A stretch of DNA of 53,427 nt from Pleurocapsaceae cyanobacterium CSU_1_1 (GTDB lineage: Bacteria; Cyanobacteriota; Cyanobacteriia; Cyanobacteriales; Xenococcaceae). The notes under the pieces were generated by a model. That model had not been told where the DNA came from and did not search any database. It saw only the letters and a list, made by a program, of their open reading frames with translations. Positions 1-53,427 of this stretch are shown one piece after another. The stretch spans positions 1 to 53,427 of the forward strand of contig JAAUOU010000012.1 in the NCBI GenBank assembly GCA_012034765.1, read 5' to 3'. The number at the start of each line of letters is the position of its first letter. Position 1 is the first letter of the stretch. A program made the position numbers and the translations under genes.

Positions 1-452
1 AGCTTTGGTCCGAGGTCGGATCGTAGCGTAGATGACAACATAAACTCTGGCAAGTGGCAACTCAAGCAGAGATTGCTTCTTTTACTGCCCATAAACTAGG
101 GATTGCATCGTTAAGCTTTAGTCCCGACGGTCAAATCCTAGCAAGCGGTAGCGTCGATCAAACCATTAAGCTTTGGCAAGTAGAGACTCAAACAGCAATC
201 GCTACTTTAGCTGGACACACCCAGGGCGTTGGCGCGATCGCTTTTAGTCCTGATGGTAATACCCTAGCTAGTGGCAGCATCGACCAAACTATTAGACTTT
301 GGGGTGTCGCAACTAAGGTTGAAATAGCAGCGATTTCCACTCCCCATTGGCAAACAAGTGCGATCGCTTTTGCTCCCGATGGTCAAACTATCGGCGGTTG
401 TGATGAGTCGGGAATTATTCGACTATGGCAAATTTGTTCTAGTTTAAATTAA
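1..452 (+). pseudogene. WD40-repeat protein, C-terminal part, frameshifted
   Basis: Three WD40 blades are readable from about position 54 to the stop at 452. Each has the blade signature: FSPDGQILASGS..TIKLWQV, FSPDGNTLASGS..TIRLWGV and FAPDGQTIGG..IIRLWQ. WD40 propellers are scaffolds for protein partners. The blade before these is visible in a different frame: bases 1-41 read ..RSVDDNI in frame 1, while KLWQVATQ continues in frame 3. One missing base in the AAA run at 42-44 explains the break. The GTG at 54 lies inside a blade's LWQV motif and so is not a natural start. The gene runs off the left edge of the window, so its full length and other domains are unseen. It may be a real pseudogene or an assembly indel. 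Confidence 0.75.
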
Positions 453-480
453 ACGTCTGGTTTTACAGTCCCCAATGACT

Positions 481-501
481 ATTACTCATTACTCATTACT
501 T
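481..501. repeat. heptanucleotide tandem repeat (ATTACTC-like, 3 copies)
   Basis: Three tandem copies of ATTACTC/ATTACTT lie between the WD40 gene and the small membrane ORF. Short tandem heptamers of this sort are common in cyanobacterial intergenic DNA. Similar tracts recur at 14867, 16741, 47235 and 49833. Confidence 0.7.
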
Positions 502-509
502 AATTTTTT

Positions 510-674
510 ATGGCTTTGACCCTAGTTTCCTTCCTGTTTTTCCTGCTGTTATTTGTTGTCGCTATTTTTGCAGGTGGTGGAGTTAGTAACATATTCACCA
601 ACTTAGGACAGATGGCTGCGGGATTTATTGTTTATTTAATTTTAGTTAAAATCAAAGCCGTAAGCAGAACTTAA
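510..674 (+). CDS. small two-helix membrane protein
   Basis: A 54-residue ORF starts at ATG 510 and ends at TAA 672. It begins MALTLVSFLFFLLLFVV, a hydrophobic helix of about 20 residues. A Gly-rich turn (AGGGVSNIF) follows, then a second hydrophobic stretch (MAAGFIVYLILV), and it ends with a basic tail (KIKAVSRT). Two membrane-spanning helices with a positively charged C-terminus fit a genuine inner-membrane miniprotein. There is no clear Shine-Dalgarno sequence. It stands alone between the WD40 remnant and the sensor kinase. I recognise no family and can suggest no function. The ORF is short enough that chance is possible. Confidence 0.5.
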   Translation: MALTLVSFLFFLLLFVVAIFAGGGVSNIFTNLGQMAAGFIVYLILVKIKAVSRT

Positions 675-817
675 ATGTCTGCTCAGGGTTTTGCACATTG
701 GTGAGGAGATAAGAATATAGGGAGATAGGGAAGTTTCCCAAATCTCAAACAAAAATTGTTAACCAAACAGCATTGACACAGATCTAATCAGCATTCCTCA
801 CAAATTCCTCAAGTTTT

Positions 818-839
818 TTCTCTATAGATCTATAGAGAA
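818..839. promoter_or_regulatory. perfect 22-bp palindrome, candidate operator
   Basis: The half-site TTCTCTATAGA at 818-828 is followed directly by its exact reverse complement TCTATAGAGAA at 829-839. It lies about 100 bases upstream of the sensor-kinase start. AT-rich promoter-like sequence (TATAGATAAAAT, from 841) follows at once. A gapless palindrome of this length is typical of a dimeric regulator site, but no regulator can be assigned. Confidence 0.55.
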
Positions 840-936
840 TATAGATAAAATGCTGTCATTATTAATTAGAGCAACCTGCACCTAATTTATCCTCTTGGTT
901 TTTTTCCTAAAATTTCAACTTAGCTACTGATTAAGA

Positions 937-3900
937 TTGAGTATTGATAAATGCATTGAATTTAATTTTTCAACTATTGCGCCAAATACTTTACTGAATA
1001 GCGCAATTGCTTTAATTGCTCAAAATCAAGCTGAAAATAAGCTAGGCTGTTTGCTAATCGTGGTAGCCAACAAATTGATTGGCATCTTAACCCCAAGTGA
1101 TGTGGTTAGGTTAGTCGCCACCCAAACCAATTTAGCAACGACAACGGTTGGGCAGGTAATGACTCAACCAGTATTAACCAGACTGCGATCGCAATGTCAT
1201 AATCTTGATACAGTATGGTCATTTTGCCAGCAGCATTCCATCAGCTATCTACCGATTAAAGAGGGGGAGCAATTAATTGGGGTAATTGGTGTTCGCAGTT
1301 TGATGCCATATTTCCCTCCCAATAAGCAATCCCGCTCTAATGCATACACAGTCAACCCAAATCAAAATAAAGAATTACAAAATAGTTTAAGCGATCGCCA
1401 TCAACCATTAACAGAAAATAAACAAGAATTAGCCAGATTTTTTGAGACTGCCAGCATTCAGTGCATTGCAGATTTTGAGGGCTATTTTGTACGTACTAAT
1501 GCCACTTTAAGTAGAGTTTTAGGCTTTACCTCAGACGAACTACTCGCTGAACCTTTCATCAACTTTGTTCACCCAGATGATCGTGCAGCAACTATGGCTG
1601 AACTGGGTAACTTAATGACAGGAAAAACGACGATTTCCTTTGAAAATCGCTATCGTACGAAAGACGATAATTATCGTTGGCTATTGTGGACAGCAAAGCC
1701 TTATACAGCCGAAAAATTGATTTATGCAGCAGCGCGAGACATTACTGAGCGCAAACTATCTGAGCTAGCTTTAGCAAAAAGCGAAGCAAAACTATCTAGA
1801 AGTGAAAACCTGCTGCGTACTATTGTTGAGTCAGAACCAGAGTGCGTTAAATTGATCCAACAGGATGGAACGCTCATCGATATGAATCCTGCTGGACTAG
1901 CTATGATTGAAGCAGATTCCCCCGATCAAATATTTGGTCAATCGGTTTTTTCCCTAATCGATCCACAGCATCGTCAGGCTTTTATTGAACTTACCCAGAG
2001 CGTGTTTGCAGGAAAATCGGCTAAGTTAGAGTTTATCCTCAATGGATTGAAGGGTACATCGCGCTGGCTGGAAACTCATGCTGTTCCTTTTCGAGACGGG
2101 GAGCAAATTACTGCACTACTAGCAGTCACTCGGGACATAACTCAGCGTAAACAGGCAGAGATTCAACTTCAGCAAGAACGGGATTTCTCTGAGGCAGTGA
2201 TTAATACGGTGGGTGCATTAGTAGCTGTATTGGATCGACAGGGAACAATAATTAGTTTCAATCATACTTGCGAACAAGTCACTGGATACTACTTTGAAGA
2301 AGTTAAAAATAAACAGGTTTGGGATTTTCTGATTCCCGCCAATGAGAAAACCACGGTTAAAGCCGTATTTGAGCGACTGCTTGAGGGACAATTTCACAAT
2401 CAATATGAAAACTCTTGGCTTGCCAAAAATGGTACTCAGCACTTAATTTCCTGGTCAAATACTGCTCTGTTTGATGCACAAGGAGAGGTTGAATTTATTA
2501 TTACTACAGGGATTGACGTTACCGAACAAAGGCGAGTTTGGAACAAGTTAGAGCTTCAGTATCGACAAAATAAGCTGCTGACAGATGTAACTCGTAAAAT
2601 TCGAATGTCCATCGAACTAAAGGAAATTTTGCAAACTGCCGTGACTGAAGTACAGCATCTGCTGGCTTGCGATCGCGTTGTAATTATGAAACTCAAGCCA
2701 AACCAGAACGCTTTACCCATTAGCGAGGCGCTTTTACCCGATTTACCAAGCATGTTGGATTATGAATTTGCCGTTCCTCTGTTGCAGGGAGATTATTTAG
2801 CCAGATATCGCCAGGGAAAAGTGCTGGCGATCGACGATGTAGCTATGGCAGCTATCGATCCAGACATTAAACAGCTTTTACAACAGTTTCAGATTCAGGC
2901 AAAGCTAGTTGTACCAATTCTTGCTCAAGGTCAACTTCAAGGTCTTTTAGTGGCTCATCAATGTCATCATCCGCGACAGTGGCAGGAATTTGAAATCCAG
3001 TTACTCAATCAGCTAGGGGATCAAATTGGCGTGGCGTTATCTCAGGCTCAATTGCTCAATTATACTGAAAAGTTAGTAGAGGAACGCACCAAAGAATTAA
3101 CGGCTGCTAATGAACTGTTAAAATTAGAAATTGTCGAACGCAAACAAACCGAGCAAGAATTAAGAGAAAATCAGCAAAAGCTAGCGGGAATTTTAGATAA
3201 TGCTGATGAAGCAATTATTTCGATTAACGAGCAACAGCAGATTCAGTTATTTAACCAAGGTGCCGAGAAGATTTTTGGCTATCAGACAGCAGAAATTATC
3301 GGACAGTCTCTCGATATCCTGTTGCCTCAAGCATTTCGCCAAGTGCATCGCCAACACATCAAGCAATTTGCTGAATTACCAGCAAAGTCTCGTCAGATGA
3401 CAGATCGTAATAGTAACGTTTATGGTCGTCACAAAGATGGTCATGAATTTGCAGCCGAAGCATCTTTAGCTAAACTAAAAACTAAAGCAGGAATGTTTTT
3501 CACGGTCATGTTGAGAGATGTTAGCGAACGAAAACAAACCCAAGAAAAGCTGCAAACTTCGCAGACTTTGCTGGTAAAAGCCGAAAAAATCGCCAAAATT
3601 GGTAGTTGGGAATACGATCACGAAACGAACCACACAAGTTGGTCAGAAGAATTATTCAATATTCTAGGCTTTGAACAGGATCGCCCTTTACCATCCTGTC
3701 AAGAAATATTAAATCGTGTTCATCCAGAAGATCTTTTACTAGTTAAAAAAACTTTGCGTGCAGGACACCGACAAGGAACATCTTGGGAATTGAACTATCG
3801 ATTGTTGTTTCCCAACGGTACAATTAAATATATTGAAAGTAGAGGTGAACCAACAGTAAATTCAGCAGGGAAAGTTCTTAAGGTACTAGAAACAATTATG

Positions 3901-4977
3901 GATGTCAGCGATCGCATTCAAGCTGAACAATCTCTTCAAAGAAGCGAAAACCAGCTAAAGTTAATCACTGATGCGCTGCCAGTGTTAATTGCCTATATAG
4001 ACGATCGGCAACGTTATATTTATAACAATCGTACTTACGAAAGTTGGTATGGTAAACCTCGTTCCAGTCTGCAAGGAAAATCGATTAAAGAGGTGGTTGG
4101 GGAGCATAACTATCAACAAATGTTGCCCTATATCAAGACTGCACTGACAGGGAAGACAGTTACTTTTGAAAGTCAGCCTATTGCTGATGAGGGCAATTTC
4201 TACTGGATGAATGCTACTTTTGTTCCCGACTTCAATTCCCACGGTGAGGTAAAAGGATTTTTCTCAATGATCGAAGATATTACCGAACGCAAAGCAGTAG
4301 AGCAAATGAAAAGCGAGTTTATCTCTATTGCTAGTCATGAAATGCGAACTCCTTTAACCGCAATTCATGGAGTGATGAAATTACTTTCGGCAGGTCGTTT
4401 AGGAGAACTATCAGAATCGGGAGCTAAAATGGCAGAGATGGCGTTGAGAAATAGCGATCGCCTGGTACGTTTAGTTAATGATATTCTTGACCTAGAACGA
4501 ATGGAATCGGGAAGAGATGAACTTGATCTACAACAATGTGATAGTGCTGAGTTGATCCAACAGGCAATAGATACAACCATCTCCATAGCAGATGAACAGG
4601 GAATTAGTCTTCAAGCTGAGGCTCAATCTCTCAAGTTTTTGGGCGATCGCGATCGTTTGGTGCAAATTTTAAATAATCTAATCAACAATGCCATTAAGTT
4701 TTCTCCTGCCAATAGTACCATTTGCATCTCCTCTAAATTAGATCAACAAAACATTCTCTTTTCAGTCAAAGATCAAGGTAGAGGTATCCCTAAAAATAAA
4801 CTAGAAACTATCTTTGAACGCTTTCAACAGGTTGATGCTTCCGACTCCCGCCAGAAAGGAGGTACGGGTTTAGGTTTGGCTATCTGTCGTCACATTGTCG
4901 AGCAACATCAAGGCAAAATTTGGGTCGAAAGCGTTTATGGGCAAGGTAGTACCTTCTTCTTTTTAATTCCGCAATAG
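937..4977 (+). CDS. multi-sensor hybrid-input histidine kinase (CBS-PAS-GAF-PAS-HisKA-HATPase)
   Basis: This is a 1346-residue soluble sensor kinase with no membrane segment in view. Domains in order, roughly: a pair of CBS domains (residues 5-125), three PAS domains (165-275, 288-405, 418-535), a GAF domain (545-705), a coiled linker, three more PAS domains (745-868, 880-995, 1000-1120), HisKA with the phospho-acceptor His1134 in SHEMRTP, and HATPase_c with N, G1 (DQGRGIP) and G2 (GGTGLGLAI) boxes. The GAF resembles phytochrome/cyanobacteriochrome GAFs (ending LLVAHQCHHPRQW), but the segment where the bilin-binding Cys-His pair sits reads DPDIKQLL, so it probably binds no bilin. CBS domains usually sense adenine nucleotides. 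The start is TTG 937, the first usable codon after an in-frame TGA at 928. There is no receiver domain, so a separate response regulator is needed. The REC-fused exporter subunit at 13052 is one nearby candidate. Confidence 0.9.
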   Translation: MSIDKCIEFNFSTIAPNTLLNSAIALIAQNQAENKLGCLLIVVANKLIGILTPSDVVRLVATQTNLATTTVGQVMTQPVLTRLRSQCHNLDTVWSFCQQHSISYLPIKEGEQLIGVIGVRSLMPYFPPNKQSRSNAYTVNPNQNKELQNSLSDRHQPLTENKQELARFFETASIQCIADFEGYFVRTNATLSRVLGFTSDELLAEPFINFVHPDDRAATMAELGNLMTGKTTISFENRYRTKDDNYRWLLWTAKPYTAEKLIYAAARDITERKLSELALAKSEAKLSRSENLLRTIVESEPECVKLIQQDGTLIDMNPAGLAMIEADSPDQIFGQSVFSLIDPQHRQAFIELTQSVFAGKSAKLEFILNGLKGTSRWLETHAVPFRDGEQITALLAVTRDITQRKQAEIQLQQERDFSEAVINTVGALVAVLDRQGTIISFNHTCEQVTGYYFEEVKNKQVWDFLIPANEKTTVKAVFERLLEGQFHNQYENSWLAKNGTQHLISWSNTALFDAQGEVEFIITTGIDVTEQRRVWNKLELQYRQNKLLTDVTRKIRMSIELKEILQTAVTEVQHLLACDRVVIMKLKPNQNALPISEALLPDLPSMLDYEFAVPLLQGDYLARYRQGKVLAIDDVAMAAIDPDIKQLLQQFQIQAKLVVPILAQGQLQGLLVAHQCHHPRQWQEFEIQLLNQLGDQIGVALSQAQLLNYTEKLVEERTKELTAANELLKLEIVERKQTEQELRENQQKLAGILDNADEAIISINEQQQIQLFNQGAEKIFGYQTAEIIGQSLDILLPQAFRQVHRQHIKQFAELPAKSRQMTDRNSNVYGRHKDGHEFAAEASLAKLKTKAGMFFTVMLRDVSERKQTQEKLQTSQTLLVKAEKIAKIGSWEYDHETNHTSWSEELFNILGFEQDRPLPSCQEILNRVHPEDLLLVKKTLRAGHRQGTSWELNYRLLFPNGTIKYIESRGEPTVNSAGKVLKVLETIMDVSDRIQAEQSLQRSENQLKLITDALPVLIAYIDDRQRYIYNNRTYESWYGKPRSSLQGKSIKEVVGEHNYQQMLPYIKTALTGKTVTFESQPIADEGNFYWMNATFVPDFNSHGEVKGFFSMIEDITERKAVEQMKSEFISIASHEMRTPLTAIHGVMKLLSAGRLGELSESGAKMAEMALRNSDRLVRLVNDILDLERMESGRDELDLQQCDSAELIQQAIDTTISIADEQGISLQAEAQSLKFLGDRDRLVQILNNLINNAIKFSPANSTICISSKLDQQNILFSVKDQGRGIPKNKLETIFERFQQVDASDSRQKGGTGLGLAICRHIVEQHQGKIWVESVYGQGSTFFFLIPQ

Positions 4978-5179
4978 TGTCGCGAAATTACGCCTTCAAA
5001 TGCCAGAAGATCAAGACAATCGCATTTAACTAAAAACTATCTTAAAGGCGATCGCTTCAGAATTTCCCTTGACTAAACCTGATTTTCAACAGTTTCAGTC
5101 ATCTCGATCCTGCTTGACAGGACAAATAATTTGAGGCTGCACCGTATGACACCAACCTTCTATTTCCGCCTATGTATAA

Positions 5180-5911
5180 TTAAACTATTCCGCCATTAGC
5201 CTGAATAGTCTGAGAAGTAACCCAGCTACCTTCTTGGCTGACCAAAAAAGCAACAACATTAGCAACATCACTGGGTTCTCCAAGACGACCCAGAGGAGTG
5301 ATCGATTTCAACTCTTCCAATGCAGAAGCTGGTAACACTAAACCATCTGTGGCTGTTACCCCAGGAGCAACATTATTAACTGTAATTCCTCTTGTGCCTA
5401 ATTCTTTTGATAGAGCAACGGCAAAAAGTTCTAATGCACCTTTGCTACCTACGTATAAACCTCCCGTAGGCATAGGATTTTTAGTTCCGCTAGTGCTAAT
5501 ATTGACAATTCTACCGCCATCGGTGATATGTTTAGCCGCCTGCTGCATTACGAAAAAAGACCCTTTAGTATTGAGGTTAAATACAGAATCAAATTCTGCT
5601 TCAGTAATTTCTACATGAGGCTTAAAAAAACCTTGACCTGCATTGTTGACGACAATATCGATATGCTTAAAGTGTTCTTTGGTGGTGCTAAAGAGTGATT
5701 CAATCTCAGTCACTTTTGACATATCCCCTTGAATGGCGATCGCACTACCACCTTCTTGATTGATAGTTTTTACCACTTCCTCGGCTTTGTCAGCTTGATT
5801 AGCGTAGTTAACCACAACTGCTGCTTTCGCTCGTCCTAGTAATTCGGCGATCGCTTTACCAATACCTCTGGAAGCTCCTGTAATAATTGCGACTTTTCCT
5901 TGAAGATTCAT
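5180..5911 (-). CDS. short-chain dehydrogenase/reductase, FabG-like
   Basis: A 243-residue classical SDR. It has the Rossmann cofactor motif TGASRGIG near residues 12-19, NNAG near 90, the catalytic Ser in NISTSGT, and the YxxxK pair in YVGSK. It ends IQANGG, the normal SDR C-terminus. It would reduce a ketone or oxidise an alcohol with NAD(P)H, and the substrate cannot be read from the sequence. It is the last gene of the minus-strand run, 26 bases after the prephenate dehydrogenase, so it is probably cotranscribed and serves as a tailoring enzyme of the cluster product. A housekeeping FabG is less likely given the location. The family call is certain and the role is inferred. Confidence 0.9.
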   Translation of the reverse strand: MNLQGKVAIITGASRGIGKAIAELLGRAKAAVVVNYANQADKAEEVVKTINQEGGSAIAIQGDMSKVTEIESLFSTTKEHFKHIDIVVNNAGQGFFKPHVEITEAEFDSVFNLNTKGSFFVMQQAAKHITDGGRIVNISTSGTKNPMPTGGLYVGSKGALELFAVALSKELGTRGITVNNVAPGVTATDGLVLPASALEELKSITPLGRLGEPSDVANVVAFLVSQEGSWVTSQTIQANGGIV

Positions 5912-5937
5912 AATTTGAACTATTTGGCAGAATTTAC

Positions 5938-6807
5938 CTAATTTATTGCTGATTTCTGTAATCGTTGAAAAAAATGATCGGTTGCTCTAAATTCATTGAT
6001 TAAAGCATCTCGATCGCCTTGCTGGATTAATTTAGCTAACCCAGAGTAAGTATTTCCTAATCTAGCGATCGCCTCACGGCTTTCAGGAGTAGCTAACATG
6101 ATATCGACTACTAATGGAGCAGATTGGGCGAATAACCTTTGCACCATCTCAATCTGTTGACGATATTTAGGACTAGAAAAATCTAGACTCCGTTCGATGT
6201 CAATATTTTCCTGGGAGAGAAACGCACCCAAACTAAAAGTGGCGAAGTGGCGGATAGCCTGAACCGTGGTCATCATGAGATCGTGTTCTTTGGGTGTAGC
6301 ATAAATTAGTTCTGCTCCATCACTTTGCATTAGTTCTAAAAACCATTGAAAAACTATATCCTGGCGACCTGGGCAAATTACTACCTTTTGAGCTAGAAAT
6401 GATTTAATATCTGGACCAAACATAGGATGTAAACCCATTACAGGGCCCTGATGGTATTCGAGCATAGCTTTAACTATGGGAGCTTTGATACTGGTAATAT
6501 CAGCTAAGGCTGTATGAGGTGATAAATACTGAGAGAGTTGGGCAATAGTCTTGACCATACATTCTATGGGAACACAGAGCAAAACCAAATCTATATCTGC
6601 CAGTAGTTTTTCAGCTTGTCCCCAATCGCTATATTCAAGAATATTAACTTGATGTCCTGCTTGAGATAAACAAGAGCTAAAAAAGCGTCCCATCCTACCC
6701 CCTCCGCCAACTATGGTAACTTGTTGCTGCTGCAAATCAGTTGACGTAGATAGATTAGTACTTTGAGAAGTTTGGTTAATCAGCGCTACTTTGGCTTTAA
6801 GGTTCAT
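5938..6807 (-). CDS. tyrA: prephenate dehydrogenase, E. coli TyrA-like
   Basis: A 289-residue protein that would convert prephenate and NAD+ to 4-hydroxyphenylpyruvate. The nucleotide-binding motif is GGGGRMG (34-40). The active-site segment HPMFGPD (127-133) contains the His equivalent to the catalytic His of E. coli TyrA. HFATF (187-191) and the SSPKYRxxxxMVQRLFAQ region follow. The sequence is closest in character to the dehydrogenase half of the enteric T-protein, without its fused chorismate mutase. It does not resemble the shorter arogenate dehydrogenase that serves cyanobacterial tyrosine synthesis. It is therefore probably a dedicated copy. A good Shine-Dalgarno (AAGGAAG) precedes the ATG. 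The separate AroH gene at 15019 supplies the preceding step. Comparable extra tyrA genes occur in scytonemin clusters. Confidence 0.9.
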   Translation of the reverse strand: MNLKAKVALINQTSQSTNLSTSTDLQQQQVTIVGGGGRMGRFFSSCLSQAGHQVNILEYSDWGQAEKLLADIDLVLLCVPIECMVKTIAQLSQYLSPHTALADITSIKAPIVKAMLEYHQGPVMGLHPMFGPDIKSFLAQKVVICPGRQDIVFQWFLELMQSDGAELIYATPKEHDLMMTTVQAIRHFATFSLGAFLSQENIDIERSLDFSSPKYRQQIEMVQRLFAQSAPLVVDIMLATPESREAIARLGNTYSGLAKLIQQGDRDALINEFRATDHFFQRLQKSAIN

Positions 6808-7000
6808 AATTTTACTTCCTTGATAAATTCAAATTAGAATAAGCTTTAAATTTCTTAATGGTTAACTGTTAGTAAAGGTAGTCAACTGTCGCTATTAGAT
6901 CACGTTTTCCTAAAGTGGACAAAATTAATCAAGAGCAAAGAGTGTTTGAGGGAAAAATTATTGCCCACCAAAAATTGATCATCCTTTAAAAGCGATCGCC

Positions 7001-8029
7001 CTAGCTCTTGCTTAAACTTAGTTGGTGATCTGATTGGCTGGAAAGATTGGGAGAGACAACTGTGGGAAAATTGTCAAAATTCCGTTTAACCCAGTCTATT
7101 CCTACTTCATTGTTGAGCCTAATTTTGGATGAAGTATAGGGATATATTTTCAGCAAAATGTCTATATCCTGATCGATCACGACTTTAGCTAGCTCAAGAA
7201 ACCGCTTTTTCCCAAAGTGTTTCATAAATGAGACTTTAGGTTGGGCAAACAACAAAACATATATACGAGTGCGGGTATCTGTTTCTGGGACAAATAAATG
7301 GCACTGAGCAGCCCTGCCGAATGGGTTATCGGTATGGATAATCACTAAGTTAGGAAAATAGTTTTCTAAGTGAGTTGTTAAAGCATCAGGCATCAGAAAT
7401 AAGGTAGGATTACGCAGCTTTTCCTGCAAGCTTTTGGGAGCCATTACATTATGAAAGACAGCCTGGGATTTATATCCTTCGTCAATAAATTGCTCTAGGT
7501 GGACTTCTTTAATTTTCATCGGGTTGTAATGCGCCCCAGACTGATGATTATAGTCATGCATATTAATGAGCATGGTTTGTAAATCAATTTCTGTACTGGT
7601 ATCGGCGGTGTAACCAATGAAATCATAGTTTTCTACTATCTCATTCAGAATTTTGGGTATGGGCATTTGAGGCTCGTATCCTCCATAAGACCAGATAAAG
7701 TCGTTTTGGATAATTAGCTTTAGTGGTTTGAGCTGCGGTAAAGTTTTTTTCTGGCTACCTGGTAACACTGTGCAGCCTTCATGGTCAAATTTCAAAGCGT
7801 GATAGGGACAGACAACATTGCAACTATGGGTTTCAGGATTTTCTTCACACCATCCCTCCGATAGCATTGCGCCTAAATGGGGACAGGCGTTGGGGAGGGC
7901 GGAAACATTGCCCTGACGGTCTTTCCACAATACATAATCTTGATTGTAGAGAGAAATTTTGTGGGGTTGATTTACTTTTAGCATTGATTTGTGAACCAAC
8001 AACCAAGGAACACCAGTTATAACAGACAT
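7001..8029 (-). CDS. Rieske non-heme iron oxygenase, oxygenase subunit
   Basis: A 342-residue protein with an N-terminal Rieske [2Fe-2S] domain: Cys49-x-His51 and Cys74-x-x-His77. A catalytic domain follows, with the mononuclear-iron motif N156-x-x-D159-x-x-H162-x4-H167 (NMHDYNHQSGAH). This is the arrangement of ring-hydroxylating or demethylating Rieske oxygenases. They hydroxylate, desaturate or dealkylate a substrate using electrons from a separate reductase, and no reductase gene is visible here. A strong Shine-Dalgarno (AAAGGAGA) lies 5-6 bases before the ATG. It sits between the MATE exporter and tyrA in the cluster, so a tailoring role on an aromatic product is the natural guess. The substrate is unknown. 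Confidence 0.88.
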   Translation of the reverse strand: MSVITGVPWLLVHKSMLKVNQPHKISLYNQDYVLWKDRQGNVSALPNACPHLGAMLSEGWCEENPETHSCNVVCPYHALKFDHEGCTVLPGSQKKTLPQLKPLKLIIQNDFIWSYGGYEPQMPIPKILNEIVENYDFIGYTADTSTEIDLQTMLINMHDYNHQSGAHYNPMKIKEVHLEQFIDEGYKSQAVFHNVMAPKSLQEKLRNPTLFLMPDALTTHLENYFPNLVIIHTDNPFGRAAQCHLFVPETDTRTRIYVLLFAQPKVSFMKHFGKKRFLELAKVVIDQDIDILLKIYPYTSSKIRLNNEVGIDWVKRNFDNFPTVVSPNLSSQSDHQLSLSKS

Positions 8030-8115
8030 AATTTATCTCCTTTTTTTATTAAGTGAATTGAATGAAATATCAAAAACAGAATACGAATTGAAACAATTCA
8101 AAACTAGTAAAATCA

Positions 8116-9510
8116 TTAATTTCTAGAAGCCTGAATAGGGGAATTATCTGGAGTAAAATCTTGAACTAGAGACTGACGCTTGAGAGTTTGACGCTGCCAG
8201 ATGATCGCTCCTAAGCCAACGATTAAGTTAGCTAAACAAGCACCAACAAAAATACCGTTAATTCCCCACAGGAGTTTCCCTAAGTGAGCCAGAGGTATAT
8301 AAATTACTAGGGTATGGGCAAGAGTCATCACTACCGAGGGGAATGGTTTACCTAAAGCAATAAAAGTTGAACTGGCAATCAGAACAATCCCCGCAGCAGC
8401 ATAGCTAATTGGCACGATCGCCATATATTTAGCTACAATTGCTACTACTTCTTGATTCTTGTTAAAGATCGATGCAAAACTAGAAGCAGTAAAAGCCAGC
8501 ACCACAGCGATCGCGACTCCCCAAATGACACAGAAACGCAAGCTTAAGTTAAAGGCGCGGTCAACTCGTTGATATTTTTTCGCTCCCCAGTTTTGTCCTA
8601 CTATAGGGGCAATAGCTGCTGATAAGGAAAAAAAGACAATCATCACTAAGGATTCCAAGCGCGAAGCAATTCCAAAGGCAGCGATCGCCTCTGAACCATA
8701 GATAGCTACCATGCTAGTGATTAAGCCCAAAGAAATCGGTGAGATGGCATTCTTAGCAGCAGCAGGAATACCCAGGTGTAAGATCTCCCCCCAAGATTTC
8801 CAGACTTTACTTAATTTAGATGAGGTAAAGCTAATTAATCGCTCATGATGGAGAAACATCAAACCACCAAGTAAAATCGTCCCTTGAGAAATAACAGTAG
8901 CGATCGCTGCTCCTGCTAGTTCTAACCGAGGGAAACCCAGTAAGCCAAAAATAAATAGAGGGTCAAGCAAAATATTAATTAAGGTAGCAGTGAGGACAAT
9001 CAGACTGAGAACTTTCATCTCCCCCAAAGCTCGAATTGTATTCATAGCGATCGCTGAAACTACCAGAAAAATTGCTCCCAAATACCAAATCCCCATATAT
9101 TCTTTGACTAGGGAAAGAACCTCGGATTTAGCCCCTAAAGCAGTAAATAAAGGGGTAATGATCATCAGGGCGACAACAGTAACAACAATGCCGATGATTA
9201 AGGATAAAGTTAAACCATCGGTGTTAAGCTGTCTGACTTTCTGGCGATTTCCTTCCCCAATCGCGATCGCTATTACTGCCCCTGCACCATCTCCTAAGCC
9301 CATAGTTAAACTAACCAGAGTGGCAATTACAGGAAAGGTCAAGCTCATGGCAGCCAATTCCTCAGTTCCTAGTTGAGCGACAAAATAGGTGTCTGTGAGA
9401 TTAAAAGCCACCACAGTCAAGATATTAAACAGCATTGGTATACTTAATTTGACCAGGTGAGAGCCAACACTGCCATCCGTCAATCGGCAATTCATCATTT
9501 CGGGTTGCAT
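8116..9510 (-). CDS. MATE family multidrug/metabolite exporter
   Basis: A 464-residue integral membrane protein with about twelve hydrophobic segments in two pseudo-symmetric halves. Each half begins with the MATE pattern: LSIPMLFNILTVVAFNLTDTYFV in the first, and LGIPAAAKNAISPISLGLITSMV near residue 250 in the second. The sequences QLGTEELAAMS and YGSEAIAAFGIA are the matching loops. MATE proteins export organic cations or natural products by Na+ or H+ antiport. It lies within the biosynthetic run, between the P450 and Rieske genes, so export of the cluster product or protection against it is likely. The start could be ATG 9510 or the ATG five codons later, as neither has a clear ribosome-binding site. 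Confidence 0.92.
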   Translation of the reverse strand: MQPEMMNCRLTDGSVGSHLVKLSIPMLFNILTVVAFNLTDTYFVAQLGTEELAAMSLTFPVIATLVSLTMGLGDGAGAVIAIAIGEGNRQKVRQLNTDGLTLSLIIGIVVTVVALMIITPLFTALGAKSEVLSLVKEYMGIWYLGAIFLVVSAIAMNTIRALGEMKVLSLIVLTATLINILLDPLFIFGLLGFPRLELAGAAIATVISQGTILLGGLMFLHHERLISFTSSKLSKVWKSWGEILHLGIPAAAKNAISPISLGLITSMVAIYGSEAIAAFGIASRLESLVMIVFFSLSAAIAPIVGQNWGAKKYQRVDRAFNLSLRFCVIWGVAIAVVLAFTASSFASIFNKNQEVVAIVAKYMAIVPISYAAAGIVLIASSTFIALGKPFPSVVMTLAHTLVIYIPLAHLGKLLWGINGIFVGACLANLIVGLGAIIWQRQTLKRQSLVQDFTPDNSPIQASRN

Positions 9511-9537
9511 ATTTTTTTATATCAAATTTAAATTGAA

Positions 9538-9642
9538 GGAATGACACATAATTGTTTGTAGGGGCGAATGGCGACGCGATTGCGCAGCAAGTCGTTAGAC
9601 TGAGCTAATCCTTTAGGGCATTCGCCCTTACTGGGTCATTCC
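9538..9642. repeat. MITE-like inverted-repeat element
   Basis: Nested inverted repeats bound a 105-base segment: GGAATGAC (9538-9545) pairs with GTCATTCC (9635-9642), and GTAGGGGCGAATGGC (9558-9572) pairs almost perfectly with GGGCATTCGCCCTTAC (9616-9631). It ends one base before the P450 stop codon and codes for nothing. The inner GCTAATCCTTTAGG is shared with the repeat inside the gene at 28345. It is probably a small dispersed cyanobacterial element, and its hairpin could also terminate or stabilise the transcript. Confidence 0.65.
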
Positions 9643-9643
9643 C

Positions 9644-11023
9644 TTAGCTAACGGTGGCAGCAAACTCTTGTTCTTGGCGAACACGAGAACCTTGAACGAT
9701 CATCCTGACTCCCTTCGCAGGAATTAAAACCACACCTCGACCTTGCAGTTTTTCTGGTTGTTTGTCAGCTAGTGTTAAGTGATATCGCAGTAAAACCGTT
9801 GCTAAGACTAATTTGATTTCCATTACTGCCAGATTTGCGCCGATACAACTACGGCTACCACCGCCAAAGGGGAGAAATTCGTAAGCAGAAAATTGTCTTT
9901 CTAAAAATCTTTCTGGTTTAAACTCTTTGGGTTCTGGATATAAATCTGGACGATGATGAGTGAGGTAGACAGAGCCAAAAATTGCTGTACCAGGACTGAG
10001 CTTGTAACCCATCAATTCCACGGGTGATTTTACCATTCTGCCCGATAGCAGCATATTAATCGAAGACATCCGCAAGGTTTCATTACAGACAGCAGTAAGA
10101 TAGGGTAAACGGATAATAGCCATCGGATCTGGTGACTCTAGGCTGGCAATTCCTTTGAGAAGCTTGTCCCGAACTTCAGGATGTTTATGCACCCAATACA
10201 ATGCCCAAGCTACACCTGTAGCAGAATTTTCATGACCAACAAACAGTAGTGTAATTAATTGATCTCGCAACTCTTGGTTAGTTAATGATTCACCTGCTTC
10301 ATCGCGGGTAGATAGCAGTAAACTGAGAATATCTTGACCTTCGGGGTTGGGTTGCTGGCGACGTTCGGCGATTTCAGCGTAAATTACTTCGTCAATGCGC
10401 TGTCGCATCCTTAAAAAATAGCCCCAAGGACTTTTTTCGCCCCAATCTTTTTGCAGAAAAGGTAAAAAACCACTAGCTAGCAATAAAGGATTTTCAAAAT
10501 CATTCATTAGAGTTAGCATTAAGTCTTTAATTTGTTGGCAGCGATCGCTATCGTGAAATCCAAACACAATCTCCAGCATGATTTGCAGAGTGGTATCCAA
10601 CATCAAAGTACGAGCGGAAAAGATTTCTCCCTGGGGCTGACGACTGATCACACTGGCTGTAATCTCACAGATTGTCTGTCCATAACCGCGTAGGCGATCG
10701 CCATGAAAGGATGGCATCAAGAGCTTTCGCTGTCGTCGGTGCGGTTCACCGTCTTGTACAAGCATTGAATATGTACCCAACCAAGGAACTAAAATCTGGT
10801 TCAGATCACTAGGAGAACAAAAATCTTTGTTGTCGTTGGTTAAGATTTGTTTGAGAGCATCAGGATTACTAACAATCAAAGTCGGTTGAGAATGGAAGGA
10901 AAAGGCTTTAGTACTAAAAATATCTCCGTAGCGTTCCGCATTAGCTTCCATATAGCTTACAGGATCGCTGACAAAGTTAAGGTTTTGAAACAATCGGGGG
11001 GTTTGAGGGCCAGGGGGAATCAT
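9644..11023 (-). CDS. cytochrome P450, CYP110-like
   Basis: A 459-residue soluble bacterial P450. The heme-binding loop is FGGGSRSCIG with thiolate ligand Cys393. The K-helix ExxR is E315-TLR318, and the PERF region is KPERF near 370. The N-terminus (IPPGPQTPRLFQ) and the overall pattern resemble the cyanobacterial CYP110 family. The I-helix motif reads VGHENS (262-267) where AGxET is usual, so the conserved Thr that assists O2 activation appears to be Asn. The ATG at 11023 has a good Shine-Dalgarno (AAAGGAG) and follows the ABC ATPase stop by 13 bases, which indicates an operon. It probably hydroxylates or couples the cluster's aromatic product. The substrate is unknown and an electron donor is not encoded nearby. 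Confidence 0.92.
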   Translation of the reverse strand: MIPPGPQTPRLFQNLNFVSDPVSYMEANAERYGDIFSTKAFSFHSQPTLIVSNPDALKQILTNDNKDFCSPSDLNQILVPWLGTYSMLVQDGEPHRRQRKLLMPSFHGDRLRGYGQTICEITASVISRQPQGEIFSARTLMLDTTLQIMLEIVFGFHDSDRCQQIKDLMLTLMNDFENPLLLASGFLPFLQKDWGEKSPWGYFLRMRQRIDEVIYAEIAERRQQPNPEGQDILSLLLSTRDEAGESLTNQELRDQLITLLFVGHENSATGVAWALYWVHKHPEVRDKLLKGIASLESPDPMAIIRLPYLTAVCNETLRMSSINMLLSGRMVKSPVELMGYKLSPGTAIFGSVYLTHHRPDLYPEPKEFKPERFLERQFSAYEFLPFGGGSRSCIGANLAVMEIKLVLATVLLRYHLTLADKQPEKLQGRGVVLIPAKGVRMIVQGSRVRQEQEFAATVS

Positions 11024-11036
11024 AGTTGATCTCCTT

Positions 11037-11795
11037 TTATAAGTGGGTAGTAGCAGCAGTAGGGGCAGTTCGCGAACTGCCCCTACTAAATTCTCGAAAT
11101 TCTTCGGGGGTTAAAGCGTTATTAATAATTGTTCCGTCTTGAAACCAGATAATTCGCTGACATAGACGGGCTGTCTCAAAATCGTGAGTTACCATAATGA
11201 TGGTCATACCGCGATCGTTGAGACTCTGAAAAATATTCATAATCTCTTGACTAGTACGGGAGTCTAAAGCCCCTGTTGGTTCGTCTGCTAAGAGTAAAAT
11301 CGGTTGATTGACAATGGCACGTGCGATCGCCACTCGTTGTTGTTGACCACCAGAGAGCTGATTGGGGCGATATGACATTCGCTGTTCCAGTCCCACTTGA
11401 TTTAAGGCGTAGGCAGCCCGTTCATGGCGTTCTTTGTGGGGTAAGCCTGCATAGGTCATGGGTAGCATGACATTTTCCATGGCAGTTAGTTGAGGCAGAA
11501 GGTGGAACTGTTGAAAGACAAAGCCCAGTTTCCGATTGCGGATATATGCTAATTCGTCGTCATGCAGCGAGTCTACTGCTTGCCGTTGCAGATAGTAGCG
11601 TCCAGTACTAGGTCGATCCAGACAGCCTAAAATCTGCATCGCTGTAGATTTACCCGAACCAGAAGGACCCATAATTGCACAATATTCTCCCTGGTTTACT
11701 AGTAAATTAATCTTGTGCAGGGCTAAAACCTCTAAATCCCCTTGTCCATAGTGTTTGCTGATCTGTTCTAAGCGAATGATTTCTAATGCAGACAT
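11037..11795 (-). CDS. ABC transporter ATPase, MacB/LolD type
   Basis: A 252-residue nucleotide-binding protein. It has Walker A GPSGSGKST (residues 43-51), the Q-loop FQQFHLLPQLTAMENV, the signature LSGGQQQR, Walker B LLLADEPTGALDS and the switch His in MVTHD. The family is the one that energises FtsX-type permeases (MacB, LolD, DevA). It starts two bases after the permease stop, so the two are translationally coupled. The final 15 or so residues (RGSSRTAPTAATTHL) are not part of the normal fold. They are encoded by the 30-bp palindrome at 11058-11087, which apparently inserted at the 3' end of the gene. Together with the genes at 11798 and 13052 it would form a tripartite efflux pump. Confidence 0.95.
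   Translation of the reverse strand: MSALEIIRLEQISKHYGQGDLEVLALHKINLLVNQGEYCAIMGPSGSGKSTAMQILGCLDRPSTGRYYLQRQAVDSLHDDELAYIRNRKLGFVFQQFHLLPQLTAMENVMLPMTYAGLPHKERHERAAYALNQVGLEQRMSYRPNQLSGGQQQRVAIARAIVNQPILLLADEPTGALDSRTSQEIMNIFQSLNDRGMTIIMVTHDFETARLCQRIIWFQDGTIINNALTPEEFREFSRGSSRTAPTAATTHL
11058..11087. repeat. perfect 30-bp palindrome inside the ATPase 3' end
   Basis: The half-site AGTAGGGGCAGTTCG (11058-11072) is followed directly by its exact reverse complement (11073-11087). It shares the GTAGGGGC ends with the elements at 9558 and 18676. It is translated as part of the ATPase tail. It could also form an RNA hairpin between the ATPase and P450 reading frames. Confidence 0.85.
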
Positions 11796-11797
11796 AT

Positions 11798-13024
11798 CTA
11801 ACTCCTCAAAGCAATAATGGGATCGAGACGCGCAGCATTACGGGCAGGAAGTACCCCAAATCCCAAGCCAATTGCCCCCGATACTCCCACGGCTAAAAGA
11901 ATGGCGACTGGACTGACAATTGCTTCTAGAGGCGTGAGGGCAGCAAAGATCACTGTCCCAGCCACAGCGATCGCAATACCGATACTGCCCCCTGTGAGGG
12001 CTAAAATTACTGCTTCTACCGTAAACTGTACTTGAATATCTTTATGGGTTGCTCCCAAAGCCTTACGCAGACCGATTTCTTGAGTACGTTCGCTCACCGA
12101 AACCAGCATAATATTCATAATGCCGATCCCACCTACCAAGAGAGAAATGCCCGAAGTGGCAGCCATCAGCACCACTAACATTCCCGTAATGCTATCGGCA
12201 GTTTGCAGTAATTCTTGCTGACTACGAACCGTAAAATCATTTTCTCCCTTCACGTTATGACGCAACCGCAATAAATTATTAATTTGAAACTGGGCAGCAC
12301 TCATGTTCTCAGAAGATTTAGCCGAAACGGAAATCGACTGTAAACTGGGGCTAGTATAAGCATTATCTTCTCCTGTTAACTGGCTTGCCATCACACTAAT
12401 GGGGATAAAAATCGCCTCATCCTGATTCATGCCCATTGATGCGCCTTTCTCCGCCATCACTCCAATTACCCGAAAGCTATAGTTGCGAATGCGAATTTTT
12501 GCACCCACAGGATAGCGATCGCCAAATAAAGTCCGAGCGGTTTCGCTACCTAAGACTGCCACCCGTTGATGTTGTTGTAATTCCAACATACTAAAAAATC
12601 TGCCCTTGGCAACTCCAGCATTACGAACGCTAGGATACTCACTGTTAGTTCCCGTAACATCCACTTGCGTATCCTTGTCTGCCCAGGTAACACGCAGGCG
12701 ATCGCTTTTTTCAGGAGCAACCCCAGCTATCGCAGGAACTTCTCTCGCCATTGCTTCTGCATCGTCTAGTACTAAACTTTCAGCAGGAATAGAAGATGCT
12801 AAAGGACCTTCAGGGGCTATACCAGGTAAGACAAAAAGTATATTTGTACCAAGAGATTGAAATTGTTTACCAATAAACTGTTGCGCCCCCTGCCCCACAG
12901 CAATCATGGCGATTACCGAGGCATTGCCAATAATAATACCAAGCATAGTCAGACCGCTACGCAACTTATTCGCGCTGAGGGTGCGGACTGCCATACTGGC
13001 GTTTTCTGCTAAATATACTGCCAT
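11798..13024 (-). CDS. MacB/DevC-type ABC transporter permease
   Basis: A 408-residue permease with one N-terminal membrane helix (about 20-45, beginning near the LRSGLTMLGIIIG motif). A periplasmic MacB_PCD domain of about 200 residues follows, then an FtsX domain with three C-terminal helices (LVVLMAATSGISLLVGGIGIMNIM, the helix after EIGLRKALGA, and the last one ending GFGVLPARNAARLDPI). The ERTQEIGLRKALGAT sequence is the coupling-helix signature of this family. MacB proteins act mechanically with a periplasmic adaptor to extrude substrates across the outer membrane. The adaptor gene at 13052 is directly upstream in transcription order and the ATPase directly downstream. An outer-membrane TolC-like partner is not in the window. 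Confidence 0.94.
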   Translation of the reverse strand: MAVYLAENASMAVRTLSANKLRSGLTMLGIIIGNASVIAMIAVGQGAQQFIGKQFQSLGTNILFVLPGIAPEGPLASSIPAESLVLDDAEAMAREVPAIAGVAPEKSDRLRVTWADKDTQVDVTGTNSEYPSVRNAGVAKGRFFSMLELQQHQRVAVLGSETARTLFGDRYPVGAKIRIRNYSFRVIGVMAEKGASMGMNQDEAIFIPISVMASQLTGEDNAYTSPSLQSISVSAKSSENMSAAQFQINNLLRLRHNVKGENDFTVRSQQELLQTADSITGMLVVLMAATSGISLLVGGIGIMNIMLVSVSERTQEIGLRKALGATHKDIQVQFTVEAVILALTGGSIGIAIAVAGTVIFAALTPLEAIVSPVAILLAVGVSGAIGLGFGVLPARNAARLDPIIALRS

Positions 13025-13051
13025 TATTTTTTTTCTCTTGCTAATCTTTTA

Positions 13052-14863
13052 CTAAAATGGTTTCGATAAAGTTTCAGGAGCTTTTCCTCCAGGAAAGTCA
13101 ATAAATACTCGTTGTTCTGGCTTTAAGCCATCCACGATTTGAGTTTTACCGTCCTGAGTTACCCCGACGGTAACAGGCTGGAATTTCGCTTCTCCTTTAG
13201 CATCAGGAACTAGTACCCCCATTTGCTCCTGGCGGTTAGTAACTGCGACTGTTGGTACTAGCAAAGCTTTAGGGATAGGCTCGCCGATAAAAATAGCGTC
13301 AACATTCATCCCAGAGCGTAAAAGGGATTCTGCTTGATTCAATCGCACCCTGACTCGGAATGAGGTAACATCATCCTCTGATACTGCTTCTGGCTCTATG
13401 GTGCGTACTGTTCCCTTAAAAGTGCGATCGCTATAGGCATCGGCAATAATATCTACTGGTTGCCCAGTTTTGATACGACCAATATTTGCTTCGGGGACAT
13501 TAACTAACACCTCCAGTCCTGAAGCCAACTCGACAATTGAACTAGGAGTTGCGGAGGCTGAATCGGATGCTGCTGCCATCGTCGGGGTAATAATCGCACC
13601 AATATTGGCGTGTTTTTGAGTCACAATACCGTCAAAGGGAGCTTTAATAGTAGTTTTATTAAGTTGCGATTGAATTTCTTGTAGTTCCGCACGAGCAATA
13701 GTAACTCTGGCTGCTGACTGTTGAATATCTTCGGGGCGAAAACCCTGAGTAAGTTCTTGTAACTGCTGTTGCGCTTCCTGCAAGTTAGCACGATTAGTTT
13801 GATCTGCTTGAATAATTTCGTCTAGATCGAGTTGGGCGATCGCTCCCGACTCTGCTAGAAACTGATTGCGTTCGAGTTTTTTGGCACTCAAATTTACACT
13901 CGCTTGGGCTGATGCTAGCTGTGCTTGGGCGCGGTTAATTTCTTCACTGCGATTACCATTCAGCATTTTGGTATATTCAGCTTCAGCTTCAGCTAATCGT
14001 CCCTGTGCCTGAGCTAGTTGCGCCTGTTGTTCGCTGAAATCGAGACGTGCTAAAGTATCTCCTGCTTTTACTTGATCGCCACGATCAACATAAAGTTCTG
14101 CTAGTCTGCCTGCTACTTCAGAGCTAACATTCACTGTGTCGATTGGCTCAATCGTTCCGCTAGCTTCAACTTTCACCGTTAATGGTTGAGTTTCGACTGG
14201 GGCTGTTAGAGCCTTGATATTAGGTTGACTCTCAGCACGTTTTTGAGACATACTTTTCGACCCGACAGCGATCGCACTTACTAGGACTAAAATCCCAAGT
14301 GATGTCCAGATCCACTGCCAATAAAACTGACGGCGAGGAGGAATAGACTTGGGCTTTTCCGATGCCGGTTTGGTCAGATCAAGATTAGAAGCATCCTGAA
14401 TACTCTTAGTTAACTGCATTTTGGGCAGTAATTTAGGAGCAAAATGGGAATATCCTTTGGATACCGAATGAATTGCCATTACCAAATCACCAGCAGGAAC
14501 ATTTTTGAGAATGTAACCATCTGCACCTGCTGCGATCGCCTGTTGTACATATTCTTGATTTTTATGACTGCTAAGAACTAAAATTCGACAGTCAGGAAAT
14601 CGCTGGGAAATAATCTTTGTCGCTTGAATACCATTCATGGTCGGCATTTCAATATCCAGCAACACTACATCTGGCTGCAAAGACTCTATCTGCGCGATCG
14701 CTATTTCCCCATTGTCAGCAGTTCCCACAACCTGCAAATCGACTTGTGGGGATAAAATTTCTTGTAATTTCAGCTGTATCGATTTTTGATCGTCAACTAA
14801 CAGGATTTTTAGCGTACGAGCAACAGAGTTGTTTTGGTTGGATTTTATTGGTTGAGTAAGCAT
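13052..14863 (-). CDS. response-regulator receiver domain fused to HlyD/MacA-type membrane fusion protein
   Basis: 603 residues from the preferred start at ATG 14863. Residues 17-135 form a complete receiver domain: acidic pair Asp24/Asp25, phospho-acceptor Asp70 in VLLDIEMPTMNG, a Ser in LVLSS, and Lys120. After a linker, one membrane helix (about 184-201) leads to a periplasmic adaptor. This has an upstream lipoyl half, a long coiled-coil hairpin (EQQAQLAQAQGRLAEAEAEY and the return helix), a second lipoyl half (TTIKAPFDGIVTQ) and beta-barrel domains. The receiver would face the cytoplasm and the adaptor the periplasm. A longer reading frame adds 16 residues (ATYYLLLTTYYLP) encoded by the heptamer tract, which I reject as a start. 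It is operonic with the permease 28 bases on. There is no DNA-binding domain, so phosphorylation may gate or assemble the pump. Confidence 0.9.
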   Translation of the reverse strand: MLTQPIKSNQNNSVARTLKILLVDDQKSIQLKLQEILSPQVDLQVVGTADNGEIAIAQIESLQPDVVLLDIEMPTMNGIQATKIISQRFPDCRILVLSSHKNQEYVQQAIAAGADGYILKNVPAGDLVMAIHSVSKGYSHFAPKLLPKMQLTKSIQDASNLDLTKPASEKPKSIPPRRQFYWQWIWTSLGILVLVSAIAVGSKSMSQKRAESQPNIKALTAPVETQPLTVKVEASGTIEPIDTVNVSSEVAGRLAELYVDRGDQVKAGDTLARLDFSEQQAQLAQAQGRLAEAEAEYTKMLNGNRSEEINRAQAQLASAQASVNLSAKKLERNQFLAESGAIAQLDLDEIIQADQTNRANLQEAQQQLQELTQGFRPEDIQQSAARVTIARAELQEIQSQLNKTTIKAPFDGIVTQKHANIGAIITPTMAAASDSASATPSSIVELASGLEVLVNVPEANIGRIKTGQPVDIIADAYSDRTFKGTVRTIEPEAVSEDDVTSFRVRVRLNQAESLLRSGMNVDAIFIGEPIPKALLVPTVAVTNRQEQMGVLVPDAKGEAKFQPVTVGVTQDGKTQIVDGLKPEQRVFIDFPGGKAPETLSKPF

Positions 14864-14866
14864 TGG

Positions 14867-14922
14867 CAAGTAGTAAGTAGTAAGTAGTAAGTAGTAAGTA
14901 GCAAGTAGCAAGTAGCAAGTAG
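14867..14922. repeat. heptanucleotide tandem repeat, 8 copies of (C/T)AAGTAG
   Basis: Exactly eight units of seven bases lie directly upstream of the receiver/adaptor start codon. The first copy and the last three are CAAGTAG and the four in between are TAAGTAG. The length is not stable by nature, and reading through it creates a spurious N-terminal extension of the downstream gene. Confidence 0.9.
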
Positions 14923-15018
14923 ATAAATTCCTCGTTACTTATTACTCGTTACTTTGGTTCATAGATTAATTTGCTTTTCTTTTACGAGAAGTATTAAGTA
15001 TTTAGTTAGAAGACCTAT

Positions 15019-15453
15019 TCAACCTGAAATTGCCAAATCTGGACGTAAGCGCACTGCCTGGTTTAGATAGACTGGGCGTAAAGCTTTCTGTGGTAAGGGA
15101 GTGTTGAGATGAATAAGAATTCTAATACAACGTTCCAAACTATTAGCTACATCAAGGTGTTGCAGATCCAACAGAGGAATATATTCCCAGCCAGGACGCT
15201 GACGAGCGATCGCAGCAGGAAACAAGGCATTTAAGTCTGAGGTGACGGAAAAAAAGACGCTCGCAATATCATCAGGAGCAATTTGATTTTCCGTGATCAA
15301 AATATCTAATAATTCATTAACAGCTTGCGTAATTGCTGCGACTGAGTTACGGCTAACTGTCGTTGCCCCTCGCAGTCCTCGAACTCGCCAGGTATCTGAA
15401 GGAGGAGAGATCGTCTGCTGTTGTTCGTTAACGGGATATTTTAATTGGTTCAT
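15019..15453 (-). CDS. aroH: chorismate mutase, AroH class
   Basis: 144 residues; it would convert chorismate to prephenate. Compared with the Bacillus subtilis trimeric enzyme from memory, the core motifs are all present: RGLRGATTV with the Arg7 equivalent, LFPA, IARQ with the Arg63 equivalent, CIRI with Arg90, VYL with Tyr108 and LRPDL with Arg116. The segment YVPVTCMQEMDV reads YIPLLDLQHLDV here, so Glu78 is replaced by His while Cys75 is replaced by Asp. There is a 20-residue N-terminal extension. ATG 15453 is chosen over a TTG four codons upstream. With TyrA (5938) and DAHP synthase (22123) it makes a private route to 4-hydroxyphenylpyruvate inside the cluster. Confidence 0.9.
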   Translation of the reverse strand: MNQLKYPVNEQQQTISPPSDTWRVRGLRGATTVSRNSVAAITQAVNELLDILITENQIAPDDIASVFFSVTSDLNALFPAAIARQRPGWEYIPLLDLQHLDVANSLERCIRILIHLNTPLPQKALRPVYLNQAVRLRPDLAISG

Positions 15454-15500
15454 AATTAATACCAAATTTTGTTGTGATAGTAGGGGACGGGGCGTTTAAA

Positions 15501-15547
15501 CTCTAGAGGTTTCCTCCAGAGACAACCCCTCCGCAAGGCTTGCGCCC
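15501..15547. repeat. two short hairpins, one of the CGCAAGGCTTGCG repeat type
   Basis: Between aroH and the KAS III gene are a stem-loop CTCTAGAGG-TTT-CCTCCAGAG (15501-15521) and a second palindrome CGCAAG-G-CTTGCG (15532-15544). The latter matches the core of the elements at 16814 and 18679. The rest of this 113-base gap codes for nothing. Confidence 0.6.
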
Positions 15548-15566
15548 TAGAAGAAGAATTTTGACT

Positions 15567-16709
15567 TCACACACTACTAACTAAAACCTTGTCCTGTCCG
15601 AGAGCAAAGCTAAGGGGAGGTTTGGGGGCAGTACCCAAGGCAACTTTGCCCCAACGCATGATGGCAGCACCACCATTAGAAGAAGAACCCATTGTATAAA
15701 CCAAAACTAAATCATTTTCCTTAATTTTCTCTAGCTGGGCAGCGTGATAAAGATTGGCAAAGGGAAAAGTAGGGCCAATATTGCCATAAACGGGATTAAG
15801 ATTGAGAGTGCGTTCTGGATCGACACCCAAGGTTCTAGTACAAACTCGCGAATACCAAGCAGTGGGGGTATTAAAAACAAAAAAGTCGATGTCTTTTAAG
15901 CTAACTCCAGCCTCAGCAGCAGCCCCTTCACAACAGTTGCGTAAAAATTTGACTGTGGTATCGACAAACATTTTGCCAGTATCTTTACGCGCTCGAATAA
16001 ACATTTGATTAGGAGCTTTCGGCGTAAATTCTTGATAAAAAGCTCCACAAGTTTCGGCAGTATTAATAATTTTCGTTCCCAAAACTCCCTGTTCAGCTTC
16101 TAAAGAAGTGACAAGAAAAGCTCCAATACCGTCACCAGATAAAAACGCCAAAGTGTCATTAGGATCGGTAAAGCGTGAATAGGTAGTAGAGACGATGATT
16201 AGCACATTACGATACTGTCCTGTTTGGACTAAAGAACAGGCGGTTTGTAAAGAAACTAAACCACTAGTACAGGTAGATTCCACATTCCAAGCTGCCCCCT
16301 TTAAGCCCAGTTTACCTGCTAGAAAAGAAGCATCACCAGGTAAGATATGGTCGGGGAATAAAGATGTAACCAACATCAGATCAACATCTTCAGGAGTAAG
16401 TTGAGCAGCAGTTAGAACATCTATAGCCGTTCGATACTCCAGTTCTAGTGCCGAATCTTCTGGGGCGACTACTCGCCGTTCCACAGTACCTCGAAAAGGG
16501 TCAGATATATAGGGCATCATTTCCTCTGTCCAGATATCTGGTTTAGAATCATCCTCATTAGAAGCTGCCACAGAAAAAGCTCGTGCTAAAGTTTTTTGTT
16601 CGGCTTGAGCAATCATTTCTGGATTATGCTGGCGATAATAATCATTGGTACGAATCGTATCGGGAAAAGTAACTGCGATCGCTTTTATTCCTACAGGTTT
16701 GAAATTCAT
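15567..16709 (-). CDS. KAS III-like (FabH-type) condensing enzyme or acyltransferase
   Basis: A 380-residue thiolase-fold protein. The nucleophile is Cys147 in ESTCTSGL. The C-terminal half has GDGIGAFLV, YGNIGPTF with Asn310 (the third member of the FabH triad), and MGSSSNGGAAIMRW at the end. The catalytic His of FabH (in VPHQAN) aligns with Asn280 in FVFNTPTAW, so the usual Cys-His-Asn triad appears to be Cys-Asn-Asn. KAS III relatives lacking His are known that transfer acyl groups rather than perform decarboxylative condensation. It follows the ThDP enzyme gene and probably acts on cinnamoyl/coumaroyl-CoA or the ThDP product. It is not the housekeeping FabH, which would keep the triad. 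Confidence 0.88.
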   Translation of the reverse strand: MNFKPVGIKAIAVTFPDTIRTNDYYRQHNPEMIAQAEQKTLARAFSVAASNEDDSKPDIWTEEMMPYISDPFRGTVERRVVAPEDSALELEYRTAIDVLTAAQLTPEDVDLMLVTSLFPDHILPGDASFLAGKLGLKGAAWNVESTCTSGLVSLQTACSLVQTGQYRNVLIIVSTTYSRFTDPNDTLAFLSGDGIGAFLVTSLEAEQGVLGTKIINTAETCGAFYQEFTPKAPNQMFIRARKDTGKMFVDTTVKFLRNCCEGAAAEAGVSLKDIDFFVFNTPTAWYSRVCTRTLGVDPERTLNLNPVYGNIGPTFPFANLYHAAQLEKIKENDLVLVYTMGSSSNGGAAIMRWGKVALGTAPKPPLSFALGQDKVLVSSV

Positions 16710-16740
16710 AATTAATAATTTAGTGATGGGTTTTCTTTTA

Positions 16741-16764
16741 GGTAGTAGGTAGTAGGTAGTAGGT
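16741..16764. repeat. heptanucleotide tandem repeat GGTAGTA, 3 copies
   Basis: Three units of GGTAGTA plus GGT lie in the 123-base gap between the ThDP and KAS III genes. AT-rich copies of TTACTTATTAC-like sequence follow. It is non-coding. Confidence 0.75.
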
Positions 16765-16813
16765 TTTGACTTATTACTAATTACTTATTACTTAAAAAAG
16801 CTTGCTACTTGGA

Positions 16814-16832
16814 GGGCGCAAGCCTTGCGCCC
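16814..16832. repeat. palindromic repeat GGGCGCAAG-C-CTTGCGCCC
   Basis: A 9-bp perfect inverted repeat with a one-base centre. It touches the stop codon of the ThDP gene, whose TAG lies at 16833-16835 in the CCCCTAC end of the element. A near-identical copy lies at the other end of the same gene (18679-18697). Confidence 0.85.
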
Positions 16833-18617
16833 CTACTTGCCTTTCGCTCCTTGTTCCAACAAGCTCTGCACACGACTATTAATTGGGGCAGCTTGATTGG
16901 GATCGATGACTACATCTAGAACAAAGGGAACGGGAGAATTGAGAGCTTGGGCGATCGCTGCTGCCACATCTTCTTCTTTGTCAATCCGAAGGGAATCTGC
17001 TCCCATTGACTGGGCGAGGAGGGCAAAGTCAGTATGAGGAATAGTCGTATCTACTCCTTTAAATCCTTGGAGTGCCATGCCTTGAGCGCACATATTGTAA
17101 CGTCCGTCATTAAGAACAATCCAAACCGCAGGTATTCCAAATCGTACGGCTGTACTGACTTCACTGTTCATCAGCATTGCTCCATCCCCAACAACAGCAA
17201 CTGCTTTTTTGCTTAGAGCAGCACCAACAACCCCCGTCACGGCATGACCCATTGCTCCGACTCCAGTGCTAATACGGTAACGGTTAGGTTGATTAAAACG
17301 CAGCAGCTTAGTTGCCCAGGCAAAGGAATTACCAGCTTCTGCCATTACAATGGCATCAGTTTCTTCAACAATTTGCTGTTGAATCTGATTCATCAATAGT
17401 TCTGGTCGCACTAAGCCTATCTCCCTGCGAGTAACAATAGGAGTTTCGGGATTGGGTAGTAATTTTGGTTGCCATTGACAATCTGGTATTTGGTTTAGTA
17501 GCGTTTGCAGATATACTTTGACCTCAGAAGAAATTGCAAATGTTGGTACTGCTGGATAAGCTACCCCTGGTACTTCTGGATTGATATCAACATGAATAAA
17601 GCCTTTTAAAGGCACCATGGTTTTATCCCAGAAAGAAGTTGGTTCTCCTAATCGCGTCCCCAGGACAAGTATGCGCTGAGGTGGTTGTTGACGCATATAT
17701 TTCTGCACTGAATCATCGCTACTAAAGCCTGTGACACCGACAAATTGGGGATGATTTTCGGGAAAAATACCTTTACCACGAGGAGAACACATTACTGCTG
17801 CACCTGTTTTTTCTGCCAAGGCACGAATTTCAGGGGCTGCGCCCCTTGCGCCAAAACCGACCCAGATGGCAAAGGGGGCTACTGATAATAACTCGGCAGA
17901 TTTAGCGATCGCCTCAATATTGGCAGTAGGCACAGATTGAGTAAACATTTTCCGTGGCACCGATGTTTTTAAGGAAGCCATTTGAATTGGGGTGGGAATG
18001 CTAATATGGGCTACAAATCCTCCAGGTTGAGTTAAACCACCAGCCAGTCGGCGATAAATTTCGGGAATTTCTGTACCAGTTTCAATGGTAGTAGCGTAGT
18101 TAAATAGCGTCCCCGAAGTAAACAAACCAGCAACGGGCATAGTGTAAGCACTGGTTTCCTGACAAGCCCAGCGACCACGATTACCTGCGGGAGTAGTGGC
18201 TGATAAAAGAATTACTTTAGCTCCTTCCCCCCGTGCAGCGAATAAACCAGTTAAAGCATTGGTAATTCCAGGACCAGTGGTAGTGAAGACCACCACTGGG
18301 CGCTCGCTAGCTAAATAAGCTTCGGTAGCTGCAAAGGCTGCCCCTGATTCGTGACGAAAGTGCATTACCTCGATATCGCTTTGATACAGGGTTGCCCACA
18401 AAGGGCCAATTCCTCCCCCAGAAACCCCAAAGGCATAACGAACTCCTAAGTCTTGCAAAATTTTGACGATCGCTTCTCCTACGGTTGGTTGAGTTGGACG
18501 CGATTCTGTAGGTTTGCTTTGCGGTGTAAAAATCGAGGACTCAAAGGCAGTATCTACCGCTAGCCGATTCGGTGATTGAATATTATTGGCAGTTTGGCTA
18601 ATAGATTTAGCAGTCAT
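16833..18617 (-). CDS. ThDP-dependent acyloin/acetolactate synthase-like enzyme, ScyA-like
   Basis: 594 residues from ATG 18617. It has the three-domain layout of the acetolactate synthase family. The catalytic Glu lies in FRHESGAAFAATEAYLA, the central domain contains WVGFGARGA and VLGTRLGE, and the ThDP/Mg2+ motif is GDGAMLMN..NDGRYN. These enzymes decarboxylate a 2-keto acid and join the acyl anion to a second carbonyl. The text resembles ScyA of scytonemin biosynthesis, which couples two aromatic 2-keto acids (comparison from memory). With tyrA and aroH in the cluster, 4-hydroxyphenylpyruvate is a likely substrate. Housekeeping IlvB is unlikely. A longer frame starts at a TTG (18686) inside a palindromic repeat. 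I prefer the ATG, which has AAGGAG 15 bases upstream. Confidence 0.88.
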   Translation of the reverse strand: MTAKSISQTANNIQSPNRLAVDTAFESSIFTPQSKPTESRPTQPTVGEAIVKILQDLGVRYAFGVSGGGIGPLWATLYQSDIEVMHFRHESGAAFAATEAYLASERPVVVFTTTGPGITNALTGLFAARGEGAKVILLSATTPAGNRGRWACQETSAYTMPVAGLFTSGTLFNYATTIETGTEIPEIYRRLAGGLTQPGGFVAHISIPTPIQMASLKTSVPRKMFTQSVPTANIEAIAKSAELLSVAPFAIWVGFGARGAAPEIRALAEKTGAAVMCSPRGKGIFPENHPQFVGVTGFSSDDSVQKYMRQQPPQRILVLGTRLGEPTSFWDKTMVPLKGFIHVDINPEVPGVAYPAVPTFAISSEVKVYLQTLLNQIPDCQWQPKLLPNPETPIVTRREIGLVRPELLMNQIQQQIVEETDAIVMAEAGNSFAWATKLLRFNQPNRYRISTGVGAMGHAVTGVVGAALSKKAVAVVGDGAMLMNSEVSTAVRFGIPAVWIVLNDGRYNMCAQGMALQGFKGVDTTIPHTDFALLAQSMGADSLRIDKEEDVAAAIAQALNSPVPFVLDVVIDPNQAAPINSRVQSLLEQGAKGK

Positions 18618-18678
18618 GATGAGTAATTTGTTCTCCTTAGATGGACTGATGTGCAATTCGGATCGGAAATAGACGTAG

Positions 18679-18697
18679 GGGCGCAAGGCTTGCGCCC
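18679..18697. repeat. palindromic repeat GGGCGCAAG-G-CTTGCGCCC
   Basis: A second copy of the element at 16814, differing only at the central base, preceded by GTAG. It lies in the gap between the acyl-CoA ligase and the ThDP gene. It supplies a false TTG start for the latter. A possible terminator-like or mobile palindrome. Confidence 0.85.
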
Positions 18698-18768
18698 TGA
18701 GAGGGGGTAAGAGGGAGCAGAGAGAGGAAAATATTTACTTTACCCATCTATTGCCAGTTGACAGACTA

Positions 18769-20313
18769 CTAACCCTTAACGCACTCTAAGTTTTGGACGT
18801 AATCCAATTTGGAAGAACTTGCTTCTTGGCGTAAAACTCGCTTAAGTACTTTCCCAGTCGGATTTTTGGGTAAATCGGCGACAAAACTGATTTCACGGGG
18901 AATTTTGTAATTTGCTAGCCTCTGAGAACAAAATTCCTTAATTTCCAACGCTGTCATCGACTGTTCGCTATTTTTGGTGACTATATTAGCCTTAACGATT
19001 TCGCCTTTTTCGGGATCGGGGACTCCATAAATGGCTACTTCAGCAACGGCAGGATGTTGATAGATTACCTGTTCAACTTCGTTGGGATAGACTTTAAATC
19101 CCGACATATTAATCATGTCTTTTAGGCGATCGACAATATAGAAAAAGCCTTGTTCATCGATCCGACCGAGATCGCCAGTGTGAAACCAGCCATGTTTAAT
19201 TGCTTGGGCAGTTGCTTGGGGACGATTCCAGTAGCCCAGCATGACGTTCGGCCCACGAATGGCGATTTCTCCCAATTTTCCTGGCGGTAACTGCTGACCA
19301 TAACTATCCACAATCTTCATTTCGACATTTTCAACGGGCATACCCACTGAACCGAATTTGTATTGTAAGTCGTGGTTATAAGAGGCACAGGGAGAAGTTT
19401 CTGTTAGCCCATAGCCTTCGTGAATCGTCAAAGCATATTCACTCTGCCAATGTTGCACAACTGCTACGGGCATAGATGCTGCTGCCGAAAAATAGTAACG
19501 AATGCTGGAGAAAACTCTAGGAGAGATATCTGCTTTAAGCAGTTTGATAAAGACTGTCGGTACACCGAACAACATGGTTATGTTATGAACAGTGATGTTT
19601 TTTAGTACCTGTTCAAGCTCAAAGCGACGTTGCAAAATGATCGCCGCACAAGCATTAAGTCCTGCATTGAGAATCGCATTTTGACCAAAGCAATGAAACA
19701 ACGGCAGGTAAAGCAATAACTTATCATCCGCATTCATCCGACAACAACGATTTTGTGCATACATATTAGAAATTACGTTGCCGTGGGAGAGGGTTGCACC
19801 TTTGGAAAAACCTGTTGTGCCTGATGTATAAACAATACTAGCTGGGGCATGACGCTCAACGGCAATTGCCTTCGCTCGTGAGTCGGCATTTGCCATCAGT
19901 TGCCCTAAACTTAGTCCAAGATCGCTTTCTCCTTCAGCAATTAAGATCTGCTCTAGCTCTGGTAAATCTGCTGTCGATACATATTGGCATTGTGCCTCGG
20001 TGGTAATGACAATTTTGGCAGCGCAATCATTGAGAACATGGCTAACTTCCTCACTCTTGAACATGACGTTAACCGAAACGGCGATCGCTCCCAGTTTGAG
20101 AATCCCCAAGTAGGCGAAAATAAATTCGGGAATGTTGGGTAGAAATAAAGCCACGCGATCGCCTTGTTGAATCCCTAACCCTCGTAAACCATTGGCAACT
20201 TTACTTGCTAGGCGATCAAGCTGTTGATAGGTAAAAGATCTCTCCTCGAAAATTAGAGCTACCTTATGGGGAAATAGTAAATGTCCCCGTTCGACATGAT
20301 CTGCAATATTCAT
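18769..20313 (-). CDS. acyl-CoA ligase (AMP-forming), 4-coumarate/fatty-acid type
   Basis: A 514-residue ANL-superfamily enzyme. It has the P-loop YTSGTTGFSKGA (A3), GYGLTETSP (A5), GYWNRP, GWFHTGDLG (A7), the hinge DRLKDMINMSGFKVYPNEVE (A8) and the catalytic Lys in NPTGKVLKR (A10). It activates a carboxylic acid to its adenylate and then to a CoA thioester. It lies 15 bases after the ammonia-lyase gene, so cinnamate or 4-coumarate is the most likely substrate, giving the CoA ester for the KAS III-like enzyme. A fatty-acid substrate cannot be excluded from motifs alone. The window's other acyl-CoA ligase at 28345 is the long housekeeping type. Confidence 0.9.
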   Translation of the reverse strand: MNIADHVERGHLLFPHKVALIFEERSFTYQQLDRLASKVANGLRGLGIQQGDRVALFLPNIPEFIFAYLGILKLGAIAVSVNVMFKSEEVSHVLNDCAAKIVITTEAQCQYVSTADLPELEQILIAEGESDLGLSLGQLMANADSRAKAIAVERHAPASIVYTSGTTGFSKGATLSHGNVISNMYAQNRCCRMNADDKLLLYLPLFHCFGQNAILNAGLNACAAIILQRRFELEQVLKNITVHNITMLFGVPTVFIKLLKADISPRVFSSIRYYFSAAASMPVAVVQHWQSEYALTIHEGYGLTETSPCASYNHDLQYKFGSVGMPVENVEMKIVDSYGQQLPPGKLGEIAIRGPNVMLGYWNRPQATAQAIKHGWFHTGDLGRIDEQGFFYIVDRLKDMINMSGFKVYPNEVEQVIYQHPAVAEVAIYGVPDPEKGEIVKANIVTKNSEQSMTALEIKEFCSQRLANYKIPREISFVADLPKNPTGKVLKRVLRQEASSSKLDYVQNLECVKG

Positions 20314-20328
20314 GATCTAAAAATCTAT

Positions 20329-22053
20329 TCATTCATTACTTGAAGCTACATTTGAGTCAGATAACTGCTGATTAATTGCCTGTACAATCACTCCTTCAGC
20401 TTTAATATCAGCGACAATCTTAGCGATATGTTCATCTAGCGGTTGTTCGCGGTCATTCCAGATATAGGGTTTGTCTATTGAGGGGGGTTCTCCAATTACT
20501 TCCCGCACTGCTAGATATAACTTACGAGTTTGAGGCGACAGACAAACTGAGGCATCGTAATGTTGGGCGATGAGATAGGTGCGCAGATCCACTGCCTGTA
20601 TCCCAAACATTAAAGATATTGCTAAATACTGTCGAAATATGTCCAGAGAATCTCGAGCGAGGTTAGCAGAAGCAAATCCTTGACTATTGATGTTTTGATT
20701 AAATTGTTCCGCATGGGTGGGAAAGCGATCAGCGATGGAATTGCCATAAAATGTGAGCAAGGGCATAATCGAATTACCCACGATCTGCAAACCTTTTAAA
20801 CCCATGTTGACTGGATTTCCAGTATTGCCAGTTAAAGAGGGAGATAAACCATTATTAAATTCTGGTGCTACTAATAGGGCGATCTGGGTATCGAGGTGTT
20901 TAGCCAGCAGCCCAAGATAGTAACGCAAACTGTCCATCCCAGTACCGATATACTGCCCCAGAAAATTACCGCCATGATAACTAGCTTGATTCTCGACATC
21001 GATTAAGGGATTATCAGTAACCGAGTTCATTTCAACTTCTACTTGCCCACTGATCTGTTCGATCCCATCGACTATTGGCCCTAAATACTGTGCTAAACAA
21101 CGCAGGGAATAACGATCTTGAATCGGCTGTAAACCTCGATAGTCATGAGAGCCATCTAACTCATTACGAATTAACTCAGAACCTTCTAATAACGAAAGCA
21201 TCTCGTCTGCTGCCCAAATTTGACCAAAATGGGGTTTATGCTCATGAATAAAGGGATGAAAAGACTGATTAGTCCCATATAGTCCCTGAATCGCTAAGGC
21301 ATGAACCCCCATACTTAAAGACAACAGTACTTTGGTATCATATATGCAATTAGCGGCGATCGCTGTCATCACCGAAGTACCATTCATCATCGCCAAACCT
21401 TCTTTGGGCAAAAGTTCCATCGCTTCTAAACCCAGTCTAGCTAGGGCAGTGGGAGCATCTACTGTTTCACCATCAAAGTCAACAGTGTAACGACTATCTA
21501 AACCGAGTAATGCCCCAGTAATATAAGACAGGGGAACTAAATCACCACTAGCACCAATCGAACCAAACTCATATACATGGGGGGTTACGCCAGCATTGAG
21601 AAAAGTAACAATCCGTTTGAGTATTTCGAGTCGAATACCCGACGCACCGTATATATGCGAATTAACTCGTAGCAGCATAGCAGCACGCACATCAGCTAGC
21701 GGTAATTTTTTACCTGTTCCTGCTTTGTGGTACCAAATTAAATTATTTTGTAACTCGGCTGCTTGTTCAGGGGCGATCGCAATGTGCGCCATGCCACCAA
21801 AACCACTAGTAACACCATATATCGGCTTACCAGATTTAACTGCATCGGCAATATAATTGCAGGATGCCTCAACTCTTTGCAAGATATCCTCTTGAATCGT
21901 CAAACTAACCTGTTTGCCATGACGTGCGACATTAATAACGTCAGTTAAGGTAAGAGGTGCATCACCAATAACAACAATTTCATTACTGCTGGGCTGTTTC
22001 TGGTTAAATTTTTGGGTTACCGTTACCGTCTCTTGAAAAGATACTACATTCAT
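20329..22053 (-). CDS. aromatic amino acid ammonia-lyase (PAL/TAL, MIO family)
   Basis: 574 residues, alignable over its whole length with Anabaena variabilis PAL as I remember it. The MIO prosthetic group forms from Ala168-Ser169-Gly170 in GSIGASGDLVPLSY. The catalytic Tyr is Tyr79 in PIYGVTSGFGG. The substrate-contacting tail AEQFNQNINSQG is the same. It would deaminate Phe or Tyr to cinnamate or 4-coumarate. The selectivity pair, Phe-Leu in cyanobacterial PAL, is Tyr108-His109 here (LIWYHKAGTG), which leaves Tyr, Phe or aminomutase activity open. It is directly followed by the acyl-CoA ligase and preceded by DAHP synthase. This is not the histidine-utilisation HutH, which has Ser-His at that site. 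Confidence 0.93.
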   Translation of the reverse strand: MNVVSFQETVTVTQKFNQKQPSSNEIVVIGDAPLTLTDVINVARHGKQVSLTIQEDILQRVEASCNYIADAVKSGKPIYGVTSGFGGMAHIAIAPEQAAELQNNLIWYHKAGTGKKLPLADVRAAMLLRVNSHIYGASGIRLEILKRIVTFLNAGVTPHVYEFGSIGASGDLVPLSYITGALLGLDSRYTVDFDGETVDAPTALARLGLEAMELLPKEGLAMMNGTSVMTAIAANCIYDTKVLLSLSMGVHALAIQGLYGTNQSFHPFIHEHKPHFGQIWAADEMLSLLEGSELIRNELDGSHDYRGLQPIQDRYSLRCLAQYLGPIVDGIEQISGQVEVEMNSVTDNPLIDVENQASYHGGNFLGQYIGTGMDSLRYYLGLLAKHLDTQIALLVAPEFNNGLSPSLTGNTGNPVNMGLKGLQIVGNSIMPLLTFYGNSIADRFPTHAEQFNQNINSQGFASANLARDSLDIFRQYLAISLMFGIQAVDLRTYLIAQHYDASVCLSPQTRKLYLAVREVIGEPPSIDKPYIWNDREQPLDEHIAKIVADIKAEGVIVQAINQQLSDSNVASSNE

Positions 22054-22122
22054 CTATTTATATTCCTAAGTGTGAAGAGGGAACTAATTAAGGGGAAACT
22101 CTTGAGCAGCTTATAGCCTTTC

Positions 22123-23196
22123 TTAAACGGCAGTTAAAACCGCAGATTGAGGTGTCAATTTGGTGCGACAATCGCTAGCCTGACTGACTTGTATCATTTC
22201 TGCCATCAAATCTTGATACTGCTCTGGGTTCAAGGATTGTGGTCCATCAGAAAGAGCTTGAGCGGGGTTGGGATGTACTTCAATCATCAGGGAATCTGCC
22301 CCTGCTGCGATCGCTGCCTTTGCCATTGCAGGTACGTATTCTGAGCGTCCTGTACCGTGACTAGGATCGATCGCAATTGGTAAGTGAGTCAGAGTTCTTA
22401 AGACTGGTATTACTGATAAATCAAGGGTATTGCGAGTAAACTGACTGTCAAAAGAACGAATACCTCGTTCACAAAGAATAATATTAGAATTACCAGCAGC
22501 AATGATGTATTCAGCAGCTAAGAGCCATTCTTGGATAGTTGCACACATACCTCGCTTCAGGAAAATAGGCTTGGACTGAGAACCTGCTTTTTTGAGCAAA
22601 GAGTAGTTGTGCATATTTCTCGCTCCAATTTGGATAATGTCGGCAACTTGAGCGACTTTTTCTAAATCAGCTACATTCATCACTTCCGTAATGATCCCCA
22701 AACCAGTTTGCTCACGGGCAGTGGCTAAAAAGTCTAAAGCTGACTCGCCATGTCCTTGAAATGCATAAGGAGACGTTCGGGGTTTATAAGCACCTCCTCG
22801 CAAAAATTTTGCTCCTACTTGTTTAAGTTTTTGGGCTGTGGCGATAATCATTGATTCGCTTTCTACTGAACAAGGGCCTGCTATATGTACCACAGGGAAG
22901 TCTTGTCCAAACTGCACTACCCCATTTGGTGTTGGAACGGCTACTACACTGGGTTCACCATTGCGAAATTCACGGCTAACCCGTTTAAACGCTCTTTCAA
23001 TCGGTACAACTTGTTCGATAAAGGAACTTAATGCTTGCACTCTTGATGGTTCAAGCTCTGTTGTGTCACCAATCAAACCAATTACTACTTGATGCTTGCC
23101 AATACTTTTCTCGGCAATTATGTTCCAACCATTAATTTCTTCACTGATGCGCTGAATTTCTATGGCTGGAGTTTTTGGCTTCATTACAATAATCAT
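22123..23196 (-). CDS. aroF: 3-deoxy-7-phosphoheptulonate synthase (DAHP synthase), AroA-I-beta type
   Basis: A 357-residue enzyme joining phosphoenolpyruvate and erythrose 4-phosphate, the entry step of the shikimate pathway. An N-terminal ferredoxin-like regulatory domain (residues 1-70) is followed by the barrel with HIAGPCSVES (metal-ligand Cys), FLRGGAYKPRTSPYAFQG, IGARNM, LKRGM, ILCERG and IDPSHGTG (metal-ligand His). The regulatory domain of this class usually mediates feedback by Tyr or Phe. It is the first gene of the fourteen-gene minus-strand run, so the promoter should lie just above 23196. Placement next to the ammonia-lyase points to precursor supply for the cluster rather than general metabolism. 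Confidence 0.93.
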   Translation of the reverse strand: MIIVMKPKTPAIEIQRISEEINGWNIIAEKSIGKHQVVIGLIGDTTELEPSRVQALSSFIEQVVPIERAFKRVSREFRNGEPSVVAVPTPNGVVQFGQDFPVVHIAGPCSVESESMIIATAQKLKQVGAKFLRGGAYKPRTSPYAFQGHGESALDFLATAREQTGLGIITEVMNVADLEKVAQVADIIQIGARNMHNYSLLKKAGSQSKPIFLKRGMCATIQEWLLAAEYIIAAGNSNIILCERGIRSFDSQFTRNTLDLSVIPVLRTLTHLPIAIDPSHGTGRSEYVPAMAKAAIAAGADSLMIEVHPNPAQALSDGPQSLNPEQYQDLMAEMIQVSQASDCRTKLTPQSAVLTAV

Positions 23197-23752
23197 TGCT
23201 CAAAAATCTCATTAAAGGGGTGTTCATTTTTAATTACGTAAACAATGCTAAAAAAACATTTTTTTCTCTATAAACCTATCAACTTTTTTCGTATTCAACG
23301 CTAATTTTACTTCAGCAATACATAAAGCTTTAGCTATCAAAATATTTGCCAAAGCAAAAGTATATGCCAAAAAATAGAGTTGCTTTAATGCGATCAGCAA
23401 GTTATAGAACTTTCCCTAAATTGCTACAGTACTTTTACAAGCGATCGCTAAATGATCGCTAAATAAATACTCTCTTGCTATTAGCCAGAAAACAGTTTGG
23501 CAATTTTCACTTATAGCATTTCACATTGAAAGTACATTTAAAGCAGAGTACTTCTATAGATAAATAGACCAATTGTTTATTTTAGAATTGCTTAGAGATC
23601 CTCTCTCGCTCCAATACTTCAAGCAAGCACAAACAATTTGCACGAAGAGATTATCTTTAAACTAAGATTATTGTTTATTGCTTATTGCAGATAGAAATTG
23701 GGTAAAGTATGTATGGGTTTGAGAACGCTTTCCAAAAGCTTTGCTGCTGTGT
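23197..23752. other. non-coding region upstream of the biosynthetic cluster
   Basis: About 550 AT-rich bases without a credible ORF. The minus-strand promoter of the cluster should lie in its first 150 bases. A TTGATA box on the minus strand is present near 23280, but no convincing -10 pairs with it. The rest shows only scattered HIP1 sites. Confidence 0.5.
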
Positions 23753-23758
23753 CATAAT
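23753..23758 (+). promoter_or_regulatory. extended -10 promoter element
   Basis: CATAAT is preceded by TG with one base between (TGTCATAAT), which is an extended -10. The expected start of transcription is about 23765, directly before the first hairpin of the RNA candidate. No consensus -35 is visible. Confidence 0.45.
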
Positions 23759-23764
23759 AGATGC

Positions 23765-23860
23765 ATCTCCGGATAGTAAAGTTATTCGGGGTGAGCCGTC
23801 CAAGTTTAGTGGTAGATACACTGAACTTGGATGTTAAAAGATTAACTTAATTTAAATTAG
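23765..23860 (+). ncRNA. candidate structured RNA with tandem 7-nt-loop hairpins
   Basis: Two strong hairpins lie directly after a promoter-like -10. Hairpin 1 is CTCCGGATA / TATTCGGGG (23767-23775 with 23783-23791), nine pairs including G-U, loop GTAAAGT. Hairpin 2 is CCAAGTTTAGTG / CACTGAACTTGG (23800-23811 with 23819-23830), twelve pairs including one G-U, loop GTAGATA. A small third stem GTTAA-AAGA-TTAAC (23833-23846) and the AT-rich near-palindrome CTTAATTTAAATTAG (23846-23860) follow. No ORF covers it. It matches no RNA family that I recognise. It could be a small RNA or a 5' leader whose gene has been lost. Confidence 0.4.
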
Positions 23861-23970
23861 TCAGAAATTTTTGTCTGTTCTTTGGAATAGAAGCGAGATA
23901 AATCTCAGTAGTAGTGTAGCACGTATCTAAAGTAATAGGTTAATAAATAACCTATATAGAACTTTTATAA

Positions 23971-24141
23971 CACATATATCAAAAAAACAGTATATTATTT
24001 GACTTTTCTGTTTTGAGTGAATTCCGCGATCGCTTAATTGAAGGTAGTAAAGAAAAACAAATCCTAGATAAAATGCTATCTCGATTTGGTGAACTTGGAT
24101 TGCTCAAATCCAGAGGAAAAGCTCGAAACAACTGGTCATGA
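23971..24141 (+). pseudogene. IS1182-family transposase, internal fragment
   Basis: The frame reads FDFSVLSEFRDRLIEG...KQILDKMLSRFGELGLLKSRGKAR and then a TGA. This is the N-terminal segment typical of IS1182-type DDE transposases (FDhSvLSeFR...LLLDkmLeRcqELGLLKaRGkQRTDST). Both ends are missing: an upstream stop lies at 23968, and the DDE catalytic core is absent. About 55 codons remain. No terminal inverted repeats are visible. It is a dead relic marking an old insertion beside the cluster. Confidence 0.75.
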
Positions 24142-24255
24142 AGAATCAGATAAATATATTTATGGTTAATTTAGAATAGTATCTTCGCTTTCTTAGCGTT
24201 TATATAATCAAGCGTCCTCTTATCATTAAATTACTGGCTTTTTGGTAGATACAGC

Positions 24256-24597
24256 CTACTCGATAATATCAACAGCGCGATTTACTCCTTCAGTACGACG
24301 AATAGCTTCTTGCAATTGGATTGCATTTTGTTTGTACGATCGCTCTTTCAACACTCTTGTAATGCTTTCTCGCAGATTATTAGCACTTAGGCTGGATTTA
24401 ACTACTTCTCCTACTCCTGTCCAGGCAATTCTTGCTGCTACTCCTGGTTGATCGTCGGTGATAGGTATAGCTACCATCGGCACGCCATAACTTAATGACT
24501 CTAAGGTTGTATTTAATCCAGCATGGGTTATATTAAGGCTGGCTTTTTGTAAAAGTTCTAATTGAGGAGCATAGTTAGAGCAAAAACGATAACTATT
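24256..24597 (-). pseudogene. UDP-glycosyltransferase (MGT/CrtX type), C-terminal fragment
   Basis: The minus strand reads RFCSNYAPQLELLQKAS..., then the nucleotide-sugar-binding motif HAGLNTTLESLSYGVPM and VAIPITDDQPGVAARIAW, and continues to a natural C-terminus (EAIRRTEGVNRAVDIIE). This is the last 110 or so residues of a macrolide or zeaxanthin-type glucosyltransferase. The N-terminal three quarters are absent. The sequence breaks at about 24597, where a LysR fragment on the other strand begins. No start codon precedes the motif, so it is not functional. Confidence 0.8.
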
Positions 24598-24606
24598 GTT
24601 AAAAAA

Positions 24607-24777
24607 AACAGAATATATAGTGTCTTACCAGATTATCTTTGTCATGAATGGATTACAGAGGGAAAATTAGCACTGATTTTTAAACCTACTAAAGCTGTAA
24701 CCAATCAAATTTTGCTGGCATATCGTAAATCTGAAAGGCAATCTCAACAAACAGCTTTACTGCTCGATCAGTTTTGA
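24607..24777 (+). pseudogene. LysR-type transcriptional regulator, C-terminal fragment
   Basis: The plus strand reads SVLPDYLCHEWITEGKLALIF...KAVTNQILLAYRKSER..., which matches the end of the LysR effector-binding domain (VLPDYL..........LAYRK). Only about 55 residues remain, and the DNA-binding half is missing. It abuts the glycosyltransferase fragment head to head, so one rearrangement or two deletions joined them. The ORF can be read from 24562, but its first 15 codons belong to the other gene's antisense. Confidence 0.65.
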
Positions 24778-24850
24778 TAATTTTTATAGTCTCTTGGTGA
24801 TAAGAAATATGAATTATGAGCAACTATCCAGACCACTTCTCGATAATCAA

Positions 24851-26017
24851 TCACTTGTTTTCAACTAATCGAAACAGGAACAACTGAGTAATCTGTTCAT
24901 CGTTAAAGTTATCATCACTAATTAAAAGCAAACTTTGACTGCCATCGGGTAAACGAGGTCCAATAGTCATTCCTTCAAAGTTATCCAGGTAAATGCCCAA
25001 ATCTTGTAGATTAAATAAAAGTTTTTTACGTAAAGGCTGTATCTGAGCAATGTTACCTTTGAGACTCTCAATCTTCGTCGTATCAGTGGCATTCCCAATT
25101 ACTACCTGAAAGATTTTTGCTCCTGCACCAGTAAAACCATAAGTTCTTTCCAGGCTAAGAAAATAGCCTTCTGTTGGTAGTGCTAGAAGTTCAGTTAGTC
25201 CATTGGAAATAGTTTCAACGGGAGCAGAATCGAGTAGGTACAAATGTTCGGCAACAATTATCGGCTTACCAACAGGATTAACTACGTAGTGCAGAAAGCG
25301 GCTTCTGACTCTTTCTTCTGGATCTGAGGATGGAGATTGATCTTGCCGTAATGCTGATTCGGTAGCGGTAAAGACGCGAAAGGGATCTTGGGGTAATCCT
25401 GTACGATTGATGGTTAAAGGTTCAAACGAGAGGTTTTCTTGGATTCCTTGAGATTTTTCATTAACTAAATAGCGCGGTGGTAGAGGTAAATCCGACAGTT
25501 TTTTACCAGTTGCTGGTTCGTATTCGGCAATGAAGGGCAAGATATTTTTAGTGGGATTGCCTTCGCTGGAGATAAAAATAGTATTTCTAGGGGAGAGAGC
25601 TAATCCTTCTGGATCGATCTTGTCTGTGAGATATTGCTTGCCATTTTCATCAAGCAATATAGTTACCTTCTCTGGCTTAAAGCTAGCGATTTGAATTTGC
25701 TGATTACTTTGCTGGACTTTTAATTTGAAGGTATAAAAACGAGCGGGAGAACGCTTACCCCGATCATCGGAGAGGACATAGAATAAATCTTGTTCACGAT
25801 TATAGGCGATCGCCGATAATCCCCCAACAACTGTATCCTGAAATTCTTCTTTGGGGATTTCATACTGATCGACAAACTCTAAAGAAAAGTCGCGAAACAT
25901 TCTTTCCTCAGCAGTTACCCTTTGAGGTAAGCTACAGGCGCTAAGAGTCAAGAGGGTGAAGATCAGCAACCAGAAGCAGAAAAATTTAGAATAAAACCCA
26001 ACTAAGCGATCGCTCAC
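24851..26017 (-). CDS. esterase-like activity of phytase family lipoprotein (PF13449-like)
   Basis: 388 residues. The N-terminus has a signal peptide with lipobox (FTLLTLSACS, Cys about 28), so a lipid-anchored envelope protein is expected. The body carries the motifs of phytase-like beta-propellers: GGLSAIAYN, FYVLSDDRG, DPEGLALSPRNTIFISSEG, FTATESAL, YFLSLERTYG and DNFEGMTIGP..LLLISDDN. Family members are annotated as phytase or esterase-like, and their true substrates are mostly untested. The gene is followed at short distance by none on the same strand. The upstream neighbour (26059) is only 41 bases away and may be cotranscribed. Confidence 0.85.
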   Translation of the reverse strand: MSDRLVGFYSKFFCFWLLIFTLLTLSACSLPQRVTAEERMFRDFSLEFVDQYEIPKEEFQDTVVGGLSAIAYNREQDLFYVLSDDRGKRSPARFYTFKLKVQQSNQQIQIASFKPEKVTILLDENGKQYLTDKIDPEGLALSPRNTIFISSEGNPTKNILPFIAEYEPATGKKLSDLPLPPRYLVNEKSQGIQENLSFEPLTINRTGLPQDPFRVFTATESALRQDQSPSSDPEERVRSRFLHYVVNPVGKPIIVAEHLYLLDSAPVETISNGLTELLALPTEGYFLSLERTYGFTGAGAKIFQVVIGNATDTTKIESLKGNIAQIQPLRKKLLFNLQDLGIYLDNFEGMTIGPRLPDGSQSLLLISDDNFNDEQITQLFLFRLVENK

Positions 26018-26058
26018 GTTTTTTAATTTGAAAACCTACAGTATTTAATCTATCAGGA

Positions 26059-26394
26059 TCAGGAAGACAGAAGTTTAGCCGAAAGTAACTGCGCTTCTTG
26101 ACGATAAGCTACCGCGAGTAAATTTACAGCCAGACAGGTTGAGCCTAGACCAAACAAAATAAAGGTAACTGGGGTAATGATGCCGATCATAAACCAGGTG
26201 GAGACATGAAGAAATAAAGCGATCGCCAGTACTGAGGCAATTCCTCTTGACCAACGCATTTTAGTCAGAGATTGACCTGTAGCTACCAAAACTAGGGTTG
26301 TAATCGTAGTAAGTAAATTAGCTGGGACGAGAAATGAACAAATCGCCACACAGTTTTGGCGTGAAAATTCAAACAGAGGTTGAAAATCAAACAT
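26059..26394 (-). CDS. small integral membrane protein, unknown
   Basis: 111 residues with three likely membrane helices: about 15-40 (VAICSFLVPANLLTTITTLV), 50-70 (GIASVLAIALFLHVSTWF) and 72-95 (IGIITPVTFILFGLGSTCLAVNL). A short charged tail (YRQEAQLLSAK) follows. I do not recognise the family and see no catalytic motif. The ATG at 26394 has no strong ribosome-binding site. It lies just upstream of, and in line with, the phytase-like lipoprotein gene, so a shared transcript is possible. The composition matches its neighbours, so it is likely a real gene. Confidence 0.7.
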   Translation of the reverse strand: MFDFQPLFEFSRQNCVAICSFLVPANLLTTITTLVLVATGQSLTKMRWSRGIASVLAIALFLHVSTWFMIGIITPVTFILFGLGSTCLAVNLLAVAYRQEAQLLSAKLLSS

Positions 26395-26642
26395 GAAGAT
26401 CCTTTAATCTGGCTGATTATTTAGCTGTATCTCTTTATATTAAATACCCTAATTGTCTTGAAAGTCTTCTCTCTCCAGGCTGATTGTCAATTACTGTAAC
26501 TTCAACGGCTAGTTTTTTTAGCTATATTTGCTGATATGTTTGAGCTTTTTTGGGGAAATATATGATTAGTTCCCTAATTTGTTTTGAATAGTACCTTGAT
26601 TTATAAAATTAAATTATAGATTGTAATGGGTAAAAATTCTTA

Positions 26643-27404
26643 ATGGCTGAAAGGGTTCAAAAGGTTTTGTCTCAGTGGGGAATTGCCTCACGGCGCAAAG
26701 CAGAAAAAATGATCGTAGCAGGTAGGGTTAGCATCAATAATCAAATAGCAAAATTAGGCGATCGCGTCGATCTAACACAAGATAGTTTGCAAGTAGATGG
26801 CAAAGAAGTCCGACAGACTCATCGCCCTCAACTTCTATATCTGCTGTTACACAAACCAGTAGGAGTGGTTTCTACCTGTGATGATCCGCAAAAACGTACC
26901 ACCGTAATCGATCTATTGCCTAAAGAGCTAAGTCAAGGATCGGGAATTCATCCCGTTGGTAGATTGGATTTTGCCTCTAGTGGGGCTTTGATCCTAACTA
27001 ACGATGGTGAACTAACGCTGGGTTTGACCCATCCTCGATATCATCTACCCAAAACCTATTTAGTTAAGTTAAATCGCTCGTTGAGTAGAAAAGATTTGAC
27101 TTATTGGCGATCGGGAATAGTTTTAGATCACCAAAAGACCCTACCTGCCAAAATCAATTTTGCTGAGTCTGATCCGACAGGAAAAACTCTGGAAATAGTC
27201 TTAACTGAAGGCAGAAATCGACAAATACGTCGTGTAGCTCAACAGCTAGGCTATGAAGTAACTGAGTTACATCGTGTGGCAATTGGTTCAATTACCTTAA
27301 ACATATCTCATGGCTCAAAACTTTCTCCAAGCAAGTATCGACATTTGCAAAAAACTGAACTTAACTTTTTAAGAGATTCTTTTAACCTAAATTGCCCAAA
27401 TTAA
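26643..27404 (+). CDS. rluB: rRNA pseudouridine synthase, RsuA/RluB family
   Basis: 253 residues. An S4 RNA-binding domain (residues 1-60: ERVQKVLSQWGIASRRKAEKMI, AGRVSINNQ) is followed by the synthase domain. The catalytic motif is HPVGRLDFASSGALILTNDG, whose Asp attacks the uridine. LLHKPVGVVSTC and EGRNRQIRRV are the other family signatures. It modifies a uridine of 23S (RluB) or 16S (RsuA) rRNA; the S4 domain and length fit both. It is followed 24 bases on by the RodZ-like gene, so they are probably cotranscribed. Confidence 0.9.
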   Translation: MAERVQKVLSQWGIASRRKAEKMIVAGRVSINNQIAKLGDRVDLTQDSLQVDGKEVRQTHRPQLLYLLLHKPVGVVSTCDDPQKRTTVIDLLPKELSQGSGIHPVGRLDFASSGALILTNDGELTLGLTHPRYHLPKTYLVKLNRSLSRKDLTYWRSGIVLDHQKTLPAKINFAESDPTGKTLEIVLTEGRNRQIRRVAQQLGYEVTELHRVAIGSITLNISHGSKLSPSKYRHLQKTELNFLRDSFNLNCPN

Positions 27405-27428
27405 CTGCACAGCCAGGGAGCGCAGTAT

Positions 27429-28199
27429 ATGAATATACATAATTTAACTACTGAACAACAACAACAGCTAAAAGATATTGGTACTAACCTCAATCAAATT
27501 AGAGTAGCACAGAATATTTCTTTGGATACTGTTTCGCAGCAGACGCTGATTTCTCAACGGTTATTAAAGGCAATTGAAGCAGGAGACATTACAGAATTAC
27601 CCGAAGCCTTTTACATTCAAGCTTTGGTGAGGAAGTATGCTCAAGCTATTGGCGCAAAAGATGTTCATTTTGATCTAGAATCAGATAATTCTTCTACAGC
27701 TACTCATTCAGCTCAAAAACACCGTCGTCAATACTGGTTTAATTTTCAGTTGCGATCGCTTCATCTATATTTACTCTATATTCTACTGGTACTTGTCTCT
27801 GTTACAGGCATCACGACTTTGGTAGAACGCCCCGTAATTGTTAATCAAGCTTCAGTAGACAATCCAATTTTGGCACCTGAAAGTAAAGAGTCGAAAAGTA
27901 CCCCTCAAGTTAGTCGGCCAAAAGCTGCTCCTCAATTTGTTTCGCAATCGAGTAATTCGGCAACAGTCAGCGTGGGCATTAACCTACAAGAGCGTTGCTG
28001 GCTCAAGGTGATGGTGGATGATCGGGTGGCTTTTGAAGGAGTTCTTCCCGCAGGTACTAAACGTCAGTGGAGTGGCAAAAAAGAAGTGACAATTCGGGCG
28101 GGGAATGCAGGAGGAGTGGCGATCAGCTTTAACAATCAACAGCAGCAGGTTTTAGGTGCGCCAGGACAGGTGGAAGAGGTTACCTATACGGTTAATTAG
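27429..28199 (+). CDS. RodZ-like helix-turn-helix membrane protein
   Basis: 256 residues. The N-terminal HTH_25 domain (about 12-80) has IGTNLNQIRVAQNISLDTVSQQT and FYIQALVRKYAQAIG. A basic stretch (HRRQYWF) precedes a single membrane helix (about 112-132, LYLLYILLVLVSVTGITTLV). A low-complexity Pro/Ser linker and a C-terminal DUF4115 domain (ERCWLKVMVDDRVAFEGVLPAG...) follow. RodZ links the MreB cytoskeleton to the membrane and shapes the cell. Cyanobacterial relatives have this layout. A good Shine-Dalgarno-like GGAGCG lies before the ATG. Confidence 0.85.
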   Translation: MNIHNLTTEQQQQLKDIGTNLNQIRVAQNISLDTVSQQTLISQRLLKAIEAGDITELPEAFYIQALVRKYAQAIGAKDVHFDLESDNSSTATHSAQKHRRQYWFNFQLRSLHLYLLYILLVLVSVTGITTLVERPVIVNQASVDNPILAPESKESKSTPQVSRPKAAPQFVSQSSNSATVSVGINLQERCWLKVMVDDRVAFEGVLPAGTKRQWSGKKEVTIRAGNAGGVAISFNNQQQQVLGAPGQVEEVTYTVN

Positions 28200-28344
28200 G
28201 GTTAATTACAGCCGTTTTCAGTTGGTTAGCTTTTAGCTAGCGAAATATTAAATTGTCCATGTAAACTTTAGCTGTTGTCCAATAACTGATTATCATTATT
28301 TATTCTAGGGATATTCTGGGGTATGAATAGATAGATCAATAATT

Positions 28345-30314
28345 ATGAATACAGCATCTAAGGCGATCGCGAAGGACGCGCTAGCTAATCCTTTAGGACT
28401 AGCCGACGGCATTGCTTTTGACTATATGAATCTCGGTTCTTTACCTGAAGTTTGGCGATTAACTGCGGATAAGTTCGGCGATACGATTGCCTTACAAGAT
28501 CCTCATGCTAAACCAGAAGTAGCAATTAGTTATCGGGATTTAGTCACGCAGATTGAACAGTTTGCCTCTGGACTACAAGCTTTAGGAATCCAGCCTCAAG
28601 CCAAAATAGCCCTGTTTGCTGATAATAGTCCCCGTTGGTTTATTGCTGACCAAGGAATTATGACATCAGGAGCAGTTGATGTAGTGCGTTCTGCCAGCGC
28701 AGATTCACAAGAATTGGCATATATTTTGGACAACAGCGACAGTACGGCTTTAGTAGTTGAAAATTTTAAGACTTTAAGCAAACTGAGTTCAAACCTAGAC
28801 AATTTACCAATTGATTTAATAGTTGTGTTGAGTGATGAAATTCCCGAAGATTCTCAAATCAAAACCCTCAATTATCAACAGTTAATGACATTGGGGCAAA
28901 ATAATCAACTCCAGCCTGTAGAGCAGAGTAAAGATACTCTTGCCACTTTGCTTTATACTTCTGGGACAACGGGTAAACCGAAAGGGGTAATGCTAACTCA
29001 CGGTAATCTGTTACATCAGGTTAATTACGTCAAAACAGTTTTTCAACCCCAACCAGGTGATACGATTCTTTCAATTCTGCCAAGCTGGCACGCTTATGAA
29101 CGAGCAGCAGAATATTTCTTTTTATCTCAGGGGGCAACTCAGGTCTACACTTCAATTCGCTATTTTAAGCAGGATCTTAAACAGTTTCAGCCAACGTATA
29201 TGGTAGGAGTACCTCGTCTGTGGGAATCTCTTTATCAGGGGGTACAAAAGCAATTAAATGAACAGTCCTCCTCACAGCAAAAGCTGGTTAAATTTTTTCT
29301 TCAACAGTCAGAGCGCTATATTATGGCGCAGAGAATTGCTAATAACACCAGTTTAGAACATTTTAACGCCACGACAGGGGCAAGAGCGATCGCCAAGCTC
29401 AAAGCAGCTTCTCTCTATCCTGTTCATGCTCTGGCGGATAAGCTGGTATATCGTAAAATTCGCGCGGGAATCGGCAATATCAAGGCTGTATGTAGTGGTG
29501 GTGGCTCATTAGCAAAATATCTTGATGATTTTTATCAAACCGTTAATATCGATGTTTTTGTTGGTTATGGATTGACAGAAACCTCCCCCATTACCAATGC
29601 TCGTACTCCTCATCATAACGTGCGCGGTTCGGCAGGTAGACCTTTACCCGAAACTGAAATCAAAATAGTCGATCCTCAGACTAGAAAAGATTTGCCTCAA
29701 GGAGAACGAGGATTAGTTTTAATTCGCGGTAGTCAAGTGATGCAGGGCTACTATCAAAATCCAGAAGCTACAGCAAAAGCCATTGATCCTGAAGGCTGGT
29801 TTGACAGCGGAGATTTAGGCTGGTTGACTCCTGATGGTGACTTGGTGTTGACGGGTAGAGCTAAGGATACGATTGTGTTAACCAATGGTGAAAACATTGA
29901 ACCTCAACCCATTGAAGATGCCTGTGTTCGGAGTATCTATATTGACCAAATTATGTTAGTTGGTCAGGATCGACGAGCATTGGGTGCGCTAATTGTCCCC
30001 AACCTAGAAACTCTCAAGCAATGGGTTGCCGAGCAAAATCTCAACCTTAAGCTACCTGAACTCAATAGTTCTGCTGAATCGGTCGCTAAAAGCGATCTTA
30101 ACGACAAAGCAATAATTAATCTATATCGTAATGAACTAAATCGAGAGGTTCAAAATCGTCCTGGCTATCGTGCAGATGATCGCATTGCTGATTTTCGTTT
30201 TGTTACCGAACCTTTTTCTCAGGAAATGGTACGATGACCCAAACTTTTAAAGTTAAACGTCCTCAGATTATGGATAGATATCAGTCTTTAGTTAACGAAA
30301 TGTTTGCTGACTAA
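28345..30314 (+). CDS. long-chain acyl-CoA/acyl-ACP synthetase, frameshifted near the 3' end
   Basis: AMP-forming synthetase of about 656 residues, of the Slr1609/FadD type. Motifs: LLYTSGTTGKPKGVMLTHGN, the long-chain insert between them and GYGLTETSP, GWFDSGDLG, TGRAKDTIVLTNGENIEPQ. It activates free fatty acids. The literal frame stops at 30237 (..FSQEMVR). The family's normal C-terminus, TQTFKVKRPQIMDRYQSLVNEMF, is in the next frame and stops at 30314. Restoring one A to the AAA run at 30224-30226 gives FSQENGTMTQTF, a perfect join. Residues about 7-22 are encoded by a dispersed palindromic repeat. It may be an assembly indel, a real truncation or a programmed shift. Confidence 0.88.
28384..28404. 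repeat. palindromic repeat within the synthetase 5' end
   Basis: GCTAATCC-TTTA-GGACTAGC, an imperfect stem-loop downstream of GCGATCGCGAAGGACGCG. It shares GCTAATCCTTTAGG with the element at 9604-9617. It is translated as part of a variable N-terminus (AKDALANPLGLADG). Confidence 0.5.
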
Positions 30315-30511
30315 TCTGTCTGTGAGCTGGCAAATTAATCTTTTCCTGGTCTTGAGCTAAATTAATCAAGCCATAAAATTCTTCAAACTTAGGTTTTATG
30401 AGCTAAAACTAAAAAGATTAAAAATTCAGGGAAAAATCTATCACCCTAGACAACAACCTGTAATCTTTAAGCTGCAATCAAAATTGAGATTTATATCAAG
30501 GAGCCGAAATT

Positions 30512-30958
30512 ATGGATTATTCTAACGCTAGTCTGCTATTAAAACGACCAGTAACTGTTAAAGCTATTGTCACGGCTCAATGGAAAGAAGAAGTAACTCA
30601 GCAACTGCAACAACAGGTTGCTGGGTTAGATCAGCAGATGCAGCAGCTCGAAATGCAGGGCAAAAGAACTATTGAAGAAATTACCAAGCAAGCAGGGGCT
30701 GCAAATCCCCAGGTGCAAAAACAAACAGAAAACATTCAAGGACAGGTGAACCAGAAAAAAGCCGAGATGCTAGAGAAAAAAAATCAGTTTCTTCAGCAGC
30801 TACAGCAAATTCAGCTTTTAGAGTTAGATCAAGAAGTTGTACAGGCACAAATGGAAAGCTTTTTTCGTTTGGAACAGGGAGATAATCTCGTTAAAAAACT
30901 AAATGTGGAAGTCGTGTTGAGAGATGGAGTAGTCGAAGAAATTCGTGGTGAAGTATAA
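30512..30958 (+). CDS. YlqD family protein
   Basis: 148 residues with the YlqD pattern: a short N-terminal strand (LLLKRPVTVKAIVTAQWKEEV), a long Gln-rich coiled coil (about 25-105, QLQQQVAGLDQQMQQLEMQG...QKKAEMLEKKNQFLQQLQQIQ), and a C-terminal beta domain (NLVKKLNVEVVLRDGVVEEIRGE). YlqD is conserved in Firmicutes and cyanobacteria, and its function is not established. A strong Shine-Dalgarno AAGGAG precedes the ATG. It stands alone between the acyl-CoA synthetase and the sugar kinase. The 197 bases upstream show nothing else. Confidence 0.85.
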   Translation: MDYSNASLLLKRPVTVKAIVTAQWKEEVTQQLQQQVAGLDQQMQQLEMQGKRTIEEITKQAGAANPQVQKQTENIQGQVNQKKAEMLEKKNQFLQQLQQIQLLELDQEVVQAQMESFFRLEQGDNLVKKLNVEVVLRDGVVEEIRGEV

Positions 30959-31103
30959 GTTTTTTAGTCAACCGTTGCTTTATGAAACAATTGCTAAAGT
31001 GATAACATCAAAAAATATAAACCTTCTTAAAGATTGTTGTGCTTGGGAAACGATACCCTGAAAATTAGAAGTATAAGAAGTTCGTATGTATTGAGGAAGC
31101 AAG

Positions 31104-32114
31104 TTGAACAATAAAGCGATCGCCCATCGTCATGCTAAAGTTATTTGCTTGGGGGAAATATTATTTGATTGTCTTGCTGATGAATTAGGCAAGTCTGTAT
31201 CAGAAGTTACGTCTTGGACTTCTTACCCAGGAGGCGCTCCTGCTAACGTTGCTAGTGCTTTGACCAAATTAGGTACTCCCTCAGCATTTATTGGCTGTGT
31301 TGGTAAAGACGCTCCTGGGAAAGAGCTAGTTCAGCTCTTGAATTCGATTGGAGTTGATGTCTCTGGCGTTCAATACACCGAACAAGCCCCGACTAGACAA
31401 GTTTATGTTACTCGTACGGCTGAGGGCGATCGCACTTTTGCTGGCTTTGGTAAACAACCTGCCGATCGCTTTGCCGATGCCTATCTTCAGGCTGATTTGC
31501 TGCCTACAGAATTATTTTTGGAAGCAGAATATCTGGTAATTGGAACTCTTGAACTAGCTTATCCTCACAGTAGAGCTGCTGTATTTCGCGCTCTGGAATT
31601 AGCCGAAGAATATCATTTAAAGATTATTGTCGACGTTAATTGGCGTTCGATGTTTTGGCTGGATGAACAAGAAGCCTTACCCCTAATTGAACAACTTTTG
31701 TCGTATGTGGACTTTATCAAGTTGGCAGAAGAAGAAGCTAGATGGTTATTTGAGACTGCCGATGCTGGAGCAATTTTTTATCGTCTTGGTTCTGTTGAAG
31801 GTGTTTTAGTAAGTAACGGGGCTGCTCAAGTGAGCTATTGCCTCGGCGAAAATGAAGGGAGAGTTAGCCCCTTCCCTGTGGAAGTTCAAGATACTACTGG
31901 GGCAGGAGATGCCTTTCTAGCTGGCTTTATTCACCAGCTAGAAAAGCGAGGAATACAAGAGTTATCTAACCCTCAAGTGGCGGAGAGTATGATTAAATAT
32001 GCCTGTGCGGTAGGTGGTTTAACTACGACTAAATTGGGAGCGATCGCAGCTCAACCAAGTCCTCAATCAGTTCAAGCTTTACTCAAAAAATTTGAGCTTC
32101 ACGACCAATTTTAA
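31104..32114 (+). CDS. PfkB-family carbohydrate kinase, probable fructokinase
   Basis: A 336-residue ribokinase-fold enzyme. The N-terminal signature YPGGAPANVASALTKLG...FIGCVGKDAPGKEL is followed by the C-terminal PfkB signature DTTGAGDAFLAGF, whose Asp is the catalytic base. NWRSMFW and the FIKLAEEEARWLF segment suit fructokinases. It phosphorylates a sugar, most likely fructose, with ATP. The start is TTG 31104, supported by GAGGAAG just upstream. It ends about 100 bases before the riboswitch promoter. Fructose produced by the neutral invertase at 48452 would be a fitting substrate, but the genes are far apart. Confidence 0.87.
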   Translation: MNNKAIAHRHAKVICLGEILFDCLADELGKSVSEVTSWTSYPGGAPANVASALTKLGTPSAFIGCVGKDAPGKELVQLLNSIGVDVSGVQYTEQAPTRQVYVTRTAEGDRTFAGFGKQPADRFADAYLQADLLPTELFLEAEYLVIGTLELAYPHSRAAVFRALELAEEYHLKIIVDVNWRSMFWLDEQEALPLIEQLLSYVDFIKLAEEEARWLFETADAGAIFYRLGSVEGVLVSNGAAQVSYCLGENEGRVSPFPVEVQDTTGAGDAFLAGFIHQLEKRGIQELSNPQVAESMIKYACAVGGLTTTKLGAIAAQPSPQSVQALLKKFELHDQF

Positions 32115-32214
32115 TAGTTTTTAGCCGTTAACCATTACGCCGTAAGCTGTGATTAAAAAGCAAAATTTGTGCTGACAAAAAATATTTCCAACGCACAAAA
32201 AACTCATTTGATGC

Positions 32215-32220
32215 TATAAT
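32215..32220 (+). promoter_or_regulatory. -10 element of the riboswitch transcript
   Basis: A consensus TATAAT lies about 25 bases before the first paired bases of the ydaO riboswitch, giving a start near 32227. No good -35 hexamer is visible. Confidence 0.55.
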
Positions 32221-32244
32221 TCCTAGACAAATAAATATAGAGTT

Positions 32245-32375
32245 CAGTCGGCCTAGTTTTGTAGTGAAATACAAAAGCGGGGAAACCAAATCTTGGGGCT
32301 TATTTCTACGGAAAATAGAAATGGACATCTCTCAGTCCTAGCCCGTCAGCTAACCTCGTCGGCATTGAGGGGAGA
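32245..32375 (+). promoter_or_regulatory. c-di-AMP riboswitch (ydaO-yuaA class)
   Basis: The conserved elements of the ydaO motif appear in order: GCGGGGAAACCAAA (32277-32290), TTGGGGCTTAT (32293-32303), a variable stem, then CCGTCAGCTAACCTCGT (32343-32359) with CGGC, and the closing GAGGGGAGA. These match the Bacillus ydaO aptamer block by block as I recall it. The class binds c-di-AMP and usually turns off genes for K+ or osmolyte transport and cell-wall enzymes. Downstream on the same strand are a broken small gene (32519) and an ArsB/NhaD permease (32937), followed by a cation/proton antiporter. I see no sure terminator helix between, so the switching mechanism is unclear. Confidence 0.88.
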
Positions 32376-32518
32376 TTGAAGAAGCAATATTCATCAATAG
32401 TATTGTTTTTATCACAATCCTTCGTTACTAACTGCTCTTTACAAAGGGTAGCGATCGTCAGTGTTTTTTACATAGGCGATCGCTACTACACAACTAGTTA
32501 ATAAGGAGGCTAATCATT

Positions 32519-32761
32519 ATGTTTAAGGTCAGCGATCTTGTGTAACACAAGGTTACAGGTGCAGTTGGCAGGGTATTTGGCTATGGATGCCAAGTATCAG
32601 GTCACATTTATTTTATAACCCTTAAGGTCAAACCTTTAAAAGCAATAAATATTCAAGCCTATATCGAAGACAAAATAGGCGAATGGTGTTTGGTGCGACT
32701 TGATGACCCTAAGTCTAGGTCAAGTAATTCAGGTTTACGGCGACTTAAGCTTGTTGCTTAA
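32519..32761 (+). pseudogene. small conserved-looking ORF interrupted by an in-frame TAA
   Basis: A strong Shine-Dalgarno AAGGAGG (32503-32509) stands nine bases before ATG 32519. The frame reads MFKVSDLV, TAA, HKVTGAVGRVFGYGC, and stays open for 80 codons to TAA 32759, ending GLRRLKLVA. Composition after the stop is that of a real protein (Gly/Val-rich beta pattern, then EDKIGEWCLVRLDD). There is no start codon soon after the internal stop. The stop is the exact centre of CTTGTG-TAA-CACAAG, a perfect inverted repeat. I do not recognise the family. Either it is a recent nonsense pseudogene or the stop is read through. It is the first gene after the c-di-AMP riboswitch. Confidence 0.6.
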
Positions 32762-32936
32762 AACTAAATCATCTAATTAATACAGTTCACAGTTCTTAGC
32801 TGCAAGCCTATTGCAGTTGATTGTAATAACTTAATTCCCAAAAATATTAACTCCTAACAGCTAGTGAATATTCATCTGACTGTTTTTTAACATCCAACCA
32901 GTAAACCTTAGTAAAATTTATACATTAAATCTCTTC

Positions 32937-34286
32937 ATGGAAACAACAGTGATGAATTTGCCCGCAATAGTTGCTGCTGCTACGTTTACGGTGGTAACTA
33001 TAGCCATCTTGACGGAAAAGATGCATTTGACTACTGCTGCCTTTTTAGGAGCATTAGTTCTAGTTTTTACCCATGTCATGAGTCTTACTCAGGCAATGGA
33101 ATATATCAACCAAAGTCATGCCACCCTAGCTTTATTTTTAGGCGTAATGATCCTAGTTCGAGCTTTTGAGCCAACTAATGTTTTTGCCTATTTAGCAACT
33201 CAGATGGTGGTGTTAGCCAAGGGGGAAGGTAAACGTTTAGTACTGGGAGTAATTGCGATCACTACTCCAATCTGTGCTGTATTGCCTAACGCTACTACTG
33301 TCATGTTGCTTGCTCCTTTGCTGCCGCCAATCGCTCAAGAAATTGGCGTAGACTTTGTACCATTGCTGATTTTGATGGTTTTTGTGGCAAACAGCGCAGG
33401 TTTATTAACCTTAGTAGGAGATCCCGCCACTTTTATCGTCGGTGATTCAATTAACCTGACCTTTAATGACTACTTAATGAGGCTAAGTTTAGGTGGTGCA
33501 GTTGCCGTTGCTTCAATTTTAGTGATCGCACCTTGGTTGTTCCGCGATATTTGGAACAAGAAACTAGCAGACATGGATACTCTGCCTTATCCTAAGATTA
33601 ATCATCCCAGAGTATTGATGTTAGGAGGAGTATTAATCGCAGCGGTGCTAACATTTTTCGTCATTGGCGAAACTTTACCCACCCCAATTCCTCCTGCGGC
33701 GGTGGCTTTGTTAGGGGCATCCCTCGCTTTAGTCCTGGCTAATCAAAGTAAAATTGATACTGTCCATAATATTCTCAGGGATGTCGACTGGAGTACCTTA
33801 TTGTTTTTTATGTCTACCTTTGTTCTCATTGGCGGACTAGAAAAAACAGGGGTTTTAGATAATATTTCCAGTGTGTTAGCGGTCATTTTAGGTAAGAATA
33901 TCGCTTTGGGTTCGATTTCTCTATTGGTATTAGTCGGTCTATTGTCTAGTATCGTGCCAAATATTCCTCTGGTAGTAGCGATGGTGCCTTTGCTCAAGCA
34001 ATATCTGGTTAATGTAGGTTTAGCGGGAGCAGAAATATTAAACCCCGATTTTACTGGTCAATTACCCCCAGAGGTTTTACCTTTGTTTTATGCCATGATG
34101 TTTGGCGCAACACTAGGCGGGAACGGTACTTTAATGGGTGCATCTTCTAATATTGTGGCGGCAGGGGTTGCCGAGCTTCACGGCGGTCGTATTTCTTTTA
34201 GCAAGTTTTTAAAATACGGAATTCCTGTAATGTTGGTGCAGCTTGTGGTGGCATCCTTATATGTTACCTTTGCTTTTCTCTTGTAA
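32937..34286 (+). CDS. ArsB/NhaD-type ion permease (SLC13/CitMHS superfamily)
   Basis: A 449-residue membrane protein with eleven or so helices in two repeats. The repeat signatures are LPNATTVMLLAPLLPPIA (first, about 118-136), with NSAGLLTLVGDPATFIVGD after it, and SSIVPNIPLVVAMVPLL (second), with FGATLGGNGTLMGASSNIVAAG. These are the IT-superfamily motifs of ArsB arsenite/antimonite permeases and NhaD Na+/H+ antiporters. Without an ars operon nearby, Na+/H+ exchange or another anion is equally possible. The upstream c-di-AMP riboswitch argues for an ion-homeostasis role. A hairpin with T-rich tail follows at 34288. Confidence 0.87.
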   Translation: METTVMNLPAIVAAATFTVVTIAILTEKMHLTTAAFLGALVLVFTHVMSLTQAMEYINQSHATLALFLGVMILVRAFEPTNVFAYLATQMVVLAKGEGKRLVLGVIAITTPICAVLPNATTVMLLAPLLPPIAQEIGVDFVPLLILMVFVANSAGLLTLVGDPATFIVGDSINLTFNDYLMRLSLGGAVAVASILVIAPWLFRDIWNKKLADMDTLPYPKINHPRVLMLGGVLIAAVLTFFVIGETLPTPIPPAAVALLGASLALVLANQSKIDTVHNILRDVDWSTLLFFMSTFVLIGGLEKTGVLDNISSVLAVILGKNIALGSISLLVLVGLLSSIVPNIPLVVAMVPLLKQYLVNVGLAGAEILNPDFTGQLPPEVLPLFYAMMFGATLGGNGTLMGASSNIVAAGVAELHGGRISFSKFLKYGIPVMLVQLVVASLYVTFAFLL

Positions 34287-34287
34287 A

Positions 34288-34336
34288 GAGGCTTCGCCTC
34301 AGCTAATAGCTAAAGACTAATAGTTATTAGCTTTTC
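34288..34336 (+). terminator. probable intrinsic terminator after the permease
   Basis: GAGGC-TTC-GCCTC (34288-34300) overlaps the permease 3' end. It is followed by AGCTAATAGCT (34301-34311) pairing with AGTTATTAGCT (34322-34332) and then TTTT. Two successive hairpins with a short T tract fit rho-independent termination. The next 80 bases hold nothing clear. Confidence 0.5.
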
Positions 34337-34417
34337 AGACATTTTTCTTAACTTTCGGCTCGCCTCCAATACTGATTTAATCAATATATAAAGTCAATGA
34401 ACAAGTATTAAGGCTAT

Positions 34418-34540
34418 ATGCAGTAGTTGACTAAAAACGAATTAGCTTAACTTGTCACTAATGTTGCTCAGATTCTTAATTTAGATACGTTTTCTAAGTA
34501 TAAAAAAGCGATCGCTAAAAGTGAAGTGCTTCTTAAGTAA
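34418..34540 (+). pseudogene. small ORF with two in-frame stops
   Basis: From ATG 34418 the frame reads MQ, TAG, LTKNELA, TAA, LVTNVAQILNLDTFSKYKKAIAKSEVLLK, TAA. The part after the second stop looks like genuine helical protein. Both stops would be Gln codons after a single T-to-C reversal (CAG, CAA). No ribosome-binding site is clear, and I know no family. It is a weak candidate for a decayed gene; chance is possible. Confidence 0.35.
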
Positions 34541-34606
34541 ATACTACTTACTGCGGAACAGACAGTAAAATAGAGTCTTTTATCAATCAGAATCAATAGC
34601 AAATAT

Positions 34607-34612
34607 TATAAT
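34607..34612 (+). promoter_or_regulatory. -10 element directly upstream of the antiporter
   Basis: A consensus TATAAT ends seven bases before ATG 34620, so transcription would begin on or next to the start codon. There is no Shine-Dalgarno. This fits a leaderless mRNA, or the box is accidental. Confidence 0.35.
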
Positions 34613-34619
34613 TTTACTT

Positions 34620-36773
34620 ATGTCAACACCTGTATTGGTATTAATAGAAGTATTGATTGTCATTGCCTTGTCTCGCTTGATGGGGCAGGTTTGTCGGGCT
34701 TTAAAACAACCTTTGGTAATTGGCGAAATTATTGCGGGGATTATGTTAGGGCCTTCGTTGTTTGGTCTAATTGCTCCCGATCTTGCTGCCACTATATTTC
34801 CGACGGAAACTATTCCTTACTTAGATGTGCTGGCACAAATAGGATTGGTCTTTTTTATGTTTTTGATTGGGTTAGAACTCAATCCCAAATATCTGAAAGG
34901 ACAACTAGATAAGGCGATTTTAATCTCCCATGTCAGTATTTTAGTTCCTTTTGCCTTAGGTTCAATTCTAGCCATATTGCTGTATCCATTAGTAGTAAGC
35001 CAGCAGGTTTCGTTTACCGCTTTTAGCTTGTTTTTAGGGGCAGCGATGTCCATTACTGCTTTTCCCGTGCTGGCGAGGATTATTACTGAAAATAACCTGC
35101 AAAAAAGCAAGTTAGGAACTTTGGCATTAGCCTGTGCGGCGGTGGATGATGTTACAGCCTGGTGTTTATTGGCTGTGGCGATCGCCGTTACTCGAACCAA
35201 TAGTGTCGTTGGTGCTATTCCCACTATCGTCGAAGCGCTAATTTATATTGCCTTTATGATGGTGGTGGTACGTTGGTTATTGCAAAAGTTAGAAATTTAT
35301 TATCAACGGAAGGGAACATTAACTCCCCTTGCTTTAGCTTGGATTTATATGGGGGTGGTGGTTTCTGCCTTAATTACCGAATTAATCGGTATTCACCTAA
35401 TTTTCGGGGCTTTTCTGATTGGGGCAGTTATGCCCAAAAATGAGGGTTTGGTCGAAGAAATAGCCGAAAAAACCGAAGATTTTGTGCTGATTTTCTTATT
35501 GCCTGTCTTTTTTGCCTATAGTGGCTTAAAAACCGAAATCGGCTTACTTAATCGCCCTATTTTATGGTTGTTGTGTTTAGCAGTATTAACAGTCGCAATT
35601 GTTGGTAAATACGTAGGAACTTACGTAGCAGCTAGAGTATCAGGAGTTGAACATCGAGATGCTTCGGCTTTAGGCTGGTTAATGAATACCCGTGGTCTGA
35701 CTGAATTAATCGTCTTAAATATCGGACTAAAGTTTGGGGTTATTTCGCCCCTATTATTTACCATGTTGGTAATTATGGCACTGGTCACAACCTTTATGAC
35801 TTCGCCACTGCTGGAGTCGATCTATCCCAAGCGCTTAATTAGACTTAATACAGTTGAGACGGAAACTGAAAATACTGAAAGACTGTTACCTACCTATAAA
35901 ATTTTAGTTCCAGTGGCTAATCCTAATAGCCAAGCAGGACTATTGCAGTTGGCTGGAGCGATCGCGGGAGAAAAAGCGGCGGTGGTAAATCCCCTTAGTT
36001 TAATTGAGCTGGAAGAAGATTATTTATACCAGAGTACTCCAGAAGCAGCAGATAAACTAATTACGAAACGGCGTAATAGTATCGAGGAGGTTATTAGCGA
36101 TATTGAACCTGAATCCATTAGACAAAACATCGTGCCAATTGTCGGTATTTCCAATGACGTAGCTTGGGAAACGGCTAACATAGCAAATAGCGAACAAGCT
36201 AATTTAATTTTAGTTGGTTGGCACCGTTCGACATTTACGGAAAATAGTCTGGGAGGTAGAGTTGGACAAATTTTAAATAATTCTCTGGCTGATGTTGCTG
36301 TTTTCGTCGATAAAAAACCCTATCCCTGGAAATCTTTAGTGGTTGCTTATGCTAATAACATTCATGACGATTTGGCTTTATCTATCGGAATTCGGATGTT
36401 ACTTAGTGATGGGGAACGCCAACTAAAAATCATCCAGTTTGCTAAAAAAGATCCCGCAACGGAGGGTATCAGTTCGGAATTATGGCAAAGTATCGAAACT
36501 CTACCCGAGACGGTGCGATCGCGAATTGAAATTGCTGCCGTAGAACAGGAAGATCCCTTGCAGGCGGTCATTCAAGCATCTGCCACTGCCGATTTAACCA
36601 TTGTAGGTACTAGTCATAAGTGGGGTATTGAACGTCAAACTTTAGGACGTTACACCGATAAATTAGCTAAAGAATGTGAATCGTCGATTTTAATTACTCG
36701 TAAATATAATGAAGTAGCCTATCAGCTTAATTCTTTGATCGAAAAAGAGTCAGACAACCTAGCCTCGATTTGA
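34620..36773 (+). CDS. CPA2 cation/proton antiporter with tandem universal-stress domains
   Basis: 717 residues. The first 400 form a KefB/NapA-type exchanger of about twelve helices, with VIGEIIAGIMLGPSLFG early, the acidic pair in ACAAVDDVTAW (ion-binding Asp-Asp) and LIFGAFLIGAVMP. The C-terminal 290 residues carry two universal-stress-protein-like domains (YKILVPVANPNSQAGLL...LILVGWHRST...GGRVGQILNNSLADVAVF, and KSLVVAYANN...LTIVGTSHKWGIERQTLG). Such domains may bind nucleotides, possibly ATP or c-di-AMP. It exchanges Na+ or K+ for H+. It is followed 24 bases on by a secreted protein gene and lies downstream of the riboswitch region. Confidence 0.92.
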   Translation: MSTPVLVLIEVLIVIALSRLMGQVCRALKQPLVIGEIIAGIMLGPSLFGLIAPDLAATIFPTETIPYLDVLAQIGLVFFMFLIGLELNPKYLKGQLDKAILISHVSILVPFALGSILAILLYPLVVSQQVSFTAFSLFLGAAMSITAFPVLARIITENNLQKSKLGTLALACAAVDDVTAWCLLAVAIAVTRTNSVVGAIPTIVEALIYIAFMMVVVRWLLQKLEIYYQRKGTLTPLALAWIYMGVVVSALITELIGIHLIFGAFLIGAVMPKNEGLVEEIAEKTEDFVLIFLLPVFFAYSGLKTEIGLLNRPILWLLCLAVLTVAIVGKYVGTYVAARVSGVEHRDASALGWLMNTRGLTELIVLNIGLKFGVISPLLFTMLVIMALVTTFMTSPLLESIYPKRLIRLNTVETETENTERLLPTYKILVPVANPNSQAGLLQLAGAIAGEKAAVVNPLSLIELEEDYLYQSTPEAADKLITKRRNSIEEVISDIEPESIRQNIVPIVGISNDVAWETANIANSEQANLILVGWHRSTFTENSLGGRVGQILNNSLADVAVFVDKKPYPWKSLVVAYANNIHDDLALSIGIRMLLSDGERQLKIIQFAKKDPATEGISSELWQSIETLPETVRSRIEIAAVEQEDPLQAVIQASATADLTIVGTSHKWGIERQTLGRYTDKLAKECESSILITRKYNEVAYQLNSLIEKESDNLASI

Positions 36774-36797
36774 GCGTAAAATATTTAACGAGGAACA

Positions 36798-37319
36798 ATG
36801 AGTCATTTTAATGTAAAAACTTTGTCATTTTACGGTGTTGCGATTGGCAGTGTCTTATTACTATTTAAAGTAGTCAGTGCCTATGGTGAAACCAAGTTAA
36901 AAGCTCCTCAAAATATTGATGGTAGCTATCAGTTTGTGCAAACCGAAAATTTACCCGATTGTTTACAGGGTCAGCAGTTAAAATTAAACGTTGAACAATC
37001 AGGGGTTTATTTATTTGGCAATCTTGAGGTCGCTTCCCCAGGCGTTGATGACGACCGTGCAGTTCAACCTAAATCTAGTCAAGGCAAGGGAGTAGAAATT
37101 CCTTTTAATGGTAGTTTTGAAAATAATCAAATTATCATGTCGGGCAAAGGTAACGTAGCCAACTGCGATTCTCAGGTGCAATTAACTGTTCAAGGACAGC
37201 ACAAAAATGGAAATTTAGTCGGTCAAATCAATGATAATGTAGCCAAGACTAAAGGAGCTTTTGTGGCAAAATTTCAAAAATCAAAATTACCGTCAGCAGA
37301 ATCAACCGAAGGACATTAG
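36798..37319 (+). CDS. secreted/membrane-anchored protein of unknown function
   Basis: 173 residues. The N-terminal signal or anchor is TLSFYGVAIGSVLLLFKVVSAYG (about 8-30). The rest is soluble and beta-rich with two Cys (LPDCLQGQQ and VANCDSQVQ) that could form a disulfide in the periplasm. Repeated patterns (GVYLFGNLEV, NNQIIMSGKGNV, NGNLVGQINDN) suggest a small beta-sandwich. I recognise no family. It starts 24 bases after the antiporter stop with GAGGAACA as a Shine-Dalgarno, so it is probably cotranscribed and may be an accessory subunit of the antiporter. Confidence 0.75.
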   Translation: MSHFNVKTLSFYGVAIGSVLLLFKVVSAYGETKLKAPQNIDGSYQFVQTENLPDCLQGQQLKLNVEQSGVYLFGNLEVASPGVDDDRAVQPKSSQGKGVEIPFNGSFENNQIIMSGKGNVANCDSQVQLTVQGQHKNGNLVGQINDNVAKTKGAFVAKFQKSKLPSAESTEGH

Positions 37320-37380
37320 ACTCACTCAAAAATTAGCAATAAGGAAACTCTATAAATGTCGTAAGTATTGAGATTAAAAC

Positions 37381-38943
37381 CTAGGTTGAACTCGATCGAA
37401 TCTGACTCCACCAAATTAATAACCCACTAAGTAAGATTAATGTCGGTGTTAACCAATCTCCCCAGCGCACATATAGCGTTTTGTTTTGCCGACGATAAAT
37501 AGTATCTGCATGAATAGTATAGCGATCTATGGCGGAAATCCAGAGGGTCTTACCGTGGGGATCGACGATCGCACTATAACCTGTATTGGTCGCTCTAGCA
37601 GCCCAGCGATCGCTTTCTATGGCGCGCATGACATCATGGGCATGATGTTGGGTGGGCATGGTCTTGCTATAATGAGCATTATTGGAAGCGGTAATGATAA
37701 ACTCTCCCCCTGCTTGTGCCTGTCGCCAGAAATGCTGGGGAAATGCTGATTCGTAACAGATCGCAATTATCGCCTTGCCAAAGGGAGTCTCAAAGATTTG
37801 GTTCGAGTTACCTGCGGTAAAGCTAGCTTCCAGGGGTGATAAGCGACTGATAAATTTACCTAAAATAGATTCGAATGGTATGTATTCCCCTAAAGGTACT
37901 AGTTTATATTTGTCGTAGCGACTATAGGTTTTGCCTGACCCAGTTAAAGTAAAGATACTTGTATAATAACCACGATTATTTCTTTTCAATGCACCAACCC
38001 AAGCAGGTACTTGTTCTCTAATCACAGCTCGATAGAAACTAGAATCGTTAATCACATCTTCCCAATAAAAAGGTAATGCTCCTTCAGGAGTTAGTACTAC
38101 ATCAACTCCCTGCCTAGCTAATCTTTGATAACCAGAAGTGTAGCCAGCGATCGCTTTACGCCATCCTTCAGAAAATAGCTTGATTTCATTGGGAATATTA
38201 CCTTGAATAATGCCCACTTTTAACGGTGCTAAATTATCTTTGGCTACAGGTATTTGATATAAATAAAAACCTAATAAATGGCTGATTATTAAAATAATAA
38301 AAGGTGAACTAATTAAGAATATTTTGCTTTTAAAACTATTTTTAATTTGATATTTATGTCTGGTTAAAATTGACTCGGCTATTAAACCATTGACCGTAAT
38401 TATGACCGCAGTAACAGTATTAACTCCCGATAGCTTACCTAATTGCAGAATTACCAAATTATGCGGACTTTGGGTATAAGCGATCGCTGGCCACCATAAC
38501 GGCGTATGACTCCATAATGTTTCTAAACCACACCATAAAGCTGCACCAATTAAAACTTTGATTAAACTGTCTGAAAAACTATTGTTTAATTTTTGAGTAA
38601 TTAAGCCGAATAAAACTGCCCAAGTAACTACTACTCCTGCACCCCATAACGTAATAAAAACCCAACAAAAAATAGCGATAGCTAAACTAGCTAACCAAGG
38701 TACTCCCATCCAAGTCATCGGATGTACCCCAGTAATCCAAAATAAAGCCAATCCGTCATAGCCAATCCCCCAAGCCAGAGCCAGAATTGCTATTTGTTGA
38801 AGAGACTTTTGTTGTCTAATTAAGATCCACAACGGGGTTAAAGCAAACCAGGCAAAATACCAAGCATTGAAAGGTGCGGGGGCTAAACCCATTAAAATAC
38901 CGCTTAGTAATGATTGAAGAATTAACTTGGTTTTTGAGGTCAT
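37381..38943 (-). CDS. lnt: apolipoprotein N-acyltransferase
   Basis: 520 residues from ATG 38943. N-terminal membrane helices (about 10-200) are followed by a nitrilase-fold periplasmic domain. The catalytic Glu is in LTPEGALPFYW, the Lys in YDKYKLVPLGEYIPF and the Cys in IAICYESAFP. A last helix (LTPTLILLSGLLIWW) ends the protein. It transfers an acyl chain to the N-terminal Cys of lipoproteins, the final maturation step, for proteins such as the one at 24851. A longer frame begins at TTG 38982, overlapping the pmbA stop. ATG fits the family start (MTSKTKLILQ). It is cotranscribed with pmbA. Confidence 0.93.
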   Translation of the reverse strand: MTSKTKLILQSLLSGILMGLAPAPFNAWYFAWFALTPLWILIRQQKSLQQIAILALAWGIGYDGLALFWITGVHPMTWMGVPWLASLAIAIFCWVFITLWGAGVVVTWAVLFGLITQKLNNSFSDSLIKVLIGAALWCGLETLWSHTPLWWPAIAYTQSPHNLVILQLGKLSGVNTVTAVIITVNGLIAESILTRHKYQIKNSFKSKIFLISSPFIILIISHLLGFYLYQIPVAKDNLAPLKVGIIQGNIPNEIKLFSEGWRKAIAGYTSGYQRLARQGVDVVLTPEGALPFYWEDVINDSSFYRAVIREQVPAWVGALKRNNRGYYTSIFTLTGSGKTYSRYDKYKLVPLGEYIPFESILGKFISRLSPLEASFTAGNSNQIFETPFGKAIIAICYESAFPQHFWRQAQAGGEFIITASNNAHYSKTMPTQHHAHDVMRAIESDRWAARATNTGYSAIVDPHGKTLWISAIDRYTIHADTIYRRQNKTLYVRWGDWLTPTLILLSGLLIWWSQIRSSST

Positions 38944-38974
38944 GGTTAATACAGAAAAGCAATAGTTTATAAGA

Positions 38975-40258
38975 TTAGCCAACTACTGAGATACCCTCGA
39001 CAATTAGAGAAGGAGTAAAACAAGAACCATTCCAAATTGCGTCACTGCCTAAAGCGACAATTTGCTTAAGAATTTGATAAACATTACCTGCGATCGCTGT
39101 ATCTTTAACTCTTCCTGTAATCTTGCCATTGGCTACTCGATAGCCAAGATCGATATTAACGGAAAAGTCGCCACTGATATCTGCACCACCCCCCAGTATT
39201 TGATCGACAATGATCCCGTTGTCTAGTTTGGTAATTAATTCCTCAAATGAATGCTGACCTGATGCCACAATTAAATTGACTAAGGATGGACTAGGATAGC
39301 TGTCTAAGGCAGGACGAAAGCCATTGCCTGTGGGTTTGAGGTTTAACTCTCTAGAGATCGTGCGATCGCCATAAAATTGATTTAATACTCCATTGCTAAT
39401 TAAATCTAGCTTCTGAGTTGCCATCCCTTCATCGTCAAAAGGACAGTCATAAGGTTGTAATTCTGGCTGTTGAGATAAGCTAATTTGCTCTGAAATTACC
39501 AGTTCTTGCTGTAGATTACTCCAGGGAGAGGACTTTTCCTTAACTCTTTTGGCATTTAATGCCGAAGAAACTGTTTCCCAAAGTAAAGTTGCTGTATTAG
39601 GGGTAAGGATTACGGGAATATTGCCTTGAGGAGGATTAACGTTATGTTTTGCCCAATCCAAACGCCGAATAATTCCTTCAATCACGGGATCGAGGTTTAA
39701 TTTCTCTTTGCTATACTCGCCGTCAAAAATACCGAGAAAATCTTCTCCCCGAATTAATTCTGCACCAAGAGAATAACTTAAACCAGACTCGTAATAATGA
39801 CAAGATAGTCCTTGAGAATTGATTAAAGTAACGCTTTCTTGTTCAAACTCTAATTCTGCCGAACAGATTAATTCAGGACATTCTTCTCGTAATCGAGTAA
39901 TCGCGCGATCGCCATAGGCAATTAAATCCTCAACCGATGCACTTACCCCAGTTAAATCATGGGTTACTTGACGCGGTGGTGCTAACTCAATAATTTCTGG
40001 TGGGTTAAGTTGGGATAAAGCGATCGCTTTATCAATCAATAATTCAGGGTCAATTGTGCCATAGGCTACCGCTAAACCAGGACGATGCTCTTGCCACAGT
40101 CTTAAGGCTGTCCCCATCGATTGAGAGCTTTCTAATTGTTTAAGGCGGTTGCCCTCAAAAAAAACTGGTTGAGACTGAGACGATACCTGATAAACTTCCG
40201 CGTGGCTAACTCCCCGACGAGATGCCAAATCAAGCAATAATTCTAATTCTTCATTCAT
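38975..40258 (-). CDS. pmbA: TldD/PmbA (TldE) family protein
   Basis: A 427-residue protein with the family layout: an N-terminal domain (LLDLASRRGVSHAEVYQ...FEGNRLKQLESSQ), a middle section, and the C-terminal beta-domain with PVILTPNTATLLW, DCPFDDEGMATQKLDLISNGVL, FYGDR and SVNIDLGYRVANGKITG. The HExxxH zinc motif of TldD is absent, so this is the PmbA/TldE-type partner, which in E. coli forms a protease with TldD that acts on modified peptides such as microcin B17 precursor. It lies in a minus-strand run with the DUF3086 gene (5 bases upstream) and lnt. Confidence 0.9.
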   Translation of the reverse strand: MNEELELLLDLASRRGVSHAEVYQVSSQSQPVFFEGNRLKQLESSQSMGTALRLWQEHRPGLAVAYGTIDPELLIDKAIALSQLNPPEIIELAPPRQVTHDLTGVSASVEDLIAYGDRAITRLREECPELICSAELEFEQESVTLINSQGLSCHYYESGLSYSLGAELIRGEDFLGIFDGEYSKEKLNLDPVIEGIIRRLDWAKHNVNPPQGNIPVILTPNTATLLWETVSSALNAKRVKEKSSPWSNLQQELVISEQISLSQQPELQPYDCPFDDEGMATQKLDLISNGVLNQFYGDRTISRELNLKPTGNGFRPALDSYPSPSLVNLIVASGQHSFEELITKLDNGIIVDQILGGGADISGDFSVNIDLGYRVANGKITGRVKDTAIAGNVYQILKQIVALGSDAIWNGSCFTPSLIVEGISVVG

Positions 40259-40263
40259 TTAAT

Positions 40264-41646
40264 TTAATACAAATAATTAGCTGACCTTGGTTTATTGCTT
40301 GAAGCAAAGGCTAACCAGATGGGAAATTTGAGTACAGATAAGTTTAACTGTGCTTCAGTCTCATCGATGATAATGATTGGTAATAATTTATCGGCAAGTA
40401 AACGTTCGGCACGCTGTACTAAGATCTCAGGAGAATCAAACATAACGACACCGCGATTTGCGCCAAAATCTCGACGGGATATGCCAAGACAATCCTCTAG
40501 TCCTTTGCGCCATTCTCCTAAGTTTTCTGGGGTATCTGTCAAGATTAGAACCTGAGTGCGATCACGATATAAATCGTGCAGAATAGAAATTGTGGCTGAA
40601 GCAACCAAAATATTTTGCAGACGACTACCAGTGCTATCTATTGCACCCCTACCTCCTTGAGAGAAAAACCACTCTTGAACTTTTTTTGCCTGGTTTTGGT
40701 CAAAGGTGCGACGTAACTGCCAGGGAGAACCATAATAGTCGGGACTGTTGCAGTATTTGTCTAATAGCTGTCGAATACGCCTACTTTGATCGGCAAATGT
40801 CGGTTCAGAAAATTGTGCTTGAGCCGTACGCTCAGTGTTGCTGCGGATTCTGTCTCGGTTTCTATTCCTATTTCTATTTTCATCTTCTCTGCGAGGCTGT
40901 TCTGAGTTTCTGATTTTTCTTGTCGGTGCAGAATCTGTCCTGCCTAATTCTAGTTTTTCAGCAGCAGTGGCTAAATCTTGGAGACTACCAACTAGATATT
41001 CTTTAAAGCCTTGAACTCTAATTGCTAATTCTTTGGATGAACCTGCAAAGTTACTGCGCATTTCTTGATTGAGTCTTTGCTGACGACGTTCTAATTTTTC
41101 AATCTCAATTCTTAAGGCTGTTTTCCGCTCTCTTAATTCTTTGGTGCCTTCTTCAATCATCCGTCCCAGGTTTTCTTGCGCTTCTCGAACCTGATGTAAC
41201 AGCAGTTGTTCCTTGTGTGCTTTGAGTTCGGCAATTTCTCGCTGTAGCTCGGCTTTTTGCTGTTCTAACTGACGGATATCACTAGATTCAGCAATGTCTA
41301 AATTGTCCTGAACTGCTTCAGACTCATCTAGCCAGCTATCAACAAATAATTCTGTTTCTTTGACTGGTTCATCTGGAGATTGATTTAATTGATCGTCATT
41401 ACTAAGAGCATTATCTTCTGAAGTTGCCTCAACCGACTTAGAAGTTGTTGCATCAGCTAAATCAAATTCTTTGGCGTTAACTGAATCTGCTGCTGGCTCA
41501 AAGGAAACTTCTGTTATCTGCTCTTCGACGGTATCTGAGGTTACTTCTGGCTGTTCATCTGCTGAGGTGTTTGATGATTGAGCAGGTTCAAAGATAATAG
41601 TTTCAGAATTTTCAGATTCAGGAATAGAGGGGATTTCAGAGTTCAT
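40264..41646 (-). CDS. coiled-coil DUF3086-type cyanobacterial protein
   Basis: 460 residues. The first 110 are acidic, low-complexity (Ser/Glu/Asp/Thr) and probably disordered. A long coiled coil follows (about 125-205, QLEQQKAELQREIAELKAHK ... LERRQQRLNQEMRSNF), then an Arg/Asn-rich linker (RREDENRNRNRNRDRIRSN). The C-terminal globular half (about 285-460) has YYGSPWQLRRTFDQNQAKKVQEWFF, VASATISILHDLYRDRTQVLILTDTPE and WLAFASSNK. I believe this matches DUF3086, a family without known function. It is adjacent to pmbA, with a DUF3119 gene just upstream, a pairing I recall from other cyanobacteria. Confidence 0.75.
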   Translation of the reverse strand: MNSEIPSIPESENSETIIFEPAQSSNTSADEQPEVTSDTVEEQITEVSFEPAADSVNAKEFDLADATTSKSVEATSEDNALSNDDQLNQSPDEPVKETELFVDSWLDESEAVQDNLDIAESSDIRQLEQQKAELQREIAELKAHKEQLLLHQVREAQENLGRMIEEGTKELRERKTALRIEIEKLERRQQRLNQEMRSNFAGSSKELAIRVQGFKEYLVGSLQDLATAAEKLELGRTDSAPTRKIRNSEQPRREDENRNRNRNRDRIRSNTERTAQAQFSEPTFADQSRRIRQLLDKYCNSPDYYGSPWQLRRTFDQNQAKKVQEWFFSQGGRGAIDSTGSRLQNILVASATISILHDLYRDRTQVLILTDTPENLGEWRKGLEDCLGISRRDFGANRGVVMFDSPEILVQRAERLLADKLLPIIIIDETEAQLNLSVLKFPIWLAFASSNKPRSANYLY

Positions 41647-41701
41647 AAGCTTACTAAGCTGATTAGAATAATTTATTTAAAGAGATTATACTGATTTGGA
41701 T

Positions 41702-42097
41702 TTAGTTTTCATTACGGGGATAGTATCTGTGTAGACAATCCTTGAGAGTTTGGGAATTAAAAATAATTGGTAGAAAATGAATACTGTTAACTTCTTTGAA
41801 ATAAAACAAAATAGGAACTGGCGACCAAAATATTTCCCAGTTTAACCACTCACTATAAGGAAAACTACGAATTATTTTTCCTGTTCGCAAGACATTTAGA
41901 GCCTGATCGGTAAACTGAAGTCTAATTAAAAATGTTTGAACAGTCAAAAACAAACCTAAAATGGCGATCGCACCAGCCAACCACAATGAGAGCCAAGAGA
42001 ACCCCACGGCTCCTAAAATTAGAAACACAGGAATTTTAAAATCTGGAGTAAGTTCAATAATTTCGGCGGAGTTTTCTGTTGCTATATTAGTGGTCAT
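41702..42097 (-). CDS. DUF3119-type membrane protein
   Basis: 131 residues. Two membrane helices lie at about 22-42 (IPVFLILGAVGFSWLSLWL) and 43-60 (AGAIAILGLFLTVQTFLI). A cytoplasmic PH-like segment follows (FTDQALNVLRTGKIIRSFPYSEWLNWEIFWSPVPILFYFKEVNSIHFLPIIF). The pattern fits DUF3119, a cyanobacterial/plastid family of unknown function. It lies 55 bases upstream of, and on the same strand as, the DUF3086 gene, so they are probably one operon with pmbA and lnt. The family name rests on recall. Confidence 0.75.
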   Translation of the reverse strand: MTTNIATENSAEIIELTPDFKIPVFLILGAVGFSWLSLWLAGAIAILGLFLTVQTFLIRLQFTDQALNVLRTGKIIRSFPYSEWLNWEIFWSPVPILFYFKEVNSIHFLPIIFNSQTLKDCLHRYYPRNEN

Positions 42098-42342
42098 GGG
42101 CTGATTTTAATGATGTTGAGCGGCTTGCTAGCGACTCTCTCCAATAAGTGCGATCGCGCTTACCTAAGAGATTACTCCTATTTTACAACGAGCCTTATTC
42201 TAACTCAGGTAGGTCGCCTCGTATTTAGGCGTTGCAGAATTCAGATAGATGAGGGACGAGATAGATTAGCATTTATACTCGCAGGTATTATGGTTAAAAT
42301 TAAATTAAGCAATTATCAATATTTAATTAACGCTTCCTCGAT

Positions 42343-43320
42343 TTGAATAAAACTAGTTTATTAACTTCTTCTGAAAAAACCCAAGAGGCAGATGAAAATT
42401 TATCTCAAAACAAGCTAATTACAACTGGTTTCAGCTTGGTGATCTTGGCGATCGCTATTGTCGCCCTAGCTTTTTCTCCCATCTTTACTAAACTTGGCGA
42501 GTTAGAACTTAATCCAACCACAATAATTTTTAATCGCCTCTGGATTTCCAGCATAATTGTGGGCTGTTGGCAGCTAATCGGCACTTTTCAAGCCGAGCAA
42601 ACTAGCTTAACTAAATCCAAATTTAACTATCAAGAGCAAGGATTACTTTTTTTAGCTAGCTTTTGCGCCACTGCATCTGCCTTATTGTGGGCAATATCTT
42701 TTACTCAAACCAGTATTGCCAGTTCAACAGTCCTACGCAGTCTAACACCCTTATTTATCAGTTTCGGGGCTTGGCTAATCTTGAAACAACAGTTTAAGAG
42801 CCAATTTATCATCGGCATGATTATAGCAATCATCGGCGCAATGGTGATAGGTTGGGACGATCTGCAAGTAGGTAACGATTATCTAGTTGGCGATGGTGTT
42901 GCGCTTCTTTCTGCTGCCTTACATGGAGTAAACATTTTGACTGTTGGTTATTTACGTGAGCGGGGTTGTACAACGGAACGGGTATTGTTCTGGCGGTGTG
43001 CTAGTGGTTCGCTGATCATCTTGCCTGTCTTGTTGTTAACCAATGCTCAACTGTTCCCAATTTCTCTTCAGGGTTGGTTAACCGTAATTGCTTTAGCGGT
43101 GGTTTGTCAGACTTTTGGACAGGGTTTGCTAGTGTTTAGTCTCAAGCAATTCTCATCTAGTTTTGTCGGCATTTTTGCTTTGTTGAAACCTTTGATCACT
43201 GCTATATTAGCCTGGGTTATATTTGCCGAAGGTATTAATATTGTTAATGCGATCGCCTTAGTTTTAATTTTAGTTGGTATTTATCTAGCGCAGTCTAGCA
43301 ATTCTTCAACTCCAACATAA
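42343..43320 (+). CDS. EamA/DMT-superfamily transporter
   Basis: 325 residues with ten membrane helices arranged as two EamA repeats. The first begins FSLVILAIAIVALAFSPIFTKLGELELNP, and the second begins near YLVGDGVALLSAALHGVNILTVGYL and ends AILAWVIFAEGINIVNAIALVLILVGIYLAQ. DMT transporters export or import small metabolites, and specificity cannot be told. The first usable start is TTG 42343, after an in-frame stop at 42328; there is no Shine-Dalgarno. The next in-frame ATG is deep inside the protein, so TTG or another rare start must be used. It is divergent from the DUF3119 gene. Confidence 0.85.
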   Translation: MNKTSLLTSSEKTQEADENLSQNKLITTGFSLVILAIAIVALAFSPIFTKLGELELNPTTIIFNRLWISSIIVGCWQLIGTFQAEQTSLTKSKFNYQEQGLLFLASFCATASALLWAISFTQTSIASSTVLRSLTPLFISFGAWLILKQQFKSQFIIGMIIAIIGAMVIGWDDLQVGNDYLVGDGVALLSAALHGVNILTVGYLRERGCTTERVLFWRCASGSLIILPVLLLTNAQLFPISLQGWLTVIALAVVCQTFGQGLLVFSLKQFSSSFVGIFALLKPLITAILAWVIFAEGINIVNAIALVLILVGIYLAQSSNSSTPT

Positions 43321-43334
43321 ACATAATTGATCGA

Positions 43335-44210
43335 TCATTCATTTACCTGAGAATGTTTTGATGGTCTAATTTTTGATCCATATATACGCGAATATACCTG
43401 AGTAAATTCAGCCCCAAACAAAATAATCTGCGCTGAATAATAGATCCAAGCCAGTAAGACAATTAGAGAACCAGCAGCACCATAGGCTGAACCTAAACTA
43501 CCTTTACTTAGGTATACACCAAGTAAAAACTTCCCAAACAGAAATAGTATGGCTGTCATTACAGAACCGACAAAAACATCTTTCCAAACAATTTTGGCAT
43601 CGGGAACATATTTGAACATTAACCCAAAGATAAAAGTCATCAAGCCCAAAGAGACAATCAAGTCTAAATTTTCCCAGAGAATTGCCGAACCTGGCAGATA
43701 GTCTATCTGATATTTACTTAACGTAGATAGTACTGCGCTTAAAATAAGCGATAAAATCAACAAAAACCCGATCGCCAATACCATCAGAAAAGAGGAAATT
43801 CGTTTACGAACAAAGATCTTCATCCCTTTTCCTGGCTGGGGCTTTACTTTCCACACCGTATTTAGAGCATCCTGTAGTTGGGCAAAAAAACCTGAAGCAC
43901 CAAGCAACAGCACGCCAATACTAATCAAAGAGGCAACTCCTTTGATTTCAGGTTGGTTAATATTATTGAGCGCCATCAAAACGGGTTGAACTCCGTCTTT
44001 TCCCACCAAATCAGTAAGCTGCTGGGTAATTTGTGTTTGAGCGGTTTGCTGTCCAAAAAATGTCCCAGCAATAGCGATCGCAATTACTAATAAAGGTGAA
44101 ATAGAAAAAACTGCGTAATAGGCTAGAGCTGCTGCAATACGAGATGCGTTATCTTCTTGCCACTCCTTAAAGGTTTCTCGAAATAATCTAGCAATTTTGC
44201 GTAAATTCAT
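43335..44210 (-). CDS. YihY/BrkB family membrane protein
   Basis: 291 residues with six membrane helices and the family signature near the N-terminus: FKEWQEDNASRIAAALAYYAVFSISPLLVIAIA. Later motifs are SIGVLLLGASGFFAQLQDALNTVW, VWKDVFVGSVMTAILFLFGKFLLGVYL and YGAAGSLIVLLAWIYYSAQIILFGAEF. The family was once labelled ribonuclease BN or virulence factor BrkB, but its real role, perhaps lipid or solute transport, is unsettled. It converges on the DMT transporter gene, 14 bases apart, and is divergent from coaE. Confidence 0.9.
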   Translation of the reverse strand: MNLRKIARLFRETFKEWQEDNASRIAAALAYYAVFSISPLLVIAIAIAGTFFGQQTAQTQITQQLTDLVGKDGVQPVLMALNNINQPEIKGVASLISIGVLLLGASGFFAQLQDALNTVWKVKPQPGKGMKIFVRKRISSFLMVLAIGFLLILSLILSAVLSTLSKYQIDYLPGSAILWENLDLIVSLGLMTFIFGLMFKYVPDAKIVWKDVFVGSVMTAILFLFGKFLLGVYLSKGSLGSAYGAAGSLIVLLAWIYYSAQIILFGAEFTQVYSRIYGSKIRPSKHSQVNE

Positions 44211-44308
44211 TTACCTAGGGAATTATTGATGATCAAGAAAATATCCAGTATAAAGCTGCTCAGGATAAAATTGCCTTAATCTGAACTTAGTATAGAAAGA
44301 AACTGCTT

Positions 44309-44935
44309 ATGTACCCAAGCTTCATGAGTAGATTATTTACTATGCCGAATTTAGCGAAACGACTGATTGGATTGACGGGAGGAATTGGTACAGGCAAAAC
44401 TACTGTTTCTGATTACCTCGCAGATCGATATGCTTTACCAGTCTTGGATGCAGATATCTATGCCAGAGAAGCCGTGGCTCAAGGTTCTCAAATTTTATCA
44501 GCTATTTTTCAGCGATATGGTAACCAGGTTAAATCAGCCGATGGGAATCTTAATCGCTCTGCTTTAGGGGAGATTATTTTTAACAATCCTCAAGAAAAAC
44601 AGTGGCTAGAGCAGCAGATTCATCCTTTTGTGCGCGATCGCTTTGCTCAAGAACTACAGCAGCTAAAAAGTAAGATAGTAGTATTGTCTATTCCTCTCTT
44701 GTTTGAAGCTAATTTAATGGCTTTGGTGACGGAAATTTGGGTGGTGAGTTGCGATCGCTCTCTCCAAATTAGTCGCTTACAGCAGCGCAATGGTTTGACC
44801 CCTCAACAAGCAGCTACCAGGATCGATAGTCAAATGTCTTTGGCACAAAAAGTAGCTTTGGCCGATGTGGTTTTGACTAATAACGCTGGATTAGCAGAAC
44901 TTTATGCCCAAGTTGATGCCGCTCTTCAATCTTGA
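44309..44935 (+). CDS. coaE: dephospho-CoA kinase
   Basis: 208 residues from the first ATG. It phosphorylates dephospho-CoA, the last step of CoA synthesis. P-loop GLTGGIGTGKTTV, then VLDADIYAREAV (Asp that binds substrate), GDMV-type spacing to NRSALGEIIF, LEQQIHPFVR and VLSIPLLFEA. The family start most likely corresponds to MPNLAKRLIGLTGG at 44342, because the extra MYPSFMSRLFT is unusual; ATG 44327 is also possible. It stands alone. CTGCGATCGCAG followed by a T-rich tract at 45046 may terminate it. Confidence 0.92.
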   Translation: MYPSFMSRLFTMPNLAKRLIGLTGGIGTGKTTVSDYLADRYALPVLDADIYAREAVAQGSQILSAIFQRYGNQVKSADGNLNRSALGEIIFNNPQEKQWLEQQIHPFVRDRFAQELQQLKSKIVVLSIPLLFEANLMALVTEIWVVSCDRSLQISRLQQRNGLTPQQAATRIDSQMSLAQKVALADVVLTNNAGLAELYAQVDAALQS

Positions 44936-45095
44936 ACTAGAAATGATTGTCAAGAAAAATAAAGAATATGAGCTTTTAATAAATTGGTAACAATAGCTAC
45001 AGAAATTAGCTATATTATCTATGTGTAGAGAAAAAATTCTATCTGCTGCGATCGCAGTGGGTATTTTTTATTTTTAAACAAGAAATATTCGCAGA

Positions 45096-45488
45096 ATGTT
45101 AAATTTATCCCGTTCGACAAATTATCGAGATGCCCCAAACTACCTTGAATTGGAGGATAACTTGATTTCACATCCTTCAGCAAAGATTAGCTTGCCTCGT
45201 CACATATCTTCTTTAGAAAGTCCTCAACATAATCGGACAACTAATGCGAGAATGCATCAAATTGCTCAAAAATGCCCGACAAACCCAGATGCTTACCCAG
45301 CAGCAGCGACTAACCTAGCTGTCAATATTCTTCGCTACCAGTTGCAAGACAGTATGGCTCAACAAAAGCACCTAGAAAACCTGCGCAACAATCTTCAACA
45401 TCGTTTAGCAATAGCCCAGACAAATAAAAACTGCCAGCTTGTAACTATGCTGCAAGAGGAATCGAGACAATTAGAAACAAGTAAGTAA
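45096..45488 (+). CDS. hypothetical protein with C-terminal coiled coil
   Basis: 130 residues of no family that I recognise. The first 60 are polar and probably unstructured (SRSTNYRDAPNYLELEDNL...). Residues about 62-125 read as helix: NPDAYPAAATNLAVNILRYQ, then a Gln/Lys/Glu-rich coil (DSMAQQKHLENLRNNLQHRLAIAQTNKN...). There is no signal peptide, membrane helix or metal motif. The upstream gap carries an ATATTATCTATG promoter-like box near 45010. It lies between coaE and a convergent small gene. It is likely real by codon pattern but functionally blank. Confidence 0.6.
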   Translation: MLNLSRSTNYRDAPNYLELEDNLISHPSAKISLPRHISSLESPQHNRTTNARMHQIAQKCPTNPDAYPAAATNLAVNILRYQLQDSMAQQKHLENLRNNLQHRLAIAQTNKNCQLVTMLQEESRQLETSK

Positions 45489-45521
45489 ATAAGCTGCTCA
45501 AGATTTTAACTTTAATCAAGA

Positions 45522-45905
45522 TCAAGCCTTCTTAGCAATAAGGTATTGGCGCAAACGGAATAGGCTTAAAGTCTGACCAAGGTTGAGGGGTAAAATCGAC
45601 ACCCCTTCCAAACGAGATTGCAACCAACCATCGCCCCAGTGCCATTCATGAAAACCATCAATTCCTTTGCTCAGTAGTAGGCGGAGGCTGTGATCGTCAA
45701 CAAAATCAACCTTGTGATTGATCTCTACAAATCCCAAAGAGCTAACGAAAGTATCTCCAAGACTTAACTTGCCAGATAGGGAGGCAAAGCTTTGGGGCCA
45801 CATCCATTGCTTCAAGCGATCGCGCTCCAGTAAACTGTCTTTAATCATTTGCTCTGAGGCGTTAACTTCAATTCGCAAGTTGCTTTGCTGAAAATTTCCC
45901 AACAT
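45522..45905 (-). CDS. hypothetical protein, possible SRPBCC fold
   Basis: 127 residues. The pattern of an N-terminal strand (NLRIEVNASEQMIKDSLLERDRLKQWMWP), many amphipathic strands (KVDFVDDHSLRLLLSKGIDGFHEWHWGDGWLQSRLEGVSILP) and a closing helix (LGQTLSLFRLRQYLIAKK) is like START/polyketide-cyclase (SRPBCC) lipid- or ligand-binding folds. The WMWP motif after the first helix also recalls such proteins. This is only a fold guess. ATG 45905 lacks a clear Shine-Dalgarno. It is convergent with the gene at 45096 and divergent from hemE, 269 bases away with nothing readable between. Confidence 0.65.
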   Translation of the reverse strand: MLGNFQQSNLRIEVNASEQMIKDSLLERDRLKQWMWPQSFASLSGKLSLGDTFVSSLGFVEINHKVDFVDDHSLRLLLSKGIDGFHEWHWGDGWLQSRLEGVSILPLNLGQTLSLFRLRQYLIAKKA

Positions 45906-46174
45906 ATTCGCTCAACCTTAATTTTCAGGGTGTTTACTGTTAATCAACCCTAATATCAGTTTAGTTGAATTTTTGAGGTAGTTTCAACAGAAAAGTTTTT
46001 GAACTTTGTAGTAACCTACAGAAAGAGAATTGCCGATCACAGATTCAAAACTTTTGGTAGTCAAAGATCGGAGTTAGCTTCACATAATTAAACAATCCTT
46101 CAAGCTAATCAAACCCTTGTGGAATGGTAAGCTAGCAGTTGCACTAAAAAAAATATTAAACAGGAATTAATAAA

Positions 46175-47236
46175 ATGAGCGAAGTACAGGAAACGCCATT
46201 ACTGTTAAGAGCAGCTCGTGGCGAAAAATTAGAGCGTCCTCCTGTTTGGATGATGCGCCAAGCGGGAAGGTATATGAAAGCATATCGTGATATCCGAGAT
46301 AAATATCCCAGCTTTCGTGAACGTTCTGAGATTCCTGAAGTAGCAATTGAAATCTCTTTGCAGCCTTGGAAAGCTTTCCAACCCGACGGCGTAATCATGT
46401 TCTCCGACATTGTTACCCCTCTTCCTGGCTTGGGTATTGAAATGGATATTGCCGAAGGGAAAGGGCCAATTATCAGTTTGCCAATTCGCTCACAGCAGCA
46501 GGTAGATAAACTACACGCTTTAGAACCAGAAGAGTCTCTACCTTTTATTAAAACTATTTTAGAAAGCTTGCGCTCGGAAGTAAATAATCAATCCACCGTC
46601 TTAGGTTTTGTTGGTGCGCCTTGGACTCTGGCTGCTTATGCCGTAGAAGGTAAAGGTTCAAAAACCTACTCTAATATTAAGGGAATGGCATTTTCCGACC
46701 CGACTATTTTACACCAGCTATTGAGCAAGCTAGCAGATGCGATCGCTACTTATGTCTGCTACCAAATTGACTGTGGCGCTCAGGCAGTACAGATGTTTGA
46801 TTCTTGGGCGGGACAGCTATGTCCCCAAGATTACGAAGCTTTCGCCTTACCTTACCAACAGCAGGTATTTCGTCAGGTAAAACAAACACATCCTGATACA
46901 CCACTAATTTTGTTAGTTAGCGGTAGTGCTGGCTTATTAGAGCGCATGACTCCTTCTGGGGCAGATATTGTCAACGTAGACTGGACAGTGGATATGGCTG
47001 AAGCTAGACAGAGACTAGGCAAAGAGATGAAGGTACAGGGAAATATCGATCCTGGTGTTTTGTTTGGTTCTCATGACGTGATTCGCGATCGCATTTTAGA
47101 TACAATTCGCAAAGCGGGTAATCAAGGACACATCCTCAACTTGGGACACGGAGTATTAGTCGGGACTCCTGAAGATAATGTTCGCTATTTCTTTGAAACC
47201 GCCAAGCAAGCAGATCAATTATTAGCACACGCTTAA
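46175..47236 (+). CDS. hemE: uroporphyrinogen decarboxylase
   Basis: 353 residues; it converts uroporphyrinogen III to coproporphyrinogen III for heme and chlorophyll. Both family signatures are present: [13 protein letters not shown] (about 21-33, with the substrate-binding Arg) and [16 protein letters not shown] (about 147-162). [11 protein letters not shown] carries the essential Asp, QMFDSWAG the substrate Tyr/Asp region, and LNLGHGV the C-terminal motif. Length is normal. AGGAATTAATAAAATG gives the ribosome-binding site. The TAA stop (47234-47236) overlaps the first unit of an eight-copy heptamer repeat. Confidence 0.97.
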
Positions 47237-47290
47237 CATTGAACATTGAACATTGAACATTGAACATTGAACATTGAACATTGAACATTG
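47235..47290. repeat. heptanucleotide tandem repeat, 8 copies of AACATTG
   Basis: Exactly eight perfect units of AACATTG begin within the hemE stop codon and run into the gap before the convergent COP23 gene. The 56-base length equals that of the tract at 14867. Confidence 0.95.
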
Positions 47291-47363
47291 AACAGTAGGG
47301 TGGGCAAGGAAACAACTCAGTTTTTGCGTCCAAAAGCCCACTCATGCCCACCAAATCTTCAAC

Positions 47364-48191
47364 TTACTTAAACAAAGCTGGCTTTCGTTCAGAACTACTA
47401 GGCTTGGGTGTAGCAGCTTGGCTTTTTAGATATTGTCCTGTACCACCATCAGCAGGATCTAAGAATGGTTTGAGATTAATGTCTTCAGGTGAAGATTTAC
47501 GGGAATTATTACTGCTGTTTCTACTACCGCCATTAATGACCTTGCCAATTTCGCCTAAAATATCGCTCCCTTCTCCCTGGCGATCGCCAAAGGTATAGAC
47601 TCCTTGAGTTGAACCACCATCATCAGCGACCAAGAGATTATCGAAGATCAAATCGCGAGTTAGCTGTGGATCTTGTCCTGGGGGAACAGTCAACACAATC
47701 CGACAGTCTCTAGGGTCTACTTCGGTCGTGACACAGATAGTATTGTAGCCATTCTCTGCTCCCGTAGTTAACTCCAATAGTCCATCCTCACGATAGGATT
47801 CAAAGCGAGAGGTAATAGCATCACAACGTTTTTCAGGAGTCCAGCCACCACCCAAGGCACTAGGAATTGCCCAAGCATAACCTTGATCGGGTCGGCTTTC
47901 GGGATAATACATGACAGTGTACTCACCATTGACTAATTCACAGCTAAATCGAGTATCTGTATTACGAGTAGTGTTACGATTAGTACGGGAAGGAGAAGTA
48001 GATCCTGGTTGGTCAATAATAACTTCAGGCGGTTGGCTTTGAGAAATGACTTGGCGTAACTGGTTAATATTACCAAAGTTCAAACCTTTAAGATCCAAAG
48101 CATTAACCTTGGTCGGGATGCCCAAAAAAGCGATCGCACCAGGAATAGTAGCTAGTGAAACTAAAGTTTTAAAATGCTGATTTAAATTCAT
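47364..48191 (-). CDS. COP23-domain secreted protein
   Basis: 275 residues. A signal peptide (about 1-31, LVSLATIPGAIAFLGIPTKVNA) precedes a low-complexity linker. The COP23 domain follows (about 75-200): RFSCELVNGEYTVMY, WAIPSALGGGWTPEKRCDAITSRFESY, NTICVTTEVDPRDCRIVLTVPPGQDP and FDNLLVADD. Its four or so Cys could form disulfides outside the cytoplasm. COP23 was described as a circadian oscillating surface-associated protein in a unicellular cyanobacterium. Its biochemical function is unknown. The Pro/Ser-rich tail (AATPKPSSSERKPALFK) is likely disordered. It converges on hemE. Confidence 0.85.
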   Translation of the reverse strand: MNLNQHFKTLVSLATIPGAIAFLGIPTKVNALDLKGLNFGNINQLRQVISQSQPPEVIIDQPGSTSPSRTNRNTTRNTDTRFSCELVNGEYTVMYYPESRPDQGYAWAIPSALGGGWTPEKRCDAITSRFESYREDGLLELTTGAENGYNTICVTTEVDPRDCRIVLTVPPGQDPQLTRDLIFDNLLVADDGGSTQGVYTFGDRQGEGSDILGEIGKVINGGSRNSSNNSRKSSPEDINLKPFLDPADGGTGQYLKSQAATPKPSSSERKPALFK

Positions 48192-48451
48192 AGATCTTAG
48201 TGACTCTTTGATTAATTTCCGCAGAAATAGTTAGTGATGAGTAAAGAATGATGAGGATAATTATGGTTAATACCTCATGTTTGCTTAACGCTTCAGTATA
48301 TTTGACGATCAACAAAAGCAAAAGTTTCAGAGAAACTTAATAAAGTAGTAGATAATAACAGATAAATATTTAGAGATAAGTCTCGTTATTCTATTCATTA
48401 TCAGGCTCGCTCAAAATCAGCGGATTATCGAAAAACAGGGGTTTTATACAA

Positions 48452-49834
48452 TTGAGTGTCAAACAAAGTTATGTGATTGCTGCCGAAGCATGGCAAGCTC
48501 TCGAATCATCTATTATCTACTATCAAGGAAACCCAATTGGCACTTTAGCTGCATGTGACTACAGTTCCCCTGCTTTAAATTACGATCAGTGCTTTGTCCG
48601 AGATTTTGTGCCTGCTGCTCTGATATTTTTAACCAGAGGCAGAACGGAAATTGTCCGTAATTTTTTGCTTGAGACTCTTAAACTACAGATCAAAGAAAAG
48701 CAGCTCGATTTTTTGGAGCCTGGGCGCGGATTAATGCCAGCTAGCTTTAAGGTACTGCATCAGGGAGATGGGGAATTTCTCAAAGCTGATTTTGGCGACC
48801 ATGCCATTGGTCGAGTTACTCCTGTAGATTCTTGTCTGTGGTGGACTTTTTTGCTGAGAGCTTACGTCAAAGCAACGGGAGAAAGTTCTTTTGCTCACAG
48901 CCCTGAAATGCAAAAGGGCATTAGATTGATTATTGAGCTTTGTCTCTCGGCAAGATTTGATATGTACCCAACTTTACTAGTTCCTGATGGAGCTTGTATG
49001 ATTGATCGTCGCATGGGCATTAATGGACATCCTTTGGAGATTCAGGCGCTATTTCATACTACTCTGCGCTGCGCCAAAGAACTGTTGCTCTACAACAAGG
49101 AAAATGCCAAAATTCTTCAGGCAATCGAAAATCGTATTCCTCCCTTGACTAGCCATATTCGCCATAATTATTGGCTAGATCCAGAAAAGCTCAACGTCAT
49201 TTATCGCTACCATGCGGAAGAATATGGGGAAGATGCTTTAAATCAGTTTAATATTTATGCTGAATCAATTCCCTATGCTGAACTAAGTGAATGGTTTCCT
49301 GAACAAGGCGGTTATTTGGCTGGTAATTTAGGTCCTTCTCACCTGGACTGTCGGTTTTTCTCTTTAGGCAATATGATGTCGATTTTGTCCTCTTTAGTAA
49401 CGCTGCAACAGGGACAAATTATTCTACACACCATTGAGCAAAAATGGGAAGATTTAATTGGCTGGATGCCGATGAAAATTTGTTTTCCTGCTCTCAAGAA
49501 TCGAGACTGGCAGATTCTGACTGGCTGTGACCCCAAAAATCGTCCTTGGTCATATCATAATGGGGGCAACTGGCCCGTTTTATTAGGCTTTTTTGTCGCA
49601 GCAGCGGTTAAGATGGATCGTTTAGATCTAGCCCAAAGAGCAGTTGATGTTGCAGCCAAACGTTTACATAAAGACGAATGGGCAGAGTATTATGATGGTA
49701 AAAACGGTCGTCTGGTGGGGAAAGAAGCTAGAAAGTATCAGAATTGGACAATATCTAGCTTTTTATTGGCTCAAGAGTTAATCGATGAACCTAAATACCT
49801 CGACTGGATCTCTCATGATTGGGTAAAGCTGTGA
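48452..49834 (+). CDS. neutral/alkaline invertase (GH100)
   Basis: A 460-residue enzyme splitting sucrose to glucose and fructose in the cytoplasm. Family motifs in order: CDYSSPALNYDQCFVRDFVPAAL (35-56), EPGRGLMPASFKV (89-101), FGDHAIGRVTPVDSCLWW (114-131, the segment that I believe carries the catalytic Asp), RMGINGHPLEIQALF, HLDCRFFSLGN and CDPKNRPWSYHNGGNWPVLLG. Cyanobacterial and plant invertases of this kind share this length. There is no signal peptide. The start is TTG 48452; no ATG fits near the conserved beginning. The product fructose could feed the PfkB kinase at 31104. Confidence 0.92.
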   Translation: MSVKQSYVIAAEAWQALESSIIYYQGNPIGTLAACDYSSPALNYDQCFVRDFVPAALIFLTRGRTEIVRNFLLETLKLQIKEKQLDFLEPGRGLMPASFKVLHQGDGEFLKADFGDHAIGRVTPVDSCLWWTFLLRAYVKATGESSFAHSPEMQKGIRLIIELCLSARFDMYPTLLVPDGACMIDRRMGINGHPLEIQALFHTTLRCAKELLLYNKENAKILQAIENRIPPLTSHIRHNYWLDPEKLNVIYRYHAEEYGEDALNQFNIYAESIPYAELSEWFPEQGGYLAGNLGPSHLDCRFFSLGNMMSILSSLVTLQQGQIILHTIEQKWEDLIGWMPMKICFPALKNRDWQILTGCDPKNRPWSYHNGGNWPVLLGFFVAAAVKMDRLDLAQRAVDVAAKRLHKDEWAEYYDGKNGRLVGKEARKYQNWTISSFLLAQELIDEPKYLDWISHDWVKL

Positions 49835-49860
49835 ACAGTGAACAATGAACAGTGAACAGT
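49833..49860. repeat. heptanucleotide tandem repeat, 4 copies of GAACA(G/A)T
   Basis: Four units of GAACAGT or GAACAAT begin at the invertase stop codon. As at hemE, the tract is joined directly to a gene end. Confidence 0.85.
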
Positions 49861-49935
49861 TAGTAATCAGTTTTTTTCTATTACAACTAACTTTTTTTTC
49901 ACCCAATTATCTGTACTTGATATAATTGCTGATTT

Positions 49936-50840
49936 TTAATCTTGAACTGTTGTAAATAAAGGTTCGATTCCTGCTTGATTGAGAATTTCGGGAATTAAGT
50001 CCTCACGCTTGACTGCCATTAGGTGTACTCCCTGACAAATACCTTGGGCTAGTTTAACCTGCTCTGCTGCGATCTTAACGCCCTCTTCGAGGGGTTTTTC
50101 TGCCTTGGCTAAACGGTCAATTATAGCTTCGGGAATGTCTACTCCTGGTACGTATTTATTGATAAACTTGGCATTTTTAGCTGATTTCAATAAGAAAATG
50201 CCTGCTAAACTGGTTTATCGCTAATTGAGGCAATTTGGGTCATAAATTTATCTAGCTTGTCAAAATCAGTGATCATCTGACTCTGAAAGAATTGCGCTCC
50301 TGCTTCTAATTTCTGCTCAAATCTCTTTTGTAGACTTGACCAGCTTTTTAGCTGAGGATCTACCGCAGCACCAGGAAATAAATTGAGGGCATCATCGGGC
50401 ATAGCTTGATCGTTAAAATCGACTCCGCTATTGAGTTTACTAATTAACTTGAGCAATCTTACCGACTCTAGTTCAAATACTGCTTTAGATTTCTGGTGAT
50501 CTCCTGCTTTAACTGGATCTCCTGTGAGTGCCAAAACATTGCGAATACCCAGGGCATAAGCACCCATCAGATCTGCCTGTAAACCAATACAGTTGCGATC
50601 GCGGCAGGCCATCTGACATACTGGTTCAATACCATGCTGTAAAAGAATTGTGGAAGCGGCGATCGACGACATTCTTAATACTGCACGACTACCATCAGTA
50701 ACATTAACTGCATGAACTCTGTTTGTCAACTTTGATGCTACCTCGATCATTCGAGCAGGGTTTCCCCCTTTTGGTGGCGCAACTTCCGCCGTCAGTAAGA
50801 ACTTTTTATCTAATACTGCCTGTCGAAGATTATTAGTCAT
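49936..50840 (-). CDS. metF: methylenetetrahydrofolate reductase family, frameshifted
   Basis: About 300 residues if one frame is restored. Residues from ATG 50840 (MTNNLRQAVLDKKFLLTAEVAPPKGGNP, then VHAVNVTDGSRA, EPVCQMACRDRN, NVLALTGDPVKAGDH) stop at 50205. The remainder, KSAKNAKFINKYVPGVDIPEAIIDRLAKA...GVHLMAVKREDLIPEILNQAG, continues in another frame to 49936. Adding one T (AAA on the plus strand at 50207-50209) reads SDKPVLAGIFLLKSAKNAK, a clean join with the expected barrel strand. The enzyme makes 5-methyl-THF for methionine synthesis. Since it is a single-copy housekeeping type, an assembly indel is likelier than true loss. A TTG nine bases upstream is an unlikely start. Confidence 0.85.
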
Positions 50841-50952
50841 GTGATACAAGGTTAATTATAATTATTGGTATTTTTTAACCACAAAATCTCAGCTTTGGAT
50901 GGTTATGTTTAATTATTCCCATTATGTTAAGCTAATCCAGCCTAAAGTTAGT

Positions 50953-51960
50953 TTACAGAGGTGGTAAAAATCCCAGTGCAGCTTTAACTCTAGCTAATGT
51001 TTGATTAGCCACAGCACTAGCTTTGCTCGCCCCTTCTCTTAATACTGAATCAAGATAATCTCGATTGTTCATCAACTCATGATATTTATGCTGAATTGGT
51101 TGGAGTGCTTCAATCGTAGTTTCTGTTAACAAAGGCTTAAATTGTCCCCAACCCATATCTTGACACTCTGCTGCCACTTCTGCTTTGGTTTTGTTGCCGA
51201 GAATCTGATAGAGAGTTAGCAAATTATTACATTCGGGACGTTCGGGATCATCAAAAGTCAGACCTTTGACGGGATCTGTCTTACACTTTTTAATCTTGCG
51301 TTTAATTGCGTCGGCAGAATCGAGCAGCTCAATCCGACTAAGCTCTGAAGGATCGGACTTTGACATTTTCTTAGTACCATCGGTTAGACTCATGATCCTC
51401 GCTCCTTCCTTACGAATCATTGGCTCAGGCACTTTTAAGATAGGCTTCTGTTTGCCAAATTGGTCATTAACTCTAGCTGCAATGTCTCTAGTTAATTCTA
51501 AATGCTGCTTTTGATCTTCCCCCACAGGTACTCGATCCGCATCGTAAAGCAGGATATCTGCTGCCATTAAGACAGGATAGTCTAGTAGTCCAACACCAAC
51601 GTTTTCCCCTTGTTTAACGGCTTTTTCCTTAAACTGGATCATTCTTTCTAACCAGTTGAGGGGAGTTACACAGTTGAGCAACCAAGCAAGCTCACTATGA
51701 GCCGACACGTGAGACTGCACAAAAATAGTCGAACAGTTCAAATCAATCCCACTAGCTAAATATACAGCAGCCATTTTGAGGGTGTTCTCGGCTAGGGTTT
51801 TGGCATCATGAGGTACTGTAATCGCATGAAGATCGGCAAAAAAGAAGAAATTATCGTAGTCTTGCTGAATGTCTACCCAGTTACGAATTGCCCCTAAATA
51901 ATTGCCTAGATGTAGATTGCCAGTAGTCTGAATCCCTGATAATACCCGCTTCTTGCTCAT
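50953..51960 (-). CDS. trpS: tryptophanyl-tRNA synthetase
   Basis: A 335-residue class I synthetase charging tRNA-Trp. The HIGH-like motif is TGNLHLGNYLG (about 12-22) and the KMSKS motif is KKMSKSDPS (about 197-205). VLMAADILLYDADRVPVGEDQKQHLELTRDIA is the Trp/dimer signature. Length is normal and the start MSKKRVLSGIQTTG fits the family. It stands alone, convergent with nothing close, and divergent from the sugar permease at 52096 with a 135-base gap. Confidence 0.97.
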   Translation of the reverse strand: MSKKRVLSGIQTTGNLHLGNYLGAIRNWVDIQQDYDNFFFFADLHAITVPHDAKTLAENTLKMAAVYLASGIDLNCSTIFVQSHVSAHSELAWLLNCVTPLNWLERMIQFKEKAVKQGENVGVGLLDYPVLMAADILLYDADRVPVGEDQKQHLELTRDIAARVNDQFGKQKPILKVPEPMIRKEGARIMSLTDGTKKMSKSDPSELSRIELLDSADAIKRKIKKCKTDPVKGLTFDDPERPECNNLLTLYQILGNKTKAEVAAECQDMGWGQFKPLLTETTIEALQPIQHKYHELMNNRDYLDSVLREGASKASAVANQTLARVKAALGFLPPL

Positions 51961-52095
51961 GTTATCTGTGTAGTGTTGCTCTTATCCTGCTTCAATATAG
52001 CAATATAGCTAAAAAAGGGGATGATACCTACGCAAATAAGTAGTATTACATGATTTTGGGGGATAAATTTTAGATGAAGATTGATCGTGTAAACT

Positions 52096-52941
52096 ATGGC
52101 AAAGTCATTACTATTTGATCTTAGAGCTTATCTCATGAAACAGCGATCGCCATTCTCTATTTCGAGAACTAAATTATTAACTTTAATTGTTCTGATCCTA
52201 GGAGCGATCGCCGTATTGTATCCTTTACTAGTAGTGCTACAAGCTTCGTTTGCTAATGTCGATGGTCAGTTTACCTGGGCTAATTATCAACAGGCTTGGC
52301 ATCGGGGAGGATTTTTATTAGCTTTTGCTAATTCGACCATTGTGGCGTTAAGCGTTACTGCTCTACAAATTATCACTTCTGCTTTAGCAGGATATGCTTT
52401 AGCACGACTAAAATTCAAGGGAAAACAGGCAATTCTGCTATTAATTTTGGCTACTTTAGTCATTCCTTTCCAATTATTAGTCATTCCTATTTTTGTAATT
52501 TTAAAATGGGCGCATCTAATCAATAGTTATTGGTCGCTAATTTTACCTACCGCAGCTAGTGGTTTTGGCATTTTTCTGATGCGCCAATATTTTTCTAGCA
52601 TTCCCCTCGAACTAGAAGAAGCTGCTGCACTAGATGGTGCTAATCGTTTCGAGATCCTCACTCAGATTATGTTACCTCTAGCTCGTCCTGCGATTGTTAC
52701 TCTATTTCTGTTCACTTTCATTGGCGAATGGAATGATTTATTCAAACCATTAGTGTTTACTACCCGACCAGAATTACGCACAGTGCAGCTAGCATTATCC
52801 GAGTTTCAAGAACAGTTTACCAGTGATTGGTCTTTGTTAATGGCTGCGGTAGTAATTGCTACTGTTCCTGTCTTAGTTTTATTTTTAATTGGTCAAAGGC
52901 AGTTTATTCAGGGGATCGGCTCAACAGGAATTAAAAACTAA
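52096..52941 (+). CDS. sugar ABC transporter permease (MalG/CUT1 type)
   Basis: 281 residues with six membrane helices. The EAA loop that docks the ATPase is LEEAAALDGANRFEILTQIMLPLARPAIVT (about 176-205), and the ending FLIGQRQFIQGIGSTGIKN is typical of carbohydrate permeases (QRxFvqGiTaGaVK). It would be one half of the membrane channel for sugar uptake. No binding protein, partner permease or ATPase is in the window, so it is an orphan gene in this view. The first ATG (52096) is used here. ATG 52135 (MKQRSPFSIS) is as plausible because the helix starts after it. Confidence 0.88.
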   Translation: MAKSLLFDLRAYLMKQRSPFSISRTKLLTLIVLILGAIAVLYPLLVVLQASFANVDGQFTWANYQQAWHRGGFLLAFANSTIVALSVTALQIITSALAGYALARLKFKGKQAILLLILATLVIPFQLLVIPIFVILKWAHLINSYWSLILPTAASGFGIFLMRQYFSSIPLELEEAAALDGANRFEILTQIMLPLARPAIVTLFLFTFIGEWNDLFKPLVFTTRPELRTVQLALSEFQEQFTSDWSLLMAAVVIATVPVLVLFLIGQRQFIQGIGSTGIKN

Positions 52942-53035
52942 GTCAAGTAATTTAAAAATAAATCACCTCTTCCCCACTTGTCTAATGTACTAATAAATAA
53001 TTTAAGTTAATAAAAACATTTAAAATGAGGATAAG

Positions 53036-53427
53036 ATGGCAGAGATTATTATTATTGATACCAGAAATCCCCAGGAAACTAAAACTATTCAAGTAGCTCC
53101 TGAAGATAAAATTAATCAAGAATGTCTGATTGGTCGAGACAGCCGCTGCTGTATCGTTTTGAACGATAAACTTGCCAGTCGTACCCACGGTAAAATTGCT
53201 TTTCGCAACGGCCGTCATTTTTATTGCGACTTGGGCAGTAGAAATGGGTCGAAGATCAATAACAAAAATGTCAAGGTCAATCAAGAATATTTACTTGAGC
53301 CTTCAGATACGATCGCTTTAGGGAATCATTTACTGTGGGTTAAGGCGATCGCCGAAGAAGAAACTACTTTGGCTGTTCAGTTGACCACTCCTACACAGTA
53401 TATGCCTTTGGCGACAATAGATCGGGC
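53036..53427 (+). CDS. FHA-domain protein, N-terminal part (runs off the window)
   Basis: An open frame of 130 codons from ATG 53036 to the window end, preceded by GAGGATAAG as ribosome-binding site. An FHA domain fills residues about 25-100. It has IGRDSRCCIVLND with the conserved Gly-Arg, LASRTHGKI with the phosphothreonine-binding Ser-Arg-x-His, CDLGSRNGSKINN with the Asn-Gly, and IALGNHLLWV at its end. FHA domains bind phosphothreonine peptides. The sequence after residue 105 (EEETTLAVQLTTPTQYMPLATIDR) begins another region whose identity lies outside the window, for example a cyclase, kinase or GAF domain. Confidence 0.88.
   Translation, partial: MAEIIIIDTRNPQETKTIQVAPEDKINQECLIGRDSRCCIVLNDKLASRTHGKIAFRNGRHFYCDLGSRNGSKINNKNVKVNQEYLLEPSDTIALGNHLLWVKAIAEEETTLAVQLTTPTQYMPLATIDR

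Follow-up and report, generated by a model that had tools for sequence, protein, structure and literature searches.

The window, that is the entire stretch of 53,427 nucleotides from Pleurocapsaceae cyanobacterium CSU_1_1 analyzed here, carries a run of 14 ORFs at 5180..23196. All are on the minus strand, read from 23196 down to 5180, and are separated by gaps of 2 to 193 bases. In the order of transcription, they encode a DAHP synthase, an ammonia-lyase, a CoA ligase, a ThDP enzyme, a KAS III-like enzyme, an AroH-type chorismate mutase (CM), an HlyD adaptor, a MacB-type permease, an ABC ATPase, a cytochrome P450, a MATE pump, a Rieske oxygenase, a TyrA-type dehydrogenase, and a short-chain dehydrogenase (SDR). 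Families were confirmed for the 14 proteins: Pfam supported 10 and NCBIfam 10, the remaining four being assigned by a further NCBIfam search. An earlier note on this DNA had described 14 minus-strand genes of these families with short gaps, and the ORF coordinates, Pfam, and NCBIfam bear it out. A check for catalytic motifs was positive in seven proteins: by pattern in the lyase, the ligase, the ThDP enzyme, the P450, the Rieske oxygenase, and the SDR, and by alignment in the KAS III-like enzyme, in which one catalytic residue is changed. Neither a halogenase nor a methyltransferase gene is among the 14.

The 3' border of the cluster is a convergent gene for a multidomain histidine kinase (937-4977). 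This protein of 1346 aa, with several PAS domains and a GAF domain, is encoded tail to tail with the cluster. Upstream, a 1.65-kb stretch devoid of ORFs of 80 aa separates 23196 from a phytase-like gene. Promoter and terminator scans of the locus gave numbers not above those of shuffled sequence (39 vs. a shuffled mean of 42.5 and 13 vs. 18.2).

Two loci serve as references for the individual genes: L045 from Nostoc sp. 'Peltigera membranacea cyanobiont' 210A, the only named anchor strain among the compared loci, and L033 from the Xenococcaceae MAG MO_188.B32. The DAHP synthase, of the Bacillus subtilis type (A, 22123..23196, minus strand like all that follow), scores 610 bits with PRK13396 of NCBIfam and is 66% identical to its L045 counterpart (tblastn, as for all L045 values) and 68% to that of L033. 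The MIO-type aromatic ammonia-lyase (B, 20329..22053; 75% to L045) is CybB-like, carries the ASG motif, and is probably tyrosine-using. Its nearest solved structures are the Nostoc punctiforme phenylalanine lyase, the best PDB match, and 2nyn; both have FL at the selectivity position, replaced by YH in the window. Across 24 loci between L033 and L085, the lyase has YH in 19 and FL in 5, L047 being one of the latter. Given that tyrosine is the reported substrate of CybB, YH may indicate tyrosine use, and YH versus FL may distinguish tyrosine from phenylalanine use, a reading drawn from this substrate rather than from the residues of CybB itself. The CybC-like acyl-CoA ligase (C, 18769..20313; PF00501 and its motifs; 67% to L045) is followed by the putative CybE-like, ThDP-dependent acyloin-forming enzyme (E, 16833..18686; 65% to L045) and the predicted CybF-like, KAS III-like furanolide synthase (F, 15567..16709; 67% to L045).

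The AroH-type CM (15019..15465; 58% to L045) matches PF07736 and, over cut-off, TIGR01796. It is followed by the genes of an ABC exporter. Its HlyD membrane-fusion adaptor (13052..14911; HlyD families, TIGR01730 over cut-off) has a response-regulator receiver domain (PF00072, residues 36-147) fused at its N terminus. The MacB-type permease (11798..13024) and the ATPase (11037..11795) were both identified with NCBIfam. Downstream lie the P450 (9644..11023; PF00067, FxxGxRxC motif) and the MATE efflux pump (8116..9510; PF01554), then the Rieske non-haem oxygenase (7001..8029; PF00355, motifs CxH..CxxH and DxxHxxxxH). The run ends with the TyrA-type prephenate dehydrogenase (5938..6807; PRK11199 at 292.3 bits, above the cut-off of 273; 61% to L045) and the SDR (5180..5911; PF13561 and PF00106, motifs TGxxxGIG and YxxxK). 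The P450, the Rieske oxygenase, and the SDR are candidate tailoring enzymes, and the DAHP synthase, the CM, and TyrA would ensure precursor supply.

Furanolides, to which the algal poison cyanobacterin belongs, are small aromatic lactones. They are described as including a strong photosynthesis inhibitor, cyanobacterin, as well as compounds with activity against cancer cells and Gram-positive bacteria (PMC12395478). Their clusters, known for cyanobacterin, nostoclide, and maculalactone, are reported to be marked by the CybB-C-E-F signature (PMC13288894), which is borne in the window by the block 15567-23196 from the DAHP synthase to the KAS III-like gene. The four signature genes, together with a DAHP synthase and a CM gene, make up the set described for the mac cluster (PMC13288894). 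The 14-gene run is very probably a furanolide (cyanobacterin-type) biosynthetic cluster. Its core matches known furanolide clusters and the pathway logic is not new; the unusual part is the set of tailoring genes.

Gene order in relatives was examined starting from F. A search of 386 genomes of the phylum listed, besides the window copy, 24 places at 45-70% identity, one of which is a paralogue in the same genome; the next among the matches listed, at ~31% or less, are at the level of ordinary KAS III enzymes. A 19-row F alignment, used to scan the genome collection, found 172 relatives, of which the best 80 were kept and searched by tblastn with the 14 window proteins, matches being counted by identity with no coverage rule (at least 50% for B, C, and E, at least 45% for F). 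All four core genes were present in 22 of these best 80 of 172 relatives, L045 among them, and in each of the 22 they follow the order B-C-E-F on one strand. Since this order returns in all the relatives holding the four genes, the 14-gene run is more than a chance assembly. The core orthologues are not scattered in relatives; such scattering is what the earlier note would have counted against its proposal. The view of one pathway without PKS or NRPS is supported. Among the 22 core loci, A lies upstream in 14 (two of the matches being partial), the CM gene is found in 7, TyrA in 11 (one a fragment), and the MacB and ABC genes in 3. None contains a P450, Rieske, or MATE match of at least 40% or an SDR match of at least 45% to the window proteins; L058, one of the 22, encodes a Rieske protein of 28% identity where its flank ends, and other P450s, of 26-29%, occur in several core loci. 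The flank after F covers the full 10 kb in 17 loci and less in 5. As the SDR gene of the window ends only 10.4 kb after F, little can be read from the absence of this outermost gene. Neither Tolypothrix PCC 9009 nor Nodularia NIES-3585 is named in any record of the best 80 of the 172 relatives. The distribution of F is patchy: at E 1e-60 or better, it is found in 6 of 27 genomes of the family, other F clades counted, and among the 13 genomes of the genus only in that of the window.

Several of these clusters can be compared with the window gene by gene. On the basis of homology with the cyanobacterin producer, putative clusters for nostoclide-like compounds were reported for strains 210A and 232 (PMC5987646). 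From its strain and gene content, L045 is presumably the published nostoclide-type (ncl) cluster. A, B, C, E, F, CM, and TyrA are common to it and the window, in the same order and 58-75% identical. It differs in its own P450, encoded between B and C, as well as in a multicopper oxidase and two small proteins, and it lacks the window-type Rieske, MATE, SDR, and ABC exporter genes within the stretch compared. The mac cluster of Nodularia sp. NIES-3585, as far as its description goes, likewise combines a DAHP synthase, a chorismate mutase, and the BCEF core, but is set apart by a tyrosinase, a flavin reductase, a phycocyanobilin:ferredoxin oxidoreductase, and two hypothetical proteins (PMC13288894). 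The cyb cluster of Tolypothrix sp. PCC 9009, deposited as BK059219 according to PMC13288894, is described with the BCEF core and tyrosine-supply genes (PMC8777810, PMC13288894). The cyb genes include that of the flavin halogenase CybI (PMC8777810, PMC13288894), whereas the window has no match to the halogenase of L033.

In L033, the sister of the window in the F tree, one finds counterparts of A, B, C, E, F (78%), CM, part of TyrA, and the exporter genes HlyD, MacB, and ABC (57, 72, and 74%, respectively). The match between the two adaptors spans residues 198-616 only, the receiver part being absent in L033. Unlike the window, L033 has a flavin halogenase gene between F and CM, and tblastn found in it no match to the window P450, Rieske, MATE, or SDR, even at E 1. 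The TyrA-like ORF of L033 (13896-14741) aligns to the window TyrA from residue 80 only, part of the nucleotide-binding region being missing. In a two-sequence search, its start showed a weak likeness to that of the window P450 (26 aa, 31%, E 0.002) and is perhaps the scar of a deletion. L158 (genome G396), from the family of the window, has A-B-C-E-F, then a broken MATE gene, then CM and TyrA; it differs by HlyD and AcrB-type genes after TyrA instead of the ABC exporter. Its decayed MATE gene (10582-11227) persists in two pieces (64 and 46%), with no covering ORF of 120 aa. The statement in the earlier note that no described cluster had this gene set has to be corrected: by literature and synteny, the core corresponds to the cyanobacterin, nostoclide, and maculalactone clusters. 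The match to a characterized cluster that would speak against novelty is thus found for the core, but not for the P450-MATE-Rieske-SDR half, which is absent from the compared clusters.

The published route joins two keto acids and then fuses on coumaroyl-CoA, by the CybE and CybF steps (PMC13288894, PMC12395478), from coumarate, a branched keto acid, and 4-hydroxyphenylpyruvate as starting units (PMC12395478). It agrees with the joining of a keto acid with a cinnamoyl or coumaroyl unit that the earlier note had proposed. In Escherichia coli, macBCEF alone are reported to yield the same products as the whole mac cluster (PMC13288894). By analogy with this work on macBCEF and on CybC, E, and F, the core chemistry of the window enzymes is most likely the following. 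The DAHP synthase, AroH, and TyrA would raise the supply of tyrosine and 4-hydroxyphenylpyruvate. B would deaminate an aromatic amino acid, probably tyrosine to 4-coumarate, which C would convert to coumaroyl-CoA. E would couple two alpha-keto acids, one of them probably 4-hydroxyphenylpyruvate, into an acyloin acid. F would, in the manner described for CybF, acylate this acid with coumaroyl-CoA, close the gamma-butyrolactone in a Morita-Baylis-Hillman-like step, and finish with a 1,4-hydride shift. The three candidate tailoring enzymes (P450, Rieske oxygenase, and SDR) might then oxidize or reduce the furanolide core, and the ABC exporter, the MATE pump, or both might carry the product out. 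The sequence itself shows the gene families, their order, the clade of F, and the intact motifs; the exact substrates, the tailoring steps, the export, and the contribution of all 14 genes to one product are inferred.

Elsewhere in the genome of the window, there is a stronger match to the DAHP synthase family (C27) and two more (C129 and C99), all over the family cut-off, as well as a separate AroH paralogue (56%, C169) and a weak TyrA match (C90). The cluster therefore carries extra or distinct copies for this precursor supply.

The periphery of the window departs from the published clusters by a P450 that is not of the nostoclide type, the Rieske oxygenase, the SDR, the MATE pump, and the ABC exporter. 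Of 23 loci compared, 8, including L045, carry a relative of the L045 P450 of at least 56% identity; the window P450 is only 27% identical to that of L045. Three of the 23, including L033, have the L033 halogenase, which is missing from the window. Relatives of the window Rieske protein were found in 25 of the 386 genomes, its own counted, and none of 13 neighborhoods of such relatives contains furanolide core genes. In one of these, in a genome of the same genus, a P450 (42%) adjoins the Rieske gene. Within the collection of papers searched, none joined furanolides with a Rieske enzyme.

These observations bear on a more restricted reading, in which the furanolide pathway comprises the upstream part only, from A to CM and perhaps the ABC exporter, and the P450-MATE-Rieske-TyrA-SDR segment is partly an unrelated neighboring operon or a later insertion. 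The downstream half may indeed serve another role, as the window-type Rieske, P450, MATE, and SDR genes are missing from the 22 core loci at our thresholds. The Rieske neighborhoods devoid of furanolide genes and the gaps of 86 to 193 bases between the P450, MATE, Rieske, and TyrA genes point the same way. However, TyrA, toward the far end of the stretch, is a cluster gene in 11 of the 22 loci. MATE looks like an old cluster gene, because its broken homologue sits between F and CM in L158. Furthermore, all the genes are on the same strand, and the P450 gene starts 13 bases after the ABC gene. We regard this restricted reading as rather unlikely.

Two other readings concern the core itself. The best model for the ThDP enzyme in NCBIfam is 'ScyA-related' (957.7 bits, below its cut-off of 1000). 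It also matches the ScyA model, at 894.1 bits, as would be expected if it coupled two aromatic keto acids like ScyA and the other genes modified a scytonemin-type dimer. This score, however, is below the ScyA cut-off of 1020 and lower than that of the ScyA-related model, which is also preferred over ScyA by the ThDP enzymes of L045, L033, and L158; that of L033 is under both cut-offs, and those of L045 and L158 pass the ScyA-related one. No other Scy model is among the best-scoring families of the 14 proteins, and a scytonemin-like route, which is very improbable, would leave no role for the lyase, the ligase, and F. By these scores, the window enzyme qualifies as CybE-like and distinct from ScyA. 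Equally improbable is a phenylpropanoid polyketide, obtained by extension of coumaroyl-CoA with malonyl units by the KAS III-like enzyme, or an ester of the bagremycin/ferroverdin type: the lyase and the ligase would yield coumaroyl-CoA, and the lyase and the DAHP synthase match the BagA/FevW and BagF/FevY models, but well below cut-offs, and the ThDP enzyme would be left without a role.

The sequence of F also argues against chain extension. In Pfam, it has no match to chalcone/stilbene synthases, only to the ACP_syn_III families and, weakly, to ketoacyl synthases and thiolases. Compared with solved KAS III structures, the catalytic residues Cys147 and Asn310 are retained, whereas the FabH His is aligned to Asn280. 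At position 280 of an alignment of 82 F rows, 77 have Asn, 3 Tyr, and 2 His; Cys147 and Asn310 are each conserved in 81. Asn at this position fits an enzyme that has left FabH chemistry. The same change occurs in relatives that lack B and C and is thus not specific to furanolide clusters. The scytonemin-like, malonyl-extending, and bagremycin/ferroverdin-like routes were rejected on model scores, on the family and active site of F, and on its place in the F tree.

That maximum-likelihood tree contains 82 F proteins, from the 80 loci, the window, and the paralogue of the same genome. The window F groups with those of furanolide loci: it is sister to that of L033 (100/100), inside a 15-row clade (100/99) that also contains L045. 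B, C, and E accompany F in 11 of the other 14 rows of this clade; L034, L036, and L041 are without B, or without B and C, in the stretch compared, where their contigs end nearby. Mapped on the whole tree, the presence of B, C, and E is clustered but does not define a single clade (nine changes vs. a shuffled mean of 19.7).

The interest of the furanolide cluster proposed here lies mainly in its tailoring genes. The furanolide core enzymes are already in use as a one-pot synthesis kit. The candidate tailoring enzymes that the window would contribute are its Rieske oxygenase, its different P450, and its SDR. It also provides a natural comparison of exporters. We tentatively suggest, at somewhat less than even chances, that it represents a furanolide subfamily in the cyanobacterial family of the window, in which the Rieske oxygenase and the different P450 would give an oxidized core not yet isolated, and which would have its own ABC exporter with a receiver-fused adaptor, export possibly being controlled by a signal.

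Other branches of the F tree have different gene contexts. A second KAS III-like enzyme of the same genome and superfamily (49%; L137, G000:C37:1-20000, 3012-4526) has as neighbors the gene of a chorismate-binding enzyme and NRPS genes coding for condensation, adenylation, and carrier domains, and groups with 14 other loci without B, C, and E (100/100). In a 36-row clade (92/86), 33 loci have a ThDP enzyme gene beside F and no lyase or ligase of 50% identity in the flanks, as in L067 (8121-12057, E-F-SDR) and L077 (8224-12159, E-F-GDSL lipase). The loci of this clade are perhaps small furanolide-like pathways supplied from elsewhere in the genome.
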